Source: Sphingorhabdus sp. EL138 (lineage in GTDB: Bacteria; Pseudomonadota; Alphaproteobacteria; Sphingomonadales; Sphingomonadaceae). From it: a stretch of 64,000 nucleotides of DNA. Within the stretch, counting starts at the first letter, position 1. The number at the start of each line of letters is the position of its first letter. The stretch spans positions 1-64,000 of the forward strand of contig NZ_CAMCWY010000010.1 of the NCBI RefSeq assembly GCF_945882965.1, given 5' to 3'. Shown piece by piece: positions 1-64,000 of the stretch. Below the pieces are notes generated by a model that saw only the letters and a program-made list of their open reading frames with translations, searched no databases and had not been told where the DNA came from. A program made the translations under genes and the position numbers.

Positions 1-3
1 TAA

Positions 4-78
4 TGGCTCCCCGGGAGGGATTCGAACCCCCGACCAATTGATTAACAGTCAACTGCTCTACCACTGAGCTACCAGGGA
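4..78 (-). tRNA. tRNA-Asn (anticodon GTT)
   Basis: The minus strand folds as a 75-nt cloverleaf with encoded CCA (positions 4-6). The acceptor TCCCTGG pairs with CCGGGGA including one T-G pair, the T loop is GGTTCGAATC and the anticodon loop is CTGTTAA, giving GTT for asparagine. It lies downstream of nadK on the same strand with its own promoter-like sequence between them. Confidence 0.97.
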
Positions 79-107
79 ACAGCCCGATATGTTCAGGCAG
101 AGGCGCG

Positions 108-137
108 CGTATAGCAGCGCTTTTTTGCTTTTGGCAA
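108..137 (-). promoter_or_regulatory. probable sigma-70 promoter of tRNA-Asn
   Basis: On the minus strand TTGCCA (132-137) and TATACG (108-113) are separated by 18 bases, and the -10 lies 29 bases before the tRNA 5' end. Both hexamers are close to the sigma-70 consensus. No activator site is visible. Confidence 0.5.
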
Positions 138-152
138 GCGCCCATTGCCCGT

Positions 153-929
153 TCAGACAATAAATTGTTCCATTGATATGCGGTCATCCAAGGCATGTTC
201 CGGATCAAACAACAAAGTGAGCGCGCGGTTGCGGTCCAAGGCGACTTCGACTTGCGCAATATCCCGAATCTCGCGTTGATCTGCGACGGCGCTGACTGGC
301 CTTTTACTGGCTTCCAATATTTTGATCCGGATGACATAGCGGTCGGGCAATATTGCGCCTTTCCAACGTCGCGGGCGAAAAGGGCTGATAGGCGTCAAGG
401 CGAGCAACGACGAGTCCAGAGGCAAAATGGGGCCATTGGCGGATAAATTATAGGCGGTGGACCCAGCAGGCGTGGAGACCAATATGCCGTCGCAAATGAG
501 TTCGGGGATGACTGCTCTGCCGTTGACAGAAATCTCCAGCTTCGCCGCCTGACGCGTTTCGCGCAGCAGGGAGACTTCGTTAATGGCGGGCAATATAAAT
601 TTTTGGCCGCTGATGGTGGTTATCTCCGTCGTCAACGGACGGACAGAAAAGGACTTGGCGCGTTGCAAGCGGCGGGGAAGGTCATGCCCGTCCCAGCTAT
701 TCATCAAAAAGCCAATGGTACCGCGGTTCATGCCATAAGCGGGAATGTCACGGCGGCTTTCCAATAATTGGTGCAAAACCTGAAGCATGTGTCCGTCGCC
801 CCCAAGCACAATGACCGCATCGGCGCTGTCGAGCGGCACAAATTCATGCACTTCGCGCAAAAGTGCCTCGGCTTCACGGGCTTGCGGGGTTGCCGATGAG
901 ATGATCGCAAGTTGCATATTCGGGTTCAT
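153..929 (-). CDS. nadK: NAD kinase
   Basis: Predicted NAD kinase (258 aa), which phosphorylates NAD to NADP in the cytosol. The family GGDG motif is at residues 43-46 in VIVLGGDGHMLQ. The INEVSLLRE segment and the CDGILVSTPAGSTAYNLS block that forms the NAD site are both present. The length is that of the shorter alphaproteobacterial NadK. The ATG at 929 overlaps the moaA stop codon as ATGA (926-929), so the two are probably co-translated. An ATG four codons further in is a less likely start. Confidence 0.95.
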   Translation of the reverse strand: MNPNMQLAIISSATPQAREAEALLREVHEFVPLDSADAVIVLGGDGHMLQVLHQLLESRRDIPAYGMNRGTIGFLMNSWDGHDLPRRLQRAKSFSVRPLTTEITTISGQKFILPAINEVSLLRETRQAAKLEISVNGRAVIPELICDGILVSTPAGSTAYNLSANGPILPLDSSLLALTPISPFRPRRWKGAILPDRYVIRIKILEASKRPVSAVADQREIRDIAQVEVALDRNRALTLLFDPEHALDDRISMEQFIV

Positions 930-1912
930 CCACCTGTTGCGTTCATATGTCGCGCGAGCCGTAAATCGGCCTGCGCAAGCTGTGTTGCGAATTCATGGCG
1001 TTGGGGTTTAAGCCGCAAAGCCTTTTGAAGCAAATGATCGACATCTGATAACGTGTCCGCACGCAGCGCCTTGCGCAAATCGACATGCAGTTCCGAGCCA
1101 AGGCACATGTAAATCTTGCCGTCGGTGGTCAGGCGAATGCGGTTACATTGGTCGCAGAAATTATGGCTCATGGGCGTTATAAGGCCAAGGCGAAGGCCCA
1201 AGGGCGCAACGCGCCAATAGCGGGCAGGGCCAGCGCTCTTATGGGTTAAGGGTTGCAGATCATAAAGTGCGCGAAGCGGCGCTGTGAAATCATCGAGCGC
1301 GATGTAGCTTTCTTCGCGTTCCGAAACACCAGCGCCCAAGGGCATGGTTTCTATCAAGGTGAGATCAAGCCCATGTTCGGCGCAGAAATGCGCCATGGGC
1401 AAAAGCGCGTCTTCGTTCTGCTGCTTCAGCGCGACCATGTTGATTTTGACATCCATGCCGTGCGCGCGCGCCGCGTGGATCCCGGCCAACACCGTATCGA
1501 GGTCGCCACCCCGGCTGATCCGGCGACAGGCCTCGGCATCCAACGTGTCGAGGCTAACATTTATCCGCTTCATGCCCGCCGACGCGAGCAACGGCGCAAA
1601 ATGCTCCAATCGGCTGCCATTGGTTGTCATGGTCAATTCTTCGAGGGCGCCGTTGTGCACGTGCTGACCAAGCGCCGCAATCAAGACATGGATGTCGCGC
1701 CGCACAAGGGGTTCGCCGCCGGTAAGGCGGATTTTGCGGATGCCATGCGCGATGAACCGTTCCACCAAAACTAGGATTTCGTCGTAGGTCAGCAGGTCGC
1801 GATGCGGCAAAAAGCTTTGCTGTTCGGGCATGCAATAGGTGCACCGAAAATTGCAACGGTCGGTCACCGATATCCGTAAATAGTCTATATTGCGTCCGAA
1901 ACCGTCGATCAT
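926..1912 (-). CDS. moaA: GTP 3',8-cyclase (molybdenum cofactor synthesis)
   Basis: Radical-SAM enzyme for the first step of molybdopterin synthesis, converting GTP to 3',8-cyclo-GTP. The N-terminal Fe-S motif CNFRCTYC (C20, C24, C27), the C-terminal cluster HNFCDQCNRIRLTTDG followed by a third cysteine, and the terminal Gly-Gly are all visible. The reading frame stays open to a TTG at 1945, but the ATG at 1912 (MIDGFGRNIDYLR) matches the usual MoaA N-terminus and was chosen; it gives 328 aa. No strong Shine-Dalgarno sequence precedes either start. It overlaps nadK by four bases. Confidence 0.95.
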   Translation of the reverse strand: MIDGFGRNIDYLRISVTDRCNFRCTYCMPEQQSFLPHRDLLTYDEILVLVERFIAHGIRKIRLTGGEPLVRRDIHVLIAALGQHVHNGALEELTMTTNGSRLEHFAPLLASAGMKRINVSLDTLDAEACRRISRGGDLDTVLAGIHAARAHGMDVKINMVALKQQNEDALLPMAHFCAEHGLDLTLIETMPLGAGVSEREESYIALDDFTAPLRALYDLQPLTHKSAGPARYWRVAPLGLRLGLITPMSHNFCDQCNRIRLTTDGKIYMCLGSELHVDLRKALRADTLSDVDHLLQKALRLKPQRHEFATQLAQADLRLARHMNATGG

Positions 1913-2042
1913 TTTTGCGATGTAAGCGCAAAACCGTGCAGACAAAAGCTTAATCCAACAGCGGCAATAATCAGGGCAGGATTATTCCGCGCGCGTCGCC
2001 GCTTATACCCAACCGCTGCGAGGCTTTGATTCGAAGCTCGCT

Positions 2043-5000
2043 TCAACCCGATTTGCGCGCCAGATTGGCAAGGCCACGTGACAGTTGCAAACATCCGTTT
2101 AATCGCGCCGTAGGGTCGCCCCAGACGCGGTTGATCACCAACTTGCTATCGGGGCGTAGCTTCGCCGTTTGGCCAAGCTTGTCGACATAAGCGAGCAGCC
2201 CAGCAATATTGGGCGGCGTGTCCTGATGGAAGCTAACCAATGTCCCGCGGGCCCCGACTTCGATCTTAGCGACTTGCGCGATAAGCGCGTTTTGCTTGAT
2301 CTGGATAAGCTTGAGCAGATTCTGCGTGGGTTCGGGGATCGGACCAAAACGATCCGTCATTTCCGCAGCGAAGCCTTCGACATCTTGGCCTTCTTCGAGA
2401 TCGTTCAGGCGGCGATACAGCGCCATGCGGACCGACAGGTCGGGGACATAGTCGTCTGGAATGAGAATGGGCGCGTCGATGGTGATTTGTGGTGAGAAGC
2501 TGCCACATGGTTTGGCTAGCCCCTGCGCGCCCGCCCGTGCTTCCAAAATCGCCTCTTCAAGCATTGATTGATATAATTCAAAGCCAACCTCTTTGATGTG
2601 GCCGGATTGCTCGTCACCCACCAGATTGCCTGCGCCACGAATGTCGAGGTCATGGCTTGCAAGCTGGAAACCTGCGCCCAGGCTATCAAGGTCGCCAAGT
2701 ACCTTTAACCGTTTCTCCGCTGTCTCTGTCAGCACACGGTTAGGTTCGTGCGTGAGATAGGCATAAGCGCGCGTTTTGGATCGTCCTACGCGTCCACGAA
2801 GCTGATATAATTGTGCAAGGCCGAAACGGTCGGCGCGCAGGATGATAAGGGTGTTTGCGCTTGGAATGTCGAGGCCGCTTTCGACGATGGTCGTTGAAAG
2901 CAGCACGTCATATCGCTTTTCATAAAAAGCGCTCATGCGCTCCTCAACTTGTGTGGGTGACATTTGGCCATGCGCGATCACATATTTCACTTCGGGTATT
3001 TCGGTGCGCAGAAACTCCTCAACCTCGGTCAAATCGGTAATGCGCGGCACAACGAAGAAGCTTTGCCCGCCCCGATAATGCTCGCGCAGCAAAGCCTCTC
3101 GCAGCACGACTGGATCCCACGGCATGACATAAGTGCGCACGGCCAGACGGTCGACCGGTGGGGTTTGAATGACCGACAGCTCGCGCAGGCCCGACATCGC
3201 CATCTGCAACGTGCGTGGTATGGGCGTTGCGGTGAGCGTGAGCATATGCACGTCTGTCTTGAGCGCCTTCAATTGCTCCTTGTGATTAACGCCGAAGCGT
3301 TGTTCTTCATCCACAATGACAAGCCCAAGGCGTTTGAACTGCAGCGACTTTGCCAGCACGGCATGCGTCCCGATCACAATGTCCACGGTCCCATCGGCAA
3401 GGCCTTCGCGCGTTTGCGTGGCTTCTGCGGCGGGCACAAGCCGCGATAGCCGACCCAGTTTCAAAGGCAAATCACGAAAACGTTCGGCAAAGTTCGCATA
3501 ATGCTGCCGCGCCAATAGGGTCGTTGGCGCAATGACAGCGACCTGAAACCCTGCCATTGCCACGGCAAAAGCGGCACGCATCGCAACCTCGGTTTTCCCA
3601 AAGCCAACATCTCCGCACACCAGACGGTCCATAGGCTTGCCAGCTGACAGATCCTGAAGCACTTCTTCAATCACGCGGAGCTGATCTTCGGTTTCCTCAT
3701 AAGGAAAGCGGTCAACGAAGCTTGCATAAGCAGGGCCATCAACTTCAATAACCGCACCCGCCCGCAATGCGCGTTCGGCGGCAGTCTTCAGCAATTCACC
3801 GGCTATGGCGCGGATGCGTTCTTTCAGCTTTGACTTACGCCGCTGCCACGCTTCGCCGCCCAATTTGTCGAGCGACACATGCTCGCTGTCCGAACCATAA
3901 CGCGACAGCACGTCGATGTTTTCAACCGGAACGTATAACTTGTCGCTACCTGCATAGGTAAGGGCAACACAGTCGTGCGGGCTGTTGCCGACGAGGATGG
4001 AAATCAGGCCATCATATCGTCCGATCCCATGGTCCTGATGGACAACGAGGTCACCCGGCGTCAGCGCGGCCAGCTCGGCCAAGAAAGCGTCCGCCGACTT
4101 GCGCCGTTTCTGGCGACGCACAAGACGGTCGCCAAGCATGTCCTGTTCGCTCAGCACCACAAGGTCGGGCGTGGTATAGCCATGGTCCAGTGGCAGAACG
4201 ACAATGGCGGTTTGGCCAGCCGCTACGCCCAATGCTTGCTGCCAACTGTCGACCGCGACAATCGTCGGTGCCTTATGCTCCGCCAGCAACCCTTTCAGCC
4301 GTTCGAGCGCGCCACCGGAATAGCTGGCAATGACTGTCTTGGTTTTGGCGGCGTGTAACGATTTAAGATGCGCGGCAACTGCCTCATACACATTTGCCTT
4401 TTGCGCCCGTTCCGGGGCGAAATCGCGCGCAGCACCAATGTCGAAATCGATGATGTTTGCTGAGTCCGGCTGCGAAAAGGGCGTGACGAGATGCGCGGCA
4501 TTATCCGCAAATAACTGGTCGAGCTCATCACCGCTTAGGTATAACATTTCGGGCGGGAGCGGACGGTAGCTTCCGGGCTCCGCCGCCTGTGCTTTTACGC
4601 GGTTTTCGTGATAATCGACGATCGAGTCGAGCCTTGACTGGCCAGCCGCAGTCGCGCCGCTGTCGCGTATTACCAACGTGCCAGCGCCGACATGATCAAA
4701 AATGGTCGCCATGCGCTCTTCGAACAACGGCAACCAATGGTCCATGCCGGACAGCCTGCGGCCTTCGGATACCGCCTGATATAGCGGGTCGCCCGTTGCG
4801 GTGACGCCAAATCGCTCGCGGTAACCAATGCGGAAGCGTTTAATCGCCTCTTCGTCCATTAAGGCTTCTACAGCGGGCAAGATGTCGAAATGGTCGACCT
4901 GATCAATGCTGCGTTGGTCCGATGGGTTAAAGCGGCGGATGCTTTCAATTTCATCGCCAAAGAAATCGAGGCGAAGGCCGACTTCGCTGCCAGCGGGAAA

Positions 5001-5516
5001 CAGATCGACAATGCTGCCACGGATCGCGAATTCGCCAGCGTCGGCAACTGTATCCACGCGGAAATAGCCGTTGGATTGTAATAAGTACGCAAGCCGATCG
5101 CGGCTTATCTCGCAGCCAGCGGTCAATCGCTCGCCTGTCTGACGAATGCGGAACGGCGTCACATATTTCTGAATAACCGCGCCAATCGTCGTAACCACAA
5201 GCTGCTTCTTTTTCGCAGGCTGCTGCAATGCTTGCAGAGTCGACATGCGCTGCGAGGTGACGGCGACGGAAGGCGAAGCGCGGTCGTAGGGAAGGCAATC
5301 CCAACCTGGCAGAATTAGGATTTCGATTTCAGGTGCAAAAAAAGGCACTGCATCGGCAATGGCGCGCATCGCCGATTCATCGGGCGCAATATAGAGCGCA
5401 CGAGCCTTTGCCGCGCGCGTTAGGTCCGCCAGCAACAACGGCGCAAAGCCATTTGGCACCGACGCAAGCGTAAGTGCTTGGCGGCTGTTTATGATGCGCT
5501 GCAGGTCAATCATCAC
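2043..5516 (-). CDS. mfd: transcription-repair coupling factor Mfd
   Basis: ATP-dependent translocase that removes stalled RNA polymerase at lesions and recruits UvrA. At 1157 aa it is full length. The N-terminal UvrB-like region is followed by the RNAP-interacting region (GDLVVHQDHGIGRYDGL). The RecG-like helicase has Walker A GDVGFGKTEVAMR, motif II VDEEQRFG, and motif VI LYQLRGRVGRSKTRAYAY. The C-terminal TRCF domain (SVRMALYRRLND) is present. It overlaps sdhE by four bases (ATGA at 5513-5516), so the two are probably translationally coupled although their functions are unrelated. Confidence 0.97.
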   Translation of the reverse strand: MMIDLQRIINSRQALTLASVPNGFAPLLLADLTRAAKARALYIAPDESAMRAIADAVPFFAPEIEILILPGWDCLPYDRASPSVAVTSQRMSTLQALQQPAKKKQLVVTTIGAVIQKYVTPFRIRQTGERLTAGCEISRDRLAYLLQSNGYFRVDTVADAGEFAIRGSIVDLFPAGSEVGLRLDFFGDEIESIRRFNPSDQRSIDQVDHFDILPAVEALMDEEAIKRFRIGYRERFGVTATGDPLYQAVSEGRRLSGMDHWLPLFEERMATIFDHVGAGTLVIRDSGATAAGQSRLDSIVDYHENRVKAQAAEPGSYRPLPPEMLYLSGDELDQLFADNAAHLVTPFSQPDSANIIDFDIGAARDFAPERAQKANVYEAVAAHLKSLHAAKTKTVIASYSGGALERLKGLLAEHKAPTIVAVDSWQQALGVAAGQTAIVVLPLDHGYTTPDLVVLSEQDMLGDRLVRRQKRRKSADAFLAELAALTPGDLVVHQDHGIGRYDGLISILVGNSPHDCVALTYAGSDKLYVPVENIDVLSRYGSDSEHVSLDKLGGEAWQRRKSKLKERIRAIAGELLKTAAERALRAGAVIEVDGPAYASFVDRFPYEETEDQLRVIEEVLQDLSAGKPMDRLVCGDVGFGKTEVAMRAAFAVAMAGFQVAVIAPTTLLARQHYANFAERFRDLPLKLGRLSRLVPAAEATQTREGLADGTVDIVIGTHAVLAKSLQFKRLGLVIVDEEQRFGVNHKEQLKALKTDVHMLTLTATPIPRTLQMAMSGLRELSVIQTPPVDRLAVRTYVMPWDPVVLREALLREHYRGGQSFFVVPRITDLTEVEEFLRTEIPEVKYVIAHGQMSPTQVEERMSAFYEKRYDVLLSTTIVESGLDIPSANTLIILRADRFGLAQLYQLRGRVGRSKTRAYAYLTHEPNRVLTETAEKRLKVLGDLDSLGAGFQLASHDLDIRGAGNLVGDEQSGHIKEVGFELYQSMLEEAILEARAGAQGLAKPCGSFSPQITIDAPILIPDDYVPDLSVRMALYRRLNDLEEGQDVEGFAAEMTDRFGPIPEPTQNLLKLIQIKQNALIAQVAKIEVGARGTLVSFHQDTPPNIAGLLAYVDKLGQTAKLRPDSKLVINRVWGDPTARLNGCLQLSRGLANLARKSG

Positions 5517-5806
5517 TTATGGGTACTAAGCCCTTCGGGAAGCACAATGAAATCCAGTTGCATCATCTGGTCCATCAACGGACCAGCAAAGGCTGGGTCA
5601 GGCGCAGCCGTGCCGAGTGCCCACGCCATGATGTCGACATCCTGTTCATCCAGCAGGCGCTCGAACCATTCATACTCAACTGCGCCCCATTGCGCAGAGC
5701 AATGATCGAAAAATCCACCGACCATAGCATCGGCCTCACGCGTGCCACGGTGGTGCGCGCGATAATGTAATTTGCGACGATAGGGGTCAGCGTCCATGTA
5801 ACGCAT
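5513..5806 (-). CDS. sdhE: FAD assembly factor SdhE
   Basis: Small SdhE/YgfY (Sdh5) family protein of 97 aa, which promotes covalent flavinylation of succinate dehydrogenase and fumarate reductase flavoproteins. The diagnostic RGTREAD segment (the RGxxE signature) lies about 20 residues from the N-terminus, after RRKLHYRAHH. The remainder, with EYEWFERLLDEQDVDIMAW, fits the five-helix family. It is the first gene of an sdhE-mfd pair divergent from recG. The upstream gap to recG is only about 50 bp and must hold both promoters. Confidence 0.9.
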   Translation of the reverse strand: MRYMDADPYRRKLHYRAHHRGTREADAMVGGFFDHCSAQWGAVEYEWFERLLDEQDVDIMAWALGTAAPDPAFAGPLMDQMMQLDFIVLPEGLSTHK

Positions 5807-5857
5807 CCTTTAAGCTTCTGGTAGAATAAGATTTGCGGGTTATAAGCGGCCCTAGTC

Positions 5858-7918
5858 ATGCGCCCCGATATACTCAATCCGTTATTTGCAGACATACGTG
5901 CCCTAAAGGGTGTTGGTCCTGGTCTTGCCAGGCCGTTGGAGCGGCTTGGGCTGGAGCGGGGGAAGGATGTTCTGTATCATTTCCCCCACAGCTGGACCTA
6001 TCGCAAGGCTGTGTCGCGTTTGGATGTGACCGATGTGGGTCAAAACATCATCCTCACTGTGACCGTTATGGATCATCGCGGTGGAAATAGCCCACGTGCG
6101 CCATTACGCATTTTTGCGGCAGATGTGGACGGCAATTATATTACGCTGACATTTTTTGGCCGGAATGGCGGTTGGGCGCGTAAGCAGCTTCCCGTTGGCG
6201 AAACGCGCATAATATCGGGCAAGCTGGACCGTTATGGGGACGAGCTTCAGATGGTCCATCCCGACCATGTTGTGCCCATTGGCAGCGATGCCTCGCCGGG
6301 GCTGGCCGAACCGATTTATCCATTGTCCGACGGCCTAACTAACAGGCGCATGGGGCAATTGGCAGCGACATCGTTGCAAAACGTGCCTGATTTGGCGGAG
6401 TGGATTGAACCGACCTTATTATCCAGTCGGGGATGGTCAAGTTGGTCGAAGTCTATAAACTTACTGCACAACAAGGATGACCAAGACGCGCGGGATAGGC
6501 TGGCTTATGATGAGCTATTCAGCAACCAACTTGCGATGCGGTTAATCCGCGCGGCGATGGACAAAAGAACCGCTATGCCCATATGCGGTGATGGCTCTTT
6601 GGTGACAAAGCTACGGTTGCCTTTTGCGCTAACAAGCGCGCAGCAGCGCGCCATAACCGAGATTGAGGGCGATCTTGCGCAGTCGCGGCCAATGCTCCGC
6701 CTGCTACAAGGCGATGTGGGTGCTGGTAAGACGATGGTCGCGCTGATGGCGCTGCTGCGCGGCGTTGAGGCAGGGATGCAGTCAGTGATGCTCGCGCCGA
6801 CAGAAATTCTTGCGCGGCAACATTATGCCAGCCTTCAAAAAACACTCTCTGGCCTGCCCATCAACATTGCGATTCTTACGGGTCGCGAAAAAGGCCGCTT
6901 GCGTGAGGCAACGTTGATGGGGCTTGCCGATGGCTCAATTCACATTCTTGTTGGCACCCATGCGATATTTCAGGAAGCTGTGACCTATAAAGCGCTTGCG
7001 GTCGCGGTGATTGATGAACAGCACCGCTTTGGCGTTTCACAACGGCTGATGCTGTCGCGCAAGGGCAGGGGCGTGCCGCATTTGTTGGTTATGACCGCAA
7101 CCCCGATCCCGCGCAGCCTTGCGCTTGCAGCTTATGGTGAAATGGATAGCTCGATCCTCGACGAGCTGCCCCCCGGACGGACGCCGGTTGAAACCCGGGT
7201 GATGTCGCAGGATCGGCTGTCCGAACTCGTCGATGGCGTCGCGCGGCATCTCGCCGCAGGAAAACAGGCGTTTTGGGTGTGCCCATTAGTAGAGGAAAGC
7301 GACAAAAGCGACCTCGCCGCCGCCGAACAACGCGCTGAACAGCTTCGCTTGCGCTTTGGTGATCAGGTTGCATTGGTGCACGGTCGGATGCGCGGCCCGG
7401 AAAAAGACGTTGTCATGGAACAATTTGTAGCGGGCAAAACGCGGTTGCTGGTGGCTACAACGGTGATTGAGGTTGGCGTGGACGTTCCAAATGCCAGCCT
7501 CATGGTGATTGAGGCAGCGGATCGCTTTGGTCTTGCACAATTGCACCAGTTACGCGGGCGGGTTGGTCGAGGGGCCGAGAAATCGGCCTGTATCCTTGTC
7601 CGCAGCACGCAAATTGGAGAAACAGCGCGGGCACGACTGGCGTTGATGCGCGAGACGAACGATGGTTTTCGCATTGCCGAAGAGGATTTGAAACTGCGCG
7701 GCGCGGGTGAATTGCTTGGCACAAGGCAGTCGGGCGAAAACCCGTTTCGTGTCGCGACTCCCGAACAAGTCCGCGCGCTGATTGGCGTCGCGGCGGACGA
7801 TGCCAGACTTTTGCTTGACCGCGACGGCGGGCTTGATGGCGCGCGCGGTCAAGCGGCGCGGGTGGCGTTATACCTGTTTGAACGGGACGCAGGTGTAGCG
7901 ACGTTGCGCGGCGGTTAG
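5858..7918 (+). CDS. recG: ATP-dependent DNA helicase RecG
   Basis: Branch-migration helicase acting on replication forks and Holliday junctions, 686 aa and full length. An N-terminal wedge/OB region is followed by Walker A GDVGAGKTMVAL, motif II VIDEQHRFG, motif III TATPIPRSLAL and motif VI LHQLRGRVGRGAEKSACIL. The C-terminal TRG-type region (EEDLKLRGAGELLGTRQSG) is intact. The ATG at 5858 begins MRPDILNPLFADI, close to other alphaproteobacterial RecG N-termini. Its 3' end converges on tyrS with only 10 bases between the stop codons. Confidence 0.97.
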   Translation: MRPDILNPLFADIRALKGVGPGLARPLERLGLERGKDVLYHFPHSWTYRKAVSRLDVTDVGQNIILTVTVMDHRGGNSPRAPLRIFAADVDGNYITLTFFGRNGGWARKQLPVGETRIISGKLDRYGDELQMVHPDHVVPIGSDASPGLAEPIYPLSDGLTNRRMGQLAATSLQNVPDLAEWIEPTLLSSRGWSSWSKSINLLHNKDDQDARDRLAYDELFSNQLAMRLIRAAMDKRTAMPICGDGSLVTKLRLPFALTSAQQRAITEIEGDLAQSRPMLRLLQGDVGAGKTMVALMALLRGVEAGMQSVMLAPTEILARQHYASLQKTLSGLPINIAILTGREKGRLREATLMGLADGSIHILVGTHAIFQEAVTYKALAVAVIDEQHRFGVSQRLMLSRKGRGVPHLLVMTATPIPRSLALAAYGEMDSSILDELPPGRTPVETRVMSQDRLSELVDGVARHLAAGKQAFWVCPLVEESDKSDLAAAEQRAEQLRLRFGDQVALVHGRMRGPEKDVVMEQFVAGKTRLLVATTVIEVGVDVPNASLMVIEAADRFGLAQLHQLRGRVGRGAEKSACILVRSTQIGETARARLALMRETNDGFRIAEEDLKLRGAGELLGTRQSGENPFRVATPEQVRALIGVAADDARLLLDRDGGLDGARGQAARVALYLFERDAGVATLRGG

Positions 7919-7928
7919 CAGCTGCGGC

Positions 7929-9155
7929 TTATATGAATTTGATTAAACCGTGTTTTTTCTTTCCCGCTGAGATTTTGACAGGGGCTGCTTGAGCCGAAAT
8001 GACCACGTCTTCATCGGTCACGGCGTCGCCATCAACTCGTGCACCCCCGCCTTGGATCATCCGGCGTGCTTCTTTCTTTGATGCAACAAAGCACAGGCCA
8101 ACCAATGCATCAATGAGGGAAATGTCGCCCGAAGCGTCAAAGCTAGGCAGATCGCCGCCACTTGTGCCTTCTTCAAACGTCTTACGTGCGGTTTCCGATG
8201 CAAGGGTCGCTGCATCCGCCCCGCGGCACAGTACGGTCGCGGCATTGGCCAAGGCTATCTTGGCCGTGTTGATTTCCGAACCGCCAAGGGCCTCAAGCCG
8301 CCCAATCTCGTCTAATGGCAGGTCCGTGAACAGGCGCAGGAAGCGGCCAACATCTCGGTCGTCGGTATTCCGCCAAAATTGCCAATAATCATAGTCAGGC
8401 AATTGTTCGCGGTTCAGCCAAATCGCGCCAGACACCGACTTGCCCATCTTTGAACCATCGGCCTTGGTAATCAGCGGGGTCGTTAGGCCAAACACTTCGG
8501 TGCCGTCTATCCGGCGGGCAAGCTCCATGCCGTTAATGATGTTGCCCCATTGGTCGGACCCACCCATTTGCAGGCGAACGCCCATAGTCTTGCTCAAATG
8601 ACGGAAGTCATAGCCTTGCAAGATCATATAGTTGAATTCAAGAAAGGTCATCGGCTGTTCGCGCTCAAGGCGCAGCTTCACCGAATCGAATGTCAGCATG
8701 CGGTTGATGGTGAAATGCGTGCCAACCTGCTGCAGCAATTCGATATATCCCAACTGTCCAAGCCAGTCATGATTGTTGACCATCACCGCATCGGTCGGAC
8801 CATCGCCGAATGTCAGAAATTTTTCGAAAGCCGTTCGGATCGAATGGATATTCGTTTCAATCGTCTCATCGGTGAGCATCTTGCGGACTTCGTCCTTGCC
8901 CGTTGGGTCACCAATCCGAGTCGTTCCGCCGCCCATAACCACTACTGGCTTGTGGCCTGCTTGCTGCAAGCGTCGCAGCAGCATGATCGAGACAAGATTG
9001 CCGACATGAAGCGATGGCGCGGTGGCGTCGAAGCCGATATAGCCTTGCACAATCTGTTTGGATGCCAATGCGTCAAGCGCAGGGGCGTCGGTTGTCTGGT
9101 GAATATAGCCACGTGCATTGAGCAGGCGGAGGAGATCGGATTTATAAGCAGTCAT
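7929..9155 (-). CDS. tyrS: tyrosyl-tRNA synthetase
   Basis: Charges tRNA-Tyr. The class I HIGH signature appears as LHVGN, the KMSKS loop as KMGKS in [12 protein letters not shown], and a C-terminal S4 RNA-binding domain ([17 protein letters not shown]) completes the bacterial TyrRS layout. The frame is open to 9233, but the ATG at 9155 ([17 protein letters not shown]) matches the family start and avoids overlap with the divergent gene at 9203. It was therefore chosen and gives 408 aa. Confidence 0.96.
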
Positions 9156-9202
9156 AGCGCGCACGCGCCTAGCATGGAGTTTCGACATTGGCCAATAATT
9201 CA

Positions 9203-9748
9203 ATGACTGAAGTGCCGTTGATGTGTCACGCACATTCGCTGGCCGGCGGTATTGAGGGTATCGGTGTCACGATTACGCGCCGGACGACCGGGGAAGTTAC
9301 GGTGACCTATCGCGTGTTTGGCGAAACATGCGCATTCGAAATTCCGGCCCGATCAGCGCTGCATCGTATTGACGGTCTATGGAAAAACACATGTTTTGAG
9401 TTATTTATAGGCAATTTTGAGGATGAAAACTATTTGGAGTATAATTTTTCGCCGTCGCGCCAATGGGCCGCATATCAGTTTGCGGGCTATCGTTCGGATA
9501 TGGCTGCGTTGGAAACAAACGCTCCAAACATCAAAGTCGCGCAAGATGCCGATTCTCTGACGCTAATCGCCACGATTGCGTTACCCGACACTTGGCAGGC
9601 GCGCAGCCTAAGGGCGGGCATCAGCGCGGTTATGGCCACGAAGAGTGGTGACATCTCTTATTGGGCCGTAGCGCATCCCCCGGGCAAGCCAGATTTTCAT
9701 CATAAGGATTGCTTTGCCGTGCAACTGGAGGCACGAAGCGCGGCATGA
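9203..9748 (+). CDS. DOMON-like domain protein
   Basis: A 181-aa soluble protein without signal peptide or membrane segment. Its [22 protein letters not shown] stretch (cited here as key residues W, C-F-E-L-F and Y-L-E-Y-N) and the following [13 protein letters not shown] resemble the DOMON-like/carbohydrate-binding family 9 fold annotated in sphingomonads. The substrate is unknown. The ATG at 9203 was preferred to a TTG at 9188. The stop overlaps the start of the next gene as ATGA (9745-9748), suggesting a shared function with the NamZ-like muramidase; that link is inference. Confidence 0.7.
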
Positions 9749-10944
9749 AATTTGGAATTGATCGCCTTTTGGCAGAGCCTGAACTGCGCGCCCCCTTGAA
9801 AGGCAAGCGTGTTGCTTTATTGGCGCACCCGGCTTCCGTAACGGCGGACCTCACCCATTCGCTTGATGCACTTGCGGCTTTAGGCGACGTCAACGTCACC
9901 GCTGCGTTTGGCCCCCAACACGGCCTGCGCGGTGATAAGCAAGACAATATGATAGAATCGCCGGATTTCATGGATCCAGCCCACAATATCCCAGTGTTCA
10001 GCCTTTATGGCGAAGTACGCCGCCCGACCGCAGCGTCTATGGAGACTTTCGATGTCATCCTTATCGATTTGCAGGATCTGGGTTGCCGCATTTACACGTT
10101 TATCACGACATTGCTGTACATATTGGAGGCTGCGGCTGAGCATGGAAAGTCAGTTTGGGTACTTGACCGCCCAAACCCCGCTGGACGCCCTGCAGAGGGT
10201 CTTACACTGCTTTCTGGATGGGAAAGCTTTGTGGGGGCAGGGCCGATGCCCATGCGCCATGGCCTGACGCTGGGTGAGATAGGGAAATGGTTCATCGATC
10301 ATTATAAGATCGATGTAGATTATAACGTGATCGCAATGGAGGGCTATGCAACCGATGGTGCGCCAGGCTTTGGCTGGCCGACAGACAGGCTGTGGATCAA
10401 CCCAAGTCCCAATGCGGCCAACATCAACATGGCGCGGGCTTATGCGGGCACCGTTTTGCTTGAAGGCACGAATTTATCAGAGGGCAGGGGGACCACGCGT
10501 CCGCTAGAGATATTCGGCGCACCTGATATTGATGCTCGTGCCGTAATCGCCGAAATGCAAAACTTTGCGCCTTTATGGTTGAAGGGCTGCAGCTTGCGTG
10601 AAATCTGGTTTGAACCAACATTCCACAAACATGTGCATCAGCTTTGCCATGGCGTGCATATCCATGCCGAAGGCCCCGGCTATGACCATCAGGCGTTTCG
10701 GCCTTGGCGGTTGCAGACTTTGGCGTTCAAGGCGATCCGGCGGCTGTACCCGGATTATGATCTGTGGCGCGATTTTCCCTATGAATATGAATCCGGCAAA
10801 CTCGCAATCGACGTCATCAACGGCGGACCAGCCCTGCGCGAATGGGTTGATGCAGCGGACAGCACGCCGGTGGAATTAGACGCGATGACGTCAGTCGATG
10901 AGCAGGCTTGGGGCGAAGAACGGGGCAAGCACTTTCTGTATTAA
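9745..10944 (+). CDS. namZ: DUF1343 protein, NamZ-type exo-beta-N-acetylmuramidase
   Basis: DUF1343 family, 399 aa. The characterised Bacillus member NamZ removes terminal MurNAc from peptidoglycan fragments. Family blocks visible are FGPQHGLRGDKQDNM, VILIDLQDLGCRIYTF, VLDRPNPAGR and LSEGRGTTRPLEIFGAP. No obvious signal peptide follows the chosen ATG, so a cytoplasmic recycling role is possible. The longer frame from 9709 lies inside the upstream gene and was rejected because of the ATGA overlap at 9745. The stop codon overlaps that of the convergent gene at 10941-10944. Confidence 0.85.
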   Translation: MKFGIDRLLAEPELRAPLKGKRVALLAHPASVTADLTHSLDALAALGDVNVTAAFGPQHGLRGDKQDNMIESPDFMDPAHNIPVFSLYGEVRRPTAASMETFDVILIDLQDLGCRIYTFITTLLYILEAAAEHGKSVWVLDRPNPAGRPAEGLTLLSGWESFVGAGPMPMRHGLTLGEIGKWFIDHYKIDVDYNVIAMEGYATDGAPGFGWPTDRLWINPSPNAANINMARAYAGTVLLEGTNLSEGRGTTRPLEIFGAPDIDARAVIAEMQNFAPLWLKGCSLREIWFEPTFHKHVHQLCHGVHIHAEGPGYDHQAFRPWRLQTLAFKAIRRLYPDYDLWRDFPYEYESGKLAIDVINGGPALREWVDAADSTPVELDAMTSVDEQAWGEERGKHFLY

Positions 10945-12125
10945 TGTCCGTGCTTGCGGCTTAGTTCGCGCATAGCGTCATCCAGACCTTCTAACGTCAG
11001 CGGATACATGCGGTCGTTGACCAGTTCCTTGATGATCTTGGTAGACTGCGAATAGCCCCATTGCTTTTCCGGCACCGGGTTCAACCAAACCGTTGCCGGA
11101 TAAGTGCTGGTGATACGGTTCATCCACACCGCGCCCGATTCTTCGTTGAAATGTTCAACCGAACCGCCGGGATGGGTGATCTCATAAGGACTCATGGAGG
11201 CATCGCCGACCATCACAACCTTATAATCATGCGGGAATTTGTGGAGCAGATCCCACATCTGCGTACGCTCACTAAACCGGCGCTTATTGTCTTTCCACAC
11301 TCCTTCATATGGGCAGTTGTGAAAATAGAAAAACTCCAAATTTTTGAACTCGCTAGTCGCGGCACTGAATAACTCTTCGCAAAGTTTGATGAACGGATCC
11401 ATCGATCCGCCAACGTCCAACATCAACAGCACCTTAATGGCATTACGCCGTTCAGGGCGCATTTTGATGTCCAACCAGCCTTGGCGAGCCGTACCGTTGA
11501 TCGTGCCTTCAATATCCAACTCTTCCACCGCACCATCGCGCGCGAAACGGCGTAAGCGGCGCATTGCGATTTTTATATTCCGCGTACCCAATTCTCTGGT
11601 GTGGTCGAGATTCTGAAACTCACGCTTGTCCCAAACTTTGACCGCACGCTTATGCTTGGATTCGCCGCCAATTCGGACGCCTTCGGGGTGATAGCCCGAA
11701 TTACCATAAGGGGATGTGCCGCCAGTACCGACCCATTTATTGCCACCCTGATGCCGTTTTTCCTGTTCTTCGAGCCGCTTTTTCAGCGTCTCCATTAATT
11801 CGTCCCAGCTGCCCATTTTTTCGATGTTCGCCATTTCCTCGGGCGATAGATATTTTTCGGCAATGGCTTTCAGCCAGTCGGCGGGAACATCGACGGGTTT
11901 TTGGCCATATTCGGTGAAAATACCTTTGAAGACTTTGCCAAAAACTTGGTCGAAGCGATCAAGCAATGCTTCGTCTTTGACCAAAGTGGCGCGCGCAAGA
12001 TAGTAGAACTCTTCGGGGCTTTGGCCAATGACATCGGCGTCCAACGCAGCAAGTAACGCCAGATGCTCTTTCAGCGATGCCGAGATGCCGGCAGACCGCA
12101 ACTCTTCCATGAATGAGAAAAACAT
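10941..12125 (-). CDS. CoxE-like von Willebrand factor A domain protein
   Basis: A 394-aa protein of the CoxE-like VWA family. The MIDAS-type motif appears as LMLDVGGSMDPF, a DxGxS form. The N-terminal part is helical and a basic WVGTGGTSPYGNSG linker precedes it. Members of this family work with a MoxR AAA+ ATPase as cofactor-insertion or metalloenzyme-maturation chaperones. Such an ATPase lies directly upstream on the same strand, 80 bp away. The client is not evident; no carbon monoxide dehydrogenase or other molybdoenzyme is nearby. Confidence 0.85.
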   Translation of the reverse strand: MFFSFMEELRSAGISASLKEHLALLAALDADVIGQSPEEFYYLARATLVKDEALLDRFDQVFGKVFKGIFTEYGQKPVDVPADWLKAIAEKYLSPEEMANIEKMGSWDELMETLKKRLEEQEKRHQGGNKWVGTGGTSPYGNSGYHPEGVRIGGESKHKRAVKVWDKREFQNLDHTRELGTRNIKIAMRRLRRFARDGAVEELDIEGTINGTARQGWLDIKMRPERRNAIKVLLMLDVGGSMDPFIKLCEELFSAATSEFKNLEFFYFHNCPYEGVWKDNKRRFSERTQMWDLLHKFPHDYKVVMVGDASMSPYEITHPGGSVEHFNEESGAVWMNRITSTYPATVWLNPVPEKQWGYSQSTKIIKELVNDRMYPLTLEGLDDAMRELSRKHGH

Positions 12126-12204
12126 CGGCTGGATCCTGTATAAAGTGACCGATTATGCTTTGGCGAATGCGCGGCTCTAGAGGTAAACAGCGCGCCGACG
12201 AATT

Positions 12205-13050
12205 TTACGTGTTGGGGCGGCGGGCCATAAAGGCAAGCCGTTCAAACAACATGATATCCTGCTCATTCTTAAGCAGCGCGCCGTGTAAAGGCGGGATCGC
12301 CTTGGTTGGGTCACGCGATTGAAGCACATCCAATGGCATATCTTCATGCAGCAAAAGCTTAAGCCAATCGAGCAATTCGCTGGTGCTTGGCTTTTTCTTT
12401 AGGCCTGGCACGTCGCGAACTTCGTAAAAAATGTCCATTGCCTTAGACACCAGCATTTTTTGAATGCCGGGAAAGTGGACATCAATAATCGCCTGCATAG
12501 TCGTTCGATCCGGGAATTTGATATAATGGAAGAAACAACGGCGCAGAAACGCATCTGGCAGCTCTTTCTCATTATTTGAGGTAATGATGACGATTGGGCG
12601 CTCTACCGCTTTGATGGTCTCTTGCGTTTCGTAAACGAAGAATTCCATACGGTCGAGTTCTTGCAACAAATCATTGGGAAATTCGATGTCGGCCTTGTCG
12701 ATTTCGTCAATCAACAACACGGGCAATTGGGGGGCGGTGAAAGCCTCCCACAACTTGCCTTTTTTGATGTAGTTTTTGATGTCATGCACGCGCGCATCGC
12801 CCAATTGGCTGTCGCGCAGGCGGGCAACAGCATCATATTCATACAGGCCCTGATGCGCTTTGGTCGTGGACTTAATATTCCATTCGATGAGCGGTGCACC
12901 AAGCGCGGTCGCGATCTCTTGCGCCAGGACGGTCTTGCCGGTGCCTGGCTCACCCTTGACCAGCAAAGGCCGACGCAACTTGGTAGCGGCGTTAACGGCG
13001 ACCTTCAGGTCATCAGTGGCGACGTAGTTATCGGTGCCTTCAAAGCGCAT
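12205..13050 (-). CDS. MoxR-family AAA+ ATPase
   Basis: A 281-aa AAA+ ATPase of the MoxR class. Walker A is GEPGTGKT (residues 33-40), Walker B is VLLIDEIDKAD, sensor 1 is IVIITSNNEKELPDAF, and an arginine-rich LRRCFFHY follows. It probably remodels a client together with the VWA protein encoded immediately downstream. The pair forms a two-gene unit bounded by the rpoD cluster, with about 170 bp between its start and the rpoD stop. Confidence 0.92.
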   Translation of the reverse strand: MRFEGTDNYVATDDLKVAVNAATKLRRPLLVKGEPGTGKTVLAQEIATALGAPLIEWNIKSTTKAHQGLYEYDAVARLRDSQLGDARVHDIKNYIKKGKLWEAFTAPQLPVLLIDEIDKADIEFPNDLLQELDRMEFFVYETQETIKAVERPIVIITSNNEKELPDAFLRRCFFHYIKFPDRTTMQAIIDVHFPGIQKMLVSKAMDIFYEVRDVPGLKKKPSTSELLDWLKLLLHEDMPLDVLQSRDPTKAIPPLHGALLKNEQDIMLFERLAFMARRPNT

Positions 13051-13223
13051 GGACGAACCCTTTTTGTTAATCGAACGATTAATTCGTTAAGTGGGCTAAT
13101 CAGGATATGCAACAGGATACTGCGCGACCAAGCAGATGGCTTAACGATAGAACATGGATCGCACCGGCTCTCACAAAAACGGACCCAATCCTGAGAGTAA
13201 GAAAGGGCCGGGCTTTTGAGATT

Positions 13224-15260
13224 TTATTGGTCGAGGAAGCTGCGCATTTTGCGGCTGCGGCTTGGATGCTTTAGCTTACGCAACGCCTTGGCTTCAATCT
13301 GCCGGATACGTTCACGCGTCACGCTGAATTGCTGCCCAACTTCTTCAAGCGTATGGTCGGTGTTCATGCCAATTCCGAACCGCATACGCAATACGCGCTC
13401 TTCACGCGGGGTGAGCGATGCCAAAACGCGGGTCACTGTTTCCTTCAAATTCGCCTGAATCGCGGCATCCACGGGAATGACTGCGTTTTTGTCTTCGATG
13501 AAGTCGCCCAAATGGCTGTCTTCTTCGTCGCCAATCGGGGTTTCAAGGCTGATCGGTTCCTTCGCGATTTTCATCACCTTGCGCACTTTTTCAAGCGGCA
13601 TCGAAAGGCGTTCGGCCATTTCTTCGGGTGTAGGCTCGCGCCCTTGTTCGTGCAGGAACTGGCGGCTCGTGCGTACCAATTTATTGATCGTTTCGATCAT
13701 GTGCACGGGAATACGGATGGTCCGCGCCTGATCAGCAATTGACCGGGTAATCGCCTGACGGATCCACCATGTTGCATATGTACTGAACTTGTAACCGCGG
13801 CGATATTCGAACTTATCGACCGCCTTCATCAGACCGATATTGCCTTCCTGAATAAGATCAAGGAACTGCAAACCGCGGTTGGTGTATTTCTTGGCAATGG
13901 AAATCACGAGGCGCAAATTCGCCTCAACCATTTCCTTCTTCGCTATGCGTGCTTCGCGCTCGCCCTTTTGCACCATGTTCACGATACGGCGGAATTCGCC
14001 AAGTGACATGCCAGTATTGGCGGCAATGTCGGCGATTTCGATGCGGATACGCTCGACGCTTTCCGCTTCATTCGTTGCGAATGCCGTCCATTTCTTGTCG
14101 ATGTTTGACACTTCGGTGAGCCAATTTTCATCCAGCTCACGACCCATATAGCTGTCGAGGAAGGCCTTGCGCGGAACCTTATGCCGTTCTGCCAAGCGCA
14201 GTATCTGACCACCCAATGCGGTCAGGCGGCGGTTGAATGAGTATAATTGATCGACCAGATATTCGATCTTGTTCGCATGGAATTGAACACTTTCAACTTC
14301 TGCGGTCAATTCTTCACGCAATTTGTTATATTTGTTTTCCGAAGCTGTGGAAAAATCTTCGCCTGCATTCAGTGCGCGCATGCGCTCAAGTTGAATGTTT
14401 GAGAATTTTTTGAACAGCGACGTGATCTTGGCAAAACGCTCAAGCGCAGCGGGCTTCAACGCCTCTTCCATTTGCGCGAGGCTAAGGGTGTTGTCTTCTT
14501 CCTCGTCTTCGACAGGACGCGAGCGCCGCTCCGTCATGTCCTCATCGTCGCTTGCCGCTTCGGGTTCGTCTTCGACTTCCTCTTCTTCTTTATAGGAAGG
14601 ACCGGCAGTTTTCTCGCTAATCTCCCCAGCGCCTTCTTCTTCGCCATCCTCGGTCAGCACTTCAGGTGCAGGCTCTTTCGAAAGCATGGCGTCGAGGTCA
14701 AGAATTTCGCGCAGCTGCATTTCGCCGTCATTAAGCGCATTAGACCAATCGATGATCGCGTGGAAAGTGATCGGGCTTTCGCACAGGCCCAAAATCATGG
14801 TGTCGCGACCAGACTCGATGCGCTTGGCAATAGCGATTTCGCCTTCGCGGGAGAGCAATTCCACCGCGCCCATTTCACGCAAATACATGCGGACGGGGTC
14901 ATCGGTGCGTTCGCCAGTGCCGGTTTTCTTGATAGTGTTGGTCAGCGAGCGGGGATCATTTTCGGAAATATTGTCGATGGTTTCGACTTCTTCCTCGGCC
15001 TCGTCCTCACTATCGTCGCCGGCTTCTTCATTCTCGACGATCTGCACGCCCATGTCGTTAATCGCCGACATTACGTCTTCAATTTGTTCGGACGACATCT
15101 GATCCTGCGGCAGGGCCGCATTCAGTTCATCATACGTCAGGAAACCCCGGCGCTTGGCCTTAGCGAGCAGTTTTTTTACGGTCGCATCATTCAGGTCGAT
15201 CAGCGGTGCATCACCGTTTTCGCCGATATCTTCTTCGTTTTCATTTGCGCGACTTGCCAA
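13224..15260 (-). CDS. rpoD: RNA polymerase primary sigma factor
   Basis: Housekeeping sigma-70, 678 aa. Region 1.1 lies near the N-terminus ([18 protein letters not shown]), followed by a long acidic non-conserved region. Region 2 is [20 protein letters not shown] with [18 protein letters not shown], and region 3 carries [14 protein letters not shown]. Region 4.2 contains a helix-turn-helix, [20 protein letters not shown]. It lies 18 bp downstream of dnaG on the same strand, forming the classical macromolecular-synthesis cluster yqeY-dnaG-rpoD. Confidence 0.97.
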
Positions 15261-15278
15261 AATAATTCCCCGATAAAC

Positions 15279-17144
15279 TTATAAACTATCGGCATCACGC
15301 CGAAAAAATTCGATGATACGATCGTCAAATGCCTTTTTCTCGTGTCGCAACCTTTGCTGTTCGGCAAAAGTCTCTTCAGTCATCTCCAAACTCGCCAACT
15401 GCGTGGCGCGTTCCAAAGCTTCTTCCAGCGCGGGACGCTGCTTCATAAGCCTGATTGCTTCACCCAAATTTTTTGAAGCGTTAGACAATCCGTCGCCTCC
15501 TGTACCGAACGCACCGCGGTTAAAGGCAAAAACCTTACCGTTACTGTGGAGCAGTGCCGACGCGACATTATACAACTTCTCGCCCAATATGGTAACTAGC
15601 CCCTCGGTATCAAGCGTTTCTTTGCTAAAAGATTGGTTGAGCATCACGTTCAGCAAGGCCGCATGATTCGGGTCGAGCGGGACAAAGTCGCTCAGCGCCT
15701 CATGATGTTGTGCAATAAGCGCAGGATGGCGCAACAACGCCGCCAATATACCCTGAATGAGAAAGTCCGAACCCTTGGCATTGAAGCTTTTGGTTTCAGC
15801 GCCCGGCGGTAAAATTGGCGGCTTGCGCCAATCGCGCTTTTGTCCGCGTACAGAAGGTGCCGATGGGGTGAATGGCGCACCGCGTCGCTGCACGAATAGA
15901 GTGTCGAAACGCTCGCGAAAGGCATCGGCATAATGGCGCCGAATTTCTCCGTCTGCGATATTTGCCGTATGGGCGCCTAAACGCTGTTTAAGCCCCGCAC
16001 GGTCCTCTGGCGTGCTCAGGTTGCCTGCATTCACCTCAGCCTGCCACAACCTCTCTACGAGCGGCTGAGAGGCTTCTAAAAGCAGTGTGAGTGCGGTGGA
16101 CCCCGATGCCTTGACCACGTCGTCTGGGTCTTGTCCTTCGGGCAAGGTAACAAACTGAAGACTATGGCCGGGTTTCAACAATGGCAGTGCGCGTAAAGCT
16201 GCGCGCATGGCGGCTTTTTGCCCCGCGGCATCACCGTCAAAACACAATAAAGGCTTTTCTGTCATCCGCCACAGCATCTGAATTTGCTGTTCGGTCAGCG
16301 CGGTGCCCAAAGGTGCTACAGCATCGGCAAAGCCAGCCTGCGCAAGGGCAATGACGTCCATATACCCTTCGACCACAATCACGCGGCCCGTCTGGCGTGA
16401 AGCAGGAGAACATTTGTCCAGATTGTAAAGCGTGCGGCCCTTGTCGAATAAGGGCGTGTCAGGTGAGTTGAGATATTTCGGCTCACCTTCGCCTAAAATC
16501 CGGCCTCCAAAGGCAATCACGCGGCCACGCGGATCACGGATCGGGATCATCAGCCGACCACGAAACCGGTCATATGGGGCTTTATCCTCGACTGAGATGA
16601 GCAACCCTGCCTCAATCAACATCGGGTCACCAAATTGCTTAAGCGCGGTTTTTAGGCCCGTACGGTTGCTGGGCGCGAGGCCGAAACCAAAGTCGCGGAT
16701 TGTTTGCTCCGTAAACCCGCGTTGCTTGAGATATCCCCGCGCGGCGGAACCCTCAACGCCAAGCAATTGTGTGACAAACCATTCCTGCGCTGCCGTCATC
16801 ACGTCATATAGGCTATTCGCCTTTTCGGCCCGCTGAGCCGCCTTTGGATCAGCCGCAGGGACCTCCATCCCGGCCTCCGCCGCCAGTTCCTTGATCGCAT
16901 CCATAAAAGACAGGCCGCGCTGGTCAGTCATCCAGCGAATGGCATCACCATGCGCGGAACAGCCAAAGCAATGGTAGAAGCCCTTTTCGTCGTTGATCGT
17001 GAAGCTGGGCGATTTTTCGTTATGGAACGGGCAGCATGCCTTAAACTCGCGGCCAGCCTTGGTGACCTTGACCGTGCAGCCTATCAACGCAGAAAGCGTA
17101 ATCCGCGCGCGTAATTCGTCCAGCCATTGCGGGGTGAGAGCCAC
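15279..17144 (-). CDS. dnaG: DNA primase
   Basis: Synthesises replication primers, 621 aa. The CHC2 zinc motif is seen as CPFHNEKSPSF followed by FYHCFGCSAHGD near residues 38-65. The TOPRIM core includes VVEGYMDVIALAQAG and LLCFDGDAAGQKAAMRA. The C-terminal DnaB-interacting region is shorter and divergent, as usual in alphaproteobacteria. It starts 1 bp after the yqeY stop and is followed closely by rpoD, so the three are probably co-transcribed. Confidence 0.97.
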   Translation of the reverse strand: MALTPQWLDELRARITLSALIGCTVKVTKAGREFKACCPFHNEKSPSFTINDEKGFYHCFGCSAHGDAIRWMTDQRGLSFMDAIKELAAEAGMEVPAADPKAAQRAEKANSLYDVMTAAQEWFVTQLLGVEGSAARGYLKQRGFTEQTIRDFGFGLAPSNRTGLKTALKQFGDPMLIEAGLLISVEDKAPYDRFRGRLMIPIRDPRGRVIAFGGRILGEGEPKYLNSPDTPLFDKGRTLYNLDKCSPASRQTGRVIVVEGYMDVIALAQAGFADAVAPLGTALTEQQIQMLWRMTEKPLLCFDGDAAGQKAAMRAALRALPLLKPGHSLQFVTLPEGQDPDDVVKASGSTALTLLLEASQPLVERLWQAEVNAGNLSTPEDRAGLKQRLGAHTANIADGEIRRHYADAFRERFDTLFVQRRGAPFTPSAPSVRGQKRDWRKPPILPPGAETKSFNAKGSDFLIQGILAALLRHPALIAQHHEALSDFVPLDPNHAALLNVMLNQSFSKETLDTEGLVTILGEKLYNVASALLHSNGKVFAFNRGAFGTGGDGLSNASKNLGEAIRLMKQRPALEEALERATQLASLEMTEETFAEQQRLRHEKKAFDDRIIEFFRRDADSL

Positions 17145-17145
17145 C

Positions 17146-17598
17146 TTAGCCCAACGCGGCCTTCACAAGGCCGCTGGCCTTGCTCATGTCGAGTTTTGGG
17201 CCGTGGCGTTCCTTTAACGTTGCCATGACGCGGCCCATGTCTTTTAAGGTTTCTGCGCCAAGTTCGGCTTTGATGCCCTCAATCGCCGCGCTGGTTTCTG
17301 CATCGCTTAGCTGCGCAGGCAGAAAATCTTCGATGATCGCCAATTCAGCCGCTTCAACCGCAGCAAGTTCCGCGCGGCCACCTTGTTCATATAACGCAAT
17401 CGATTCGCGGCGTTGCTTGATCATCTTCTGCATGACCTCAACCACCATCGCATCGTCATCGGGCTGCTGCGACGCGGTACGCAGTTCGATGTCGCGGTCT
17501 TTGATCTTGGCAAGGATCAAGCGGACCGCGGCCAGACGGTCTTTTTCGCCTGCCTTCATTGCGGTGATTTGGGCGGCTTTGATGGTGTCACGAATCAT
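17146..17598 (-). CDS. GatB/YqeY domain protein
   Basis: A 150-aa stand-alone YqeY protein, related to the tRNA-binding tail of GatB. The exact role is unsettled. Recognisable blocks are MIRDTIKAAQITAMKAGEK and EDFLPAQLSDAE, plus the terminal KERHGPKLDMSKASGLVK. The frame is open to 17646, but the ATG at 17598 gives the normal family N-terminus, with a weak GGAA upstream. It is the first gene of yqeY-dnaG-rpoD. Confidence 0.9.
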   Translation of the reverse strand: MIRDTIKAAQITAMKAGEKDRLAAVRLILAKIKDRDIELRTASQQPDDDAMVVEVMQKMIKQRRESIALYEQGGRAELAAVEAAELAIIEDFLPAQLSDAETSAAIEGIKAELGAETLKDMGRVMATLKERHGPKLDMSKASGLVKAALG

Positions 17599-17650
17599 AT
17601 TTGTTTCCGAATTTTTGATGATGCATTGCGTTAGACGAACATCCAAATTC

Positions 17651-17739
17651 CGTCACCCTGAACTTGTTTCACGGTCTACCACACAGCATGCGCAGGGCTT
17701 GAAAGGATAAATGGATCCTGAACCAAGTCCAGGGTTACG
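17651..17739. repeat. degenerate palindromic intergenic repeat (copy 1)
   Basis: The left arm (17651-17676) and right arm (17714-17739) are 26-base inverted repeats with several mismatches. The left arm differs by one base from the arm at 35048-35073. The element separates yqeY from carA, which are divergent. The core CACCCTGAACTTGTTTCA is the same in both copies in this window. Confidence 0.85.
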
Positions 17740-17867
17740 GGTAAGAGCGCATTGTGTAAAACATTCCACAGCTTTCTCGATTTCCGCATTGACGCTTTGG
17801 GCCACCATCTCTAGGCGCAATGCCTTAGCGACATTGCTGTAATCCGTTTAACAGGAGCGACCCCATC

Positions 17868-19028
17868 ATGGCCGACCCCAAATCTTCGCGCGCGCCTTCT
17901 GGAGCGACGGGGGTATTGGTTTTGGCGTCCGGGGAAGTGGTCTGGGGCAGTGGCTTTGGCGCCGAGGGGCAGGCGGTTGGCGAAGTCTGCTTCAACACCG
18001 CAATGACCGGCTATCAAGAAGTGATGACTGACCCGTCTTATGCCGGACAGATCATCAACTTCACCTTTCCGCATATCGGCAATGTCGGCACGAACCCTGA
18101 AGATGTCGAGGCGCTGAACCCGCATGCCTTGGGCGCGATTGTCCGGCAAGATGTCACCGACCCATCCAATTTCCGCAGCACGCAGCATTTTGACGCATGG
18201 ATGAAGGCCAATGGCCGCATCGGGATTTCCGGCATTGATACCCGCGCGCTGACGCGGCTGATCCGCGTGGCTGGCGCGCCGAATGCGGTGATTGCGCACT
18301 CGGCGGATGGCGCGTTCGATGTGCCTGCCATGTTAGCGCGGGCAAAGGCCTGGGCAGGGCTTGAGGGCATGGACCTCGCCAAGGATGTGACGACGTTGCA
18401 GACCTATGGTTGGGATCAAGGGCTTTGGAAGCTGGGCGGTGGCTATGCTGCGCCTGCCAAGGGCAGCAAAAAAGTCGTCGCCATCGACTATGGCATAAAG
18501 CACAATATCCTGCGCAACCTGGTCGATGTCGGTTGCGACGTCACTATTGTCAGCGCGACCGCGACGTTCGAAGAAATCATGGCGCATGCGCCCGATGGCC
18601 TGTTCCTGTCGAACGGCCCCGGTGACCCTGCTGCGACTGGCGAATATGCGGTGCCGGTGATCAAGCAATGGCTTGAGACCAAGAAACCACTTTTCGGCAT
18701 TTGTCTTGGGCATCAGATGCTTGGCCTTGCGGTTGGCGCGAAGACCGAGAAAATGCACCAAGGCCATCGCGGCGCAAACCATCCGGTGAAGCGCCTCAGC
18801 GACGGTGCGGTCGAAATTACCAGCATGAACCACGGTTTTGCAGTGGACGCCGCAACCTTGCCCGCCAACGCAAAGGCAACGCATATCAGCCTGTTCGACG
18901 GCAGCAATTGCGGCTTCGAACTCGCCGACCAACCCGCATTTTCGGTGCAATACCACCCCGAAGCCTCACCCGGCCCGCAGGACAGCCATTATCTGTTCGA
19001 GAAATTCGCGGGGATGATGGGAGATTAG
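17868..19028 (+). CDS. carA: carbamoyl-phosphate synthase small subunit
   Basis: Glutaminase subunit that feeds ammonia to CarB for arginine and pyrimidine synthesis; 386 aa. The class I amidotransferase nucleophile is in LFGICLGHQMLGLAVG, and the catalytic His/Glu are in FSVQYHPEASPGPQD. The N-terminal CPSase domain contains FNTAMTGYQEVMTDPSY. It is normally followed directly by carB; here about 840 bp separates them, holding a small ORF and an antisense DUF559 gene with repeats. Confidence 0.97.
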   Translation: MADPKSSRAPSGATGVLVLASGEVVWGSGFGAEGQAVGEVCFNTAMTGYQEVMTDPSYAGQIINFTFPHIGNVGTNPEDVEALNPHALGAIVRQDVTDPSNFRSTQHFDAWMKANGRIGISGIDTRALTRLIRVAGAPNAVIAHSADGAFDVPAMLARAKAWAGLEGMDLAKDVTTLQTYGWDQGLWKLGGGYAAPAKGSKKVVAIDYGIKHNILRNLVDVGCDVTIVSATATFEEIMAHAPDGLFLSNGPGDPAATGEYAVPVIKQWLETKKPLFGICLGHQMLGLAVGAKTEKMHQGHRGANHPVKRLSDGAVEITSMNHGFAVDAATLPANAKATHISLFDGSNCGFELADQPAFSVQYHPEASPGPQDSHYLFEKFAGMMGD

Positions 19029-19031
19029 ATT

Positions 19032-19256
19032 ATGACAGTTGTGAAAAACTTTTCGGTAGAAGATCAGAATTCTCGCGTCGGTCATTCTGAATGTTCAGGC
19101 ACGATCAGGGCAGTTGAGATCAATGGAGAAAAGTACATCCAAATTGACACTTATGGCTCCAAAGAACGCGAATTTCAAAATAAGCTCTCTCAGTCCCCTC
19201 GCCTCACAGAAAGCGCCTTTAACCAGTTGAAGAAGTTAGGTGAAAATCACTTCTAA
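19032..19256 (+). CDS. small hypothetical protein between carA and carB
   Basis: A 74-aa ORF starting 3 bp after the carA stop codon. It has a clear ATG but no strong ribosome-binding site, so coupling to carA translation is likely. The middle section INGEKYIQIDTYGSKEREF followed by KVSQ-like LSQSPRLTES reminds me of short proteins found beside DNA-modification or restriction genes, but I cannot name a family or function. No signal or membrane segment is present. It may have arrived with the neighbouring DUF559 cassette. Confidence 0.6.
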   Translation: MTVVKNFSVEDQNSRVGHSECSGTIRAVEINGEKYIQIDTYGSKEREFQNKLSQSPRLTESAFNQLKKLGENHF

Positions 19257-19284
19257 TGCCCAAACGCACTTACATTCCTGCCAT

Positions 19285-19426
19285 CCCTCCCTCACCCCCT
19301 TTAGGGGGAGAGGGAAAGCTTCGCGCAGCGAAGCAGGGAGAGGGGGCAGTGCGCTTCGGTGACTACCCCCTCTCCCTGACCTCCCGTTGGTCGGTCTGTC
19401 CCTCTTCCCCTGAAGGGGGTGAGGGG
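19285..19426. repeat. left repeat cluster of the DUF559 cassette (two units)
   Basis: Two units of a roughly 60-bp repeat made of CCCTCTCCCTG, a short hairpin, then TCCCTCTCCCCCTGAAGGGG. The outer unit (19285-19346) is inverted relative to the inner unit (19365-19426). The DUF559 stop codon begins at the inner unit's edge. The hairpins inside the units differ in sequence but keep self-complementarity (CTTCG/CGAAG and GACC/GGTC). Confidence 0.85.
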
Positions 19427-19786
19427 TTAAGACCAATCCCGTCCAATCGCCGCCAAGATCATTCGCGCGACGCCTTCGGGATTTTCAAAAACGTCGCGAT
19501 TGGCAAAGCGGATGACCTTGTAGCCTTTGCTTTCCATATAAACGGTGCGCGCGGCGTCATGGGCTTCCTGCCCGGCATGGCTGTCGCCATCGAGTTCGAT
19601 GACAAGCTTGTGGCTGCGCGCAGCGAAGTCGGCGATGTAATGCGGCCCAAAGACCATTTGGCGGACGAATTTTATGCCCTCCAGCCTGCCACCGCGCAGG
19701 ATCGACCAGAGCTTTGCCTCGGGCGGGGTTATTTCGGTTCGCAGCGTTTTGGCGTTCGCTCGGGTGCCGATATTGCGCTTGCTCAT
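19427..19786 (-). CDS. DUF559 domain protein (Vsr/endonuclease-like)
   Basis: A 119-aa DUF559 protein, a family with the PD-(D/E)XK-like Vsr endonuclease fold. Core residues are visible in EAKLWSILRGGRLEGIKFVR, FGPHYIADFA, the acidic KLVIELDGDSH and the basic GYKVIRFANRDVFENPEG. The activity is unproven. It lies antisense between carA and carB, with its stop on the edge of one repeat unit and its start 7 bp from another. It is therefore tightly enclosed by repeats, like a cassette. Confidence 0.85.
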   Translation of the reverse strand: MSKRNIGTRANAKTLRTEITPPEAKLWSILRGGRLEGIKFVRQMVFGPHYIADFAARSHKLVIELDGDSHAGQEAHDAARTVYMESKGYKVIRFANRDVFENPEGVARMILAAIGRDWS

Positions 19787-19792
19787 GTTACT

Positions 19793-19848
19793 CCCCCCTC
19801 TCCCTGGCGCTTCGCGCCTGTCCCTCTCCCCCTGAAGGGGGCGAGGGA
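19793..19848. repeat. right repeat unit of the DUF559 cassette
   Basis: One unit of the same repeat, CCCCCTCTCCCTG, then hairpin GGCGC/GCGCC, then TGTCCCTCTCCCCCTGAAGG, in direct orientation with the inner left unit at 19365-19426. It ends about 17 bp before the carB start. Confidence 0.85.
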
Positions 19849-19865
19849 AGTTCCGGATCTACATT

Positions 19866-22800
19866 ATGCCTAAAAGAACCGATATAAAATCCATCCTCAT
19901 CATCGGCGCTGGCCCGATCATCATTGGGCAGGCGTGCGAGTTTGATTATTCTGGGACGCAGGCTTGTAAGGCGCTGCGTGAGGAGGGGTATCGCATCATC
20001 CTCGTCAATTCGAACCCCGCGACGATCATGACCGATCCGGATATGGCCGATGCGACCTATGTTGAGCCGATCACACCCGAAATCGTGGCCAAGATCATCG
20101 AGAAAGAACGCCCTGACGCGGTGTTGCCGACAATGGGTGGGCAGACCGCGCTGAACGTCGCTTTGGCTTTGTTCAACGATGGCACGCTGGCGAAGTACGG
20201 CGTCGAGATGATCGGTGCGGATGCCGAGGCGATTGATAAGGCCGAGGACCGGATTAAGTTCCGCGACGCAATGACCAAGATCGGGCTGGAATCGGCGCGT
20301 TCAGGCATCGCGCATTCGTTGGAGGAGGCGTTGGAGGTGCTGGAACGCACTGGCCTGCCATCGATTATTCGCCCCAGCTTCACCATGGGCGGCACAGGCG
20401 GCGGGATTGCTTATAACCGCGACGAATTTATCAATATCGTCACTGGCGGGTTGGATGCTTCACCGACGACTGAAGTGTTGATTGAGGAATCGCTGCTCGG
20501 TTGGAAAGAGTTTGAGATGGAAGTCGTGCGCGACCGCGCGGATAATGCCATCATCATCTGCTCCATCGAGAATATCGATCCGATGGGCGTGCATACCGGC
20601 GATTCCATCACTGTTGCCCCTGCGTTGACGCTGACCGACAAAGAATATCAGATTATGCGTAACGCCAGCATCGCGTGCTTGCGTGAAATCGGTGTAGAAA
20701 CAGGTGGTTCCAACGTACAGTTCGCAGTAAATCCCGCCGATGGCCGCCTGATCGTCATCGAAATGAACCCGCGTGTGTCGCGTTCGTCGGCGCTTGCGTC
20801 AAAGGCCACAGGCTTCCCCATCGCCAAGGTCGCGGCGAAGCTGGCTGTCGGCTATACGCTCGACGAGATTACCAACGACATTACCGGCGCAACGCCAGCG
20901 TCGTTTGAACCGACGATTGATTATGTCGTCACCAAAATCCCGCGTTTCGCCTTTGAAAAGTTCAAGGGGGCAGAGCCGCTTTTGTCCACGGCGATGAAGT
21001 CGGTTGGCGAAGTGATGGCAATTGGCCGCAACATCCATGAAAGCCTGCAAAAGGCGCTGCGTGGGTTGGAAACGGGGCTTTCGGGCTTCAATTATATCGA
21101 TGCGCTCAAGGGCGCAACTAAGGATGAATTATCGGCGGAGCTCAGTCGTGCGACACCCGACCGTTTGTTGGTTGCAGCGCAAGCCCTGCGTGAGGGCATG
21201 AGCGTTGCAGAAATCCATGCCATCGCAAAGTTCGACCCATGGTTTCTGGAACGACTACAAGAAATCATCGCCGCCGAAAATGACGTTAAGACCAACGGTT
21301 TGCCCAATAGCCAAGAGGGGCTGCGCCGTTTGAAGGCCATGGGCTTTTCGGACAAAAGGCTTGCCTATCTCGCGGTGGAATCTGTCCACATGCGTCCAGG
21401 TATGGAAACGGCTATCCGCCGGGGTGCGGGCATTGCGATGCAGGCCGCACGCGCGATGGCAGGGGCAGTGACCGAAGACGAAGTGCGCGCGCTACGTCAT
21501 AAATTGGGCGTGCGTCCAGTGTTCAAGCGGATCGACACCTGTGCTGCGGAATTTGAGGCAAAGACGCCGTATATGTATTCCACTTATGAGGCGCCAAGCT
21601 TTGGCACGCCGGAGTGTGAGAGCGCGCCTACGAACCGTGAGAAGATTGTCATCTTGGGCGGCGGGCCGAACCGCATTGGGCAGGGGATCGAGTTTGATTA
21701 TTGCTGCGTCCATGCGTGCTTCGCACTTGCAGACGCTGGCTATGAAACGATCATGGTCAATTGCAACCCGGAGACGGTATCAACGGACTATGACACATCT
21801 GATCGGCTATATTTCGAACCGTTGACGGCGGAAGATGTTCTCGAAATCTTGCACGTAGAGCAGCAGAATGGCACGCTGAAGGGCGTTATTGTCCAGTTCG
21901 GTGGGCAGACGCCGTTGAATTTGGCAAAGGCGCTTGAGGCGTCGGGTATTCCCATTTTGGGCACATCACCCGACGCGATCGATTTGGCCGAAGACCGCGA
22001 GCGCTTTGCCGTGCTGATTAACAAGTTGAAACTAAAACAGCCCGAAAACGGTATCGCGCGCAGCCGTGAAGAGGCGATCAAGGTCGCTGAGACCATTGGC
22101 TACCCCGTGCTGATGCGGCCATCTTATGTGCTTGGCGGACGCGCGATGGAAATTGTCGATACGCAAGCGCAGTTGGAAAATTACATTCAAACAGCGGTGA
22201 TCGTCTCTGGCGACTCGCCGGTTTTGATTGATAGCTATTTGCGCGACGCGATTGAGGTTGATGTTGATGCCTTATGCGATGGCGATGAAGTTGTTGTCGC
22301 TGGCATCCTGCAACATATAGAAGAGGCAGGCGTGCATAGCGGCGACTCTGCGTGCACCATCCCACCATATAGCCTGCCTGCCGACATCATTGTGGAAATC
22401 CGCCGCCAGACCGAATTGCTTGCGGTCAATCTGCATGTGCTTGGCCTGATGAACATCCAATTTGCGGTGAAAGACGGCGAAGTGTACCTTATTGAGGTTA
22501 ATCCACGGGCATCGCGCACCGTTCCGTTTGTCGCTAAAGCCATTGGCGCGCCAATCGCCAAGATCGCCGCGCGCGTTATGGCGGGTGAGAAGTTGAAAGA
22601 TCTGCCGCCCATCAACCTCGACATTGATTATATCGCGGTGAAAGAGGCGGTGTTCCCCTTTGACCGCTTCCCTGGTGTTGATCCCGTGCTGTCGCCCGAA
22701 ATGAAGTCAACGGGTGAAGTCATGGGCATTGACCGTGATTTTGCGACGGCCTTTGCCAAATCGCAAATCGGCGCGCGAATGCCACCGCCGATGAGCGGGA

Positions 22801-23186
22801 AGTTGTTCGTATCCGTCAAAGATACCGACAAGCCCGTGATTGTTCCTGCGGTCCGTAAGGCTATCGCATGTGGTTTCACCGTCTGTGCGACTGGCGGCAC
22901 TGCGGATTATTTGCTGGCGCAGGGCATAGAGGTTGAGCGCGTGAACAAGGTTGCGCAAGGCCGCCCGCACATTGTCGACAAGATTAAAGATGGCGAAATT
23001 CAGCTTATCTTCAACACGACCGAAGGTTGGCAAAGCCTTAAAGACAGTGAAGAAATTCGCCGTTCCGCGCTTGCGGGTAAGGTTTCGCAATATACGACAG
23101 CTGCGGGAAGTGTGGCGGTTGCACAGGCGATTGCCGCACTGCAACAACGGCAACTTGAAGTTCGGCCACTTCAAGACTATTATTAA
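19866..23186 (+). CDS. carB: carbamoyl-phosphate synthase large subunit
   Basis: Full-length CarB, 1106 aa, making carbamoyl phosphate from bicarbonate, ammonia and 2 ATP. The two homologous halves each begin with an ATP-binding signature: [20 protein letters not shown] near the N-terminus and [20 protein letters not shown] near residue 595. The C-terminal MGS-like allosteric domain has [18 protein letters not shown] and [10 protein letters not shown]. The ATG at 19866 gives [14 protein letters not shown]. Its upstream region is taken up by the repeat, so it may depend on read-through or on its own promoter in the cassette. Confidence 0.97.
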
Positions 23187-23284
23187 CAAGCGCAGTATCT
23201 TTCCCCGACAATTGAACTGCATATCGGATGGGTGGTTAGCACGCGTCCGGTCGGGATATTTTTGTGACGAAGGGTTTTTGCCTG

Positions 23285-23761
23285 ATGGCGAGTTTTGAGA
23301 AATATCCGATGTTGGCCGAAGGCTATGAAAAGCTGACGACCGACCTGAAGCGCCTTCGTGACGAACGTCCGTTGATTGTGGAAGCAATTGAGGAAGCGCG
23401 CGCGCATGGCGATCTGTCGGAAAATGCCGAATATCATGCTGCCAAGGAACGTCAGGGCCAGGTTGAAGCCGCGATTTCGGACATTGAGGACAAAATTGGT
23501 CGTGCGCAGATCATTGATCCTTCAACGCTTTCGGGCAACAAAATTGTCTTTGGCGCGACCGTTAACTTGTTAGATGAAAATGATAAGCCCGTGCGCTATC
23601 AGCTTGTTGGCGAGACCGAAGCCGACGCAAAAGCGGGCCGTATTTCGTATAATTCGCCATTGGGCCGCGCCCTAATCGGACGCGTTGTCGAAGACGAAGT
23701 TGAATTGACGGTGCCATCCGGCGACAAATATTATCTCGTATCGAAAATCGAATTTATCTGA
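23285..23761 (+). CDS. greA: transcription elongation factor GreA
   Basis: Stimulates RNA cleavage in backtracked RNA polymerase. At 158 aa it has standard length, with an N-terminal coiled coil carrying the acidic tip [20 protein letters not shown] and a C-terminal FKBP-like domain ([19 protein letters not shown]). The ATG at 23285 gives [21 protein letters not shown] at 23264 would add seven residues and is unlikely. It follows carB by about 100 bp. Confidence 0.96.
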
Positions 23762-23797
23762 TCATGCGCTTCGGCGGGAAACTTCAAACGGCCTAAT

Positions 23798-24460
23798 ATG
23801 CAGTTTCCGCGTGGCCCTGTTACCAACGGATTGGTGGTCATCAATTTGGTGATCGCAGTTATATTGCTGGTTCCGTCTTGGTGGCAATATGCGGTGATAT
23901 CGGGCGGGCTATTCCCGATCCGCTTAAGCAGCGGTAGCGGGGCATTTTCAGATGTCGGGTTCTTGGTTCCAGCGTTTTTGACGCCACTATCGGCGGCGTT
24001 TCTGCATGGCGGTGTCACGCATGTGGTGATGAACATGCTGATGCTTTTGCTCATCGGTAAGATGGTGGAGCGCATATTGGGCGGTGGGCTCTATCTCACG
24101 CTTTACATCGGATCGGCTTATATGGCTGCTGCTATGGAGTGGGTCGCGTCATTCATGGCTTGGCCCATGTCTTTGGACATGATGGCGCCTGCCATTGGCG
24201 CAAGCGGCGCGATTTCCGGGATTATTGGCGCTTATGTTCTGCTGTTTCCGAACAAAAAACCAAAGGCTTGGGGACCAATCCCTGCTGACTATGCCCGGCC
24301 ATTGCACTTAAACATCGCCTGGGCGGGGTTAAATCTTGCACTCGGTTTTGTAGGGCCCAGCTTGGGAATCGGTATCGCAATATGGTCACATATTGGCGGG
24401 TTTATCGCTGGATTATTGCTGGCGCGGCCATTGTTATTTTGGCGGTATCGGCACGCATAA
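23798..24460 (+). CDS. rhomboid-family intramembrane serine protease
   Basis: A 220-aa polytopic membrane protein. The rhomboid catalytic serine motif GxSG is in AIGASGAISGIIGAY, and the late helix carries the histidine in IWSHIGGFIAGLLLA. An HGGVTHVVMNMLMLLLIGKMVE helix (key residues H, N) is also conserved. About six membrane helices are present. The substrate is unknown. It follows greA by 36 bp and may be co-transcribed. Confidence 0.88.
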   Translation: MQFPRGPVTNGLVVINLVIAVILLVPSWWQYAVISGGLFPIRLSSGSGAFSDVGFLVPAFLTPLSAAFLHGGVTHVVMNMLMLLLIGKMVERILGGGLYLTLYIGSAYMAAAMEWVASFMAWPMSLDMMAPAIGASGAISGIIGAYVLLFPNKKPKAWGPIPADYARPLHLNIAWAGLNLALGFVGPSLGIGIAIWSHIGGFIAGLLLARPLLFWRYRHA

Positions 24461-24479
24461 CCGGCGCTAGGTGCCGTTA

Positions 24480-24699
24480 TCAGCTTTCGGGCTGCAAAAG
24501 CTTGTGCAAATGCACCACAACATATTTCATTTCGGCATCATCGACGGTTCGCTGCGCGCGCCCCGCGCCATGCTTCCTCAGCACTGGCGTAATCGGGAAA
24601 CATGCCGATAATGTCCAAATTTTCGAGGTTGGTAAAGTTTAACGTTTGCGGGTTGTCAACGCGGCCGCCAAAAACTAGATGTAATTTCGTATCGCTCAA
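24480..24699 (-). pseudogene. DUF4170 gene with a single-base frameshift
   Basis: From a TTG at 24699 with AAGGA seven bases upstream, the frame reads LHLVFGGRVDNPQTLNFTN and then NLDIIGMFPDYASAEEAWRG. It is then lost at the C run at 24561-24564 (GGGG on the coding strand). One frame over it resumes as AQRTVDDAEMKYVVVHLHKL and ends LQPES at 24480. Removing one base of the run restores a continuous protein of about 72 residues that matches my recollection of DUF4170. The total of 220 nt fits a one-base insertion. It is either a pseudogene or an assembly error. Confidence 0.75.
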
Positions 24700-24709
24700 A
24701 CAACTATCC

Positions 24710-25195
24710 TTAACTTTTTTCCTTGGCCGCGTCTGTAGCAGCCTGACCGGCGGCCTTTACAGCGAGAGCGGCCTTGCTGACAAGCTCTCTGAATTGTGCA
24801 CGCATCGCTTCGCCATTTAGCCCAAGCGTGTCCACTTGGGTCATGCCCGCAACTTTTGCAGCTTCGGCTACTTTGCGTGCTTTTTTGTTCAATTTCTTGC
24901 CTGTCTTGCCCAATACTTTGGTCTCGCGTTCGGTCCGTGGCAAGAGCGCGCCGACGATCGCACCAATGGCAATTCCGCCCAATACAATGGCCAGCGGGCT
25001 TTTATCGACACTCTCAATCGTTTTATCTTTTGCCTGGCGTGCAATCACCTTCGACTGCTCTACGCCGGTAGCTGCAGCATCTTTGCTTTTTTCAAATGCC
25101 ACCGAAGCCTTGTGACGCGCCGCAGCGCGTGAACGTGCGGTCTTCGCTTTTGCGCTATCAGTTGCGGATTTGATGCTGTCGCCAATCTTGCTCAT
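24710..25195 (-). CDS. hypothetical membrane-anchored protein, Lys/Ala-rich
   Basis: A 161-aa protein with a long charged helical N-terminus rich in K, A, S and R (IKSATDSAKAKTARSRAAAR). One short hydrophobic segment lies near residues 67-85 (LAIVLGGIAIGAIVGALLP). A second Lys/Ala-rich helix follows. This is the look of DUF883/ElaB-type inner-membrane stress proteins but with the anchor in the middle. AGGAACG before the ATG is a ribosome-binding site. It is the last intact gene of a four-gene same-strand group. Confidence 0.7.
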   Translation of the reverse strand: MSKIGDSIKSATDSAKAKTARSRAAARHKASVAFEKSKDAAATGVEQSKVIARQAKDKTIESVDKSPLAIVLGGIAIGAIVGALLPRTERETKVLGKTGKKLNKKARKVAEAAKVAGMTQVDTLGLNGEAMRAQFRELVSKAALAVKAAGQAATDAAKEKS

Positions 25196-25209
25196 ATATC
25201 GTTCCTATA

Positions 25210-25545
25210 TCATTTGCTGGTGGGCGTTTTGCCTTTACTTTGCCGCAGCTTCGAAATCCAACGCGAAATCGGACCGCGCGTCGCAATTAACAAGGCACTT
25301 ACCCCAATAACACCGATGACGGGGGCATTGTTCTTCGCAATTTGAACTGTCTCATCTACGATCTGTTTGGTTTGGGTGGTTTGACGTTCGACCAACCGTC
25401 GAAGTTGATTGCGTGGATTAAGGGCATCACGTGTGACGGCCAAGCTGTCTTTGAACCTACGCCGCAAATACCGCCGCTCAGCGTCGGACACAATTACGCT
25501 TTTACGGTCAGTGGTAACAGGTTCTTCAGGTAAGATCGTCGGCAT
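25210..25545 (-). CDS. small membrane protein, YqjK/DUF3618-like
   Basis: A 111-aa protein with a basic N-terminal half (SDAERRYLRRRFKDSLAVTR) and one predicted membrane helix near residues 72-90 (NAPVIGVIGVSALLIATRGP). It ends in a basic tail. It overlaps the 3' end of the holin-like gene by 20 bp, so the two are surely in one operon. By position it would correspond to the third member of a yqjD-yqjE-yqjK type unit. The family assignment is tentative. Confidence 0.7.
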   Translation of the reverse strand: MPTILPEEPVTTDRKSVIVSDAERRYLRRRFKDSLAVTRDALNPRNQLRRLVERQTTQTKQIVDETVQIAKNNAPVIGVIGVSALLIATRGPISRWISKLRQSKGKTPTSK

Positions 25546-25924
25546 TTTTCTGCATTTCCGGGAAGTAAACTTTCCGCATCCATTTTCGGGCCAATAGTGC
25601 GAAAATTATGCCGATGACTATAAAGCTTATGGTGACCAGCAAGGTTGCCGCCAATGGACCGATTAATGGCGAAAGGGTAAGGACCAGCCCGAGCACCAGC
25701 GCAATGGACGCTCCGCCAAATGCGAGGGCCGCGATTGCGCCATATTGGAACGACCAGCGGAATATGTTGCGTGTGTAATCTAGCCGCGACCGATGATAGC
25801 GCATTTCTGCCTTCACCATTGCACGCAGATCCTCCATAACCAACGCAACCTGTTCGCTTGCGCTTGGTTCAATCGGCGGTACTACGTCTTCCAACGCTTG
25901 GAGCTGAGGTTCGTCGATCTTCAT
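25526..25924 (-). CDS. phage-holin-family (YqjE-like) membrane protein
   Basis: A 132-aa protein with two strong membrane helices near residues 60-85 and 90-112 (AIAALAFGGASIALVLGLVL and TLLVTISFIVIGIIFALLA), preceded by an amphipathic helical region. This is the holin superfamily III/YqjE arrangement. The name refers to topology, and no phage genes are nearby. In Escherichia coli YqjE is encoded beside the ribosome-tethering membrane protein YqjD, and a similar neighbour lies directly upstream here. Confidence 0.8.
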   Translation of the reverse strand: MKIDEPQLQALEDVVPPIEPSASEQVALVMEDLRAMVKAEMRYHRSRLDYTRNIFRWSFQYGAIAALAFGGASIALVLGLVLTLSPLIGPLAATLLVTISFIVIGIIFALLARKWMRKVYFPEMQKNADDLT

Positions 25925-25978
25925 CTTACCCGCTTATCGGCCATATGCGGCATTTTGCAATGCCGCCTGTGTTGCTAC

Positions 25979-26500
25979 TTAGGTGTCTTTACCGCCCGAA
26001 CGGACTAGACGCGCCAAAACAAAGCCAATTGCGGCAGCGGCGCCAATGGCGACAGCAGGGCTTTTGCGGACGAATTGTCGTGCATCTTCTGCCAACATAT
26101 CCACATCCTTGGCGTCCATTTTGTCGGCGAAGCCATCAACCATGTCGGCTGCGCTACGGGCATAGTCGCCATATTGCTTTCCAACATTATCGTCGATGGT
26201 GCCAGCGCTATCGCGGATAAGCTTGCTGATGCTGCCAACGGCCTCAGTAGCGCGATCCTTACCTTTGGTTGCTGCCGCGCGGACGCTGTCGGTGGCTTGG
26301 GCCTTAAAATCATTCATATCCGATTTGACCTTTGATTTGACATTGTCGGTCTTGCCTTGGGCTGGTTGCGCCTTTGCTTCGGCCTTTGGCGCAGCGGTTT
26401 TGGCTTTGGTAGTCTTGGCGGCTACCTTAGCAGCAGGCTTGGCTGCTGTTGGCTTAGTGGCTGCTTTCTTGGCGGCTGCGGGCTTTTCGGTCTCGGCCAT
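25979..26500 (-). CDS. DUF883/YqjD-like membrane-anchored protein with Lys/Ala-rich tail
   Basis: A 173-aa protein. Residues 1-50 are nearly pure K/A/P/T (AAAKKAATKPTAAKPAAK), resembling histone-H1-like nucleic-acid binding tails. A charged helical part follows, and a C-terminal anchor is near residues 148-166 (SPAVAIGAAAAIGFVLARLV). YqjD-type proteins are stationary-phase inner-membrane proteins, and ribosome binding is described for E. coli YqjD. AAGGAGTC precedes the ATG. It is the first gene of the group, divergent from eno. Confidence 0.75.
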   Translation of the reverse strand: MAETEKPAAAKKAATKPTAAKPAAKVAAKTTKAKTAAPKAEAKAQPAQGKTDNVKSKVKSDMNDFKAQATDSVRAAATKGKDRATEAVGSISKLIRDSAGTIDDNVGKQYGDYARSAADMVDGFADKMDAKDVDMLAEDARQFVRKSPAVAIGAAAAIGFVLARLVRSGGKDT

Positions 26501-26656
26501 AAGAATGACTCCTTTTGAACAACTGGGGCGAAAGAAATTGTCTTGCTACCCACGGATATTTGTATTGCGGGTGCCTTAGTCAACTATAGCACCGCAAATT
26601 CAGTTTTAAAATCGATATGTCGGAGCATCGTTGCCAAAACCCGATCACAAGGATAG

Positions 26657-27973
<1,317 letters not shown>

Positions 27974-28019
27974 CCGTGATATCCTTGCCAACCCGTGTAA
28001 AATATGATTCAGTCTGAGC

Positions 28020-28331
28020 ATGGCCCGAGGCAATAAAAAACCGGATTATATGAAGTCAGTGGTTGGGCCCGCCTTGGGGCTTCTGGCTTTGCTCGGCATC
28101 GCGTCATACGCGTTGCTGGGTCCGACTGGGATCCTTGCATGGACCGACTATCGCGCCGCGTTGAGTGAGCGTAAAATTGAGTTGGCAAAATTGCAGAAAG
28201 AACGCGACGCGTTAAGAAATCGGCAGCTCTTGTTGGATCGGGACAATGTCGACCCGGACCTTGCGGGCGAACTCATGCGTAAAGAATTGAACGTTGTTGC
28301 CCCTGACGAGGTTGTTGTTCCGTTAAAGTAA
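28020..28331 (+). CDS. ftsB: septum formation initiator FtsB
   Basis: FtsB/DivIC family bitopic divisome protein, 103 aa. One membrane helix (GPALGLLALLGIASYALLG, about residues 16-34) is followed by a coiled coil (LSERKIELAKLQKERDALR) and a short extracytoplasmic tail. The position after eno supports the assignment. It should act in the FtsQLB complex that activates septal peptidoglycan synthesis. Confidence 0.88.
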   Translation: MARGNKKPDYMKSVVGPALGLLALLGIASYALLGPTGILAWTDYRAALSERKIELAKLQKERDALRNRQLLLDRDNVDPDLAGELMRKELNVVAPDEVVVPLK

Positions 28332-28376
28332 GGCGCTGGCCGTCACATGAATAGCTATGCAGAGCTTTCCGTTGCG

Positions 28377-28390
28377 GAAAAGCGCTTTTC
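28377..28390. other. 14-bp perfect palindrome upstream of pdhA
   Basis: GAAAAGCGCTTTTC is perfectly palindromic and sits about 70 bp before the pdhA start. It is directly preceded by the stem TTTCCG/CGGAAA at 28366-28380. It could be an operator, or part of a weak terminator for ftsB. Nothing in the sequence decides between these. Confidence 0.35.
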
Positions 28391-28456
28391 ACCGAGGCTG
28401 ATTTTGACTAGGCGGCGTCGTATTCGCGTATAAAAATTCCACCAAAGGAAATGATT

Positions 28457-29527
28457 TTGGCCACCACCCCAGCGAAAAAATCTACTTCCAAAAAGGCAAG
28501 TGTCAGCGAAGACGCGGCGCGTGCCAATCGGGAGCGTCCGACCGAGCCAGTGCCGTATAAAGCGACAAAGGAAGAGCTTTTGAAGTTCTACCGTGAGATG
28601 TTGCTGATCCGGCGGTTCGAGGAAAAGGCGGGGCAGCTTTACGGTCTGGGTCTGATAGGTGGCTTTTGCCATTTATATATCGGGCAAGAAGCCGTCGCGA
28701 TTGGGCTTCAATCTGCGCTGACGCCCGGTAAAGACAGCGTTATAACCGGGTATCGGGACCATGGCCATATGCTGGCTTATGGCATTGACCCGAATGTCAT
28801 CATGGCCGAGCTGACCGGCCGCGCCGCGGGCATATCAAAGGGCAAGGGCGGATCGATGCACATGTTTTCGACCGAACATAAGTTTTACGGCGGACATGGG
28901 ATTGTTGGCGCGCAGGTATCGCTGGGTGCTGGCCTTGCTTTTGGGCATAAATATGCGAACGATGGCGGCGTGTGCCTTGCCTATTTTGGCGACGGGGCAT
29001 CCAACCAAGGGCAAGTATATGAGAGCTTCAACATGGCGGAGCTGTGGAAACTGCCCATCATTTTCGTGATCGAAAATAACCAATATGCAATGGGCACCAG
29101 CGTCAACCGCGCGTCTTCCGAGGACCAGCTTTACCGCCGCGGTGAGAGCTTCCGCATCCCTGGTATTCAGGTCGACGGCATGGATGTGCTTGCCGTGCGC
29201 GGCGCGGCCGAAGTTGCGCTGGATTGGGTGCGCAGCGGTAAAGGACCTGTATTGTTGGAAATGAAAACCTACCGTTATCGGGGCCATTCCATGTCCGACC
29301 CTGCCAAGTACCGCAGCCGTGACGAGGTCCAGTCGGTCCGCGACAACAGCGACCCGATTGAAGGTTGCAAGGCCTATCTCACCGAAATGGGCGTAAGCGA
29401 AGACGCGCTTAAGGTGATTGAAAAAGAGATTCGGAAAATTGTGAATGAGTCCGCCGATTTTGCCGAAACTTCGCCAGAGCCCGACTTTGCCGCACTATAT
29501 ACTGACGTTCTGGTGGAGCAATATTGA
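28457..29527 (+). CDS. pdhA: pyruvate dehydrogenase E1 component, alpha subunit
   Basis: Thiamine-diphosphate dependent decarboxylase subunit, about 356 aa. The ThDP motif spans [20 protein letters not shown] with [10 protein letters not shown]. The phosphorylation-loop equivalent is [19 protein letters not shown]. The ATG at 28451 directly abuts the Shine-Dalgarno AAAGGAA (28444-28450), leaving no spacing. A TTG at 28457 leaves six bases and gives [13 protein letters not shown] as the usual N-terminus, so it was chosen. The stop overlaps the pdhB start. Confidence 0.95.
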
Positions 29528-30885
29528 TGGCAATCGAACTTAAGATGCCCGCGCTGTCACCAACGATGGAAGAGGGCACCTTGGCCAAATGGCTGGTGAA
29601 AGAAGGCGATAGCGTCAAATCTGGCGATATTCTTGCCGAGATTGAAACCGATAAGGCGACGATGGAATTTGAAGCTGTGGACGAAGGCGTGATTTCGTCG
29701 ATCACCGTTGCAGAAGGGACCGATCGCGTCAAAGTCGGCACGGTTATTGCGTTGATTACGGGTGAGGGAGAGGAACCTGCGCCTGCGCCTTCTCCAAAAC
29801 CAGTCGCATCAACCCCAGTCGAGATGCCGATACAAAGTGCGCCAATCCCAACTATGTCGGATCTTAAGCCTATAGTATCCAGTTCTGCTAACGCGAACGG
29901 CAATATGCAATCCGTCACCTTACGCGAAGCCTTGCGCGATGCGATGGCCGAGGAAATGCGCCGCGACGACCGCGTGTTTGTAATGGGTGAGGAAGTCGCC
30001 GAATATCAAGGTGCCTATAAGGTCACGCAAGGCCTGCTCGAAGAATTCGGCGCACGCCGGGTCATTGACACGCCTATCACGGAATATGGCTTTGCTGGCG
30101 TTGGCGCGGGGGCGGCAATGGGCGGTCTAAGGCCAATCATCGAATTCATGACCTTTAACTTTGCTATGCAGGCGATTGACCACATCATCAACTCAGCAGC
30201 CAAGACGAACTATATGTCGGGTGGTCAAGTGCGATGCCCTATTGTGTTTCGTGGGCCAAATGGTGCCGCCGCGCGCGTGGGCGCGCAACATAGCCAGAAT
30301 TATGCACCTTGGTATGCCAGTGTGCCGGGACTGATTGTGATTGCGCCATATGACGCCGCTGATGCCAAAGGTCTGTTGAAAGCGGCTATCCGTTGCGAGG
30401 ACCCGGTCGTATTCTTAGAAAATGAATTGCTCTATGGTCGCACCTATGAGGTTCCTATGGGCGATGATCATGTCCTACCCATTGGCAAAGCGCGCGTCAT
30501 GCGTGAAGGAACGGATGTAACCATCGTCAGCTATTCTATTGGCGTTGGCCTCTCGCTTGAGGCGGCGGATAGGCTGGCTGAAGACGGGATTAGCGCTGAG
30601 GTCATCGACCTGTGCACCATTCGTCCCCTCGACAAGTCGACGGTTTTGTTAAGTCTTGCAAAAACCAACCGCTTGGTCGTTGCCGAAGAGGGCTGGCCAA
30701 CATGTTCGGTTGGTAGCGAAATTCTGGCAATATGCATGGAAGAAGGCTTCGACGATTTAGACGCACCGGTTTTACGTATCACGAACGAGGACGTGCCCAT
30801 GCCCTATGCGGCAAATCTGGAGAAGGCGATGCTATTGAACGCGGACAAGATTGTGGCTGGCGTTCGCAGAACGTTGGGCGTCTAA
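29524..30885 (+). CDS. pdhB: pyruvate dehydrogenase E1 beta subunit with N-terminal lipoyl domain
   Basis: 453 aa. Residues 1-80 form a biotinyl/lipoyl domain with the lipoylated lysine in [18 protein letters not shown] Pro/Ala-rich linker ([16 protein letters not shown]) precedes the transketolase-like E1-beta core ([37 protein letters not shown]). This fusion is typical of alphaproteobacteria. The four-base overlap with pdhA (29524-29527) indicates co-translation. The E2 and E3 genes are not in the window. Confidence 0.96.
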
Positions 30886-30965
30886 TCGCGCAGTAACCAC
30901 GCCTTGAAATTAGTAAGCTCTCGCAATATTGACAGTGGGCCCGCTACCTACGAAGCGCGCATAGA

Positions 30966-31562
30966 ATGACGGACTCTGTTTTGGAGTTGGCGCCGCCCGC
31001 CCGGTTGGCAATTGCTTATGCGCCGTCAGACGTTCGGTCTGCACTTGCGCTGCTTTTGCAAATTGACAACCGCTTTGCCGAGATATTGCGCAATGCGCGT
31101 GAGCCGATGATCGCACAAATCAAGATGGCGTGGTGGCGCGAAGCTTTTGCCAGCGCAGCAGACGCGCGACCGAAGGGGGAGCCATTGCTGCAAGCGCTTA
31201 ACGAAGCGGGCGATCGCATTCCGTTACGCGCACTTGAGGCGCTGGCGTCGGCGTGGGAGCAGTTGCTGGGCAGTGAGAAGTTCAGTCAAGATGTCATCGA
31301 CGTCCATACCGAATTGCGCGCCGAGGCGATTTTTCTGACCTATGCGGGTTGGGTGGGCAGTGTGCAGGATATGCGGCCCATTGGGAGGTGCTGGGCGCTT
31401 GAAGCGTTGCGCATGCCTTTTCCAGAGCGTGTTGCAGGCTGCAATGTGCCGCACGCGCCATTACCAAAGGCACGGGCATTACGTCCATTATCGATTTTGA
31501 CAATGTCCGTGCGGACAGTATCAGGACCAAGATTGATTTTACATGCGTTAACAGGGATATAG
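30966..31562 (+). CDS. squalene/phytoene-synthase-like protein
   Basis: A 198-aa protein resembling the short squalene/phytoene-synthase-family proteins of sphingomonads. It has RSALALLLQIDNRFAEILRN, then REPMIAQIKMAWWREAF, where the W-W-R-E block is characteristic, and a C-terminal ALRPLSILTM. The paired aspartate-rich motifs of true prenyl synthases are not visible, so catalytic activity is doubtful and a carrier or assembly role is equally possible. The frame is intact. The region near residues 150-170 is shorter than I expect. Confidence 0.65.
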   Translation: MTDSVLELAPPARLAIAYAPSDVRSALALLLQIDNRFAEILRNAREPMIAQIKMAWWREAFASAADARPKGEPLLQALNEAGDRIPLRALEALASAWEQLLGSEKFSQDVIDVHTELRAEAIFLTYAGWVGSVQDMRPIGRCWALEALRMPFPERVAGCNVPHAPLPKARALRPLSILTMSVRTVSGPRLILHALTGI

Positions 31563-31605
31563 GTATAAGCTCCGCTTGCTATGCATCAATAAGGAGGCGG
31601 TTGCA

Positions 31606-32068
31606 GTGCAACGTATGTTGATCGGCGGCGTTGCTGCCTTATGCATGGCGGGTGGCGGACTATTGGTCTGGCAGAGCATGGCCACGGAGCCGTCGCTTAT
31701 CCCTGCGCCGCCACCGCCCGCTGCTATATCCGACACGCTGCCAGTCGCCGGGTCCGATGCGCCTAATTTTGGTCCTGCGCACCCACCCCACCGGAGGTGC
31801 CTAAAGCCAGCCGTGAGGAGATGCGTTTCAACCGATATGAAGGCAATAAGGATGAGCTTGTCTCACGCCTTGAAATGATGGGCAGCGGACCAAGGCTTTC
31901 AAGGCGCTGGATACCGATGGCAATAATTTGCTGACGTTTGAGGAATGGGCTGCGGCCACTGATCAGCGCTTTGCTGCTGCGGATGGTAACAAGGATCAGC
32001 TTTTGACGCGCAAGGAGTTCGCACGGACCCGGCCCAAGACAGCCGCCAAGCCGGGATGTCGTTGCTAG
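31606..32068 (+). pseudogene. EF-hand protein gene with two single-base deletions
   Basis: A GTG at 31606, eight bases after AAGGAGG, opens a secreted protein (MLIGGVAALCMAGGGLLVW). The frame moves by one at about 31776-31795, continuing as PTPPEVPKASREEMRFNRYE. It moves again at about 31885-31891, continuing as KAFKALDTDGNNLLTFEEW, then AADGNKDQLLTRKEF, ending PKTAAKPGCRC. Two EF-hand loops (DTDGNNLLTFEE and DGNKDQLLTRKE) are readable in the last frame. Adding one base at each point gives one continuous protein of about 154 residues. Confidence 0.8.
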
Positions 32069-32077
32069 GTCCTAACG

Positions 32078-33415
32078 CTAGGCTGCGATGGCCTGACTGG
32101 TGATCCAGCTGTTTAAGTCAGCCCGCGCCCTGCCGGTCATCGCCGCTTTGCGCGATTTCTTATGAACTTTTTCGTCAAGCGGCGCGAATAGGCCAAAATT
32201 GATATTCATGGGTTGATAATCGTCGGCCAGTGCGTCGCCCGTGATATGGCCAAGCAATGCACCAAGCGCCGTGGTGGATGGTGGTGCAGTAACCGTGCGC
32301 CCGGTCAATTCCGCTGCCGTCATCATGCCAGCCATCAAACCAACGGCGCTGCTTTCAACATAGCCTTCGCAGCCGGTAATTTGCCCTGCAAAGCGGATAT
32401 TCGGCGCGGATTTTAAGCGAAGCTGACGGTCCAACAATATGGGCGCGCGAATAAACGTATTGCGGTGTAGCCCGCCAAGCCGGGCAAATTCGGCTTCTGC
32501 GAGACCGGGGATCATGCGGAGCAATTCAACTTGCGCTTTATGTTTCATCTTCGTTTGAAACCCGACCATGTTCCATAACGTGCCTTGTTTATTGTCTTGT
32601 CGCAATTGCACCACAGCATGCGCCCAGCGGCCAGTTCTGGGGTTGTCGAGACCAACAGGCTTCATGGGGCCAAAGCGCAAGGTGTCTAACCCGCGCGATG
32701 CCATAACCTCAATCGGCATGCAGCCTTCGAAATAGGGCGTGTTGGTTTCCCATTCCTTGAACTCCGCTTTCTCCGAGTCCAGCAAACCTTGGTGAAAGGC
32801 GCGATATTGCGCCTCGTCCATCGGGCAGTTTATGTAATCCTTGCCTTCGCCCTTGTCCCAGCGCGAGGCGTACCACGCAATGTCCATGTCGATGCTGTCA
32901 TGGTAGACAATGGGTGCAATCGCATCGAAGAAAGCGAGACGGTCTTCGCCCGTTTTCGCCATGATGCTCTCCGCAAGGTTTGTTGCGGTCAATGGGCCAG
33001 TGGCGATGATCACTGGCCGGTCGGATGGAATGACGTCCACGCGCTCGCGGACGATTTCGATGTTAGTCTGGCTCTCCAGATGCTGGGTAACGGTTTGGGA
33101 GAAAACATCGCGATCAACCGCGAGCGCTGACCCTGCGGGCACCTTGGCCACTTCGGCGGCTTGCATGATGAGTGAGCCCAGATCGCGCATTTCCTGATGC
33201 AGAAGGCCAACGGCATTGTTTTCGGCATCGTCCGACCGGAAACTGTTGGAGCACACCAGTTCAGCCAAGCCATTGGTTTGATGTGCTGGCGTCATGTCCC
33301 CCGATCCGCGCATTTCCGACAGCCGCACGCGCATCCCCCGCTGGGCCAATTGCCATGCCGCTTCGCAGCCTGCGAGACCGCCACCGATAACCTGGACATC
33401 ATAATTTATGCTCAT
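32078..33415 (-). CDS. trmFO: methylenetetrahydrofolate-tRNA-(uracil-54-C5)-methyltransferase
   Basis: FAD- and folate-dependent enzyme forming ribothymidine at tRNA position 54; 445 aa. The FAD motif is [19 protein letters not shown] at the N-terminus, and the family block [16 protein letters not shown] with its cysteine follows. The C-terminal [19 protein letters not shown] is also typical. The open frame runs on to 33964, but that extension is the antisense of nnrD. The ATG at 33415 ([13 protein letters not shown]) is the true start. Confidence 0.95.
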
Positions 33416-33473
33416 GATTGCGCGGCTATCAAAAATCTTTGGCGCTGCACAGGCAAAAGCGCCAAGATGGGCT

Positions 33474-34328
33474 ATGGGATTTACAACTAACTCTTCAGGC
33501 GGCGGGACGATCTTGCGGCCATCGCTGGTTCCGCCGCCCTCTGACGCCCACAAATATAGCCGTGGGCATGCGATGGTCTGGAGCGGGCCGGTCTTGCACA
33601 CTGGTGCTTCGAGGCTCTCTGCACAGGCGGCATTGGCGGTGGGGGCTGGCTTGGTCACTCTTATGGGTGAAAAAGCGGCGTTGGTTGAACAGGCCGCGCG
33701 CGTCACCGCGATCATGTTGCGCGAAACCGATATGTCCTTTTCCTGCGTCGATGATCGCGTTACCTCCTGTGCCATTGGTCCGGGGGCAGGGGCATCGGTT
33801 CGGCAGGCTGTCCTCCAGATCCTGAGCCTCAATGTCCCAACTATACTTGATGCTGATGCACTGACGGCCTTTGAAGGCGACCCAGCCACCTTGTGCGGTG
33901 CAACGCGTCCGACGGACGTGATGACCCCGCATATTGGCGATTTCCTTCGCCTTTTCCCGGACATCCCAACCGATAATCGTGCGGACGCCGCGCGTCGCGC
34001 AGCGGATCGGGCACAATGTGTTGTGCTGCTGAAGGGTTATGAAACTTGGGTTGCTGCGCCCGATGGCCGCGCGTTGGTGAACCGCCATGCGTCACCTTGG
34101 CTGGCGACTGCCGGATCGGGAGATGTGCTAACCGGGCTGATTTGCGGGTTGGTAGCGCAAGGGGTGCCAGCGTTTGACGCGGCCAGCATAGCGGCATGGC
34201 TGCATGGCGATATTGGCGCACGCGGCGGACCGAGCCTAACCGCAGACAATATGATTAGCCATATTCCGCTTGTCTTGCGCGGGTGTTTGCACGATGCATC
34301 GGAACATGGCTCAGGATCTCGCACATAA
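33474..34328 (+). CDS. nnrD: ADP-dependent NAD(P)H-hydrate dehydratase (stand-alone)
   Basis: Repairs hydrated NAD(P)H; ribokinase-like fold, about 284 aa. Family landmarks are [59 protein letters not shown] and the active-site [20 protein letters not shown]. The usual N-terminal YjeF_N epimerase domain is absent. The ATG at 33474 was preferred to 33408, which overlaps divergent trmFO. The gene is followed with overlap by a YhhN gene. Confidence 0.88.
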
Positions 34329-34989
34329 ACGCCCTTATTTGCTCGGCAGCTTGATTGCCGGCATCAGCTTTCCTGCGACGTGGCTATTCCTGCCGATTGA
34401 AGGCGGGTTATACGCCATGGTCTGGAAAATGGCGGCGGTCGGGCTGCTGGTGCCATTTGCGTTGCGTCGTCATCATCAGGGCGAATTTATCCTGCTGGCG
34501 ATAATGCTCGCATTTTATGCGCTGGGGGACGGGCTAATCGAACTTAGCATGGTCGCCGGGGCCTTGGCCTTTGCCGCCGGACATTTGGTGGCGATGCTCA
34601 TCTATTTTCGTCACCGCCGCATTGGCGCGGCATTCAGCCAAAAGTTGCTAGCCGCCACTTTATTGTTGGCCACGCCTGTCATTGCGTTTTCCCTTCCGCC
34701 TACCCAAGATGAGGGAATTCAGGTGGCGGCCTATAGCATCATCCTCGCGGCCATGGCGGCTATGGCATGGAGCAGCAATTTCCCGCGTTACCGCGTCGGT
34801 TTTGGTGCGATATTGTTTGTGGTGTCCGACCTGCTGATTTTTGCAGAGCTTGGTCCATTAGCAGGTTCGACGATGACAGGAATTGTCATCTGGTATATTT
34901 ATTATTTCGGTGTGTTAATGATAACAGTCGGTGTTGCCCAGACATTGGTCAAGCGCGGGCATTTTGCCGATGGAGAAGAGCGCGACTGA
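34294..34989 (+). CDS. YhhN-family lysoplasmalogenase-like membrane protein
   Basis: About 231 aa with seven to eight predicted membrane helices. Recognisable YhhN residues are FYALGDGLIEL in helix 3 and VVSDLLIFAEL near the end, the two acidic sites of the family. Characterised members hydrolyse lysoplasmalogen; whether this one does is not known. The start is uncertain: ATG at 34294 or 34306, or TTG at 34270, all overlapping the 3' end of nnrD. Confidence 0.78.
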   Translation: MHRNMAQDLAHKRPYLLGSLIAGISFPATWLFLPIEGGLYAMVWKMAAVGLLVPFALRRHHQGEFILLAIMLAFYALGDGLIELSMVAGALAFAAGHLVAMLIYFRHRRIGAAFSQKLLAATLLLATPVIAFSLPPTQDEGIQVAAYSIILAAMAAMAWSSNFPRYRVGFGAILFVVSDLLIFAELGPLAGSTMTGIVIWYIYYFGVLMITVGVAQTLVKRGHFADGEERD

Positions 34990-35047
34990 ATTGGCAACGA
35001 TTAAGAAGGCCAATAAGGGAAGAGGTTACCCTTCGGCTCCGCATTTC

Positions 35048-35160
35048 CGTCACCCTGAACTTGTTTCAGGGTCTATCGTGCCGCAAAGACCTTCGTTTAA
35101 TGCTGGCGAATGGACCCTGAAACAAGTTCAGGGTGACGCAGGCTTGTTTCAGGGTGACAC
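35048..35160. repeat. palindromic intergenic repeat (copy 2)
   Basis: Two arms, 35048-35073 and 35113-35138, are perfect 26-base inverted repeats with a 39-base loop. A further partial arm (CTTGTTTCAGGGTGACAC) lies at 35143-35160. It separates the convergent YhhN and gyrA genes and could serve as a bidirectional terminator. It is the same element as the degraded copy at 17651-17739. Confidence 0.92.
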
Positions 35161-35190
35161 AGCATTTGTTTAAAGTAACAGTGGCTTGGG

Positions 35191-37905
<2,715 letters not shown>

Positions 37906-38032
37906 GCCGCGATAATCCTTATATTTTTATAATCGATGAACCTTAGACCCAACGCGCCGAAATGGCCACATGCGACGGCCCCAATTGCGCTGTTTTAAGC
38001 AGTTTATCCACAGATTCACACCTTGGCGGCGG

Positions 38033-38728
38033 TTAGGGCGCGACCAAGCTTCCGTCATAGGCAAAAATTTGCCCGCTTTGTTCTGGTTTCAGTCCATGGA
38101 GCGTATGAAGCATGTCTCCGGCGGCGCGGGCCGGGGTGAAGCGTTCATGGGCAGGATTTCCCTTGAACGGAGCGCTGAGCGCCGTCTCGACGGTACCGGG
38201 ATGAAGGCCGACGACAACGGACTGCGGATTTTTGCGCTGCCATTCGATAGCGATATTGCGGATAAACATATTGAGAGCTGATTTTGACGCGCGGTAGCTG
38301 TGCCATCCACCCAAGCGATTGTCAGAGATGCTACCCACCCGCGCGGACAAGGCCGCAAAGCAGATCGGGCCTTGCTTGGCCATGATAGGCAGGAAATGTT
38401 TGGCGACGAGCGCAGGACCGACCGCGTTTATACGGTAGTTTTCCATCATCCAGTCCGGATCAAGCTCGCGAAGGCTCTTCTCCGGGCCTTTCTGGGCCGA
38501 ATGCAGAAGTCCGGTCGCAAGAATGACTAAGCTTATGGGAGGATGTGTAGCCGTCAGAGAAGCGGCGGCGGCCGCAATGCTGGCCTCGTCCACTATATCG
38601 AGGGGTGGTGCGCTCTCACGGTGAAACTGGATGACTTGGGCATAATTTGGATCTTTTTCCAAAAGCTCTGCCAGCGCGGCACCAATGCCACCACGCGCAC
38701 CAATGATGACTGCACTGCTTTCACCCAC
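38033..38728 (-). CDS. SDR-family NAD(P)-dependent oxidoreductase
   Basis: A 231-aa short-chain dehydrogenase/reductase. The cofactor-binding GxxxGxG is VIIGARGGIGAALAELLE at the N-terminus. The catalytic Tyr-Lys pair is in SYRASKSALNMFIRN, and an alanine/serine-rich ALSARVGSISDN precedes it. The proline segment VVGLHPGTVETALSAPF is typical of the CsgA/C-factor-like subgroup. The substrate is unknown. It stands alone between gyrA and a divergent TPR gene. Confidence 0.88.
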   Translation of the reverse strand: MGESSAVIIGARGGIGAALAELLEKDPNYAQVIQFHRESAPPLDIVDEASIAAAAASLTATHPPISLVILATGLLHSAQKGPEKSLRELDPDWMMENYRINAVGPALVAKHFLPIMAKQGPICFAALSARVGSISDNRLGGWHSYRASKSALNMFIRNIAIEWQRKNPQSVVVGLHPGTVETALSAPFKGNPAHERFTPARAAGDMLHTLHGLKPEQSGQIFAYDGSLVAP

Positions 38729-38856
38729 TTGTTTTTTGCTCCGGTTTGTTCAACGGGAATTCATGCGATGGCGCTATGGCAATTGCACAGACGATAGCAA
38801 GGTCCTATAAACCAAGCTTGAGAAGGCCCAAGGCTTAATAATTTGCGGAGAGTTAC

Positions 38857-40185
38857 ATGAAACTGGTTTCAAAATTTGCCCTCGCTTTATCGTTGGTAGC
38901 GGTATCAGCTGCACCTGCGGCATTTGCGCAGTCCAATGAAAAGCCCAAGAAGGAAAAAAAGGGTAAGGAAGCGGCCGCAGCGCCAAAGAAAAATTACTCC
39001 AAAACTTTCATCGCCGCTTATGTCCCCGTGGCGGATTTGTTAAACAAAACCAAGGACGCCGCAGCCGCCAAGACAGAATTTTCAAAGGTTGTTGCTGCCA
39101 TTGGCAATGATGATGACCGATACGAAGCGGGCATATTGGCCATTAACATCGGCGCGGTGTTGAAGGATCTGGCGTTTCAGGAGCAGGGCATCGATTTGTT
39201 GATTGCATCTGCGTCAACCCCTGCCGATTTGAAGCGGGAATACACATTCCGTAAGGGTGCCATTGCATATGATGGCAAGAAATTTGCGGATGCCGAGAAA
39301 AATATGCTCGACGCCTATAATTTGGGGCACCGCGACAACAATATCGAATTGTTGATTTCCAACGCGATGTCGCAACAAAACAAAGATGCTGAGGCAATTA
39401 CATGGATTGGTAAGGCGATTGACGCTAGCAAGGCAGCGGGCCCTGTAAACAAGACCTATCTTGTGCGTGCTGCCATCCTGTCTGCCAAGGCGAAGAATTA
39501 TGCAGGTGCAGCCAATTTCTACAAGGATTTGATCATAGCCGAAAACAACCCGGATTATTGGCATGATGCGCTTGCGTTTTTTGACCGCTCGCGGGACTTC
39601 AATCCGGAAGAAACACTCGACATCATGCGCTTGATGCGCGCCACCGATGGTATTCGCTTTCAACAGGAATATGCCGGATATCTCGACAGCCTCAGCTATA
39701 TCGGTGTGCGTTACCCGGCAGAAGCGGTTTCCTTGCTGGACGAAGGCTTCGCCAAGGGTTTGATCTCACGTAACAATGTGACTTTCAGCGAGCGGTATAA
39801 CGAAGCAAAGGCGCGTCTGGCGGAAGACACGCGCACACTGGCTGGCACAATCGCGCCCGCCAAGGCAAGTCCAAGGGGTATGTTGGCATCACTTACCGGC
39901 GACTCTTTCTTCTCGCACAAGGATTATAAGACCGCGAAGGAACTGTATGAATCGGCGTTGAGCAAGGCACCCGTATTGGACAAGGACGGCGGCGACCAGA
40001 CCGACCGCACGCGCTTCCGCCTTGCGATGTCCAAGACGATGCTTGGCGATTATGTGGGTGCGAAGGCTGACTTTGATATGGTCATGGGTGCAAACCGCAA
40101 GGCAATCGCCGAATATTGGGTGGCGTTCATTAACCACCGGGTAAATGCCGCGGCAACGCCGGTTGCGGCAGCGCCGGCCACCTGA
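38857..40185 (+). CDS. secreted tetratricopeptide-type protein
   Basis: A 442-aa protein with a clear signal peptide (FALALSLVAVSAAPAAFAQ), followed by a lysine-rich stretch (EKPKKEKKGKEAAAAPKKN) and a helical repeat body. TPR-like units are seen around KFADAEKNMLDAYNLGHRD, KNYAGAANFYKDLIIAENN and KDYKTAKELYESALSKAPV. It is probably periplasmic or outer-membrane associated. GGAG lies before the ATG. It ends at a strong hairpin shared with the Lrp gene. The role is unknown. Confidence 0.8.
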   Translation: MKLVSKFALALSLVAVSAAPAAFAQSNEKPKKEKKGKEAAAAPKKNYSKTFIAAYVPVADLLNKTKDAAAAKTEFSKVVAAIGNDDDRYEAGILAINIGAVLKDLAFQEQGIDLLIASASTPADLKREYTFRKGAIAYDGKKFADAEKNMLDAYNLGHRDNNIELLISNAMSQQNKDAEAITWIGKAIDASKAAGPVNKTYLVRAAILSAKAKNYAGAANFYKDLIIAENNPDYWHDALAFFDRSRDFNPEETLDIMRLMRATDGIRFQQEYAGYLDSLSYIGVRYPAEAVSLLDEGFAKGLISRNNVTFSERYNEAKARLAEDTRTLAGTIAPAKASPRGMLASLTGDSFFSHKDYKTAKELYESALSKAPVLDKDGGDQTDRTRFRLAMSKTMLGDYVGAKADFDMVMGANRKAIAEYWVAFINHRVNAAATPVAAAPAT

Positions 40186-40203
40186 AATTTGGTCAGATAA
40201 AGT

Positions 40204-40235
40204 AAAAAGGGGTCTGCGCAATCGGGCCCTTTTTT
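40204..40235. terminator. bidirectional intrinsic terminator
   Basis: AAAAAGGG (40204-40211) pairs with CCCTTTTT (40227-40234) and gives a U tract in both directions. It lies between the convergent TPR and Lrp genes, touching the Lrp stop codon. Confidence 0.8.
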
Positions 40236-40710
40236 ATACTTGGTGAATAGGGACGCCGGGCTCGTCTTTGGCCGTGCGGATCGTCAGCGATGTTTTGACG
40301 CTGCTCACATTGGGCGCGGACGTTAGGTTCGAGGTCAGAAATTCCTGAAAGGACTGAAGATCGCGTGCCACGATCTTCAAAATAAAATCAATTTCTCCAT
40401 TGAGCATGTGGCACTCACGCACATCCGGCAGTGCGCGGACATGGCGTTCAAACGCCTTTAGGTCATCCTCAGCCTGGCTTTTCAGGCTGACCATAGCGAA
40501 AACGGTAATGGTGTAGCCCAACGCGCTTGCGTCCACATCGGCATGATAGGATTTGATCGTACCCGATTGCTCGAGCGCACGCATACGGCGTAAACAGGGG
40601 GGCGCGGTCAGACCGACCTTGGTTGCGAGTTCAACATTGGTTATGCGACCGTCAGCCTGCAATTCGGCCAAAAGCTTCATATCTATCGCGTCAAGGTTCG
40701 TATTGGCCAT
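40234..40710 (-). CDS. Lrp/AsnC-family transcriptional regulator
   Basis: A 158-aa regulator. The N-terminal winged helix-turn-helix is LDAIDMKLLAELQADGRIT with TNVELATKVGLTAPPCLRRM. The C-terminal RAM ligand domain contains VRECHMLNGEIDFILKIVA. The open frame extends to 40797, but the ATG at 40710 (MANTNLDAIDMK) fits the family, with GGAAAT upstream. The target is not evident; neighbours are a TPR protein and tRNA genes. Confidence 0.92.
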   Translation of the reverse strand: MANTNLDAIDMKLLAELQADGRITNVELATKVGLTAPPCLRRMRALEQSGTIKSYHADVDASALGYTITVFAMVSLKSQAEDDLKAFERHVRALPDVRECHMLNGEIDFILKIVARDLQSFQEFLTSNLTSAPNVSSVKTSLTIRTAKDEPGVPIHQV

Positions 40711-40974
40711 GATATGGTAATTTCCATTTCTATTCTGTCCATTGCTTATAATATAATTATACGGCATTGCAATTGTCGCATAGTGAGCCGGCTCCAAATT
40801 GATGCTTTTGCGCTACCGATATCGCGCTTATTGCTTGCGCATTGGAGGTGCAGGACCGCTGAGAACGAACGAAAACAAGATTGCCAACCAAATTGCGTCT
40901 TGTATGTAAGATAAAGACTTGCGCATTCTCCCTAAGTTCGGCTATCGGCGCGCAGGTAGTTGGCGAGCCGGTCA

Positions 40975-41051
40975 GGGCCTGTAGCTCAGTTGGTTAGAGC
41001 TGGCCGCTCATAACGGCTAGGTCGGGGGTTCGAGTCCCTCCGGGCCCACCA
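40975..41051 (+). tRNA. tRNA with CAT anticodon, probably tRNA-Ile2 (lysidine) rather than Met
   Basis: A 77-nt cloverleaf with encoded CCA. The acceptor GGGCCTG pairs with CGGGCCC, and the anticodon stem-loop GCCGCTCATAACGGC gives CAT. The first acceptor pair is G-C, so it is not an initiator tRNA. C4-G69 and C5-G68 match the TilS lysidine-synthetase determinants known for E. coli tRNA-Ile2, and the acceptor resembles tRNA-Ile(GAT). Elongator Met cannot be excluded. Confidence 0.93.
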
Positions 41052-41116
41052 GCGTCGCATTGCGAAGTTGGCAGGCAGCCAGCCGCGCGGACATCGTTAT
41101 ACCAGTGATCCCATGT

Positions 41117-41196
<80 letters not shown>

Positions 41197-41384
41197 TTTC
41201 TTCCTGAGATTATATTTTTTTGATTTTAGTCGGATACTATCGCAGCTCCATCGACCGTTGTGGTCGGGCCACTAACACGTGGGCATCATGTTTTGTTTAA
41301 CGAACGGTTTTCCGGCGCGTACACGCCTAATCAGCAGCGCAGCCTAATGCGGGAACAATGATTGCATTTGGCTGTTAGCTGTTC

Positions 41385-41429
41385 GGACACACTGCCTGCG
41401 AATCCTCCCTTTGCTAGTTCGGTGTGTCC
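41385..41429. other. hairpin-forming intergenic segment
   Basis: The region 41194-41507 has no gene. Its only visible structure is an 8-bp perfect inverted repeat, GGACACAC (41385-41392) with GTGTGTCC (41422-41429), separated by 29 bases. There is no U tract, so it is not a standard terminator. It lies downstream of the glycosyltransferase stop codon. Confidence 0.4.
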
Positions 41430-41507
41430 AACTTGACTATTGGCGTGCAACCCAAAAGACTGGCTCCGAAATCACCACCGAACCGCGGGGCATTGACTGC
41501 CGTTTGC

Positions 41508-42566
41508 CTATGCGGCTAATGCGGCAGAATTACCTGCTTTTGTAACGCCGTTCACAAATTGGTCCGTGCATTTGTCCCAGCAAAATTGGGCTCCGTAGTT
41601 TGCGGCGTCGGTACGACTGAGCGAAAGCGCCCCATTGATTGCTTCGGCTAGATCGGGCTTGAGGCAACCAGCCGCGCGGTCTAACGTGCCATACGGCCCG
41701 CGACCCTCGCTACCGATAATGTCCAATGGACCTTGAACGGGATAGCCGGCCACCGGAACGCCCGTTGCCAGCGCCTCAAGCATGACAAGTCCAAATGTAT
41801 CGGTCTTGCTTGGAAATACGAACACATCGGCAGAGGCGTAAATACTGGCAAGCTCAGCGCCATGACGCGTCCCAAGAAAGACGGCGTCAGGATATCGCGC
41901 TTGAAGATGCGCGCGGGCAGGGCCGTCGCCGACGATGACCTTCGTTCCCGGGACATCGGCGTCAAGAAACGCTTCCAAATTCTTTTCTACGGCCACGCGT
42001 CCGACTGACAACATGATCGGCTTTGTAAGATGCTGTAAGATTGGATGGCTGGGCTGATCGGGATGGAACACGGCATGATCAATTCCACGCGACCACAGCT
42101 GTGTAGGCTTTATGCCGCGGCCTTCCAACTCAGCCCGCAGGCTTTCTGTCGCCGTCAGAACCGCGCGCGACCCCTTGTGGAATATGCGCATAATGGGCCA
42201 GATGAAGTCCGGCGAAAGCCGCGTGCGTGCGGCAACATATTCGGGAAACCGGGTATGAAAAGCCGTGGTAAATGGGACATCGTGCTTCATGCACCATGCG
42301 CGCGCGCTCCAGCCGATGGGGCCTTCGGTTGAGATATGGACGATGTCTGGCCGGAATGTACCGAGCGCCTTGCGCACACCGAAACGCGGCGCAAGTGCCA
42401 ATCGGATTTCTGGATAGCCGGGGCAAGGAATGGTCATGAATCTGTCTGGTGCAACAACTTCAACTGCATGTCCGCGGGCTTTCAGGCGGCTTATCGTTTC
42501 GGTTAACGTGCGGACAACGCCGTTGACTTGTGGTGCCCAAGCGTCCGTTGCGATGGCGAGCCTCAT
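41508..42566 (-). CDS. agt: GT4-family glycosyltransferase, probably Agt-type glycolipid synthase
   Basis: A 352-aa GT-B glycosyltransferase with the N-terminal acceptor motif MRLAIATDAWAPQVNGVVRT and the C-terminal donor site SKTDTFGLVMLEALATGVPV. It overlaps the upstream metallophosphoesterase gene by four bases (ATGA), so they form one transcript. In rhizobia and marine alphaproteobacteria the same pair, PlcP plus Agt, replaces phospholipids by glycosyl-diacylglycerols under phosphate starvation. That is the function proposed here, by analogy. An LPS or general mannosyltransferase role is the alternative. Confidence 0.8.
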   Translation of the reverse strand: MRLAIATDAWAPQVNGVVRTLTETISRLKARGHAVEVVAPDRFMTIPCPGYPEIRLALAPRFGVRKALGTFRPDIVHISTEGPIGWSARAWCMKHDVPFTTAFHTRFPEYVAARTRLSPDFIWPIMRIFHKGSRAVLTATESLRAELEGRGIKPTQLWSRGIDHAVFHPDQPSHPILQHLTKPIMLSVGRVAVEKNLEAFLDADVPGTKVIVGDGPARAHLQARYPDAVFLGTRHGAELASIYASADVFVFPSKTDTFGLVMLEALATGVPVAGYPVQGPLDIIGSEGRGPYGTLDRAAGCLKPDLAEAINGALSLSRTDAANYGAQFCWDKCTDQFVNGVTKAGNSAALAA

Positions 42567-43456
42567 GCTTCGACAGCCACTTTCTTCGTTGTGCGGTCGC
42601 GTACATGGGCTGCCCAGTCAATGATGGACATGCTGCCATCCTTGGCTTCCGCCAACGCGGTGCAGCTTTCAACCCAATCACCGTCATTATAGTAAGTGAT
42701 GGATCCAAATTGGCGAATTTCGGCGCAATGGATATGACCGCAAACTACACCCTCGACGCCGCGCTGCAACGCTTCGCGCGCAACAACTTCTTCATATTGC
42801 CCAATAAATTGGACCGCATTTTTAACACGCTTTTTTAGGTAAGATGATAGCGACCAATAAGGCATGTTCAATCTGCGCCGGACGGCATTGAGGACGATAT
42901 TGGCTCGCAACAGCAATGTATAAGCTTGATCACCCAAAAAAGCGAGCCAGCGCGCATACAGAACAATGCCATCAAAAGCATCGCCATGCGTGACAAGCAG
43001 TTTGCGCCCGTCAGCTGTGGTGTGAATCGCCTCCAACTGGACTTCTACGCCGCCAAAGCTGAGGCCAGTATAGTCACGGAACATCTCGTCATGGTTGCCG
43101 GGAATGTAAATAACGCGGGTGCCCCGATGCGCCATTTTCAATACACGGCGAATGACTTCATTATGTTGGTCCGGCCAGTACCAGCCTTTACGCAGTCGCC
43201 AACCATCAACAATATCGCCAACCAGATACAGCGTCTCGCACTCAATGGAATGCAGAAAATCGCACAACAAATCAGCCTGACAACCTGCAGTGCCAAGATG
43301 GATGTCCGATATCCACACCGTGCGCAGTTTCATCTTTGGCTGGAAGCTCCGCGGCTCGGGCTTATCAAACCAGACCGGCAGCTTTGGTTTGTTATTATCC
43401 TGCTCAAGGCGTGGCGCGTCAATTGCGTCCGTTTCACTAAATACTGTATGTGTCAT
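42563..43456 (-). CDS. plcP: calcineurin-like metallophosphoesterase, probably PlcP-type phospholipase C
   Basis: 297 aa. Five metal-site motifs of the LpxH-like superfamily are present: SDIHLGT, LVGDIVDGW, IPGNHDEMF, VTHGDAFDG and CGHIHCAE. There is an extra N-terminal segment of about 45 residues. The automatic name would be UDP-2,3-diacylglucosamine diphosphatase. The four-base overlap with a GT4 glycosyltransferase, the PHO-box-like array upstream (43511-43539) and the phosphate-related neighbourhood favour PlcP, which converts phospholipids to diacylglycerol. The family is clear and the substrate is inferred. Confidence 0.8.
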   Translation of the reverse strand: MTHTVFSETDAIDAPRLEQDNNKPKLPVWFDKPEPRSFQPKMKLRTVWISDIHLGTAGCQADLLCDFLHSIECETLYLVGDIVDGWRLRKGWYWPDQHNEVIRRVLKMAHRGTRVIYIPGNHDEMFRDYTGLSFGGVEVQLEAIHTTADGRKLLVTHGDAFDGIVLYARWLAFLGDQAYTLLLRANIVLNAVRRRLNMPYWSLSSYLKKRVKNAVQFIGQYEEVVAREALQRGVEGVVCGHIHCAEIRQFGSITYYNDGDWVESCTALAEAKDGSMSIIDWAAHVRDRTTKKVAVEA

Positions 43457-43510
43457 CTGCTTTTACCCCCACCAGATGCGTTTAGAACCTGTTTGGCGTA
43501 GATGGCTGAT

Positions 43511-43539
43511 GGGTCAGGCGCATTTCAGAACGATGACAG
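43511..43539 (-). promoter_or_regulatory. PHO-box-like array upstream of plcP
   Basis: On the minus strand CTGTCAT (43533-43539), CTGAAAT (43522-43528) and CTGACCC (43511-43517) follow each other at exactly 11-base spacing. The first matches the 7-bp PhoB half-site and the others match 5 of 7. The array ends about 55 bp before the plcP start codon. Confidence 0.6.
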
Positions 43540-43570
43540 TTTTCTTGCGATCGATCTTATGCAGGCGCGG

Positions 43571-44905
43571 TTATTTGATGGCGGGAACCTCTGCATCCGG
43601 CAGCGTCAATCTCATGGCTTTGGCAAGTGTGGGGGCAATTGCGCGCATGTCGATTTCGTCCAAATTGCGGCCTTTTTGAACGCTTGCGCCCATAATCATG
43701 AAGCTGGAGCGCATGAACGGCATGTCGGGAAAATAACCATGCATGCCTTTACTGCCCGACGGGCTCACCAAAGGCGCGGCCGCGCCTTTGAAATTGCCAG
43801 CATAGGCATTCGGGGCAAAGCCAACGTAAAAGCTTGCCTGCGGATTCGCTCCGTACCCGGCGATCTCCGATGTAGTGGCGATCTGGGCGATGCCATTTTT
43901 AGGGTCGGCTTTTAACTGCTCCAATAGTTCTGAGACGCGCGCGCGTAACGCGGGATTGGATGGCCGCTTCAAAACGATTGCTGACGATCCGCCCGAATTC
44001 CACGGACTGGCTTCCCAGTCCTTGATTTTGCCGTTGGCGTCGAGGACAATCAAGCCAGCGTCAATGAATGCCCGATAGAGATTGACTTCGGTATCGACCT
44101 TTGAAAAGCCATGGTCGGAAACAACGGCGATGAAGCTGTCAGGCCGGGCTACCAATTGTGCTGCGATGATCTTGCCCACCACCGCGTCAATCCGTTTAAG
44201 AACCGCATGCGCAGCCGCCGTATCGGGACCTTGTTCATGTTGTTCATGGTCAAGCGCCGTCAGATAGATCGTCGTGAAATACGGTTTCTCACGCGCAATG
44301 AGCGCCGTTGCGAACCGGCCACGGTTTTCATCACCTTCTATGTTTTCGTCAATGCCGGGGGCATATTCGCCCAATTGGCTTTCCAGGGATTTAATCAAAC
44401 TTGGCGTGGCAAGCGCCTTCACAAGCTTGACGTCATCTGAATGGCCCGTGCGCCAGATTTGCGGGATATTCCATTTTATTGCGTTGGTGTTGACACTGAC
44501 GGGCCAATGCACGTTGGCGGTGGTCAATCCTGCCTTCGCGGCGACATCCCACAAGGTCGGGACCTTAAAATCGCTGGCATAACAATACCAACCGCCCTGG
44601 TTGATTTGCAGAGGGTCGAAGCTGTTGTTGCTGACAATGCCATGCCGCGATGCGCTGACACCTGTGATCAGCGTCGCGTGGCTTGGGTAAGTTACCGTTG
44701 GCAGGATGCCGCGTACGCCTTGGGCATAGCTGCCTTGCGTGATGAAGCGTTTAAGGTTCGGGATGTATATCCCGCGTTCTTCCGCCTGTATAACGTCATC
44801 GGGTTGTAGCCCGTGGATGGAAATCAGCAGCACCGGCTCTGCCAAAGCCGCCGACGGTAGCGCAGCCACAAGAAGCGCGCTGCCGATTAATAGATTAAAC
44901 TTCAT
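43571..44905 (-). CDS. secreted nucleotide pyrophosphatase/phosphodiesterase (alkaline phosphatase superfamily)
   Basis: 444 aa with a signal peptide (LIGSALLVAALPSAALAEP). The nucleophile threonine is in GILPTVTYPSHATLITG. Metal ligands are expected in LISIHGL, TALDHEQHEQGP and VVSDHGFSKVD, as in the NPP family of the alkaline phosphatase superfamily. It probably releases phosphate from nucleotides or other diesters in the periplasm. Its start overlaps the stop of a decayed TonB-receptor gene (ATGA at 44902-44905), so the original operon promoter may be lost. Confidence 0.88.
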   Translation of the reverse strand: MKFNLLIGSALLVAALPSAALAEPVLLISIHGLQPDDVIQAEERGIYIPNLKRFITQGSYAQGVRGILPTVTYPSHATLITGVSASRHGIVSNNSFDPLQINQGGWYCYASDFKVPTLWDVAAKAGLTTANVHWPVSVNTNAIKWNIPQIWRTGHSDDVKLVKALATPSLIKSLESQLGEYAPGIDENIEGDENRGRFATALIAREKPYFTTIYLTALDHEQHEQGPDTAAAHAVLKRIDAVVGKIIAAQLVARPDSFIAVVSDHGFSKVDTEVNLYRAFIDAGLIVLDANGKIKDWEASPWNSGGSSAIVLKRPSNPALRARVSELLEQLKADPKNGIAQIATTSEIAGYGANPQASFYVGFAPNAYAGNFKGAAAPLVSPSGSKGMHGYFPDMPFMRSSFMIMGASVQKGRNLDEIDMRAIAPTLAKAMRLTLPDAEVPAIK

Positions 44906-45298
44906 GAGAAACCAGCCTTTAACGTTATGAAGAATTGCTGCGGTGCACCCGCCAGCAATGTTTGGTTGTCAGGGGCAACTTCGCCGCGCGCCGCTGCTAT
45001 TGCTTTGGCATAATCGGGGAAATAATTTGCATTGTCGTAACCAAGGCGCTTAATCATCTCAAGCAAGATATCCTGATAATTTTGCTGCGCGCGTTCAGTA
45101 TATAGAAAATAAGCAGGGAATTGTCCTTGCGAAGGTGGATTTATTAGGTTCTGACCCTAGGTGCGTTGTGCATTCGTCACCGTCGCCCCTCCACTTCTCG
45201 ACGTAATGATCGACGCCGGAGACATAATCGCAGGTGTCGCCAGCTTCGCCAAAATTGACGCGGCCAAAGGCCCGCATCATTTGACCTTTCCCAAGCGT
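44902..45298 (-). pseudogene. 3' remnant of a TonB-dependent receptor gene, frameshifted
   Basis: Reading on the minus strand, one frame gives MMRAFGRVNFGEAGDTCDYV and WRGDGDECTTHLG. The frame then changes at GGG (45155-45157) and continues QNLINPPSQGQFPAYFLYTE, then LLEMIKRLGYDNANYFPDYA. It ends APQQFFITLKAGFS at 44902. The last residues look like the final beta strand of an outer-membrane receptor. Dropping one G joins the two parts. The frame stops at 45299-45301 upstream and no plug domain is visible, so most of the gene is missing. Confidence 0.65.
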
Positions 45299-45437
45299 CT
45301 ACCAGCGAGGTGCATGGAGTAAAAGGCCTATGAAAACAGTTATTGTACTGTTTTCGTATTATAGTTTCGATAAGTCTATGTTGTTCTAGCAGCGTATTTT
45401 TCGACAATCCTCCTATCATTACACATTTTTGACATTT

Positions 45438-45477
45438 ATGTTGCAGTACTGTCATTAAAGTGCAACACTGACCGCAG
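45438..45477. promoter_or_regulatory. candidate Pho-type control region between receptor remnant and TPR ORF
   Basis: CTGTCAT (45449-45455) is followed 11 bases on by GTGCAAC. On the opposite strand CTGCAAC, ATGTCAA and GTGTAAT also follow at 11-base steps. A perfect inverted repeat, TGTTGCA (45439-45445) with TGCAACA (45461-45467), spans the box, and TTGACA lies at 45429-45434 without a good -10. The individual matches are weaker than in the two arrays downstream. Confidence 0.4.
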
Positions 45478-45493
45478 AAAAAGGAGAAACGCT

Positions 45494-45874
45494 ATGAAAA
45501 TGATGTTTTTGGGCACATTAATAGCTGGAACTTTGTCTGTCGCAGCACTGGCTAAGCCGTATGCAGTTGGCGAAATGTCCTAGCCAAAGAGCTCCGTTGA
45601 ATATGAGGCTCTTATGAGCGGCGATAATGCGCGCGCGGTGTCCCAAATCTTGGCGAGTGTCGAGCTCAGCAAGAACGATCTTCCAAAACTGCCTAATCTT
45701 GGACGCGCCTATGCACGAATGGGGCAGACCGAAAAAGCGGCTGCGTATTTTAAGGCAGCAATGCAGTCCCGTGAAAGCGTGGATTTGGTTTTAGCCGATG
45801 GCCGCGTGATGAACTCTAAGGTTGCAGCACGCGAAGCGATGGCTAGTCTGCAAACGCGCGTGGCTTCGCATTAA
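45494..45874 (+). pseudogene. small secreted TPR protein gene with an in-frame amber codon
   Basis: The ATG at 45494 has AAGGAG seven bases upstream and a signal peptide (MKMMFLGTLIAGTLSVAALA). Codon 30 is TAG (45581-45583). After it the same frame stays open to the TAA at 45872-45874, with TPR-like LPNLGRAYARMGQTEKAAAY and FKAAMQSRESVDLVLADG. A single CAG-to-TAG change would explain the interruption. The part after the stop could start at the ATG at 45614 but would lack export. A terminator follows. Confidence 0.7.
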
Positions 45875-45907
45875 GCTGCAGTTACTCAAGTTTTCAATTG
45901 TTGTCAC

Positions 45908-45943
45908 AAAAAAATAGCGAGTCGGACAGGCTCGCTTTTTTTA
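45908..45943 (+). terminator. intrinsic terminator after the TPR ORF
   Basis: AGCGAG (45916-45921) pairs with CTCGCT (45931-45936). The stem is extended by flanking A and T runs and followed by a T tract. It closes the interrupted TPR transcription unit. Confidence 0.8.
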
Positions 45944-45985
45944 TTTGCTTTGGAAATTTGCTGTAAAAGCGACTGGTGCGCGACC

Positions 45986-46047
45986 TTGTCATGTAGCTGA
46001 CACAAAATATTCTTCTAAATGCAACATTATGCGCACAACTCTGTCAT
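45986..46047 (+). promoter_or_regulatory. PHO-box array upstream of the lipoprotein gene
   Basis: TTGTCAT (45986-45992) and CTGACAC (45997-46003) are spaced 11 bp apart with GTAG between them and AAAA after. Staying in the same 11-bp register, weaker units lie at 46008, 46019 and 46030 (TGCGCAC), and a perfect CTGTCAT is at 46041-46047. The array ends 110 bp before the start at 46158. Register over six positions argues against chance. Confidence 0.7.
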
Positions 46048-46157
46048 AGGTGTCGCCTAGACGAATGTTGTCAACGGGTGGGGCCTATGTTGATTCGTCA
46101 CTGGTCCGTTGCAAGTGCCTATAATCGGGCAAGTCTTATTTGTTGCGGAGATTCAGA

Positions 46158-47789
46158 ATGTTAAACCCAAAATTGCGCGGGATTGTCTATGCTACGGCAG
46201 CTGCGGCTCTTGTCACTGGTTGTGGCGCAGACGACATCGCGTCGCCCGGCACCGGTGGTAACATCACCATCAACAACCCAGCCGCTCCTCCTCCTCCGCC
46301 GCCACCGCCGCCGCCATCATTGGTTACGGCTGCTGGCGCGTGTCCTTCGATTGCCGACCCACAGGGTTTGGCTAACGCTGGAACGATTTCTGGCCCAACC
46401 GGTACATATCGCGTTTGCCAGCTGCCAAGCCTTATAAAGGTGTCGAGCACCTTACCAAAGCTTCCTGGCGTGCTTTATTCGATGAATGGACGCGTTAACG
46501 TCGGATGCGACGGTGGCTTCGCCGCGCCAACAGTCGGCTCGCCTTACACTTCGACGACCGTTGGGTGTACCTCGACGCCACTCACCGCCGACACTAATGT
46601 CACCTTGACAATCAATCCAGGCGTAATTCTTTACGGTACAACTGGTCAGTCTTGGCTTGCAGTAAATCGTGGTAACAAAATCTCGGCTGTTGGCACTGCA
46701 AGCCTACCGATTATCTTCACCAGCCAAGACAATGTTGCCGGTTTTAATACTGACGCATCGCAAGGTCAGTGGGGCGGCGTTGTGTTGTTGGGCCGCGGAA
46801 TTACGACGGATTGCCTTACTGGGACTGTCGCTCTAAACACTTGCGAGCGTGATACTGAGGGCGCCGCAGATAAGGCCCTTTATGGTGGAACAAACAACAG
46901 CTACAACGCTGGCTCAATGAGCTTTGTTCAAATCCGTTACTCGGGCTTTGTTCTTGGACAAAATAAGGAATTGCAGGCGCTCACGACCGGCAGTATTGGC
47001 ACAGGAACGATCCTGAACAATATTCAATCGCACAACAGCTCCGATGATGGCGTTGAATTCTTCGGTGGCGCCGTCAACATGAAAAATTATGTTTCAACCG
47101 GTGCAGACGATGACAGCCTTGATATCGACACCGGCGCTGAAGCGAATATTCAATTTGCTTTGCTTATTCAGCGAGCTGGCAGGGGCGATGCTTTGATGGA
47201 GTTCGATAGCAACGGCGCTGAAGCGGACTTACCGCGGAGTATAATGCGGATTGTAAACTTTACTGCTTTGCAGTCACAGTCGTCGTCAGATAACGACTCC
47301 AATGATCTGGCCTCTACATTGTTCCGTGGAAACTCGGACACGACCCTGATAAATGGCATCATTGCTACACCAAATAACGAATGTATTCGTATGAATGGTT
47401 CTGGCACTACGCCGGCTACGCTTACCGCGCGCTCGGTGGTGTTGCAGTGCAACGCAACTAAGTTTTTGGGTTCGGGGTCCTATAACGCTACACAGGTAGG
47501 GACGTTCTTTGGCACAGGCTCAAACAACAACAATGATGCCTTCACGACGAGCTTCTCATCGCTGTTCATCAACGGCGCGAATGAAACAGCAATCGTGGCT
47601 ACAAACCCAACCACGTTCGCTAATTTCTCGTCAACTGTCCAATCCTTCTTTACAGCTACAAATTATGTTGGTGCCGTTAAGGATGGGACTGCCGGTTCCG
47701 CTTGGTACGCTGGCTGGACTTGCAACAGTTCCACCGCTACTTTGGGTACTAGCGTGACTGGCCTTTGCACCTCGCTGCCTACATACTAA
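46158..47789 (+). CDS. beta-helix-type lipoprotein, candidate T2SS substrate (ElpS-like)
   Basis: 543 aa with a lipobox: residues 9-21 end in AAALVTG and are followed by Cys22. A linker with ten consecutive prolines (AAPPPPPPPPPP) leads to an Asn/Ser/Gly/Thr-rich body with repeated short strands and the acidic turns SSDDGVEFFGGAVN and GADDDSLDIDTG, resembling a right-handed parallel beta-helix. The ATG at 46158 has GCGGAG upstream; a TTG at 46140 was rejected. It is followed by a TonB receptor and the T2SS operon. The Caulobacter lipoprotein ElpS has the same context, so a secreted phosphate-starvation role is proposed. Confidence 0.72.
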   Translation: MLNPKLRGIVYATAAAALVTGCGADDIASPGTGGNITINNPAAPPPPPPPPPPSLVTAAGACPSIADPQGLANAGTISGPTGTYRVCQLPSLIKVSSTLPKLPGVLYSMNGRVNVGCDGGFAAPTVGSPYTSTTVGCTSTPLTADTNVTLTINPGVILYGTTGQSWLAVNRGNKISAVGTASLPIIFTSQDNVAGFNTDASQGQWGGVVLLGRGITTDCLTGTVALNTCERDTEGAADKALYGGTNNSYNAGSMSFVQIRYSGFVLGQNKELQALTTGSIGTGTILNNIQSHNSSDDGVEFFGGAVNMKNYVSTGADDDSLDIDTGAEANIQFALLIQRAGRGDALMEFDSNGAEADLPRSIMRIVNFTALQSQSSSDNDSNDLASTLFRGNSDTTLINGIIATPNNECIRMNGSGTTPATLTARSVVLQCNATKFLGSGSYNATQVGTFFGTGSNNNNDAFTTSFSSLFINGANETAIVATNPTTFANFSSTVQSFFTATNYVGAVKDGTAGSAWYAGWTCNSSTATLGTSVTGLCTSLPTY

Positions 47790-47806
47790 GCTGCGAGCCA
47801 TGATTT

Positions 47807-47845
47807 GGGTGGAGCGCGGCCGCATCGGCCCGCTCCACCCTTTTT
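47807..47845 (+). terminator. strong hairpin terminator/attenuator between lipoprotein and receptor genes
   Basis: GGGTGGAGCG (47807-47816) and CGCTCCACCC (47831-47840) form a perfect 10-bp stem followed by TTTTT. It lies within the 79 bp separating two same-strand genes, so it should reduce read-through into the receptor gene or protect the 3' end of the lipoprotein mRNA. Confidence 0.88.
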
Positions 47846-47868
47846 CAATAGGAAATAGGGAAATTCCA

Positions 47869-50541
47869 ATGTCTTATTCAATTAGGCGTGCCAGCCTGCT
47901 GCTCTTTACAACTTCGCTCGTTGCTCCAAATATGGCGCTTGCGCAGACTGTTGAGCCAACTCCAGCTGAAACCCAGCAAGAAGCAGCTGCAGAGCCTGCG
48001 GCAACGGAATTGGCCCAGCCTGAAGAGGAAACCGAAATATCGGTACCAGGTGGCGAGATCGTGGTGCGCGGATATCTTGACCGCAACATTGCCAAGTCGT
48101 CACCGCAGGTTGTGTCTGTGCTTTCGAGCGCTGACATCGCACGGACCGGCGAAGGCAATATTGCGGGCGCGCTGGGTCGGGTCACTGGCCTTAGCGTTGT
48201 CGGCAATGGCTATGTATATGTTCGTGGGCTTGGCGATCGTTATTCGCTGGCGTTGCTAAATGGTTCACCACTTCCAAGCCCCGAGCCGCTCAAACGCGTT
48301 GTTCCGCTTGATCTTTTCCCCACAGGCGTCATCGCATCATCATTGGTGCAAAAAAGCTATTCTGCGAATTACCCTGGTGAATTTGGTGGCGGTGTCATCA
48401 ACCTTACAACCAAGGCGACACCGCGCGACCCGTTTTTCACAATCGGCGGAACGGTCTCCGGCGACACTGAATCTACCGGTCGCCTGGGCTACACGTATTA
48501 TGGTAGCTCGTCCGACTGGTCGGGCTACACCAATGGAAATCGGGATTTTACGCCTGCGCTTCAGAGCTTCCTAGCAGGCGGTGAGCGGCTCAGTTCTAAT
48601 CTAGTTAACGTACAAAACGTCGGTAAGGGTCTCGTGACTGGCCGTAATGCCATTTTACAGCGGGACACAAAATTACCCGTTAATGCGTCGTTGTCTTTTT
48701 CAGGCGGGAAAACGTTTGATGTGGGTGCGTCACAACTTGGCGTAATTGCCGGTGGTGGTTTTAGCAATAAGTGGTCGACGCGCGACACCGTTCAGCAACG
48801 TTCGTCGAGTGCAGACGTCTCGACCGTTGATTCGAGTTTTAATCAAGTGAGCACCGATCAGCGTATCGTCGCCAATGGTCTTCTTGGCTTGGGACTTGAA
48901 TTTGGTGAAAGCAAACTCCGTTGGACCAATCTGTATATACATGACACCATTAAACAGGCTCGGTTAAGTGTCGGGAATATCGACCAAGGGACTGCAGACG
49001 TGATGCGGCAGAAGACAGCTTGGTATGAACGGCAGCTGGTTGATACGCAACTGGTTGGCGAATTCAAAGTCACACCTGATTTGCGGATTGATGTGCGCGG
49101 GTCCTATGCAAAATCACAACGCGACGCGCCTTATGAATTGTCGACCGAATATGTACGAACAAATGCGGCTTCGGATCCGACCGGCGCTTTTTTCGTTAAC
49201 GTATTAAACCGTAACCGTGGTGATGCGCGGTTGATTTTTTCGAAACTAACAGAAGAACTTATTTCTGGCGGTATTGACATTACGTACAAGCTCACGCCTG
49301 ATATTGGCATCACGGTCGGTAACGCTTACTCGGACACTGACCGGGTTAGTTCGCGCCGCGAATTTTTCTATGACGCAGAAGCCCTTCCTGCCGGTGTTGG
49401 TATGCTGCGTGCTGACCTTTTACTAACGCCAGAGCTTATCGACTTCTACGAGATTTCATTGTTTGAAGCTGATGAAGGCAACCCAGCCTTTGAAGCCAAG
49501 TTGCGTACATGGGCTGGCTATGGAAAAATCAATGCCCAGATCGGCGACTTGTTCAATATCGATGCGGGCGTTAGGTGGGAAAAGGCGGAGCAGTCCGTTG
49601 TTCCTATTCAGGTATTCAGAGTACCCGGCGCGTCTGGTGCGGCTACCGACTTGTCGCGTGAATATTGGTTGCCAGCTGCGACGCTAACGGTTGACCTGAC
49701 GGAGCAAATGAAAGCACGCTTTAGCGCGTCGAAAACAATTGCACGTCCGCAATTTCGCGAACTGATTAATCAGCCCTATTTTGATCCTGATACAAATCGT
49801 GCTTACCGTGGCAATCCTCTGCTTGTAGATAGCCAGCTGTATAATGGCGAAGCTCGATTTGAGTATTATTTTGCGCCAGAGCAGCGCTTTTCTTTTTCTG
49901 CTTTTTATAAGAAGATCAAAAATCCGATTGAGGCGTTTGTTGCAAGCGATCTCGCGACCTCGTTCGCGAATGCACCCGAGGCGTCTCTTTATGGAGCAGA
50001 AGTCGACGTCCAGAAATATTTTGATCTTAGCAACTTAAGCAGCAATGACTTTTTCACATCGCGAAGGTTGGTGTTGGTAGCGAACTATACCTACACAAAA
50101 TCAGAGCTAACGGTGCAGGCTGGTGACATAACAAGCTTTTTTGGGGCTTTCTCGACCAGTGCTTTGGATTACTTCCAGGATGGTTCGTCCTTAACCGGGC
50201 AGTCCGACCACATCGTCAATTTCCAAGCCGGTATTGAAGATACGGATAAGCTGTCACAGCTCACGTTCCTGCTCACTTATGCCAGTGATCGTGTCACAAG
50301 CCGTGGTGTTAATGGGTCGCCGCCACAACCAGATGTGATAGAGCGCCCTGGCTTTAGGCTTGATGTCGTTGGTCGGCAGGGAATAAAGGTAGCAGGGAAG
50401 CAAGTTGATCTAAAAGTTGAACTTCGAAACCTCACACGCACAAAGTACAATGAGTTTCAACAGTCAGGTAATAATCGTATCGCATACAACCAGTATGAAC
50501 TTGGTACGAGCGCATCTATTGGACTTAGTTTAAACTTCTAA
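47869..50541 (+). CDS. TonB-dependent outer-membrane receptor
   Basis: 890 aa. A signal peptide (RRASLLLFTTSLVAPNMALA) is followed by an acidic Glu/Pro/Ala-rich stretch and a plug domain (SSADIARTGEGNIAGALGRV, VYVRGLGDRYSLALLNG, YPGEFGGGVINLTTK). A 22-strand-type barrel follows, ending YELGTSASIGLSLNF with the terminal phenylalanine. The ligand is not known; the position between a PHO-box-driven lipoprotein and the T2SS operon suggests phosphorus-related uptake. The frame begins at 47800, but the ATG at 47869 starts the signal peptide. Confidence 0.93.
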   Translation: MSYSIRRASLLLFTTSLVAPNMALAQTVEPTPAETQQEAAAEPAATELAQPEEETEISVPGGEIVVRGYLDRNIAKSSPQVVSVLSSADIARTGEGNIAGALGRVTGLSVVGNGYVYVRGLGDRYSLALLNGSPLPSPEPLKRVVPLDLFPTGVIASSLVQKSYSANYPGEFGGGVINLTTKATPRDPFFTIGGTVSGDTESTGRLGYTYYGSSSDWSGYTNGNRDFTPALQSFLAGGERLSSNLVNVQNVGKGLVTGRNAILQRDTKLPVNASLSFSGGKTFDVGASQLGVIAGGGFSNKWSTRDTVQQRSSSADVSTVDSSFNQVSTDQRIVANGLLGLGLEFGESKLRWTNLYIHDTIKQARLSVGNIDQGTADVMRQKTAWYERQLVDTQLVGEFKVTPDLRIDVRGSYAKSQRDAPYELSTEYVRTNAASDPTGAFFVNVLNRNRGDARLIFSKLTEELISGGIDITYKLTPDIGITVGNAYSDTDRVSSRREFFYDAEALPAGVGMLRADLLLTPELIDFYEISLFEADEGNPAFEAKLRTWAGYGKINAQIGDLFNIDAGVRWEKAEQSVVPIQVFRVPGASGAATDLSREYWLPAATLTVDLTEQMKARFSASKTIARPQFRELINQPYFDPDTNRAYRGNPLLVDSQLYNGEARFEYYFAPEQRFSFSAFYKKIKNPIEAFVASDLATSFANAPEASLYGAEVDVQKYFDLSNLSSNDFFTSRRLVLVANYTYTKSELTVQAGDITSFFGAFSTSALDYFQDGSSLTGQSDHIVNFQAGIEDTDKLSQLTFLLTYASDRVTSRGVNGSPPQPDVIERPGFRLDVVGRQGIKVAGKQVDLKVELRNLTRTKYNEFQQSGNNRIAYNQYELGTSASIGLSLNF

Positions 50542-50564
50542 CTCATACAATTTTGTCTGATTAG

Positions 50565-50600
50565 CGGCGGCATGTTATAATCAACATGCCGCCGTTGTTT
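50565..50600 (+). terminator. intrinsic terminator after the TonB receptor gene
   Basis: CGGCGGCATGTT (50565-50576) pairs perfectly with AACATGCCGCCG (50583-50594) and is followed by TTGTTTT. It separates the receptor unit from the T2SS operon promoter region. Confidence 0.9.
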
Positions 50601-50628
50601 TATGTATCGTTAAAGCCACACGCTATGA

Positions 50629-50679
50629 CAGTCACAAAACTGTCATTTTAATTTCACTTTTAAGTCACAACGGTGTCTT
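50629..50679 (+). promoter_or_regulatory. five-unit PHO-box array upstream of gspC
   Basis: CAGTCAC (50629), CTGTCAT (50640), ATTTCAC (50651), AAGTCAC (50662) and GTGTCTT (50673) start exactly 11 bases apart. The spacers AAAA, TTTA and TTTT are AT-only and the last is AACG. This is the direct-repeat layout bound by tandem PhoB dimers. The array ends about 38 bp before the GTG start of gspC. Confidence 0.8.
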
Positions 50680-50717
50680 AGGCCCGCATCAACGGGCGGT
50701 GCCGCCAGGGGAGTTTT

Positions 50718-51536
50718 GTGGAAGTGACATTGGCTGAAAGGGTTCGGGTGCAATCTCGTGTGCTGACGTTACTGCCTATTGGTAATGTCCTCATTGCCTT
50801 AATTGTCGTTCTTTTGGCTATTCAGTTGACGCGGCTTTTTTGGGTCGTTGTCATACCGGTTGATCCGCTTGCCGGATGGCACGCGCCATCGGTCAATCTT
50901 GTTTCACCATCGTCTCGGGCAGCGCTTTTTAGGGGTTTTGACCCTTTTTATCTTACTGACACGACCGCAACACCCACCCAGAATGTCACGTCCTTAAGTC
51001 TCGTTTTGTTTGGCGTGCGCGCAAATGAAAGTTCAGGAGGCGGTTCCGCCATCCTTGCTGGTGAGGACGGTCTCCAAAATAGTTTTGCCGTGGGTGAAGA
51101 AGTTGCGCCGGGCGTGACGCTGGACTCGGTTGCTTTCGACCATGTGGTATTGTCGCGCGGCGGAGTGAAGGAGTCACTTTATCTGGATCAGTCGGTTCCG
51201 GCGGAGACGGTCGGCCCCTCTGGAGATGCGTCTAAACCAGCAGCTACCTCTTCCGCCGCGGGTGGGCTAAATGCCCAAACGCTGCAAAAGGCCATTGGCT
51301 TTGTCCCACGCAACGAAGGGGGCAGGGTAACCGGCCTTGTTTTGAAAGCCCAGGATGACGGGGCGATGCTTAAGCTCTCCGGTTTTCAGGCTGGCGATAT
51401 TGTTGTTGCCGTCAATGGTCGTCCCGTTTCATCCGCCGCTGATGTCATGGCCCAATTTCGCCCCGGAGCGCGGATAAGCGTCGAAGTTGAACGCGGCGGT
51501 TCAAAAGTCCCCATCGCTTTAATTCTGGAACAATAG
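50718..51536 (+). CDS. gspC: type II secretion protein GspC
   Basis: Inner-membrane clamp protein linking the secretin to the assembly platform, 272 aa. A short cytoplasmic N-terminus is followed by one membrane helix (GNVLIALIVVLLAIQLTRLF, about residues 23-42), the HR domain (SLSLVLFGVRANESSGG, AFDHVVLSRGGVKESL) and a C-terminal PDZ domain (LKLSGFQAGDIVVAVNGRPV). The GTG start has GGGGAG five bases upstream. It is the first gene of the operon and shares one base with gspD. Confidence 0.93.
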   Translation: MEVTLAERVRVQSRVLTLLPIGNVLIALIVVLLAIQLTRLFWVVVIPVDPLAGWHAPSVNLVSPSSRAALFRGFDPFYLTDTTATPTQNVTSLSLVLFGVRANESSGGGSAILAGEDGLQNSFAVGEEVAPGVTLDSVAFDHVVLSRGGVKESLYLDQSVPAETVGPSGDASKPAATSSAAGGLNAQTLQKAIGFVPRNEGGRVTGLVLKAQDDGAMLKLSGFQAGDIVVAVNGRPVSSAADVMAQFRPGARISVEVERGGSKVPIALILEQ

Positions 51537-53722
51537 TGATCCGTAAATTCTCCTTATGGTTGGCGTCCAGCACGCTTATTTTTACCACGCCATTGACCGC
51601 GCAGCAGACATTGAATGTCCGCGACGCCGACATCCGCGCTTTTGTGCAAGACGCCGCGCGCGTTACTGGGCAAACTTTCATTGTCGATGGCCGCGTTACG
51701 GGTAAGGTTTCGGTTGTGAGTGACCGCCCATTGTCGCGTTCGGAATATTTCGAGGTGTTTTTGTCGACTTTGCGCGCAAATGGCCTTGTCGCAATTCCCA
51801 TGCGCGGCGGCGGATATCGCATTCAGCCTTCGGACGGCGCGGCAACGCAGCCAACGCGCGTAGGCAGCCGGGCCGAGTCTGCCAGCCAGTTTGTAACCGA
51901 AGTGTTCCGCTTGCGGTCGATCGACGCGGCCACAGCGGTAGAAACGCTGCGTCCATTAATCAGCCGTGAAGGCTCGCTTACGGCGAACCGCAGCGCAAAT
52001 AGCCTTGTGGCGGCGGACTACGCCGACAATATCCGTCGGATCCGCGATCTCATCCGCCAAATTGACCGCGACAGTGCAGCCACCCAGATTGTGACGCTAG
52101 ACAATGCAGGCGCACGCGAAATTGCGACGGCATTGCAAGGTTTGGCTGGTCAGGGTGGCGGCGAAGGCGCGCGTACTTCTGTCTCCATCGCGGCTATCGA
52201 CAGCAGTAACGCCATTGCGTTGCGCGGTGACCCGACATCCGTTGCTCGTTTTGCCGAAATGGCAAAGCAATTAGATGCCCGTGCGCAATCTGGGTCCGAA
52301 ATTCGGGTGTACCGGCTTGAACATGCTAACGCCGAAACATTGCTAGAAACCGTCCAGTCGCTGATTGGTGGACAAAGCGGTGGTGCGCGGGGCAGCGACA
52401 TGCCTTCAGTGGCCGCACCTGTAAATGGCGGAGCGCCAGCTGCCCCATCCGCGCCAATCGTTGCGACATCTTCTGGCGGTGGCACAAACAGCATTGGCGG
52501 ACGCGGTCCTATTGTTGTGACGCGTTATGAAGGCACAAATGCCCTAATTGTCGCTGCCAATCCGGACGTGCAGCGCAGCTTAGGCGAATTGATCCGGCAA
52601 TTAGACACACGGCCTGAACAGGTTCTGGTGGAAGCTATTGTGGTGGAAATCGGTAATGAGGCCGCTAAAAAGCTTGGCGTACAATTTCTCGTGGGGGGCA
52701 AGGATGCGCCATTTGTGGCGACCAATTACTCCAATGCTTCGCCCAATATCCTGACAATAGCTGGGGCTATTGGGGCCGAGGAGTTGACGCGCACGACCAC
52801 TACCGTCAATGGCAATACTACCACCACCGGGACCAGCAGCGCATTGGGTAACGGCCTGCAAGAAGCGGCTGCGGCATCTATTTTAAGCGCAACGGGCGGC
52901 TTTGGCGGCGTGGCGCTCAATTTCGGTAAGAATACGATTTTTGGAACAATCATCAACGCAATTGCAGCAGACACACAATCCAACCTTTTGGCGACGCCGC
53001 ATATTGTGACGTTGAACAACCAAAAGGCGAAGTTTCTGGTCGGCCAAGAAGTGCCAGTCAGCACGGGCGAACAATTGTCCGCAAACTTCGAAAATGCATT
53101 CCGTACCGTGCAACGACAGGAAGTCGGCATAAAGCTTGAGGTCACGCCGCAGGTCAATGCGCAAGGCGATGTGAAGCTGTTCCTGAAACAAGAAGTGTCG
53201 AGCGTTGCTGGCCCTGTATCTTCGCGCTCCAACGACCTTGTCCTCAACAAACGCGAATTCGAGACGACATTGACTGTCGGCGACGGCCAATTATTGGCAA
53301 TAGGCGGGCTGCTTAACGATGACGAGCGCCGCACGATTGAGCGTATTCCATTGCTCAGCGACATTCCCCTTATCGGTGAGCTGTTTAAGTCGCGCAGCCG
53401 CAGCCGCAGTAAAACCAACCTGATGGTGTTCATCCGGCCTACAATCTTGCGGAGCCGGCAAGATGGTGACCGATTGACTGCGCGCCGTTATGAATACGTG
53501 CGCGACATGCAGCGGCTGCGTAATCCGGATATGGAGCCGAGCATCGATGAATTGCTCCGCGACTATATGGGCGCCACCCCGCCCACGGACCCAAATGCGC
53601 GGGCAAACGACATTATGATCGGCGCAGACGGCAGTCTGACGCGGCCGCCAGCAGATGGTCCGCTTAAACCCGCAGATGTGCCTGCGAGCGCCATATCCGC
53701 TAATATTGGGGATGGACAATAA
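51536..53722 (+). CDS. gspD: type II secretion outer-membrane secretin GspD
   Basis: 728 aa with a signal peptide (FSLWLASSTLIFTTPLTAQQ). N0 (TLNVRDADIRAFVQDAARVT) and N1-N3 domains follow; N3 carries a Gly/Ser/Ala-rich loop (SSGGGTNSIGGRGP). The secretin core has VPVSTGEQLS, RQEVGIKLEVTPQVNAQGDV and LLAIGGLLNDDE, and the end of the barrel is SRSKTNLMVFIRPTIL. It starts at a GTG overlapping the gspC stop by one base. No pilotin gene is in the operon. Confidence 0.96.
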   Translation: MIRKFSLWLASSTLIFTTPLTAQQTLNVRDADIRAFVQDAARVTGQTFIVDGRVTGKVSVVSDRPLSRSEYFEVFLSTLRANGLVAIPMRGGGYRIQPSDGAATQPTRVGSRAESASQFVTEVFRLRSIDAATAVETLRPLISREGSLTANRSANSLVAADYADNIRRIRDLIRQIDRDSAATQIVTLDNAGAREIATALQGLAGQGGGEGARTSVSIAAIDSSNAIALRGDPTSVARFAEMAKQLDARAQSGSEIRVYRLEHANAETLLETVQSLIGGQSGGARGSDMPSVAAPVNGGAPAAPSAPIVATSSGGGTNSIGGRGPIVVTRYEGTNALIVAANPDVQRSLGELIRQLDTRPEQVLVEAIVVEIGNEAAKKLGVQFLVGGKDAPFVATNYSNASPNILTIAGAIGAEELTRTTTTVNGNTTTTGTSSALGNGLQEAAAASILSATGGFGGVALNFGKNTIFGTIINAIAADTQSNLLATPHIVTLNNQKAKFLVGQEVPVSTGEQLSANFENAFRTVQRQEVGIKLEVTPQVNAQGDVKLFLKQEVSSVAGPVSSRSNDLVLNKREFETTLTVGDGQLLAIGGLLNDDERRTIERIPLLSDIPLIGELFKSRSRSRSKTNLMVFIRPTILRSRQDGDRLTARRYEYVRDMQRLRNPDMEPSIDELLRDYMGATPPTDPNARANDIMIGADGSLTRPPADGPLKPADVPASAISANIGDGQ

Positions 53723-55278
53723 TGACAGTTTCGCAAGGAACGTTGGAACGACCGGGCGCGACTGGCGCAGAAACTGGCGCGCCCGTTACTGTTGCCCAGA
53801 TCACGCCATTGCTGGATCTGCCTTATGCCTTTGCTAAGGCGCACGGCCTGGTTTTGCGTCATGAGAGCAACGCTCGTTTAATCGTTGCCATGCGTGAAGG
53901 CGCAGATCCTCTTATGCTGCTTGAAGTGCGGCGCCATCTGGCGATGCCGTTCGATGTTGAGATAGCCGATAACCAGACCTTTGACCGGTATCTTTCCGAC
54001 CATTATGCGATGGACGGAAGTGCAGCGGCAATGGCGGGGTCGATAGGCCATAATGACGGCGATCTGTTATCCGATATGCTGCCAAGTGTCGATGATTTGC
54101 TCGACAGCGCTGATGACGCTCCGGTTATCCGGTTGATTAACGGCATCATAGCAGAGGCTGTGCGGCAAGGTGTTTCGGATATTCATATCGAACCTTATGA
54201 AACTGGTCTTGTTATACGCATGCGTGCCGATGGCGTGTTGCAGGAACGGCTTCGGCTCCCCGCCAATGTTGCGCCTGTGGTCGTCAGCCGTATCAAGGTA
54301 ATGGCGCGGCTCGACATTGCCGAACGCCGCATTCCGCAAGATGGCCGTATTGGCCTGTCGCTTGGTGGAAAGATGGTCGATGTGCGTGTGTCCACCTTGC
54401 CAAGCCGCGCTGGTGAGCGCGTCGTGATGCGTATTCTCGACAATGAAAATGCTGGGATTTCGCTCGATTTGCTGGGCATGTCTGAAGAGACGCTAAAAAT
54501 ATTGCGCGAAGCATTGGCTGAACCCAATGGTATTATTCTGGTCACTGGTCCGACGGGTTCGGGTAAGACCACCACTTTATACGCAGGTCTAAAGCGTCTG
54601 AACGACGGTTCCCGCAACATACTGACGGTTGAAGACCCCGTCGAATATGCGGTCGAAGGCATTGGCCAGACGCAGGTGAATGCGAAAGTAGGTATGACCT
54701 TTGCCGCTGGCCTACGCGCGATTTTGCGGCAGGATCCTGACGTCGTCATGGTCGGCGAAATCCGGGACCGTGAAACCGCCGATATTGCTGTGCAAGCGGC
54801 GCTTACCGGCCATTTGGTAATGACCACGGTGCACACAAATGATGCGCTTGGTGCAATTACGCGTATGCGCGATATGAAGGTTGAGCCTTTCTTGCTCGCC
54901 TCGACCCTGCGTGCTGTCATCGCGCAGCGGCTTGTGCGCCGCCTGTGTCCGCATTGCCGCCAAACAATGCAGGCCGACGGCAATGCAGCGTCGTTGCTTG
55001 GTTTTGACAAGGGCACGGCGGTTTATAAAGCCGTCGGTTGCCCTGAATGCAACAACACTGGCTATTTGGGCCGCATTGGCGTGTTTGAGGCTGTCCGTGT
55101 GGATGATACCATCCGCCGCTTGATCAATGACGGCGGCGATGAAGCCATATTGGCGCGACATGCTTTTGTGAACCAGCCTAATTTGAGTGCCGCTGCGCGT
55201 AAATTGGTGCGTAGCGGGGACACCACGCCAGAGGAGGCTATTCGCATTTCACGCCGTGAAGACATCGTTGATGCCTGA
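53722..55278 (+). CDS. gspE: type II secretion ATPase GspE
   Basis: Cytoplasmic hexameric motor, 518 aa. An N-terminal N1E-like domain is followed by the Asp box (SDIHIEPYETGLVIRMRADG), Walker A GPTGSGKTTTLYAGL near residues 274-288, and Walker B QDPDVVMVGEIRDRETAD near 335-352. The His box contains LVMTTVHTNDALGAITRM. A four-cysteine zinc domain is present (CPHCRQTMQ, GCPECNNTGYLGRIGVFE). Start and upstream stop overlap as TAATG. Confidence 0.97.
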   Translation: MTVSQGTLERPGATGAETGAPVTVAQITPLLDLPYAFAKAHGLVLRHESNARLIVAMREGADPLMLLEVRRHLAMPFDVEIADNQTFDRYLSDHYAMDGSAAAMAGSIGHNDGDLLSDMLPSVDDLLDSADDAPVIRLINGIIAEAVRQGVSDIHIEPYETGLVIRMRADGVLQERLRLPANVAPVVVSRIKVMARLDIAERRIPQDGRIGLSLGGKMVDVRVSTLPSRAGERVVMRILDNENAGISLDLLGMSEETLKILREALAEPNGIILVTGPTGSGKTTTLYAGLKRLNDGSRNILTVEDPVEYAVEGIGQTQVNAKVGMTFAAGLRAILRQDPDVVMVGEIRDRETADIAVQAALTGHLVMTTVHTNDALGAITRMRDMKVEPFLLASTLRAVIAQRLVRRLCPHCRQTMQADGNAASLLGFDKGTAVYKAVGCPECNNTGYLGRIGVFEAVRVDDTIRRLINDGGDEAILARHAFVNQPNLSAAARKLVRSGDTTPEEAIRISRREDIVDA

Positions 55279-56488
55279 ATTTGCTTATCACGCCATCGAC
55301 CCTGACGGGCGCGAGCGGCGCGGTCGGATATCTGCGGCGAATGATGATCTGGCACGCGAAGCATTGGTGTTGAAAAAACTGTATATTGTAAGCGTTGCGC
55401 CTGCCGAAGTGCGTGCACCGGTGTTTGCCAACCTGCCGCTAAAACGGCAGCCTCGGTTAAACGCAAAGCAACTGACATTGTTCACCCGGCAATTGTCTTC
55501 CTTGGCGCAAGTTTCGCCCTTGGAAGAGGCGTTGCGGACGATAAGTCGTCAAAGTGAGCAACCCCACGTGCGTGAGATATTGACAGCCGTTCACACAGGC
55601 GTCGTTGAAGGCCAGCGTTTGTCCGAATCTATGCGGCGCGAAAGCAGCAGCTTTCCACCTTTGTATCGCGCAATGATCGCCGCCGGGGAGGGCGCGGGCA
55701 CATTGCCGCTGATCACCGAACGGCTTGCTGTGCTTCTGGAACGGCAGGCGGAGATGCGGGGTAAGTTGATCGGTGCGCTGGCGTATCCGGCGATCCTGTC
55801 GTTCGTCGCGATCCTCGTTGTGATGGGGTTGATGGTGTCCGTCGTGCCGCGCGTGGTTGAACAATTCGACAATGTGGATCAGCAACTACCGCTGATAACG
55901 CGCATGGTGATTGGCATTTCGGCATTTTTGGCGAGCTATTACTGGGCGCTGATCATCGTTGCCGCGCTGGCTGCTTTGGGTTTTGCGCAAGCCTTAAAAC
56001 AGCCCGCCTTCCGTTTGGCTGTGGACCGCAATGTCTTGCGCATTCCGTTGCTTGGAAAGCTTTTGCGTAACCTGCATGCCGCACGCATGGCACGGACATT
56101 GGCGACAATGGTTGCAAGCCGCTTGCCCTTGTTGGAAGGCTTGCGCCTGACGGGCGGCACCATTCGCAATAAAGTGTTATCTGCGGCAAATGACGAGATC
56201 GTGGAATCCGTGCGTAGCGGGGGTAGCCTGTCCGGCGCGATGCGTAGCAGCGGGGTTTTTCCGCCTTTGCTCGTGTATCTGACGGCAAGCGGCGAGAGCG
56301 CAGGGCAATTGGATATCATGCTCGAACGTGCCGCCGAATATCTGGAACGCGAATTTGATACCTTTACCAGCACCGCTTTGTCGTTGCTTGAACCCTTGAT
56401 CATTGTCGCGATGGGCGGCGTGGTCGCTGTCATCATATTGGCAATATTGCTGCCTATCCTTCAACTCCAAAACCTTACGGGACTGTAG
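55271..56488 (+). CDS. gspF: type II secretion inner-membrane platform protein GspF
   Basis: 405 aa with two T2SF domains. The start MPEFAYHAIDPDGRERRGRI is typical, so the longer frame from 55187 was rejected. Three membrane helices are visible: LIGALAYPAILSFVAILVVM, then WALIIVAALAALGFAQALK, and the C-terminal LEPLIIVAMGGVVAVIILAI. Each half carries an LTLFTRQLSSLA or AARMARTLATMVAS type block. It overlaps gspE by eight bases. Confidence 0.96.
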   Translation: MPEFAYHAIDPDGRERRGRISAANDDLAREALVLKKLYIVSVAPAEVRAPVFANLPLKRQPRLNAKQLTLFTRQLSSLAQVSPLEEALRTISRQSEQPHVREILTAVHTGVVEGQRLSESMRRESSSFPPLYRAMIAAGEGAGTLPLITERLAVLLERQAEMRGKLIGALAYPAILSFVAILVVMGLMVSVVPRVVEQFDNVDQQLPLITRMVIGISAFLASYYWALIIVAALAALGFAQALKQPAFRLAVDRNVLRIPLLGKLLRNLHAARMARTLATMVASRLPLLEGLRLTGGTIRNKVLSAANDEIVESVRSGGSLSGAMRSSGVFPPLLVYLTASGESAGQLDIMLERAAEYLEREFDTFTSTALSLLEPLIIVAMGGVVAVIILAILLPILQLQNLTGL

Positions 56489-56490
56489 AC

Positions 56491-56964
56491 ATGCTCCGCC
56501 TATTTTTTACTCTTTTGACCGATACCCGTCGCGCCCCCGCCAGGTTCCGCCGCAAGGGCGTTAAGGCGCAACGCAACGGTTTCACCCTAGTTGAAATGAT
56601 GGTGACTTTATTTATTTTGGCGCTGCTGACAACGGTCGTGGCCATCAACGTGCTACCCAATCAGGACAAGGCCATGGTGCAAAAGGCACGGGCAGATATC
56701 GCCGTTTTGGGACAGGCACTGGAAACCTATCGCTTGGATAATTTGACCTACCCTGATGGAGGTGCTGGTTTGCAGGCGTTGGTGACGCCGCCGACGACCG
56801 GAGGGCGGAGTGAAGGCTATATCAAGAAACTGCCGATGGACCCTTGGAACCGCCCATATCAGTATAGCATGCCTGGAAAGAACGGCGCCTTTGATATCTA
56901 TTCGCTGGGTGCCGATGGCGCGCCTGGGGGTGAGAATGATAATGCCGACATTTACGGCGACTAA
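56491..56964 (+). CDS. gspG: major pseudopilin GspG
   Basis: 157 aa. The prepilin peptidase site is NG/FTLVEMMVTLFILALL, with the invariant Glu5 of the mature protein. The calcium-loop region (YRLDNLTYPDGGAGLQAL, SLGADGAPGGENDNADI) is intact. The leader of about 30 residues is long and starts with a hydrophobic patch (LRLFFTLL), whereas most leaders are shorter and basic. A TTG at 56515 would shorten it. Asparagine at -2 replaces the usual basic residue. Confidence 0.95.
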   Translation: MLRLFFTLLTDTRRAPARFRRKGVKAQRNGFTLVEMMVTLFILALLTTVVAINVLPNQDKAMVQKARADIAVLGQALETYRLDNLTYPDGGAGLQALVTPPTTGGRSEGYIKKLPMDPWNRPYQYSMPGKNGAFDIYSLGADGAPGGENDNADIYGD

Positions 56965-57430
56965 GCCGTCCGTCCGTAACATCGTTCAGGATAATGCGCG
57001 TGGCTTCAGCTTAGTGGAGCTTATGGTGGTATTGTTCATAATCGGCATTGCGAGCACGGCCGTTGTTATGGCCGTACGCTCGCCCGAGCGCGGTGTTCGG
57101 GATGAGGCGGAGCAATTTGCCGCCCGCGTTGCCGCCTTGCGCGATAATGCCATATTGCAATCGCGCACCATGGCGGTGACCGTGCGCCCGTCGGGCTATG
57201 GCTTTGAAACGCGTAATAATGGCAACTGGGTGCCGATGTCCGAGGCCCCATTTTCAGCAACCGACTGGAAAAGTGGCACAACGGTTCAGATGTCCGGCGC
57301 GCGGCAGATGCGTGTAGCCTTTGACAGCACGGGCCTGCCGTCAAGCGCCGCCGATATCGCAATCAAACATGACAATGTAACGGTCACGCTAAAGCTCGCC
57401 GCAACCGGGGACATTCGCGTTGTCCGTTAA
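56942..57430 (+). CDS. gspH: minor pseudopilin GspH
   Basis: 162 aa. The leader ends at ARG/FSLVELMVVLFIIGIASTAV, with Glu5 present. The body has EQFAARVAALRDNAILQSRT and GYGFETRNNGNWVPM, typical of GspH. The ATG at 56942 lies within the end of gspG (23-base overlap). The longer frame from 56810 is out-of-frame gspG sequence. It should sit near the pseudopilus tip. Confidence 0.92.
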   Translation: MPTFTATKPSVRNIVQDNARGFSLVELMVVLFIIGIASTAVVMAVRSPERGVRDEAEQFAARVAALRDNAILQSRTMAVTVRPSGYGFETRNNGNWVPMSEAPFSATDWKSGTTVQMSGARQMRVAFDSTGLPSSAADIAIKHDNVTVTLKLAATGDIRVVR

Positions 57431-57803
57431 GGCTTCATTGCCTCGCAATGGCTTCACGCTGCTGGAAATCATGGTTGCTTTGGCGATTTTCAGCCTTGCG
57501 GCGTTAGCGATGGTGCGCTTGCAGGGATATTCGGTACGCTCGACAGCCAATCTGGGCGATAGCAATATGGCATGGCAAGTGGCGCGCAACTTGGCCGTAG
57601 AAATATCGTCCAACCCCGCGCCGCCATCTCTGGGAGAAACGCGCGGCGAAGAATTAAACGGCGGTCAGAATTGGCAGTGGATGGCCACAACGCGCGCCAC
57701 CGATGACAGCCGTTTGGTGACTGTCGAGATCAACGTGGTCGGAACAGGCAACGCGGCACTCCGCAAGGCCCAGATGACGATAGCGAGGCCCATTGAACAA
57801 TGA
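57420..57803 (+). CDS. gspI: minor pseudopilin GspI
   Basis: 127 aa. The cleavage site is RNG/FTLLEIMVALAIFSLAAL with Glu5. The NMAWQVARNLAVEI segment is the GspI helix that packs against GspJ/GspK. The start is a TTG at 57420 within the end of gspH (11-base overlap), giving the short basic leader LSVKASLPRNG. It nucleates the tip complex with GspJ and GspK. Confidence 0.92.
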   Translation: MSVKASLPRNGFTLLEIMVALAIFSLAALAMVRLQGYSVRSTANLGDSNMAWQVARNLAVEISSNPAPPSLGETRGEELNGGQNWQWMATTRATDDSRLVTVEINVVGTGNAALRKAQMTIARPIEQ

Positions 57804-58444
57804 CCGAATTGCGAAAGTCAGAGGCCGGGTTTACGCTTATCGAATTGCTGGTGGCGCTTGCGATTTTTGCACTCATTTCAGTGGCTGGTGTCATGCTTTT
57901 GCGTTCCGGCAGCGATACCCAAATTGCCGTGAAAAAGCGTCTTGAAGAAATGGCATTGTCGCATCGCCTGGCCAATAGTTTGGAAGGCGACCTAGCCCAA
58001 GCGATCGCGCGGCCCGTGCGAGATCAATCCGGCGAACCTATTCCTGCCTTTACCCAAGGTGAGGCAAGCTTTCCCGGCGCGCTATTTGGCTTTGTCCGGG
58101 CCGGGTGGTCCAACTTTGATCGTGCGCCAAGGGCAGGACTGCAACGCGTGGCTTATGTGCTGGAAGGCGGGTCGCTTAAGCGGTTGAGTTGGCCCATGCT
58201 GGATGGATCCGCGCCCACAGACGCTGCGGTCTTGTTGGAGGATGTGACGTCTGCAGCGGTCGAATTTCGGGATGATACAGGCGCTTGGCGCGACGACTGG
58301 ACGGCGACCGATGCGGATGCTTTGCCGCGCGCTGTTGCCTTAAACGTCAATTTGGTCGGTAAGCCTTCCCAACGCATGCTTTTTCTGGTCGGTTCGCAAA
58401 CACGCGTTGCAGCGCCGAGCGTTGACACAGGCGCTGCAGAATGA
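57800..58444 (+). CDS. gspJ: minor pseudopilin GspJ
   Basis: 214 aa. The leader site is SEAG/FTLIELLVALAIFALISV with Glu5 present. GspJ-like blocks are LANSLEGDLAQAIARPVRD and VAYVLEGGSLKRLSWPML. Overlaps of four bases on both sides (ATGA at 57800 and 58441) show tight translational coupling. It is part of the tip complex. Confidence 0.93.
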   Translation: MTELRKSEAGFTLIELLVALAIFALISVAGVMLLRSGSDTQIAVKKRLEEMALSHRLANSLEGDLAQAIARPVRDQSGEPIPAFTQGEASFPGALFGFVRAGWSNFDRAPRAGLQRVAYVLEGGSLKRLSWPMLDGSAPTDAAVLLEDVTSAAVEFRDDTGAWRDDWTATDADALPRAVALNVNLVGKPSQRMLFLVGSQTRVAAPSVDTGAAE

Positions 58445-59427
58445 TGCAGCAAAAACCTTCAGAGCGCGGCGCGGCCTTGCTGTCTGTCTTGCTTATGGTT
58501 GCAGTGCTGGCGGTGATTGCGGCTACGACGCTTGACCGGCTTAGCTTGTCGAGCAAATTGTCTGCCAATGGCAACGTGCTTGCCCAAGCGCGCATGTTTA
58601 CCTACGCGACCGAGGCGATTGCCGCTGCGCGTATTGAGGACCTGGTTGCCCGCGATGTCGCGCAAACGACGTTAACGGGGGATTGGTTGGGGAAGGTACA
58701 AACTATTCCTATTCCTATCGGCTCTGCCAGGGCGTCCGTGCGGGATGCTGGCAATTGTTTTAATCTTAACAGCCTTGTGACCGAAATTGACGGCCGATAC
58801 TTGGCGAGTGCGACGGGGCAAGACCAGATGACGTCGTTGTTGGTGGTGTTGGGCACAAATGAAAACGCTGCTCGTGTTATTGCGGCGGCAGCAGCCGACT
58901 GGGCGGACAGCGACATCATGCCTTTGCCAAATGGCGTGGAGGATGATGGGTATCTTTCTGCGGCGACGCCTTATTTTACGGCGAACAGGCTGTATGTGCA
59001 TCCAAGCGAGCTGCGCGCGGTCAAGGGCGTAACCCCTGCTATCTATGCCACGTTGCAGGGTTGGATCTGCGCGCTGCCCGATCCGGTTTTATCGCCGTTG
59101 AATGTCAACACTTTGCTGCCCGAACAAGCGCCGTTGTTGGCCATGCTATTCCCGCCCGGCAAGATGAATTTGACCTTAGCGCGCAGCTATCTCGCCAAGC
59201 GGCCATCTAATGGCTATGGCAGCCTCATCCGATTCTGGGCGGCGCCTGAAATTGCCGCGCTGGAACCGTCTTCTCTGGTTCAAGGGCAGGTAAAACTGAC
59301 GAGCAATTACTTTCTTTTGAACACAAATGTGTCATTTGGCGAACTCAAGCTTTCCGGACAGTCGATGATTGTCGCGTCGCCTGCGCCTGCGCGCGTTATC
59401 TGGCGCAGTTGGGGGGAAGAGGAATGA
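58441..59427 (+). CDS. gspK: minor pseudopilin GspK
   Basis: 328 aa, the largest pseudopilin. The leader site is SERG/AALLSVLLMVAVLAVIA; there is no Glu5, as is normal for GspK. The inserted alpha domain is indicated by DWADSDIMPLPNGVEDDGYL and LSPLNVNTLLPEQAPLLAML. It caps the pseudopilus and regulates its length in studied systems. It overlaps gspL by four bases. Confidence 0.93.
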   Translation: MMQQKPSERGAALLSVLLMVAVLAVIAATTLDRLSLSSKLSANGNVLAQARMFTYATEAIAAARIEDLVARDVAQTTLTGDWLGKVQTIPIPIGSARASVRDAGNCFNLNSLVTEIDGRYLASATGQDQMTSLLVVLGTNENAARVIAAAAADWADSDIMPLPNGVEDDGYLSAATPYFTANRLYVHPSELRAVKGVTPAIYATLQGWICALPDPVLSPLNVNTLLPEQAPLLAMLFPPGKMNLTLARSYLAKRPSNGYGSLIRFWAAPEIAALEPSSLVQGQVKLTSNYFLLNTNVSFGELKLSGQSMIVASPAPARVIWRSWGEEE

Positions 59428-60509
59428 CATTGGTCATTGCGCGGTTCCCAACATCTGAGCAGGACGACCCGTCGGTGTTTCGAGTCATTGAGGGCGTTTG
59501 GCAGGATGCTGGCGTACTTTCCAACTTCGTGCCGACGGTTGACGATGTGACTGTTATGGCAGTGGTCGCGCCTGAAGATGTTCGGTGTCACTGGTTCACG
59601 CTCCCCGATCTGCAAGGGCGTCAGGCCGAAACGGTGGCGAAACTGCGTGCAGCCGAACAATCGCTTGGCCTTGTGCACATCAGCGCTGGTACAGATTATG
59701 ACGACGTTATTGCCACAGCGACAATCGCGCCGGAGGTAATGCAGCGCGGGTTGGATAGGCTTGGCGCGCGCGGGCTAAACCCCGACATTGTCCTGCCCTT
59801 TGCATCGTTGGTGCGTATCCATTCAGATGGCGTGTTCAGGGCCGAAATGGACGGCCTGTCCGTCCTGCGCGGCGCGCAATTTGCTATACCTGACGAAGCC
59901 ATGTTGCGCGATTTGTTCATTGGCGACGCGCAGATAGAAAATATGGATAGCGACTCCATCCGGTCCATGCTGCTTTCTGCAAGCGCTGCGCCATTGCTCA
60001 ATTTGCGTGAAGGCAACTTCGCAAAGCGAGATCAGGCGGTTTGGGTGACCGCAGAGCAAAAGATTTGGGTAAGGCGGCTTTTGGCCGCGCTTCTTATCGT
60101 GACAATGATGCTCACTATTGCGACCTTGGCAAAATATTGGACTGCAACTGCGTCTGAAAATGACGCCGCATTGGCTGCGGCACAGAAGATTGATCCGGCT
60201 ATTCAGGACATTGATCAGGCCGAAAGCATGCTCGCCGCGTCGCTTAATCGTCAGGGCAAAACGCAAAGCCGCTTTGCGCCGCTTTCCGCTGCTGTGTGGC
60301 GCAGTGTGAAGGCTGCGCCGAATGTGTCCGTGCGGGAATTACGATATACGCCGGACGGTATTTTGACCGTTGTTCTGGCGGCACCGACCGCCGATAACAT
60401 CAACAATGCGCTTGTGACCATTCAGCAAGACGGGTTCCGCATTACCGCAACCGCGCGGCAGGACACAACGGGTGCCACATTGGTTGATATGACAGTGAGG
60501 ATGCCATGA
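59424..60509 (+). CDS. gspL: type II secretion protein GspL
   Basis: 361 aa. An N-terminal actin-like cytoplasmic domain that binds GspE is followed by one membrane helix (LLAALLIVTMMLTIATLAKY, about residues 218-237) and a ferredoxin-like periplasmic domain (PNVSVRELRYTPDGILTVVL). The ATG at 59424 overlaps the gspK stop; an ATG at 59409 lies five codons upstream. The overlaps put it in the same translational chain as gspM. Confidence 0.9.
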   Translation: MTLVIARFPTSEQDDPSVFRVIEGVWQDAGVLSNFVPTVDDVTVMAVVAPEDVRCHWFTLPDLQGRQAETVAKLRAAEQSLGLVHISAGTDYDDVIATATIAPEVMQRGLDRLGARGLNPDIVLPFASLVRIHSDGVFRAEMDGLSVLRGAQFAIPDEAMLRDLFIGDAQIENMDSDSIRSMLLSASAAPLLNLREGNFAKRDQAVWVTAEQKIWVRRLLAALLIVTMMLTIATLAKYWTATASENDAALAAAQKIDPAIQDIDQAESMLAASLNRQGKTQSRFAPLSAAVWRSVKAAPNVSVRELRYTPDGILTVVLAAPTADNINNALVTIQQDGFRITATARQDTTGATLVDMTVRMP

Positions 60510-60985
60510 TAGCGGCGTTACGCTTATGGTTTGCTGCCCTAACGCGGCGCGAGCAATGGCTCGTTGGTGTGGCGGGCGCACTGACCGCTTTTGTGGTGGC
60601 GATTTTCGGAATGTTACTACCCGTTCTGGCAACCATTGATCAGGCAAAGCTAGATCATGACGTGGCGGTCCAACGGCGCGGGCGGATAATCGCCACGGTC
60701 GATGCCGCGCAGAAGCAGCAGACGGGGTCGCGCTCTGCAGTGACGGCGGATATTGACCAACTGATTACCCAAAATGCGGCGGAACAGGGTTTCGATCTCG
60801 TCAAATCGCCCAATAAAGCAGCAGGACAAATCAGCTTCCGGATTGACCAAGCGCGTGCGCCAGCATTGCTTGCTTGGCTGACGGAGCTTGAGGGCCAGAA
60901 TGTTGCTGTGCGCAGTGTCGCCTTACGTACCGGCGCGAACAGCACCGTAACGGTTGAGGCGCAGTTGCAGATGAACGCGCCATGA
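60506..60985 (+). CDS. gspM: type II secretion protein GspM
   Basis: 159 aa. A short cytoplasmic N-terminus with the typical REQWLVGVAGALTAFVVAIF membrane helix (about residues 14-33) is followed by a periplasmic ferredoxin-like domain ending LLAWLTELEGQNVAVRSVAL. It pairs with GspL in the inner-membrane platform. It overlaps both neighbours by four bases. Confidence 0.88.
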   Translation: MIAALRLWFAALTRREQWLVGVAGALTAFVVAIFGMLLPVLATIDQAKLDHDVAVQRRGRIIATVDAAQKQQTGSRSAVTADIDQLITQNAAEQGFDLVKSPNKAAGQISFRIDQARAPALLAWLTELEGQNVAVRSVALRTGANSTVTVEAQLQMNAP

Positions 60986-61677
60986 AACGGCGCTTCGCCA
61001 TTGCTTCGGTCGTAGCGCTCGCTTTTGCTGCGATACTGTTCATGCCCTTGCGGACTATCGTCGCTGGGGACGGGGTAACTGCACGCAAGGTTGATGGTAT
61101 CATTTGGGATGGGTCCATCCGCGACCTGCGCCTTGGCAAAATGCCAGTAGGCGATGTCAATGCACGTTTGTTGTTATCCCCATTGTTTATGGGCCGGGCA
61201 GAGATATTGCTGTCACGGGGCAACGCGCAATTTGTGCCTGGCATAAACGGGTCTGTATCGCGCGGCATTAGTGGTGTGTCGGTTAACAATTTGTCCGCTA
61301 CTTTGCGCGTAGGTGCCCTGTTCGCGCCGTTTCCTGCTGAAAATATTCAGTTTGAAGGTTTTTCTGCGCGCTTTGCCGCTGGCCGGTGCATGGATGCCAG
61401 CGGGCAAGTCCGGCTTACCCTGTCGGAAACGCTACCCGGACTTAACTTACAAAATGGGATGCTTGGTAAACCGCGCTGCGACGGTGCGCAATTATTGCTG
61501 CCTTTGGTCAGCCAATCCGGGATGGAGCGGGCGGACATTCGTTTGTCGGCAGACGGATCTTATATCATAGCAGTTACGCTCGATGCCGACCAGGGCGACC
61601 AAGCGGCAGTTTTAAATATCGCGGGTTTCCGGCCAGTTGCGCGGGGGTACCGCTTGGTCCAAAAGGGCCGGTTCTGA
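60982..61677 (+). CDS. gspN: type II secretion protein GspN
   Basis: 231 aa with an N-terminal membrane anchor (FAIASVVALAFAAILFMPLR) and a periplasmic part. GspN-like blocks are ARKVDGIIWDGSIRDLRLGK and the cysteine-containing FAAGRCMDASGQVRLTL. GspN is present only in some T2SS and its role is unclear. It ends 17 bases before the gspO start used here. Confidence 0.85.
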   Translation: MKRRFAIASVVALAFAAILFMPLRTIVAGDGVTARKVDGIIWDGSIRDLRLGKMPVGDVNARLLLSPLFMGRAEILLSRGNAQFVPGINGSVSRGISGVSVNNLSATLRVGALFAPFPAENIQFEGFSARFAAGRCMDASGQVRLTLSETLPGLNLQNGMLGKPRCDGAQLLLPLVSQSGMERADIRLSADGSYIIAVTLDADQGDQAAVLNIAGFRPVARGYRLVQKGRF

Positions 61678-61694
61678 GCGCGTTTCTGGCGTCA

Positions 61695-62450
61695 TTGGGC
61701 GATAATTTATTCGCTTTGCCCTTTTGGTATCAACTGATGCTGGCTATGCTATTCGGCGCAATCTGGGGCAGCTTTGTTGCCGCCTTATGCAGTCGCTGGC
61801 CACGTGGGGAATTGGTGTCGGACGGACGGTCGCATTGTGACCATTGCCAGACCACGCTTGGGGCTAAAGACCTTGTTCCCATATTGTCGTATCTATGGCT
61901 TCGCGGCAAATGCCGATATTGTGGTCAATTCATAGGAATAAGCGCGCTTTACATTGAACTTGTCTCCGCCGCGACTGGCCTATGTGCAGTCTTATTCTTG
62001 TCCGGTGGTCAGGCAGTGGCGGCGGCGGTGTTCGGTTGGGTACTGCTACCGCTCGTCATCCTCGATTATCAGAAACTATGGTTGCCTAATCGATTGGTCT
62101 TGATGTTGTCGTTAGCAGGCGTTTGCGCTGGTCCGTTTCTGACACCCGCGATTGACTGGCCTGACCGCATTTTGGGATGTATTTTCGGATTTCTGGCATT
62201 GGAAGCGATCCGGCAAACCTTTCGAAGGCTGCGTCAGGTGGACGGCATGGGTGGAGGCGACCCCAAATTGTTCGGAGCCATTGGCCTCTGGCTCGGTTGG
62301 CAGGGCCTGCCGATGACTTTACTTTTGGCAACTATCTTTGGGTTTCTGTTTGTTGCGGGTGCCTATGCGCTATCTAAAAAAACCGCCCGACATCTGCCGT
62401 TCGGGGCGTATATGGGGACAGCTGCTTTTACGATTGTCTTGCTGGTTTAG
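61695..62450 (+). CDS. gspO: prepilin peptidase / N-methyltransferase
   Basis: About 251 aa, processing the pseudopilins encoded upstream. The N-terminal methylase region has the zinc pairs HCDHCQTTLG and CRYCGQ. The aspartic protease residues are in VILDYQKLWLPN and GMGGGDPKLFGAIG. About seven membrane helices are present. The frame has only a TTG (61695). A CTG at 61674, overlapping the gspN stop as CTGA, would give LSAFLASLGDNLF and is a possible but rare start. Confidence 0.93.
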   Translation: MGDNLFALPFWYQLMLAMLFGAIWGSFVAALCSRWPRGELVSDGRSHCDHCQTTLGAKDLVPILSYLWLRGKCRYCGQFIGISALYIELVSAATGLCAVLFLSGGQAVAAAVFGWVLLPLVILDYQKLWLPNRLVLMLSLAGVCAGPFLTPAIDWPDRILGCIFGFLALEAIRQTFRRLRQVDGMGGGDPKLFGAIGLWLGWQGLPMTLLLATIFGFLFVAGAYALSKKTARHLPFGAYMGTAAFTIVLLV

Positions 62451-62491
62451 CCGTTTGACGCGGGCAAGGAAAAATAGCCTAATGCCGCAGA

Positions 62492-62725
62492 CTATTGCGC
62501 AGGTTCAGAGGTCGCCGCGTCGATCTCGGCTTTTGCATCCGCCTCAATCAACTGCGTGGCTTCTTCGGCGGCTTGTTCGATGGTCAGCTTTTGTTTGGCC
62601 AAGTCTTCTTGCTGCGAGGCCGCAGACGTACTGCCCTCCGATAGTGCTGTATCGGCAGTAGCTGGCGTATCATTGCAAGCAGGAAGCGTTGCGACCGCAG
62701 CTATCAGCAACACAAATTTTCTCAC
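62492..62725 (-). CDS. small acidic lipoprotein
   Basis: A 77-aa protein with a lipoprotein signal (LLIAAVATLPAC, with Cys17 as the lipidated residue) and an Ala/Glu/Ser-rich helical tail (KLTIEQAAEEATQLIEADAK). No known domain was recognised. Its start overlaps the stop of the M28-peptidase remnant (ATGA at 62722-62725), so the two were one transcription unit. It is convergent with gspO. Confidence 0.7.
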   Translation of the reverse strand: MRKFVLLIAAVATLPACNDTPATADTALSEGSTSAASQQEDLAKQKLTIEQAAEEATQLIEADAKAEIDAATSEPAQ

Positions 62726-62967
62726 TGCGCCAATTCCGGCTTTAGTTCGCCTTCATAATTTGCCAGATAGGCCAAGGCTGCGATCCAAGCTGCCACGTTT
62801 TGGCGCAATTCGGCCTTATCAAACTTGCCCAACGTATCATCCGGCGTGTGGTGGAGGTCGAAATATTTCGTTCCATCTTGCTGCAAATCCACGATACCTA
62901 GTTTGTGTGCAGCGGGGCTAAGAAACAGCGAGGAGGCTGCGGCGAACAGAGCGATATTTTTCTTCAT
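62722..62967 (-). pseudogene. M28-family peptidase reduced to signal peptide plus C-terminus
   Basis: From the ATG at 62967 the protein has a signal-peptide-like start (KKNIALFAAASSLFLSPAA). It runs directly into GIVDLQQDGTKYFDLHHTPD and then LRQNVAAWIAALAYLANYEG, the last ~60 residues of secreted M28 zinc peptidases. This includes the final histidine ligand region (FDLHHTPDDTL). The catalytic domain of some 350-400 residues is missing, with the frame kept. It is most simply an internal deletion. The open frame extends to 63066 but without a better start. Confidence 0.65.
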
Positions 62968-63080
62968 GCCGTTTAGGCTTAACCGCATCGCACAGTTTTG
63001 CAATCCCGCCTTGCGAGGAAAGGTGCAGATAGCTAGGGAAGCGGCCAAATCAAAGTAATGCAACACAGGAACCGATCCCC

Positions 63081-64000
63081 ATGGCAGCGCAATATAGCTA
63101 CGTAATGAAGGGAATGACCAAAACCTTCCCCGGCGCGAACAAACCGGTGCTCAACAATATCAATCTGCAATTCTATCCGGATGCAAAGATAGGCATCGTC
63201 GGACCAAACGGCACGGGTAAGTCGACCCTGATGAAAATCATGGCGGGAATGGACACTGAGTTTACGGGCGAAGCATGGCCCGGTGAACATATCCGCGTTG
63301 GGTATCTGGCGCAGGAGCCGGAACTGGACCCTACCAAAACAGTGCGTGAAAACGTAATGGACGGCGTGCGTCCCGTGGCGGACTTGGTAGACCGCTTTAA
63401 CGAGATTTCGATGATCATGGGCGACCCGCCCGAAGACGCCGATTTTGACGCGTTGATGGAAGAAATGGGTGCGCTTCAGGAAAAGATTGATGCCGTCGAT
63501 GGTTGGTCGCTAGATAGCCAGCTTGAACTTGCCATGGACGCGCTGCGGTGCCCACCCGGCGATAGCTCAGTGATCAGCCTTTCGGGCGGTGAAAAGCGTC
63601 GGATTGCACTTACCAGATTGTTACTTGAAAAGCCTGACATCCTACTGCTCGATGAACCTACCAACCACTTGGATGCAGAATCGGTGGCGTGGCTGGAAAA
63701 ACATTTGGTCGACTATAAGGGCAACGTCATCCTCGTAACCCATGACCGCTACTTCCTTGACAATGTCGTTAGCTGGATACTTGAGCTCGATCGCGGTCGG
63801 TACTTTGTTTATGAAGGCAATTATTCGACCTATTTGGAAAAGAAGGGCAAGCGGCTCGAACAGGAATCGCGTGAAGATGCCGGTCGTCAGAAGGCGATTA
63901 AGGACGAGCTGGACTGGATCCGGCAAAGCCCCAAGGCCCGACAAACCAAATCTAAAGCGCGTATCAAATCCTTTGACCAATTGGTAGAAGCGCAGGAAAA
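63081..64000 (+). CDS. ettA: energy-dependent translational throttle protein EttA (partial, cut by window end)
   Basis: ABC-F ATPase that acts at the ribosomal E site; only the first 306 residues are inside the window. The first ATPase domain has Walker A VGPNGTGKST, the signature SLSGGEKRRIALTRLL and Walker B ILLLDEPTNHLD. The arm region between domains follows (YSTYLEKKGKRLEQE), then the start of the inter-domain linker. The ATG at 63081 gives MAAQYSYVMKGMTKTFPGAN, the typical EttA N-terminus. No frame break is seen. Confidence 0.95.
   Translation, partial: MAAQYSYVMKGMTKTFPGANKPVLNNINLQFYPDAKIGIVGPNGTGKSTLMKIMAGMDTEFTGEAWPGEHIRVGYLAQEPELDPTKTVRENVMDGVRPVADLVDRFNEISMIMGDPPEDADFDALMEEMGALQEKIDAVDGWSLDSQLELAMDALRCPPGDSSVISLSGGEKRRIALTRLLLEKPDILLLDEPTNHLDAESVAWLEKHLVDYKGNVILVTHDRYFLDNVVSWILELDRGRYFVYEGNYSTYLEKKGKRLEQESREDAGRQKAIKDELDWIRQSPKARQTKSKARIKSFDQLVEAQE

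Follow-up and report, generated by a model that had tools for sequence, protein, structure and literature searches.

The 64,000-nucleotide stretch of DNA analysed here (the window) carries, at positions 41508-62450, genes whose products match Pfam and NCBIfam profiles of a GT4 glycosyltransferase, a calcineurin-type phosphoesterase, a type I phosphodiesterase, a TonB receptor, GspC to GspN and a prepilin peptidase. These matches bear out the contiguity claimed in a preliminary description, with agt, plcP, pde, the ElpS lipoprotein gene, TBDR1 and gspC-O lying together. The features are as follows.

41508..42566, minus strand: agt, GT4 glycosyltransferase, second gene of the plcP-agt pair (Pfam Glyco_transf_4 / Glyco_trans_1_4)
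42563..43456, minus strand: plcP, LpxH-like calcineurin phosphoesterase (Metallophos)
43511..43550, minus strand: PHO-box array 5' of plcP, strongest part 43511-43539
43571..44905, minus strand: pde, NPP-type phosphodiesterase with a signal-peptide-like start (Pfam Phosphodiest)
44908..45298, minus strand: TBDR2 remnant, a second TonB receptor gene with internal deletions (tblastn and blastn against L133)
45418..45446, minus strand: PHO-box array for the (former) TBDR2-pde operon
45438..45466, plus strand: divergent PHO-box array for the small gene, overlapping the TBDR2-pde array
45494..45874, plus strand: gene of a small TPR-like protein, 126 codons (sequence; tblastn against L133)
45916..45936, plus strand: terminator-like hairpin 3' of the small gene
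45986..46047, plus strand: PHO-box array 5' of elpS, the weakest of the four, with six in-phase unit positions that vary in quality
46140..47789, plus strand: elpS, lipoprotein of 549 aa, likely true start ATG 46158, lipobox LVTGC
47800..50541, plus strand: TBDR1, TonB-dependent receptor (Pfam)
50562..50597, plus strand: terminator-like hairpin between TBDR1 and gspC, 15-pair stem and T tail
50629..50679, plus strand: five-unit PHO-box array 5' of gspC, best of the 160 kb scored
50718..62450, plus strand: gspC-gspN and prepilin peptidase gspO, type II secretion (T2SS) operon (Pfam/NCBIfam)

The island is not one unit: it has four promoter regions, and terminator-like hairpins lie between the rightward units. 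Such hairpins number 26 in the stretch against 12.9 expected, and the stem of the one between TBDR1 and gspC is discernible in aligned relatives. The secretion operon encodes GspC to GspN together with the prepilin peptidase, the GspL match being weak, at 26.8 bits where the cut-off is 29.6. The genes plcP, agt, elpS, TBDR1 and gsp were found together again in related loci. The plcP-elpS linkage is restricted to some lineages: the two genes are linked in 3 of the 51 family genomes that hold both and are not neighbours in the other 48.

Regarding the repeats, the preliminary description had reported 7-bp units at 11-bp spacing in three intergenic regions; the units, which resemble CTGTCAT, and their spacing were recovered, and the count was corrected to four regions. 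Genome-wide, an 18-bp pattern allowing 3 mismatches matched 162 times and the reversed one 83 times; this separation was insufficient by itself, so that tandem scores and a matrix trained on pstS promoters of other genomes, the own genome being excluded, were used. The 20 training sites (score at least 16.5) were taken from 29 pstS upstream regions by means of the CTGTCAT consensus, which makes the matrix independent of the island and not of the consensus; spacing controls and shuffles served as a guard against this dependence. Among 1000 dinucleotide shuffles each, the 3-unit score was matched 0 times for plcP, 1 for pde, 14 for elpS and 0 for gspC, and the 4-unit score 0, 3, 3 and 0 times, respectively. 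The same control gave 0/1000 for the genome's own pstS, 0/1000 for its alkaline phosphatase gene, and 321, 496 and 921 of 1000 for three other stretches of the window.

Ranked over 160 kb of the genome, which is an enriched background since the stretches were chosen partly for pattern matches, the best 3-unit sites were those of gspC (20.2), level with the own pstS (20.1), and of alkaline phosphatase (18.8), followed by an overlapping register of the gspC array (18.3), plcP (16.0) and pde (15.9); the spacing-10 control yielded two sites, at 17.4 and 19.9, that exceed plcP and pde. With the pstS model, the best five of the 17 matches listed for the 64-kb window all fall within the four regions. 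A genome-wide search with this model, in which 150 of 300 candidates were scored, listed two matches, gspC and then pstS, and the plcP, pde, elpS and alkaline-phosphatase sites were not among them; given the poor E-values (0.57 and 0.71), only the ranking was used. The island holds tandem 7-bp units at 11-bp spacing with scores comparable to those of the pst sites, the elpS array scoring weakest.

The 11-bp register, whose absence from orthologous loci would have refuted the proposal according to the preliminary description, is found there. Scores of at least 17 at this spacing were reached by 16/19 upstream regions of plcP, 39/81 of elpS and 13/24 of gspC, and by 16/30 pstS controls, while spacings of 7-10 and 12-15 gave 0-1 each; as the loci are related, the counts are not independent. 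For PlcP orthologues located away from elpS, 14 of 18 exceeded the 95% background at 11 bp, compared with 0/18 at 10 and 0/18 at 12, percentiles that are conservative because the background windows, taken from these same loci, themselves include PHO boxes. All 13 positive gspC regions belong to the 19 window-like loci and none to the remaining five, L112 being omitted from the count by the identity limit (37% gspC match). The matrix scored the gspC upstream regions of L087 and L128 at 19.1 and 18.3, and those of the Caulobacter-type loci L089 and L090, where gspC was placed from partial alignments, at 16.5 and 6.1. In the window's own clade, 3 of 20 elpS upstream regions scored at least 17.

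The genome encodes PhoB, a PhoR and a Pst system. PhoB and PhoU score above their family cut-offs, and their genes share an operon with pst-like genes (pstS, C, A and B, identified by eye from the open reading frames) and a PhoR-like kinase (284 bits, under its cut-off of 334). Taken together, the arrays, their recurrence and the gene content make it very probable (roughly 85%) that the island is a cluster of PhoB-activated operons. Under phosphate scarcity, PhoR would phosphorylate PhoB, which would bind the tandem 11-bp-spaced PHO boxes in the four promoter regions. Leftward, plcP-agt would be switched on, with PlcP removing the phosphate headgroups of phospholipids and Agt glycosylating the resulting diacylglycerol (which in an Agt yields MGDG/GADG), thereby freeing membrane phosphate. 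Rightward, elpS-TBDR1 would be induced, the surface lipoprotein and the receptor acting as a matched pair that captures and imports a phosphorus-containing ligand, as would gspC-O, whose secretion machine may export hydrolases and aid ElpS release. A third arm, decaying here, would have paired an exported phosphodiesterase with a TonB receptor of its own.

Several changes affect this third arm. The protein encoded by pde falls into its Pfam family and departs from the conserved metal-ligand residues: the aspartate of the SIDG motif (Asp31), which we take to be a metal ligand, is replaced by histidine, and is conserved in 8/8 relatives and, by alignment, in PDB chain 2gsn. Faster evolution of the protein is only partly supported, since two outgroups gave 28-29 versus 12 changes (p 0.01-0.02) and a third gave 25 versus 14 (p 0.11), and gspD also deviates in the same comparison with two outgroups. 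The substitution suggests that pde is probably losing function. Its neighbour TBDR2, reduced to a remnant, encodes 737-750 aa in relatives and has an open frame in L065, L125, L127, L130, L133, L134, L136 and L140. The small gene has an in-frame TAG at 45581-45583; its open copy in L123 shows TPR matches below the cut-off. Neither the remnant nor the stop-bearing gene had been mentioned in the preliminary description. As read from these lesions, the phosphodiesterase arm is decaying in the window genome, a draft, and is open in relatives.

The proposal that the whole island is one PhoB regulon block therefore stands in part: each operon has an 11-bp array and that of gspC is level with pstS, but there are four promoter regions, elpS has the weakest array and the pde arm is decaying. 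These weaknesses are those expected if only plcP-agt and gsp were under PhoB, elpS-TBDR1 relied mainly on another promoter and the pde arm, with neither its conserved aspartate nor an intact receptor gene, were a dead relic. Such a division would also fit the three Caulobacter-type loci, in which no array was found within 300 bp 5' of elpS (L089 -3.5, L090 3.0, L112 0.7), and the Caulobacter receptor cc0171, reported as constitutive (PMC2996285). It is nevertheless unlikely, since the six in-phase unit positions of the elpS array give a 5-unit score matched by 0/1000 shuffles, the register found in 39/81 elpS upstream regions appears in at most one at any other spacing, and phosphate starvation induces ElpS in Caulobacter.

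PlcP carries DIH, GDIVD, GNHD and GHIH, the calcineurin-type metal-binding motifs, and is a probable phospholipase C of lipid remodelling. Agt, a GT4 glycosyltransferase encoded directly 3' of plcP, adjoins it in 18/18 plcP-holding loci and shows no window-only change at sites invariant among 18 relatives. The two could instead be envelope-sugar genes unconnected with lipid remodelling: they are named from families and gene order rather than against characterised PlcP or Agt sequences, their NCBIfam matches, all under the cut-off, point to LpxH families (far below) and to many GT4 families, and Agt has D256 in place of an E-x7-E motif. We consider this quite improbable. No match to LpxC or LpxI was found anywhere in the genome, which makes a role in lipid A synthesis hardly likely for the LpxH-like protein, and LpxH was rejected as the identity of PlcP. 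Moreover, arrays recur 5' of plcP, and the order of the genes is the published type 2 arrangement, in which plcP lies immediately 5' of agt (Erythrobacter, SAR11 and type II methanotrophs), Pho boxes being noted in plcP clusters (PMC4796936; PMC9239053). A low-phosphate glycolipid requires plcP-agt (PMC9239053).

That the arrays serve a different OmpR-family regulator whose direct-repeat site is similar, the genes lying outside the phosphate response, is barely credible: direct repeats are frequent among the sites of this family and three further OmpR-type regulators reach 145-190 bits against the PhoB model, but only one of 14 matches in the genome passes its cut-off, the pstS-derived matrix ranks the island sites with the own pstS and alkaline phosphatase, and the gene content is phosphate-related.

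Within the putative PhoB cluster, ElpS is a cc0170-type relative with a lipobox, encoded beside a TonB receptor and the T2SS, and shares 60% identity with the Caulobacter vibrioides record L090 (residues 13-548) and 59% with L112. Neither Pfam nor a PDB sequence comparison gave a match for it. The structure model (pLDDT 87.4) predicts a right-handed parallel beta-helix, an assignment drawn from a second-look aligner and the model itself, as Foldseek alone gave nothing at E 0.001 or below; a shared fold shows no function. Alkaline phosphatase was rejected as its identity in view of the beta-helix model. TBDR1 is its probable partner: elpS-TBDR1 occurs as two divergent types, matched in 18/18 loci with both genes and dispersed across the GspD tree. 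This pattern supports a functional pair whose genes are exchanged together. More tentatively, at slightly less than even odds, ElpS and the receptor may assemble into a SusCD-like complex for uptake at the surface, its two genes being swapped in Sphingorhabdus-type bacteria by homologous recombination as one specificity cassette, with breakpoints at the lipoprotein leader/proline linker and at the receptor stop/terminator. The PhoB-driven flanks would stay fixed, allowing ligand change or phage escape with regulation unchanged.

Part of this organization was already documented. Caulobacter ElpS is made under phosphate starvation and its release is T2SS-dependent, and the ElpS-TonB receptor-T2SS linkage has been published, also for Sphingomonas alaskensis, Hyphomonas and Xanthomonas (PMC2996285); the Caulobacter PhoB regulon includes the T2SS, TonB receptors, a nucleotide pyrophosphatase, a phosphodiesterase and a phospholipase C (PMC11208175). 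The underlying idea therefore has precedents: with the linkage, its phosphate connection and plcP-agt all published, the island is a new arrangement of known modules. Whereas the published regulon is a set of categories, the island gathers several members in one contiguous block. No publication on the island or on elpS cassette exchange appeared among the matches listed in our literature searches, and the genomic-context section of PMC4796936 does not mention a linkage of plcP-agt to ElpS/T2SS; both the island as a combination and the exchange of its surface-protein/receptor pair among relatives look new. Membrane phosphate recycling, type II secretion and a surface uptake pair would be joined in one regulon block that is defined by sequence in sphingomonads. 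For ElpS, a phosphate-starvation protein so far unexplained, a fold is now predicted and a partner has genetic support, and the ElpS/T2SS question becomes testable in named locus-carrying Sphingorhabdus strains, such as the culturable Sphingorhabdus rigui DSM 29050 (L127), whose island is open and has the other cassette type.

In another phylum, Flavobacterium PusCD/FI-cluster loci resemble the island in combining a low-phosphate surface lipoprotein, a TonB transporter and a periplasmic phosphodiesterase (PMC8115612). Lipoproteins described there show weak homology to pectate lyases/polygalacturonases, one lying beside a TonB transporter.

In poor medium, Caulobacter gspE and gspL mRNA rose 1.7-fold and mGFP-GspL levels were similar (PMC2996285); these data and those on cc0171 stand against PMC11208175. 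The C. crescentus locus elpS (cc0170)-cc0171-gspC-N comprises the same three modules in identical order (PMC2996285). The island differs from it by the divergent plcP-agt and the pde/second-receptor arm alongside, by a separate PHO-box array for gspC that follows a terminator-like hairpin, and by gspO, which runs in the same direction here and in the opposite one in C. crescentus (PMC2996285).

The genome of Sphingorhabdus sp. EL138 is a 2.36-Mb draft in 38 contigs, and its GspD places among Sphingorhabdus records (95% to the relative's locus L123). Family scans, complemented for elpS by relatives, assigned the genes of the island, listed here with two further features of the window.

41508-42566, leftward: agt
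42563-43456, leftward: plcP
43571-44905, leftward: pde, NPP-type phosphodiesterase gene
44908-45298: TBDR2 remnant, the wreck of a second TonB receptor gene
45494-45874: small TPR-type gene with an in-frame TAG, beyond the TBDR2 remnant
46140-47789, rightward: elpS, encoding a 549-aa lipoprotein
47800-50541, rightward: TBDR1, TonB receptor gene
50718-62450, rightward: gspC to gspN and gspO, the type II secretion system (T2SS)

The 549-aa lipoprotein is, by sequence, an ElpS relative: it shares 60% identity over residues 13-548 with a Caulobacter vibrioides record, where the neighbours are also the same. Just past the agt end, tRNA-Met and tRNA-Pro genes (40975-41193) form a possible integration point for mobile elements. 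As neither LpxC nor LpxI found a match in this genome, the lipid A pathway appears to be missing from it.

Direct scans revealed CTGTCAT-like 7-bp units in 11-bp steps in four intergenic regions of the island (upstream of plcP, pde, elpS and gspC), one more than the three of the preliminary description. The unit matrix was trained on 20 pstS upstreams, excluding the own genome against circularity; pstS was found in 51 of 59 family genomes, and among the upstream DNA of 30 pstS loci a three-unit score of at least 17 was reached by 16 at 11 bp, one at 12 bp and none at 7-10 or 13-15 bp. Across 160 kb of the own genome, this matrix ranked gspC (20.2) with the own pstS (20.1), as PhoB control would predict, followed by the site of an alkaline phosphatase gene (18.8), a gspC-array site in an overlapping register (18.3) and, lower, plcP (16.0) and pde (15.9), the next site scoring 14.9; other spacings gave top scores of 13.1-15.4, but 17.4 and 19.9 at spacing 10. 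The five-unit gspC array scored 27.4. With a sequence model of the 20 sites, only gspC (E 0.57) and pstS (E 0.71) were listed genome-wide, 150 of 300 candidates being scored, and the best five of 17 matches in the 64-kb window all fell in island intergenic regions. Per 1000 shuffles, the three-unit score was reached 0 times for plcP, 1 for pde, 14 for elpS and 0 for gspC, against 0 for pstS and alkaline phosphatase and 321-921 for three other window stretches. The island repeats thus look like PHO boxes. The alkaline phosphatase, PhoA-type with a three-unit PHO box upstream (2636-4204, minus strand, of own-genome stretch L037), is a possible T2SS substrate.

The 11-bp register, which a PhoB-regulated block should keep in orthologous loci, was indeed found there. 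An ElpS search of named genomes, from which 80 of 230 relatives were kept, supplied the loci. On an a-priori score, at least 17 was reached at 11 bp in 16/19 plcP, 39/81 elpS and 13/24 gspC upstream stretches, window included, and in 0-1 stretches at each of eight other spacings; the counts are not independent because the loci are related, and that for gspC omits one locus of low identity. All 13 gspC cases belong to 19 window-like loci (window included), and the array stays in register across ten aligned loci, about 80-90 bp from the start. Only 3 of 20 window-like elpS upstreams reached 17, and three Caulobacter-type loci showed no array within 300 bp upstream of elpS. The plcP genes away from elpS in family genomes carry arrays as well: 14/18 of these genes exceeded the 95% background at 11 bp and 0/18 at either 10 or 12 bp.

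We propose that PhoB would activate the four promoter regions; the rightward units may be set apart from one another by terminator-like hairpins at 45916-45936 and 50562-50597 (26 such hairpins were found, 12.9 expected). PlcP-Agt would release membrane phosphate (PMC4796936, PMC9239053), while the T2SS and ElpS would work at the cell surface (PMC2996285). The Caulobacter PhoB regulon includes the T2SS, TonB receptors and phosphodiesterases (PMC11208175), gene classes also in the island; in contrast, PMC2996285 gives gspE/gspL mRNA up 1.7-fold in poor medium with similar mGFP-GspL levels. As PlcP-Agt, ElpS/T2SS and PhoB-regulon members are already published, the island is a new arrangement of known modules, to which this study adds an apparent cassette exchange and a decaying arm.

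Comparison of 19 window-like loci with the window revealed two ElpS types, the window's own (L064, L065, L066, L125; 77-84% to the window) and another in 15 loci (L121-L124, L126, L127, L130, L132-L137, L140, L142; 56-60%). Receptor type matched ElpS type in 18/18 loci holding both (receptor identity 88-90% or 57-59%), whereas the flanks conflict: GspD of L064 is 98% identical to that of L126, and GspD of L125 97% to that of L122, both of the other type. The window's type forms one clade in the ElpS and receptor trees (100/99; 100 in a quick tree) but is scattered in the GspD tree, where 4 type changes are needed and a single clade is rejected (AU p 9.6e-95), the group tested having been defined by ElpS identity after the table was seen. 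DNA identity between L064 and L126 passes from 90-98% to 37-73% and back to 90-96%, except for one 59% bin far left; the drop starts just past the elpS leader/proline-linker codons and stops at the receptor stop. L064 against L125 or the window shows the reverse, a similar cassette with less similar flanks. Since receptor type follows ElpS type while flanks and GspD tree disagree, both genes seem to have moved together in several exchange events, although several records are metagenome-assembled and could include chimeras. An ElpS-cc0171 interaction was already suggested from co-occurrence in 2010 (PMC2996285); matched exchange, if correctly read, is stronger evidence for an ElpS-receptor interaction. 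Ligand change or phage escape could drive the exchange.

Regarding ElpS itself, a confident structure model (pLDDT 87.4, from a 50-sequence alignment) predicts that it folds as a right-handed parallel beta-helix. In a second-look structural comparison, it matched best the folds of tailspike, alginate lyase/epimerase and polygalacturonase (Z about 18-21.5, identity 7-13%), with no phosphatase among the 50 matches listed. Acidic residues invariant in the alignment (D302, D303, E306, D324, D325, D328, D330, D350, E354, D356) repeat at about one helix turn and could form a metal or active site.

On the leftward side, the relatives retain TBDR2 as an open gene of 737-750 aa (identity from one copy, L133, compared with Pfam) that adjoins pde in 8/8 loci keeping pde and is absent from 6 loci having plcP without pde; in L124 and L135 it is present, but the sequence ends short of the pde place. 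Residue 31 of the window's pde product is His, whereas 8/8 relatives and PDB relative 2gsn carry the SIDG Asp, which we take to be metal-binding. Window-only changes at invariant sites number 13 in pde (8 relatives), 0 in agt and 1 in plcP (18 relatives each). Judged from the TBDR2 remnant, the in-frame TAG and Asp31His, this arm is decaying in the window. Given these lesions and the 13 changes, the secreted phosphodiesterase described earlier may therefore lack activity in this genome, barring errors in the draft sequence.

A survey of 99 genomes of the family, in which most genera are represented once, found ElpS in 68, PlcP in 70 and both in 51, of which three (G000, the own genome, G050 and G030) carry plcP and elpS on the same contig, no more than about 10 kb apart; a few further cases may be concealed by contig ends. 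The one other genome of the same genus yielded neither ElpS nor PlcP. For the 80 named elpS loci, the flanks covered extend to at most 10 kb, and many are truncated where a contig stops; they contain gspC in 24 cases and plcP in 18. Of these 18, 12 show the divergent arrangement of the window, and in the other 6 plcP lies downstream of the receptor gene in a different order. The linkage is therefore restricted, but present in more than one form. The six loci with plcP-agt downstream of elpS-TBDR (L073, L079, L085, L088, L099, L141) differ in order, and 5/6 are Novosphingobium. In Sphingorhabdus wooponensis (L142:8236-9534, minus strand), an ORF resembling by eye a phage-type integrase occupies the expected pde/plcP side, which suggests insertion or replacement there.
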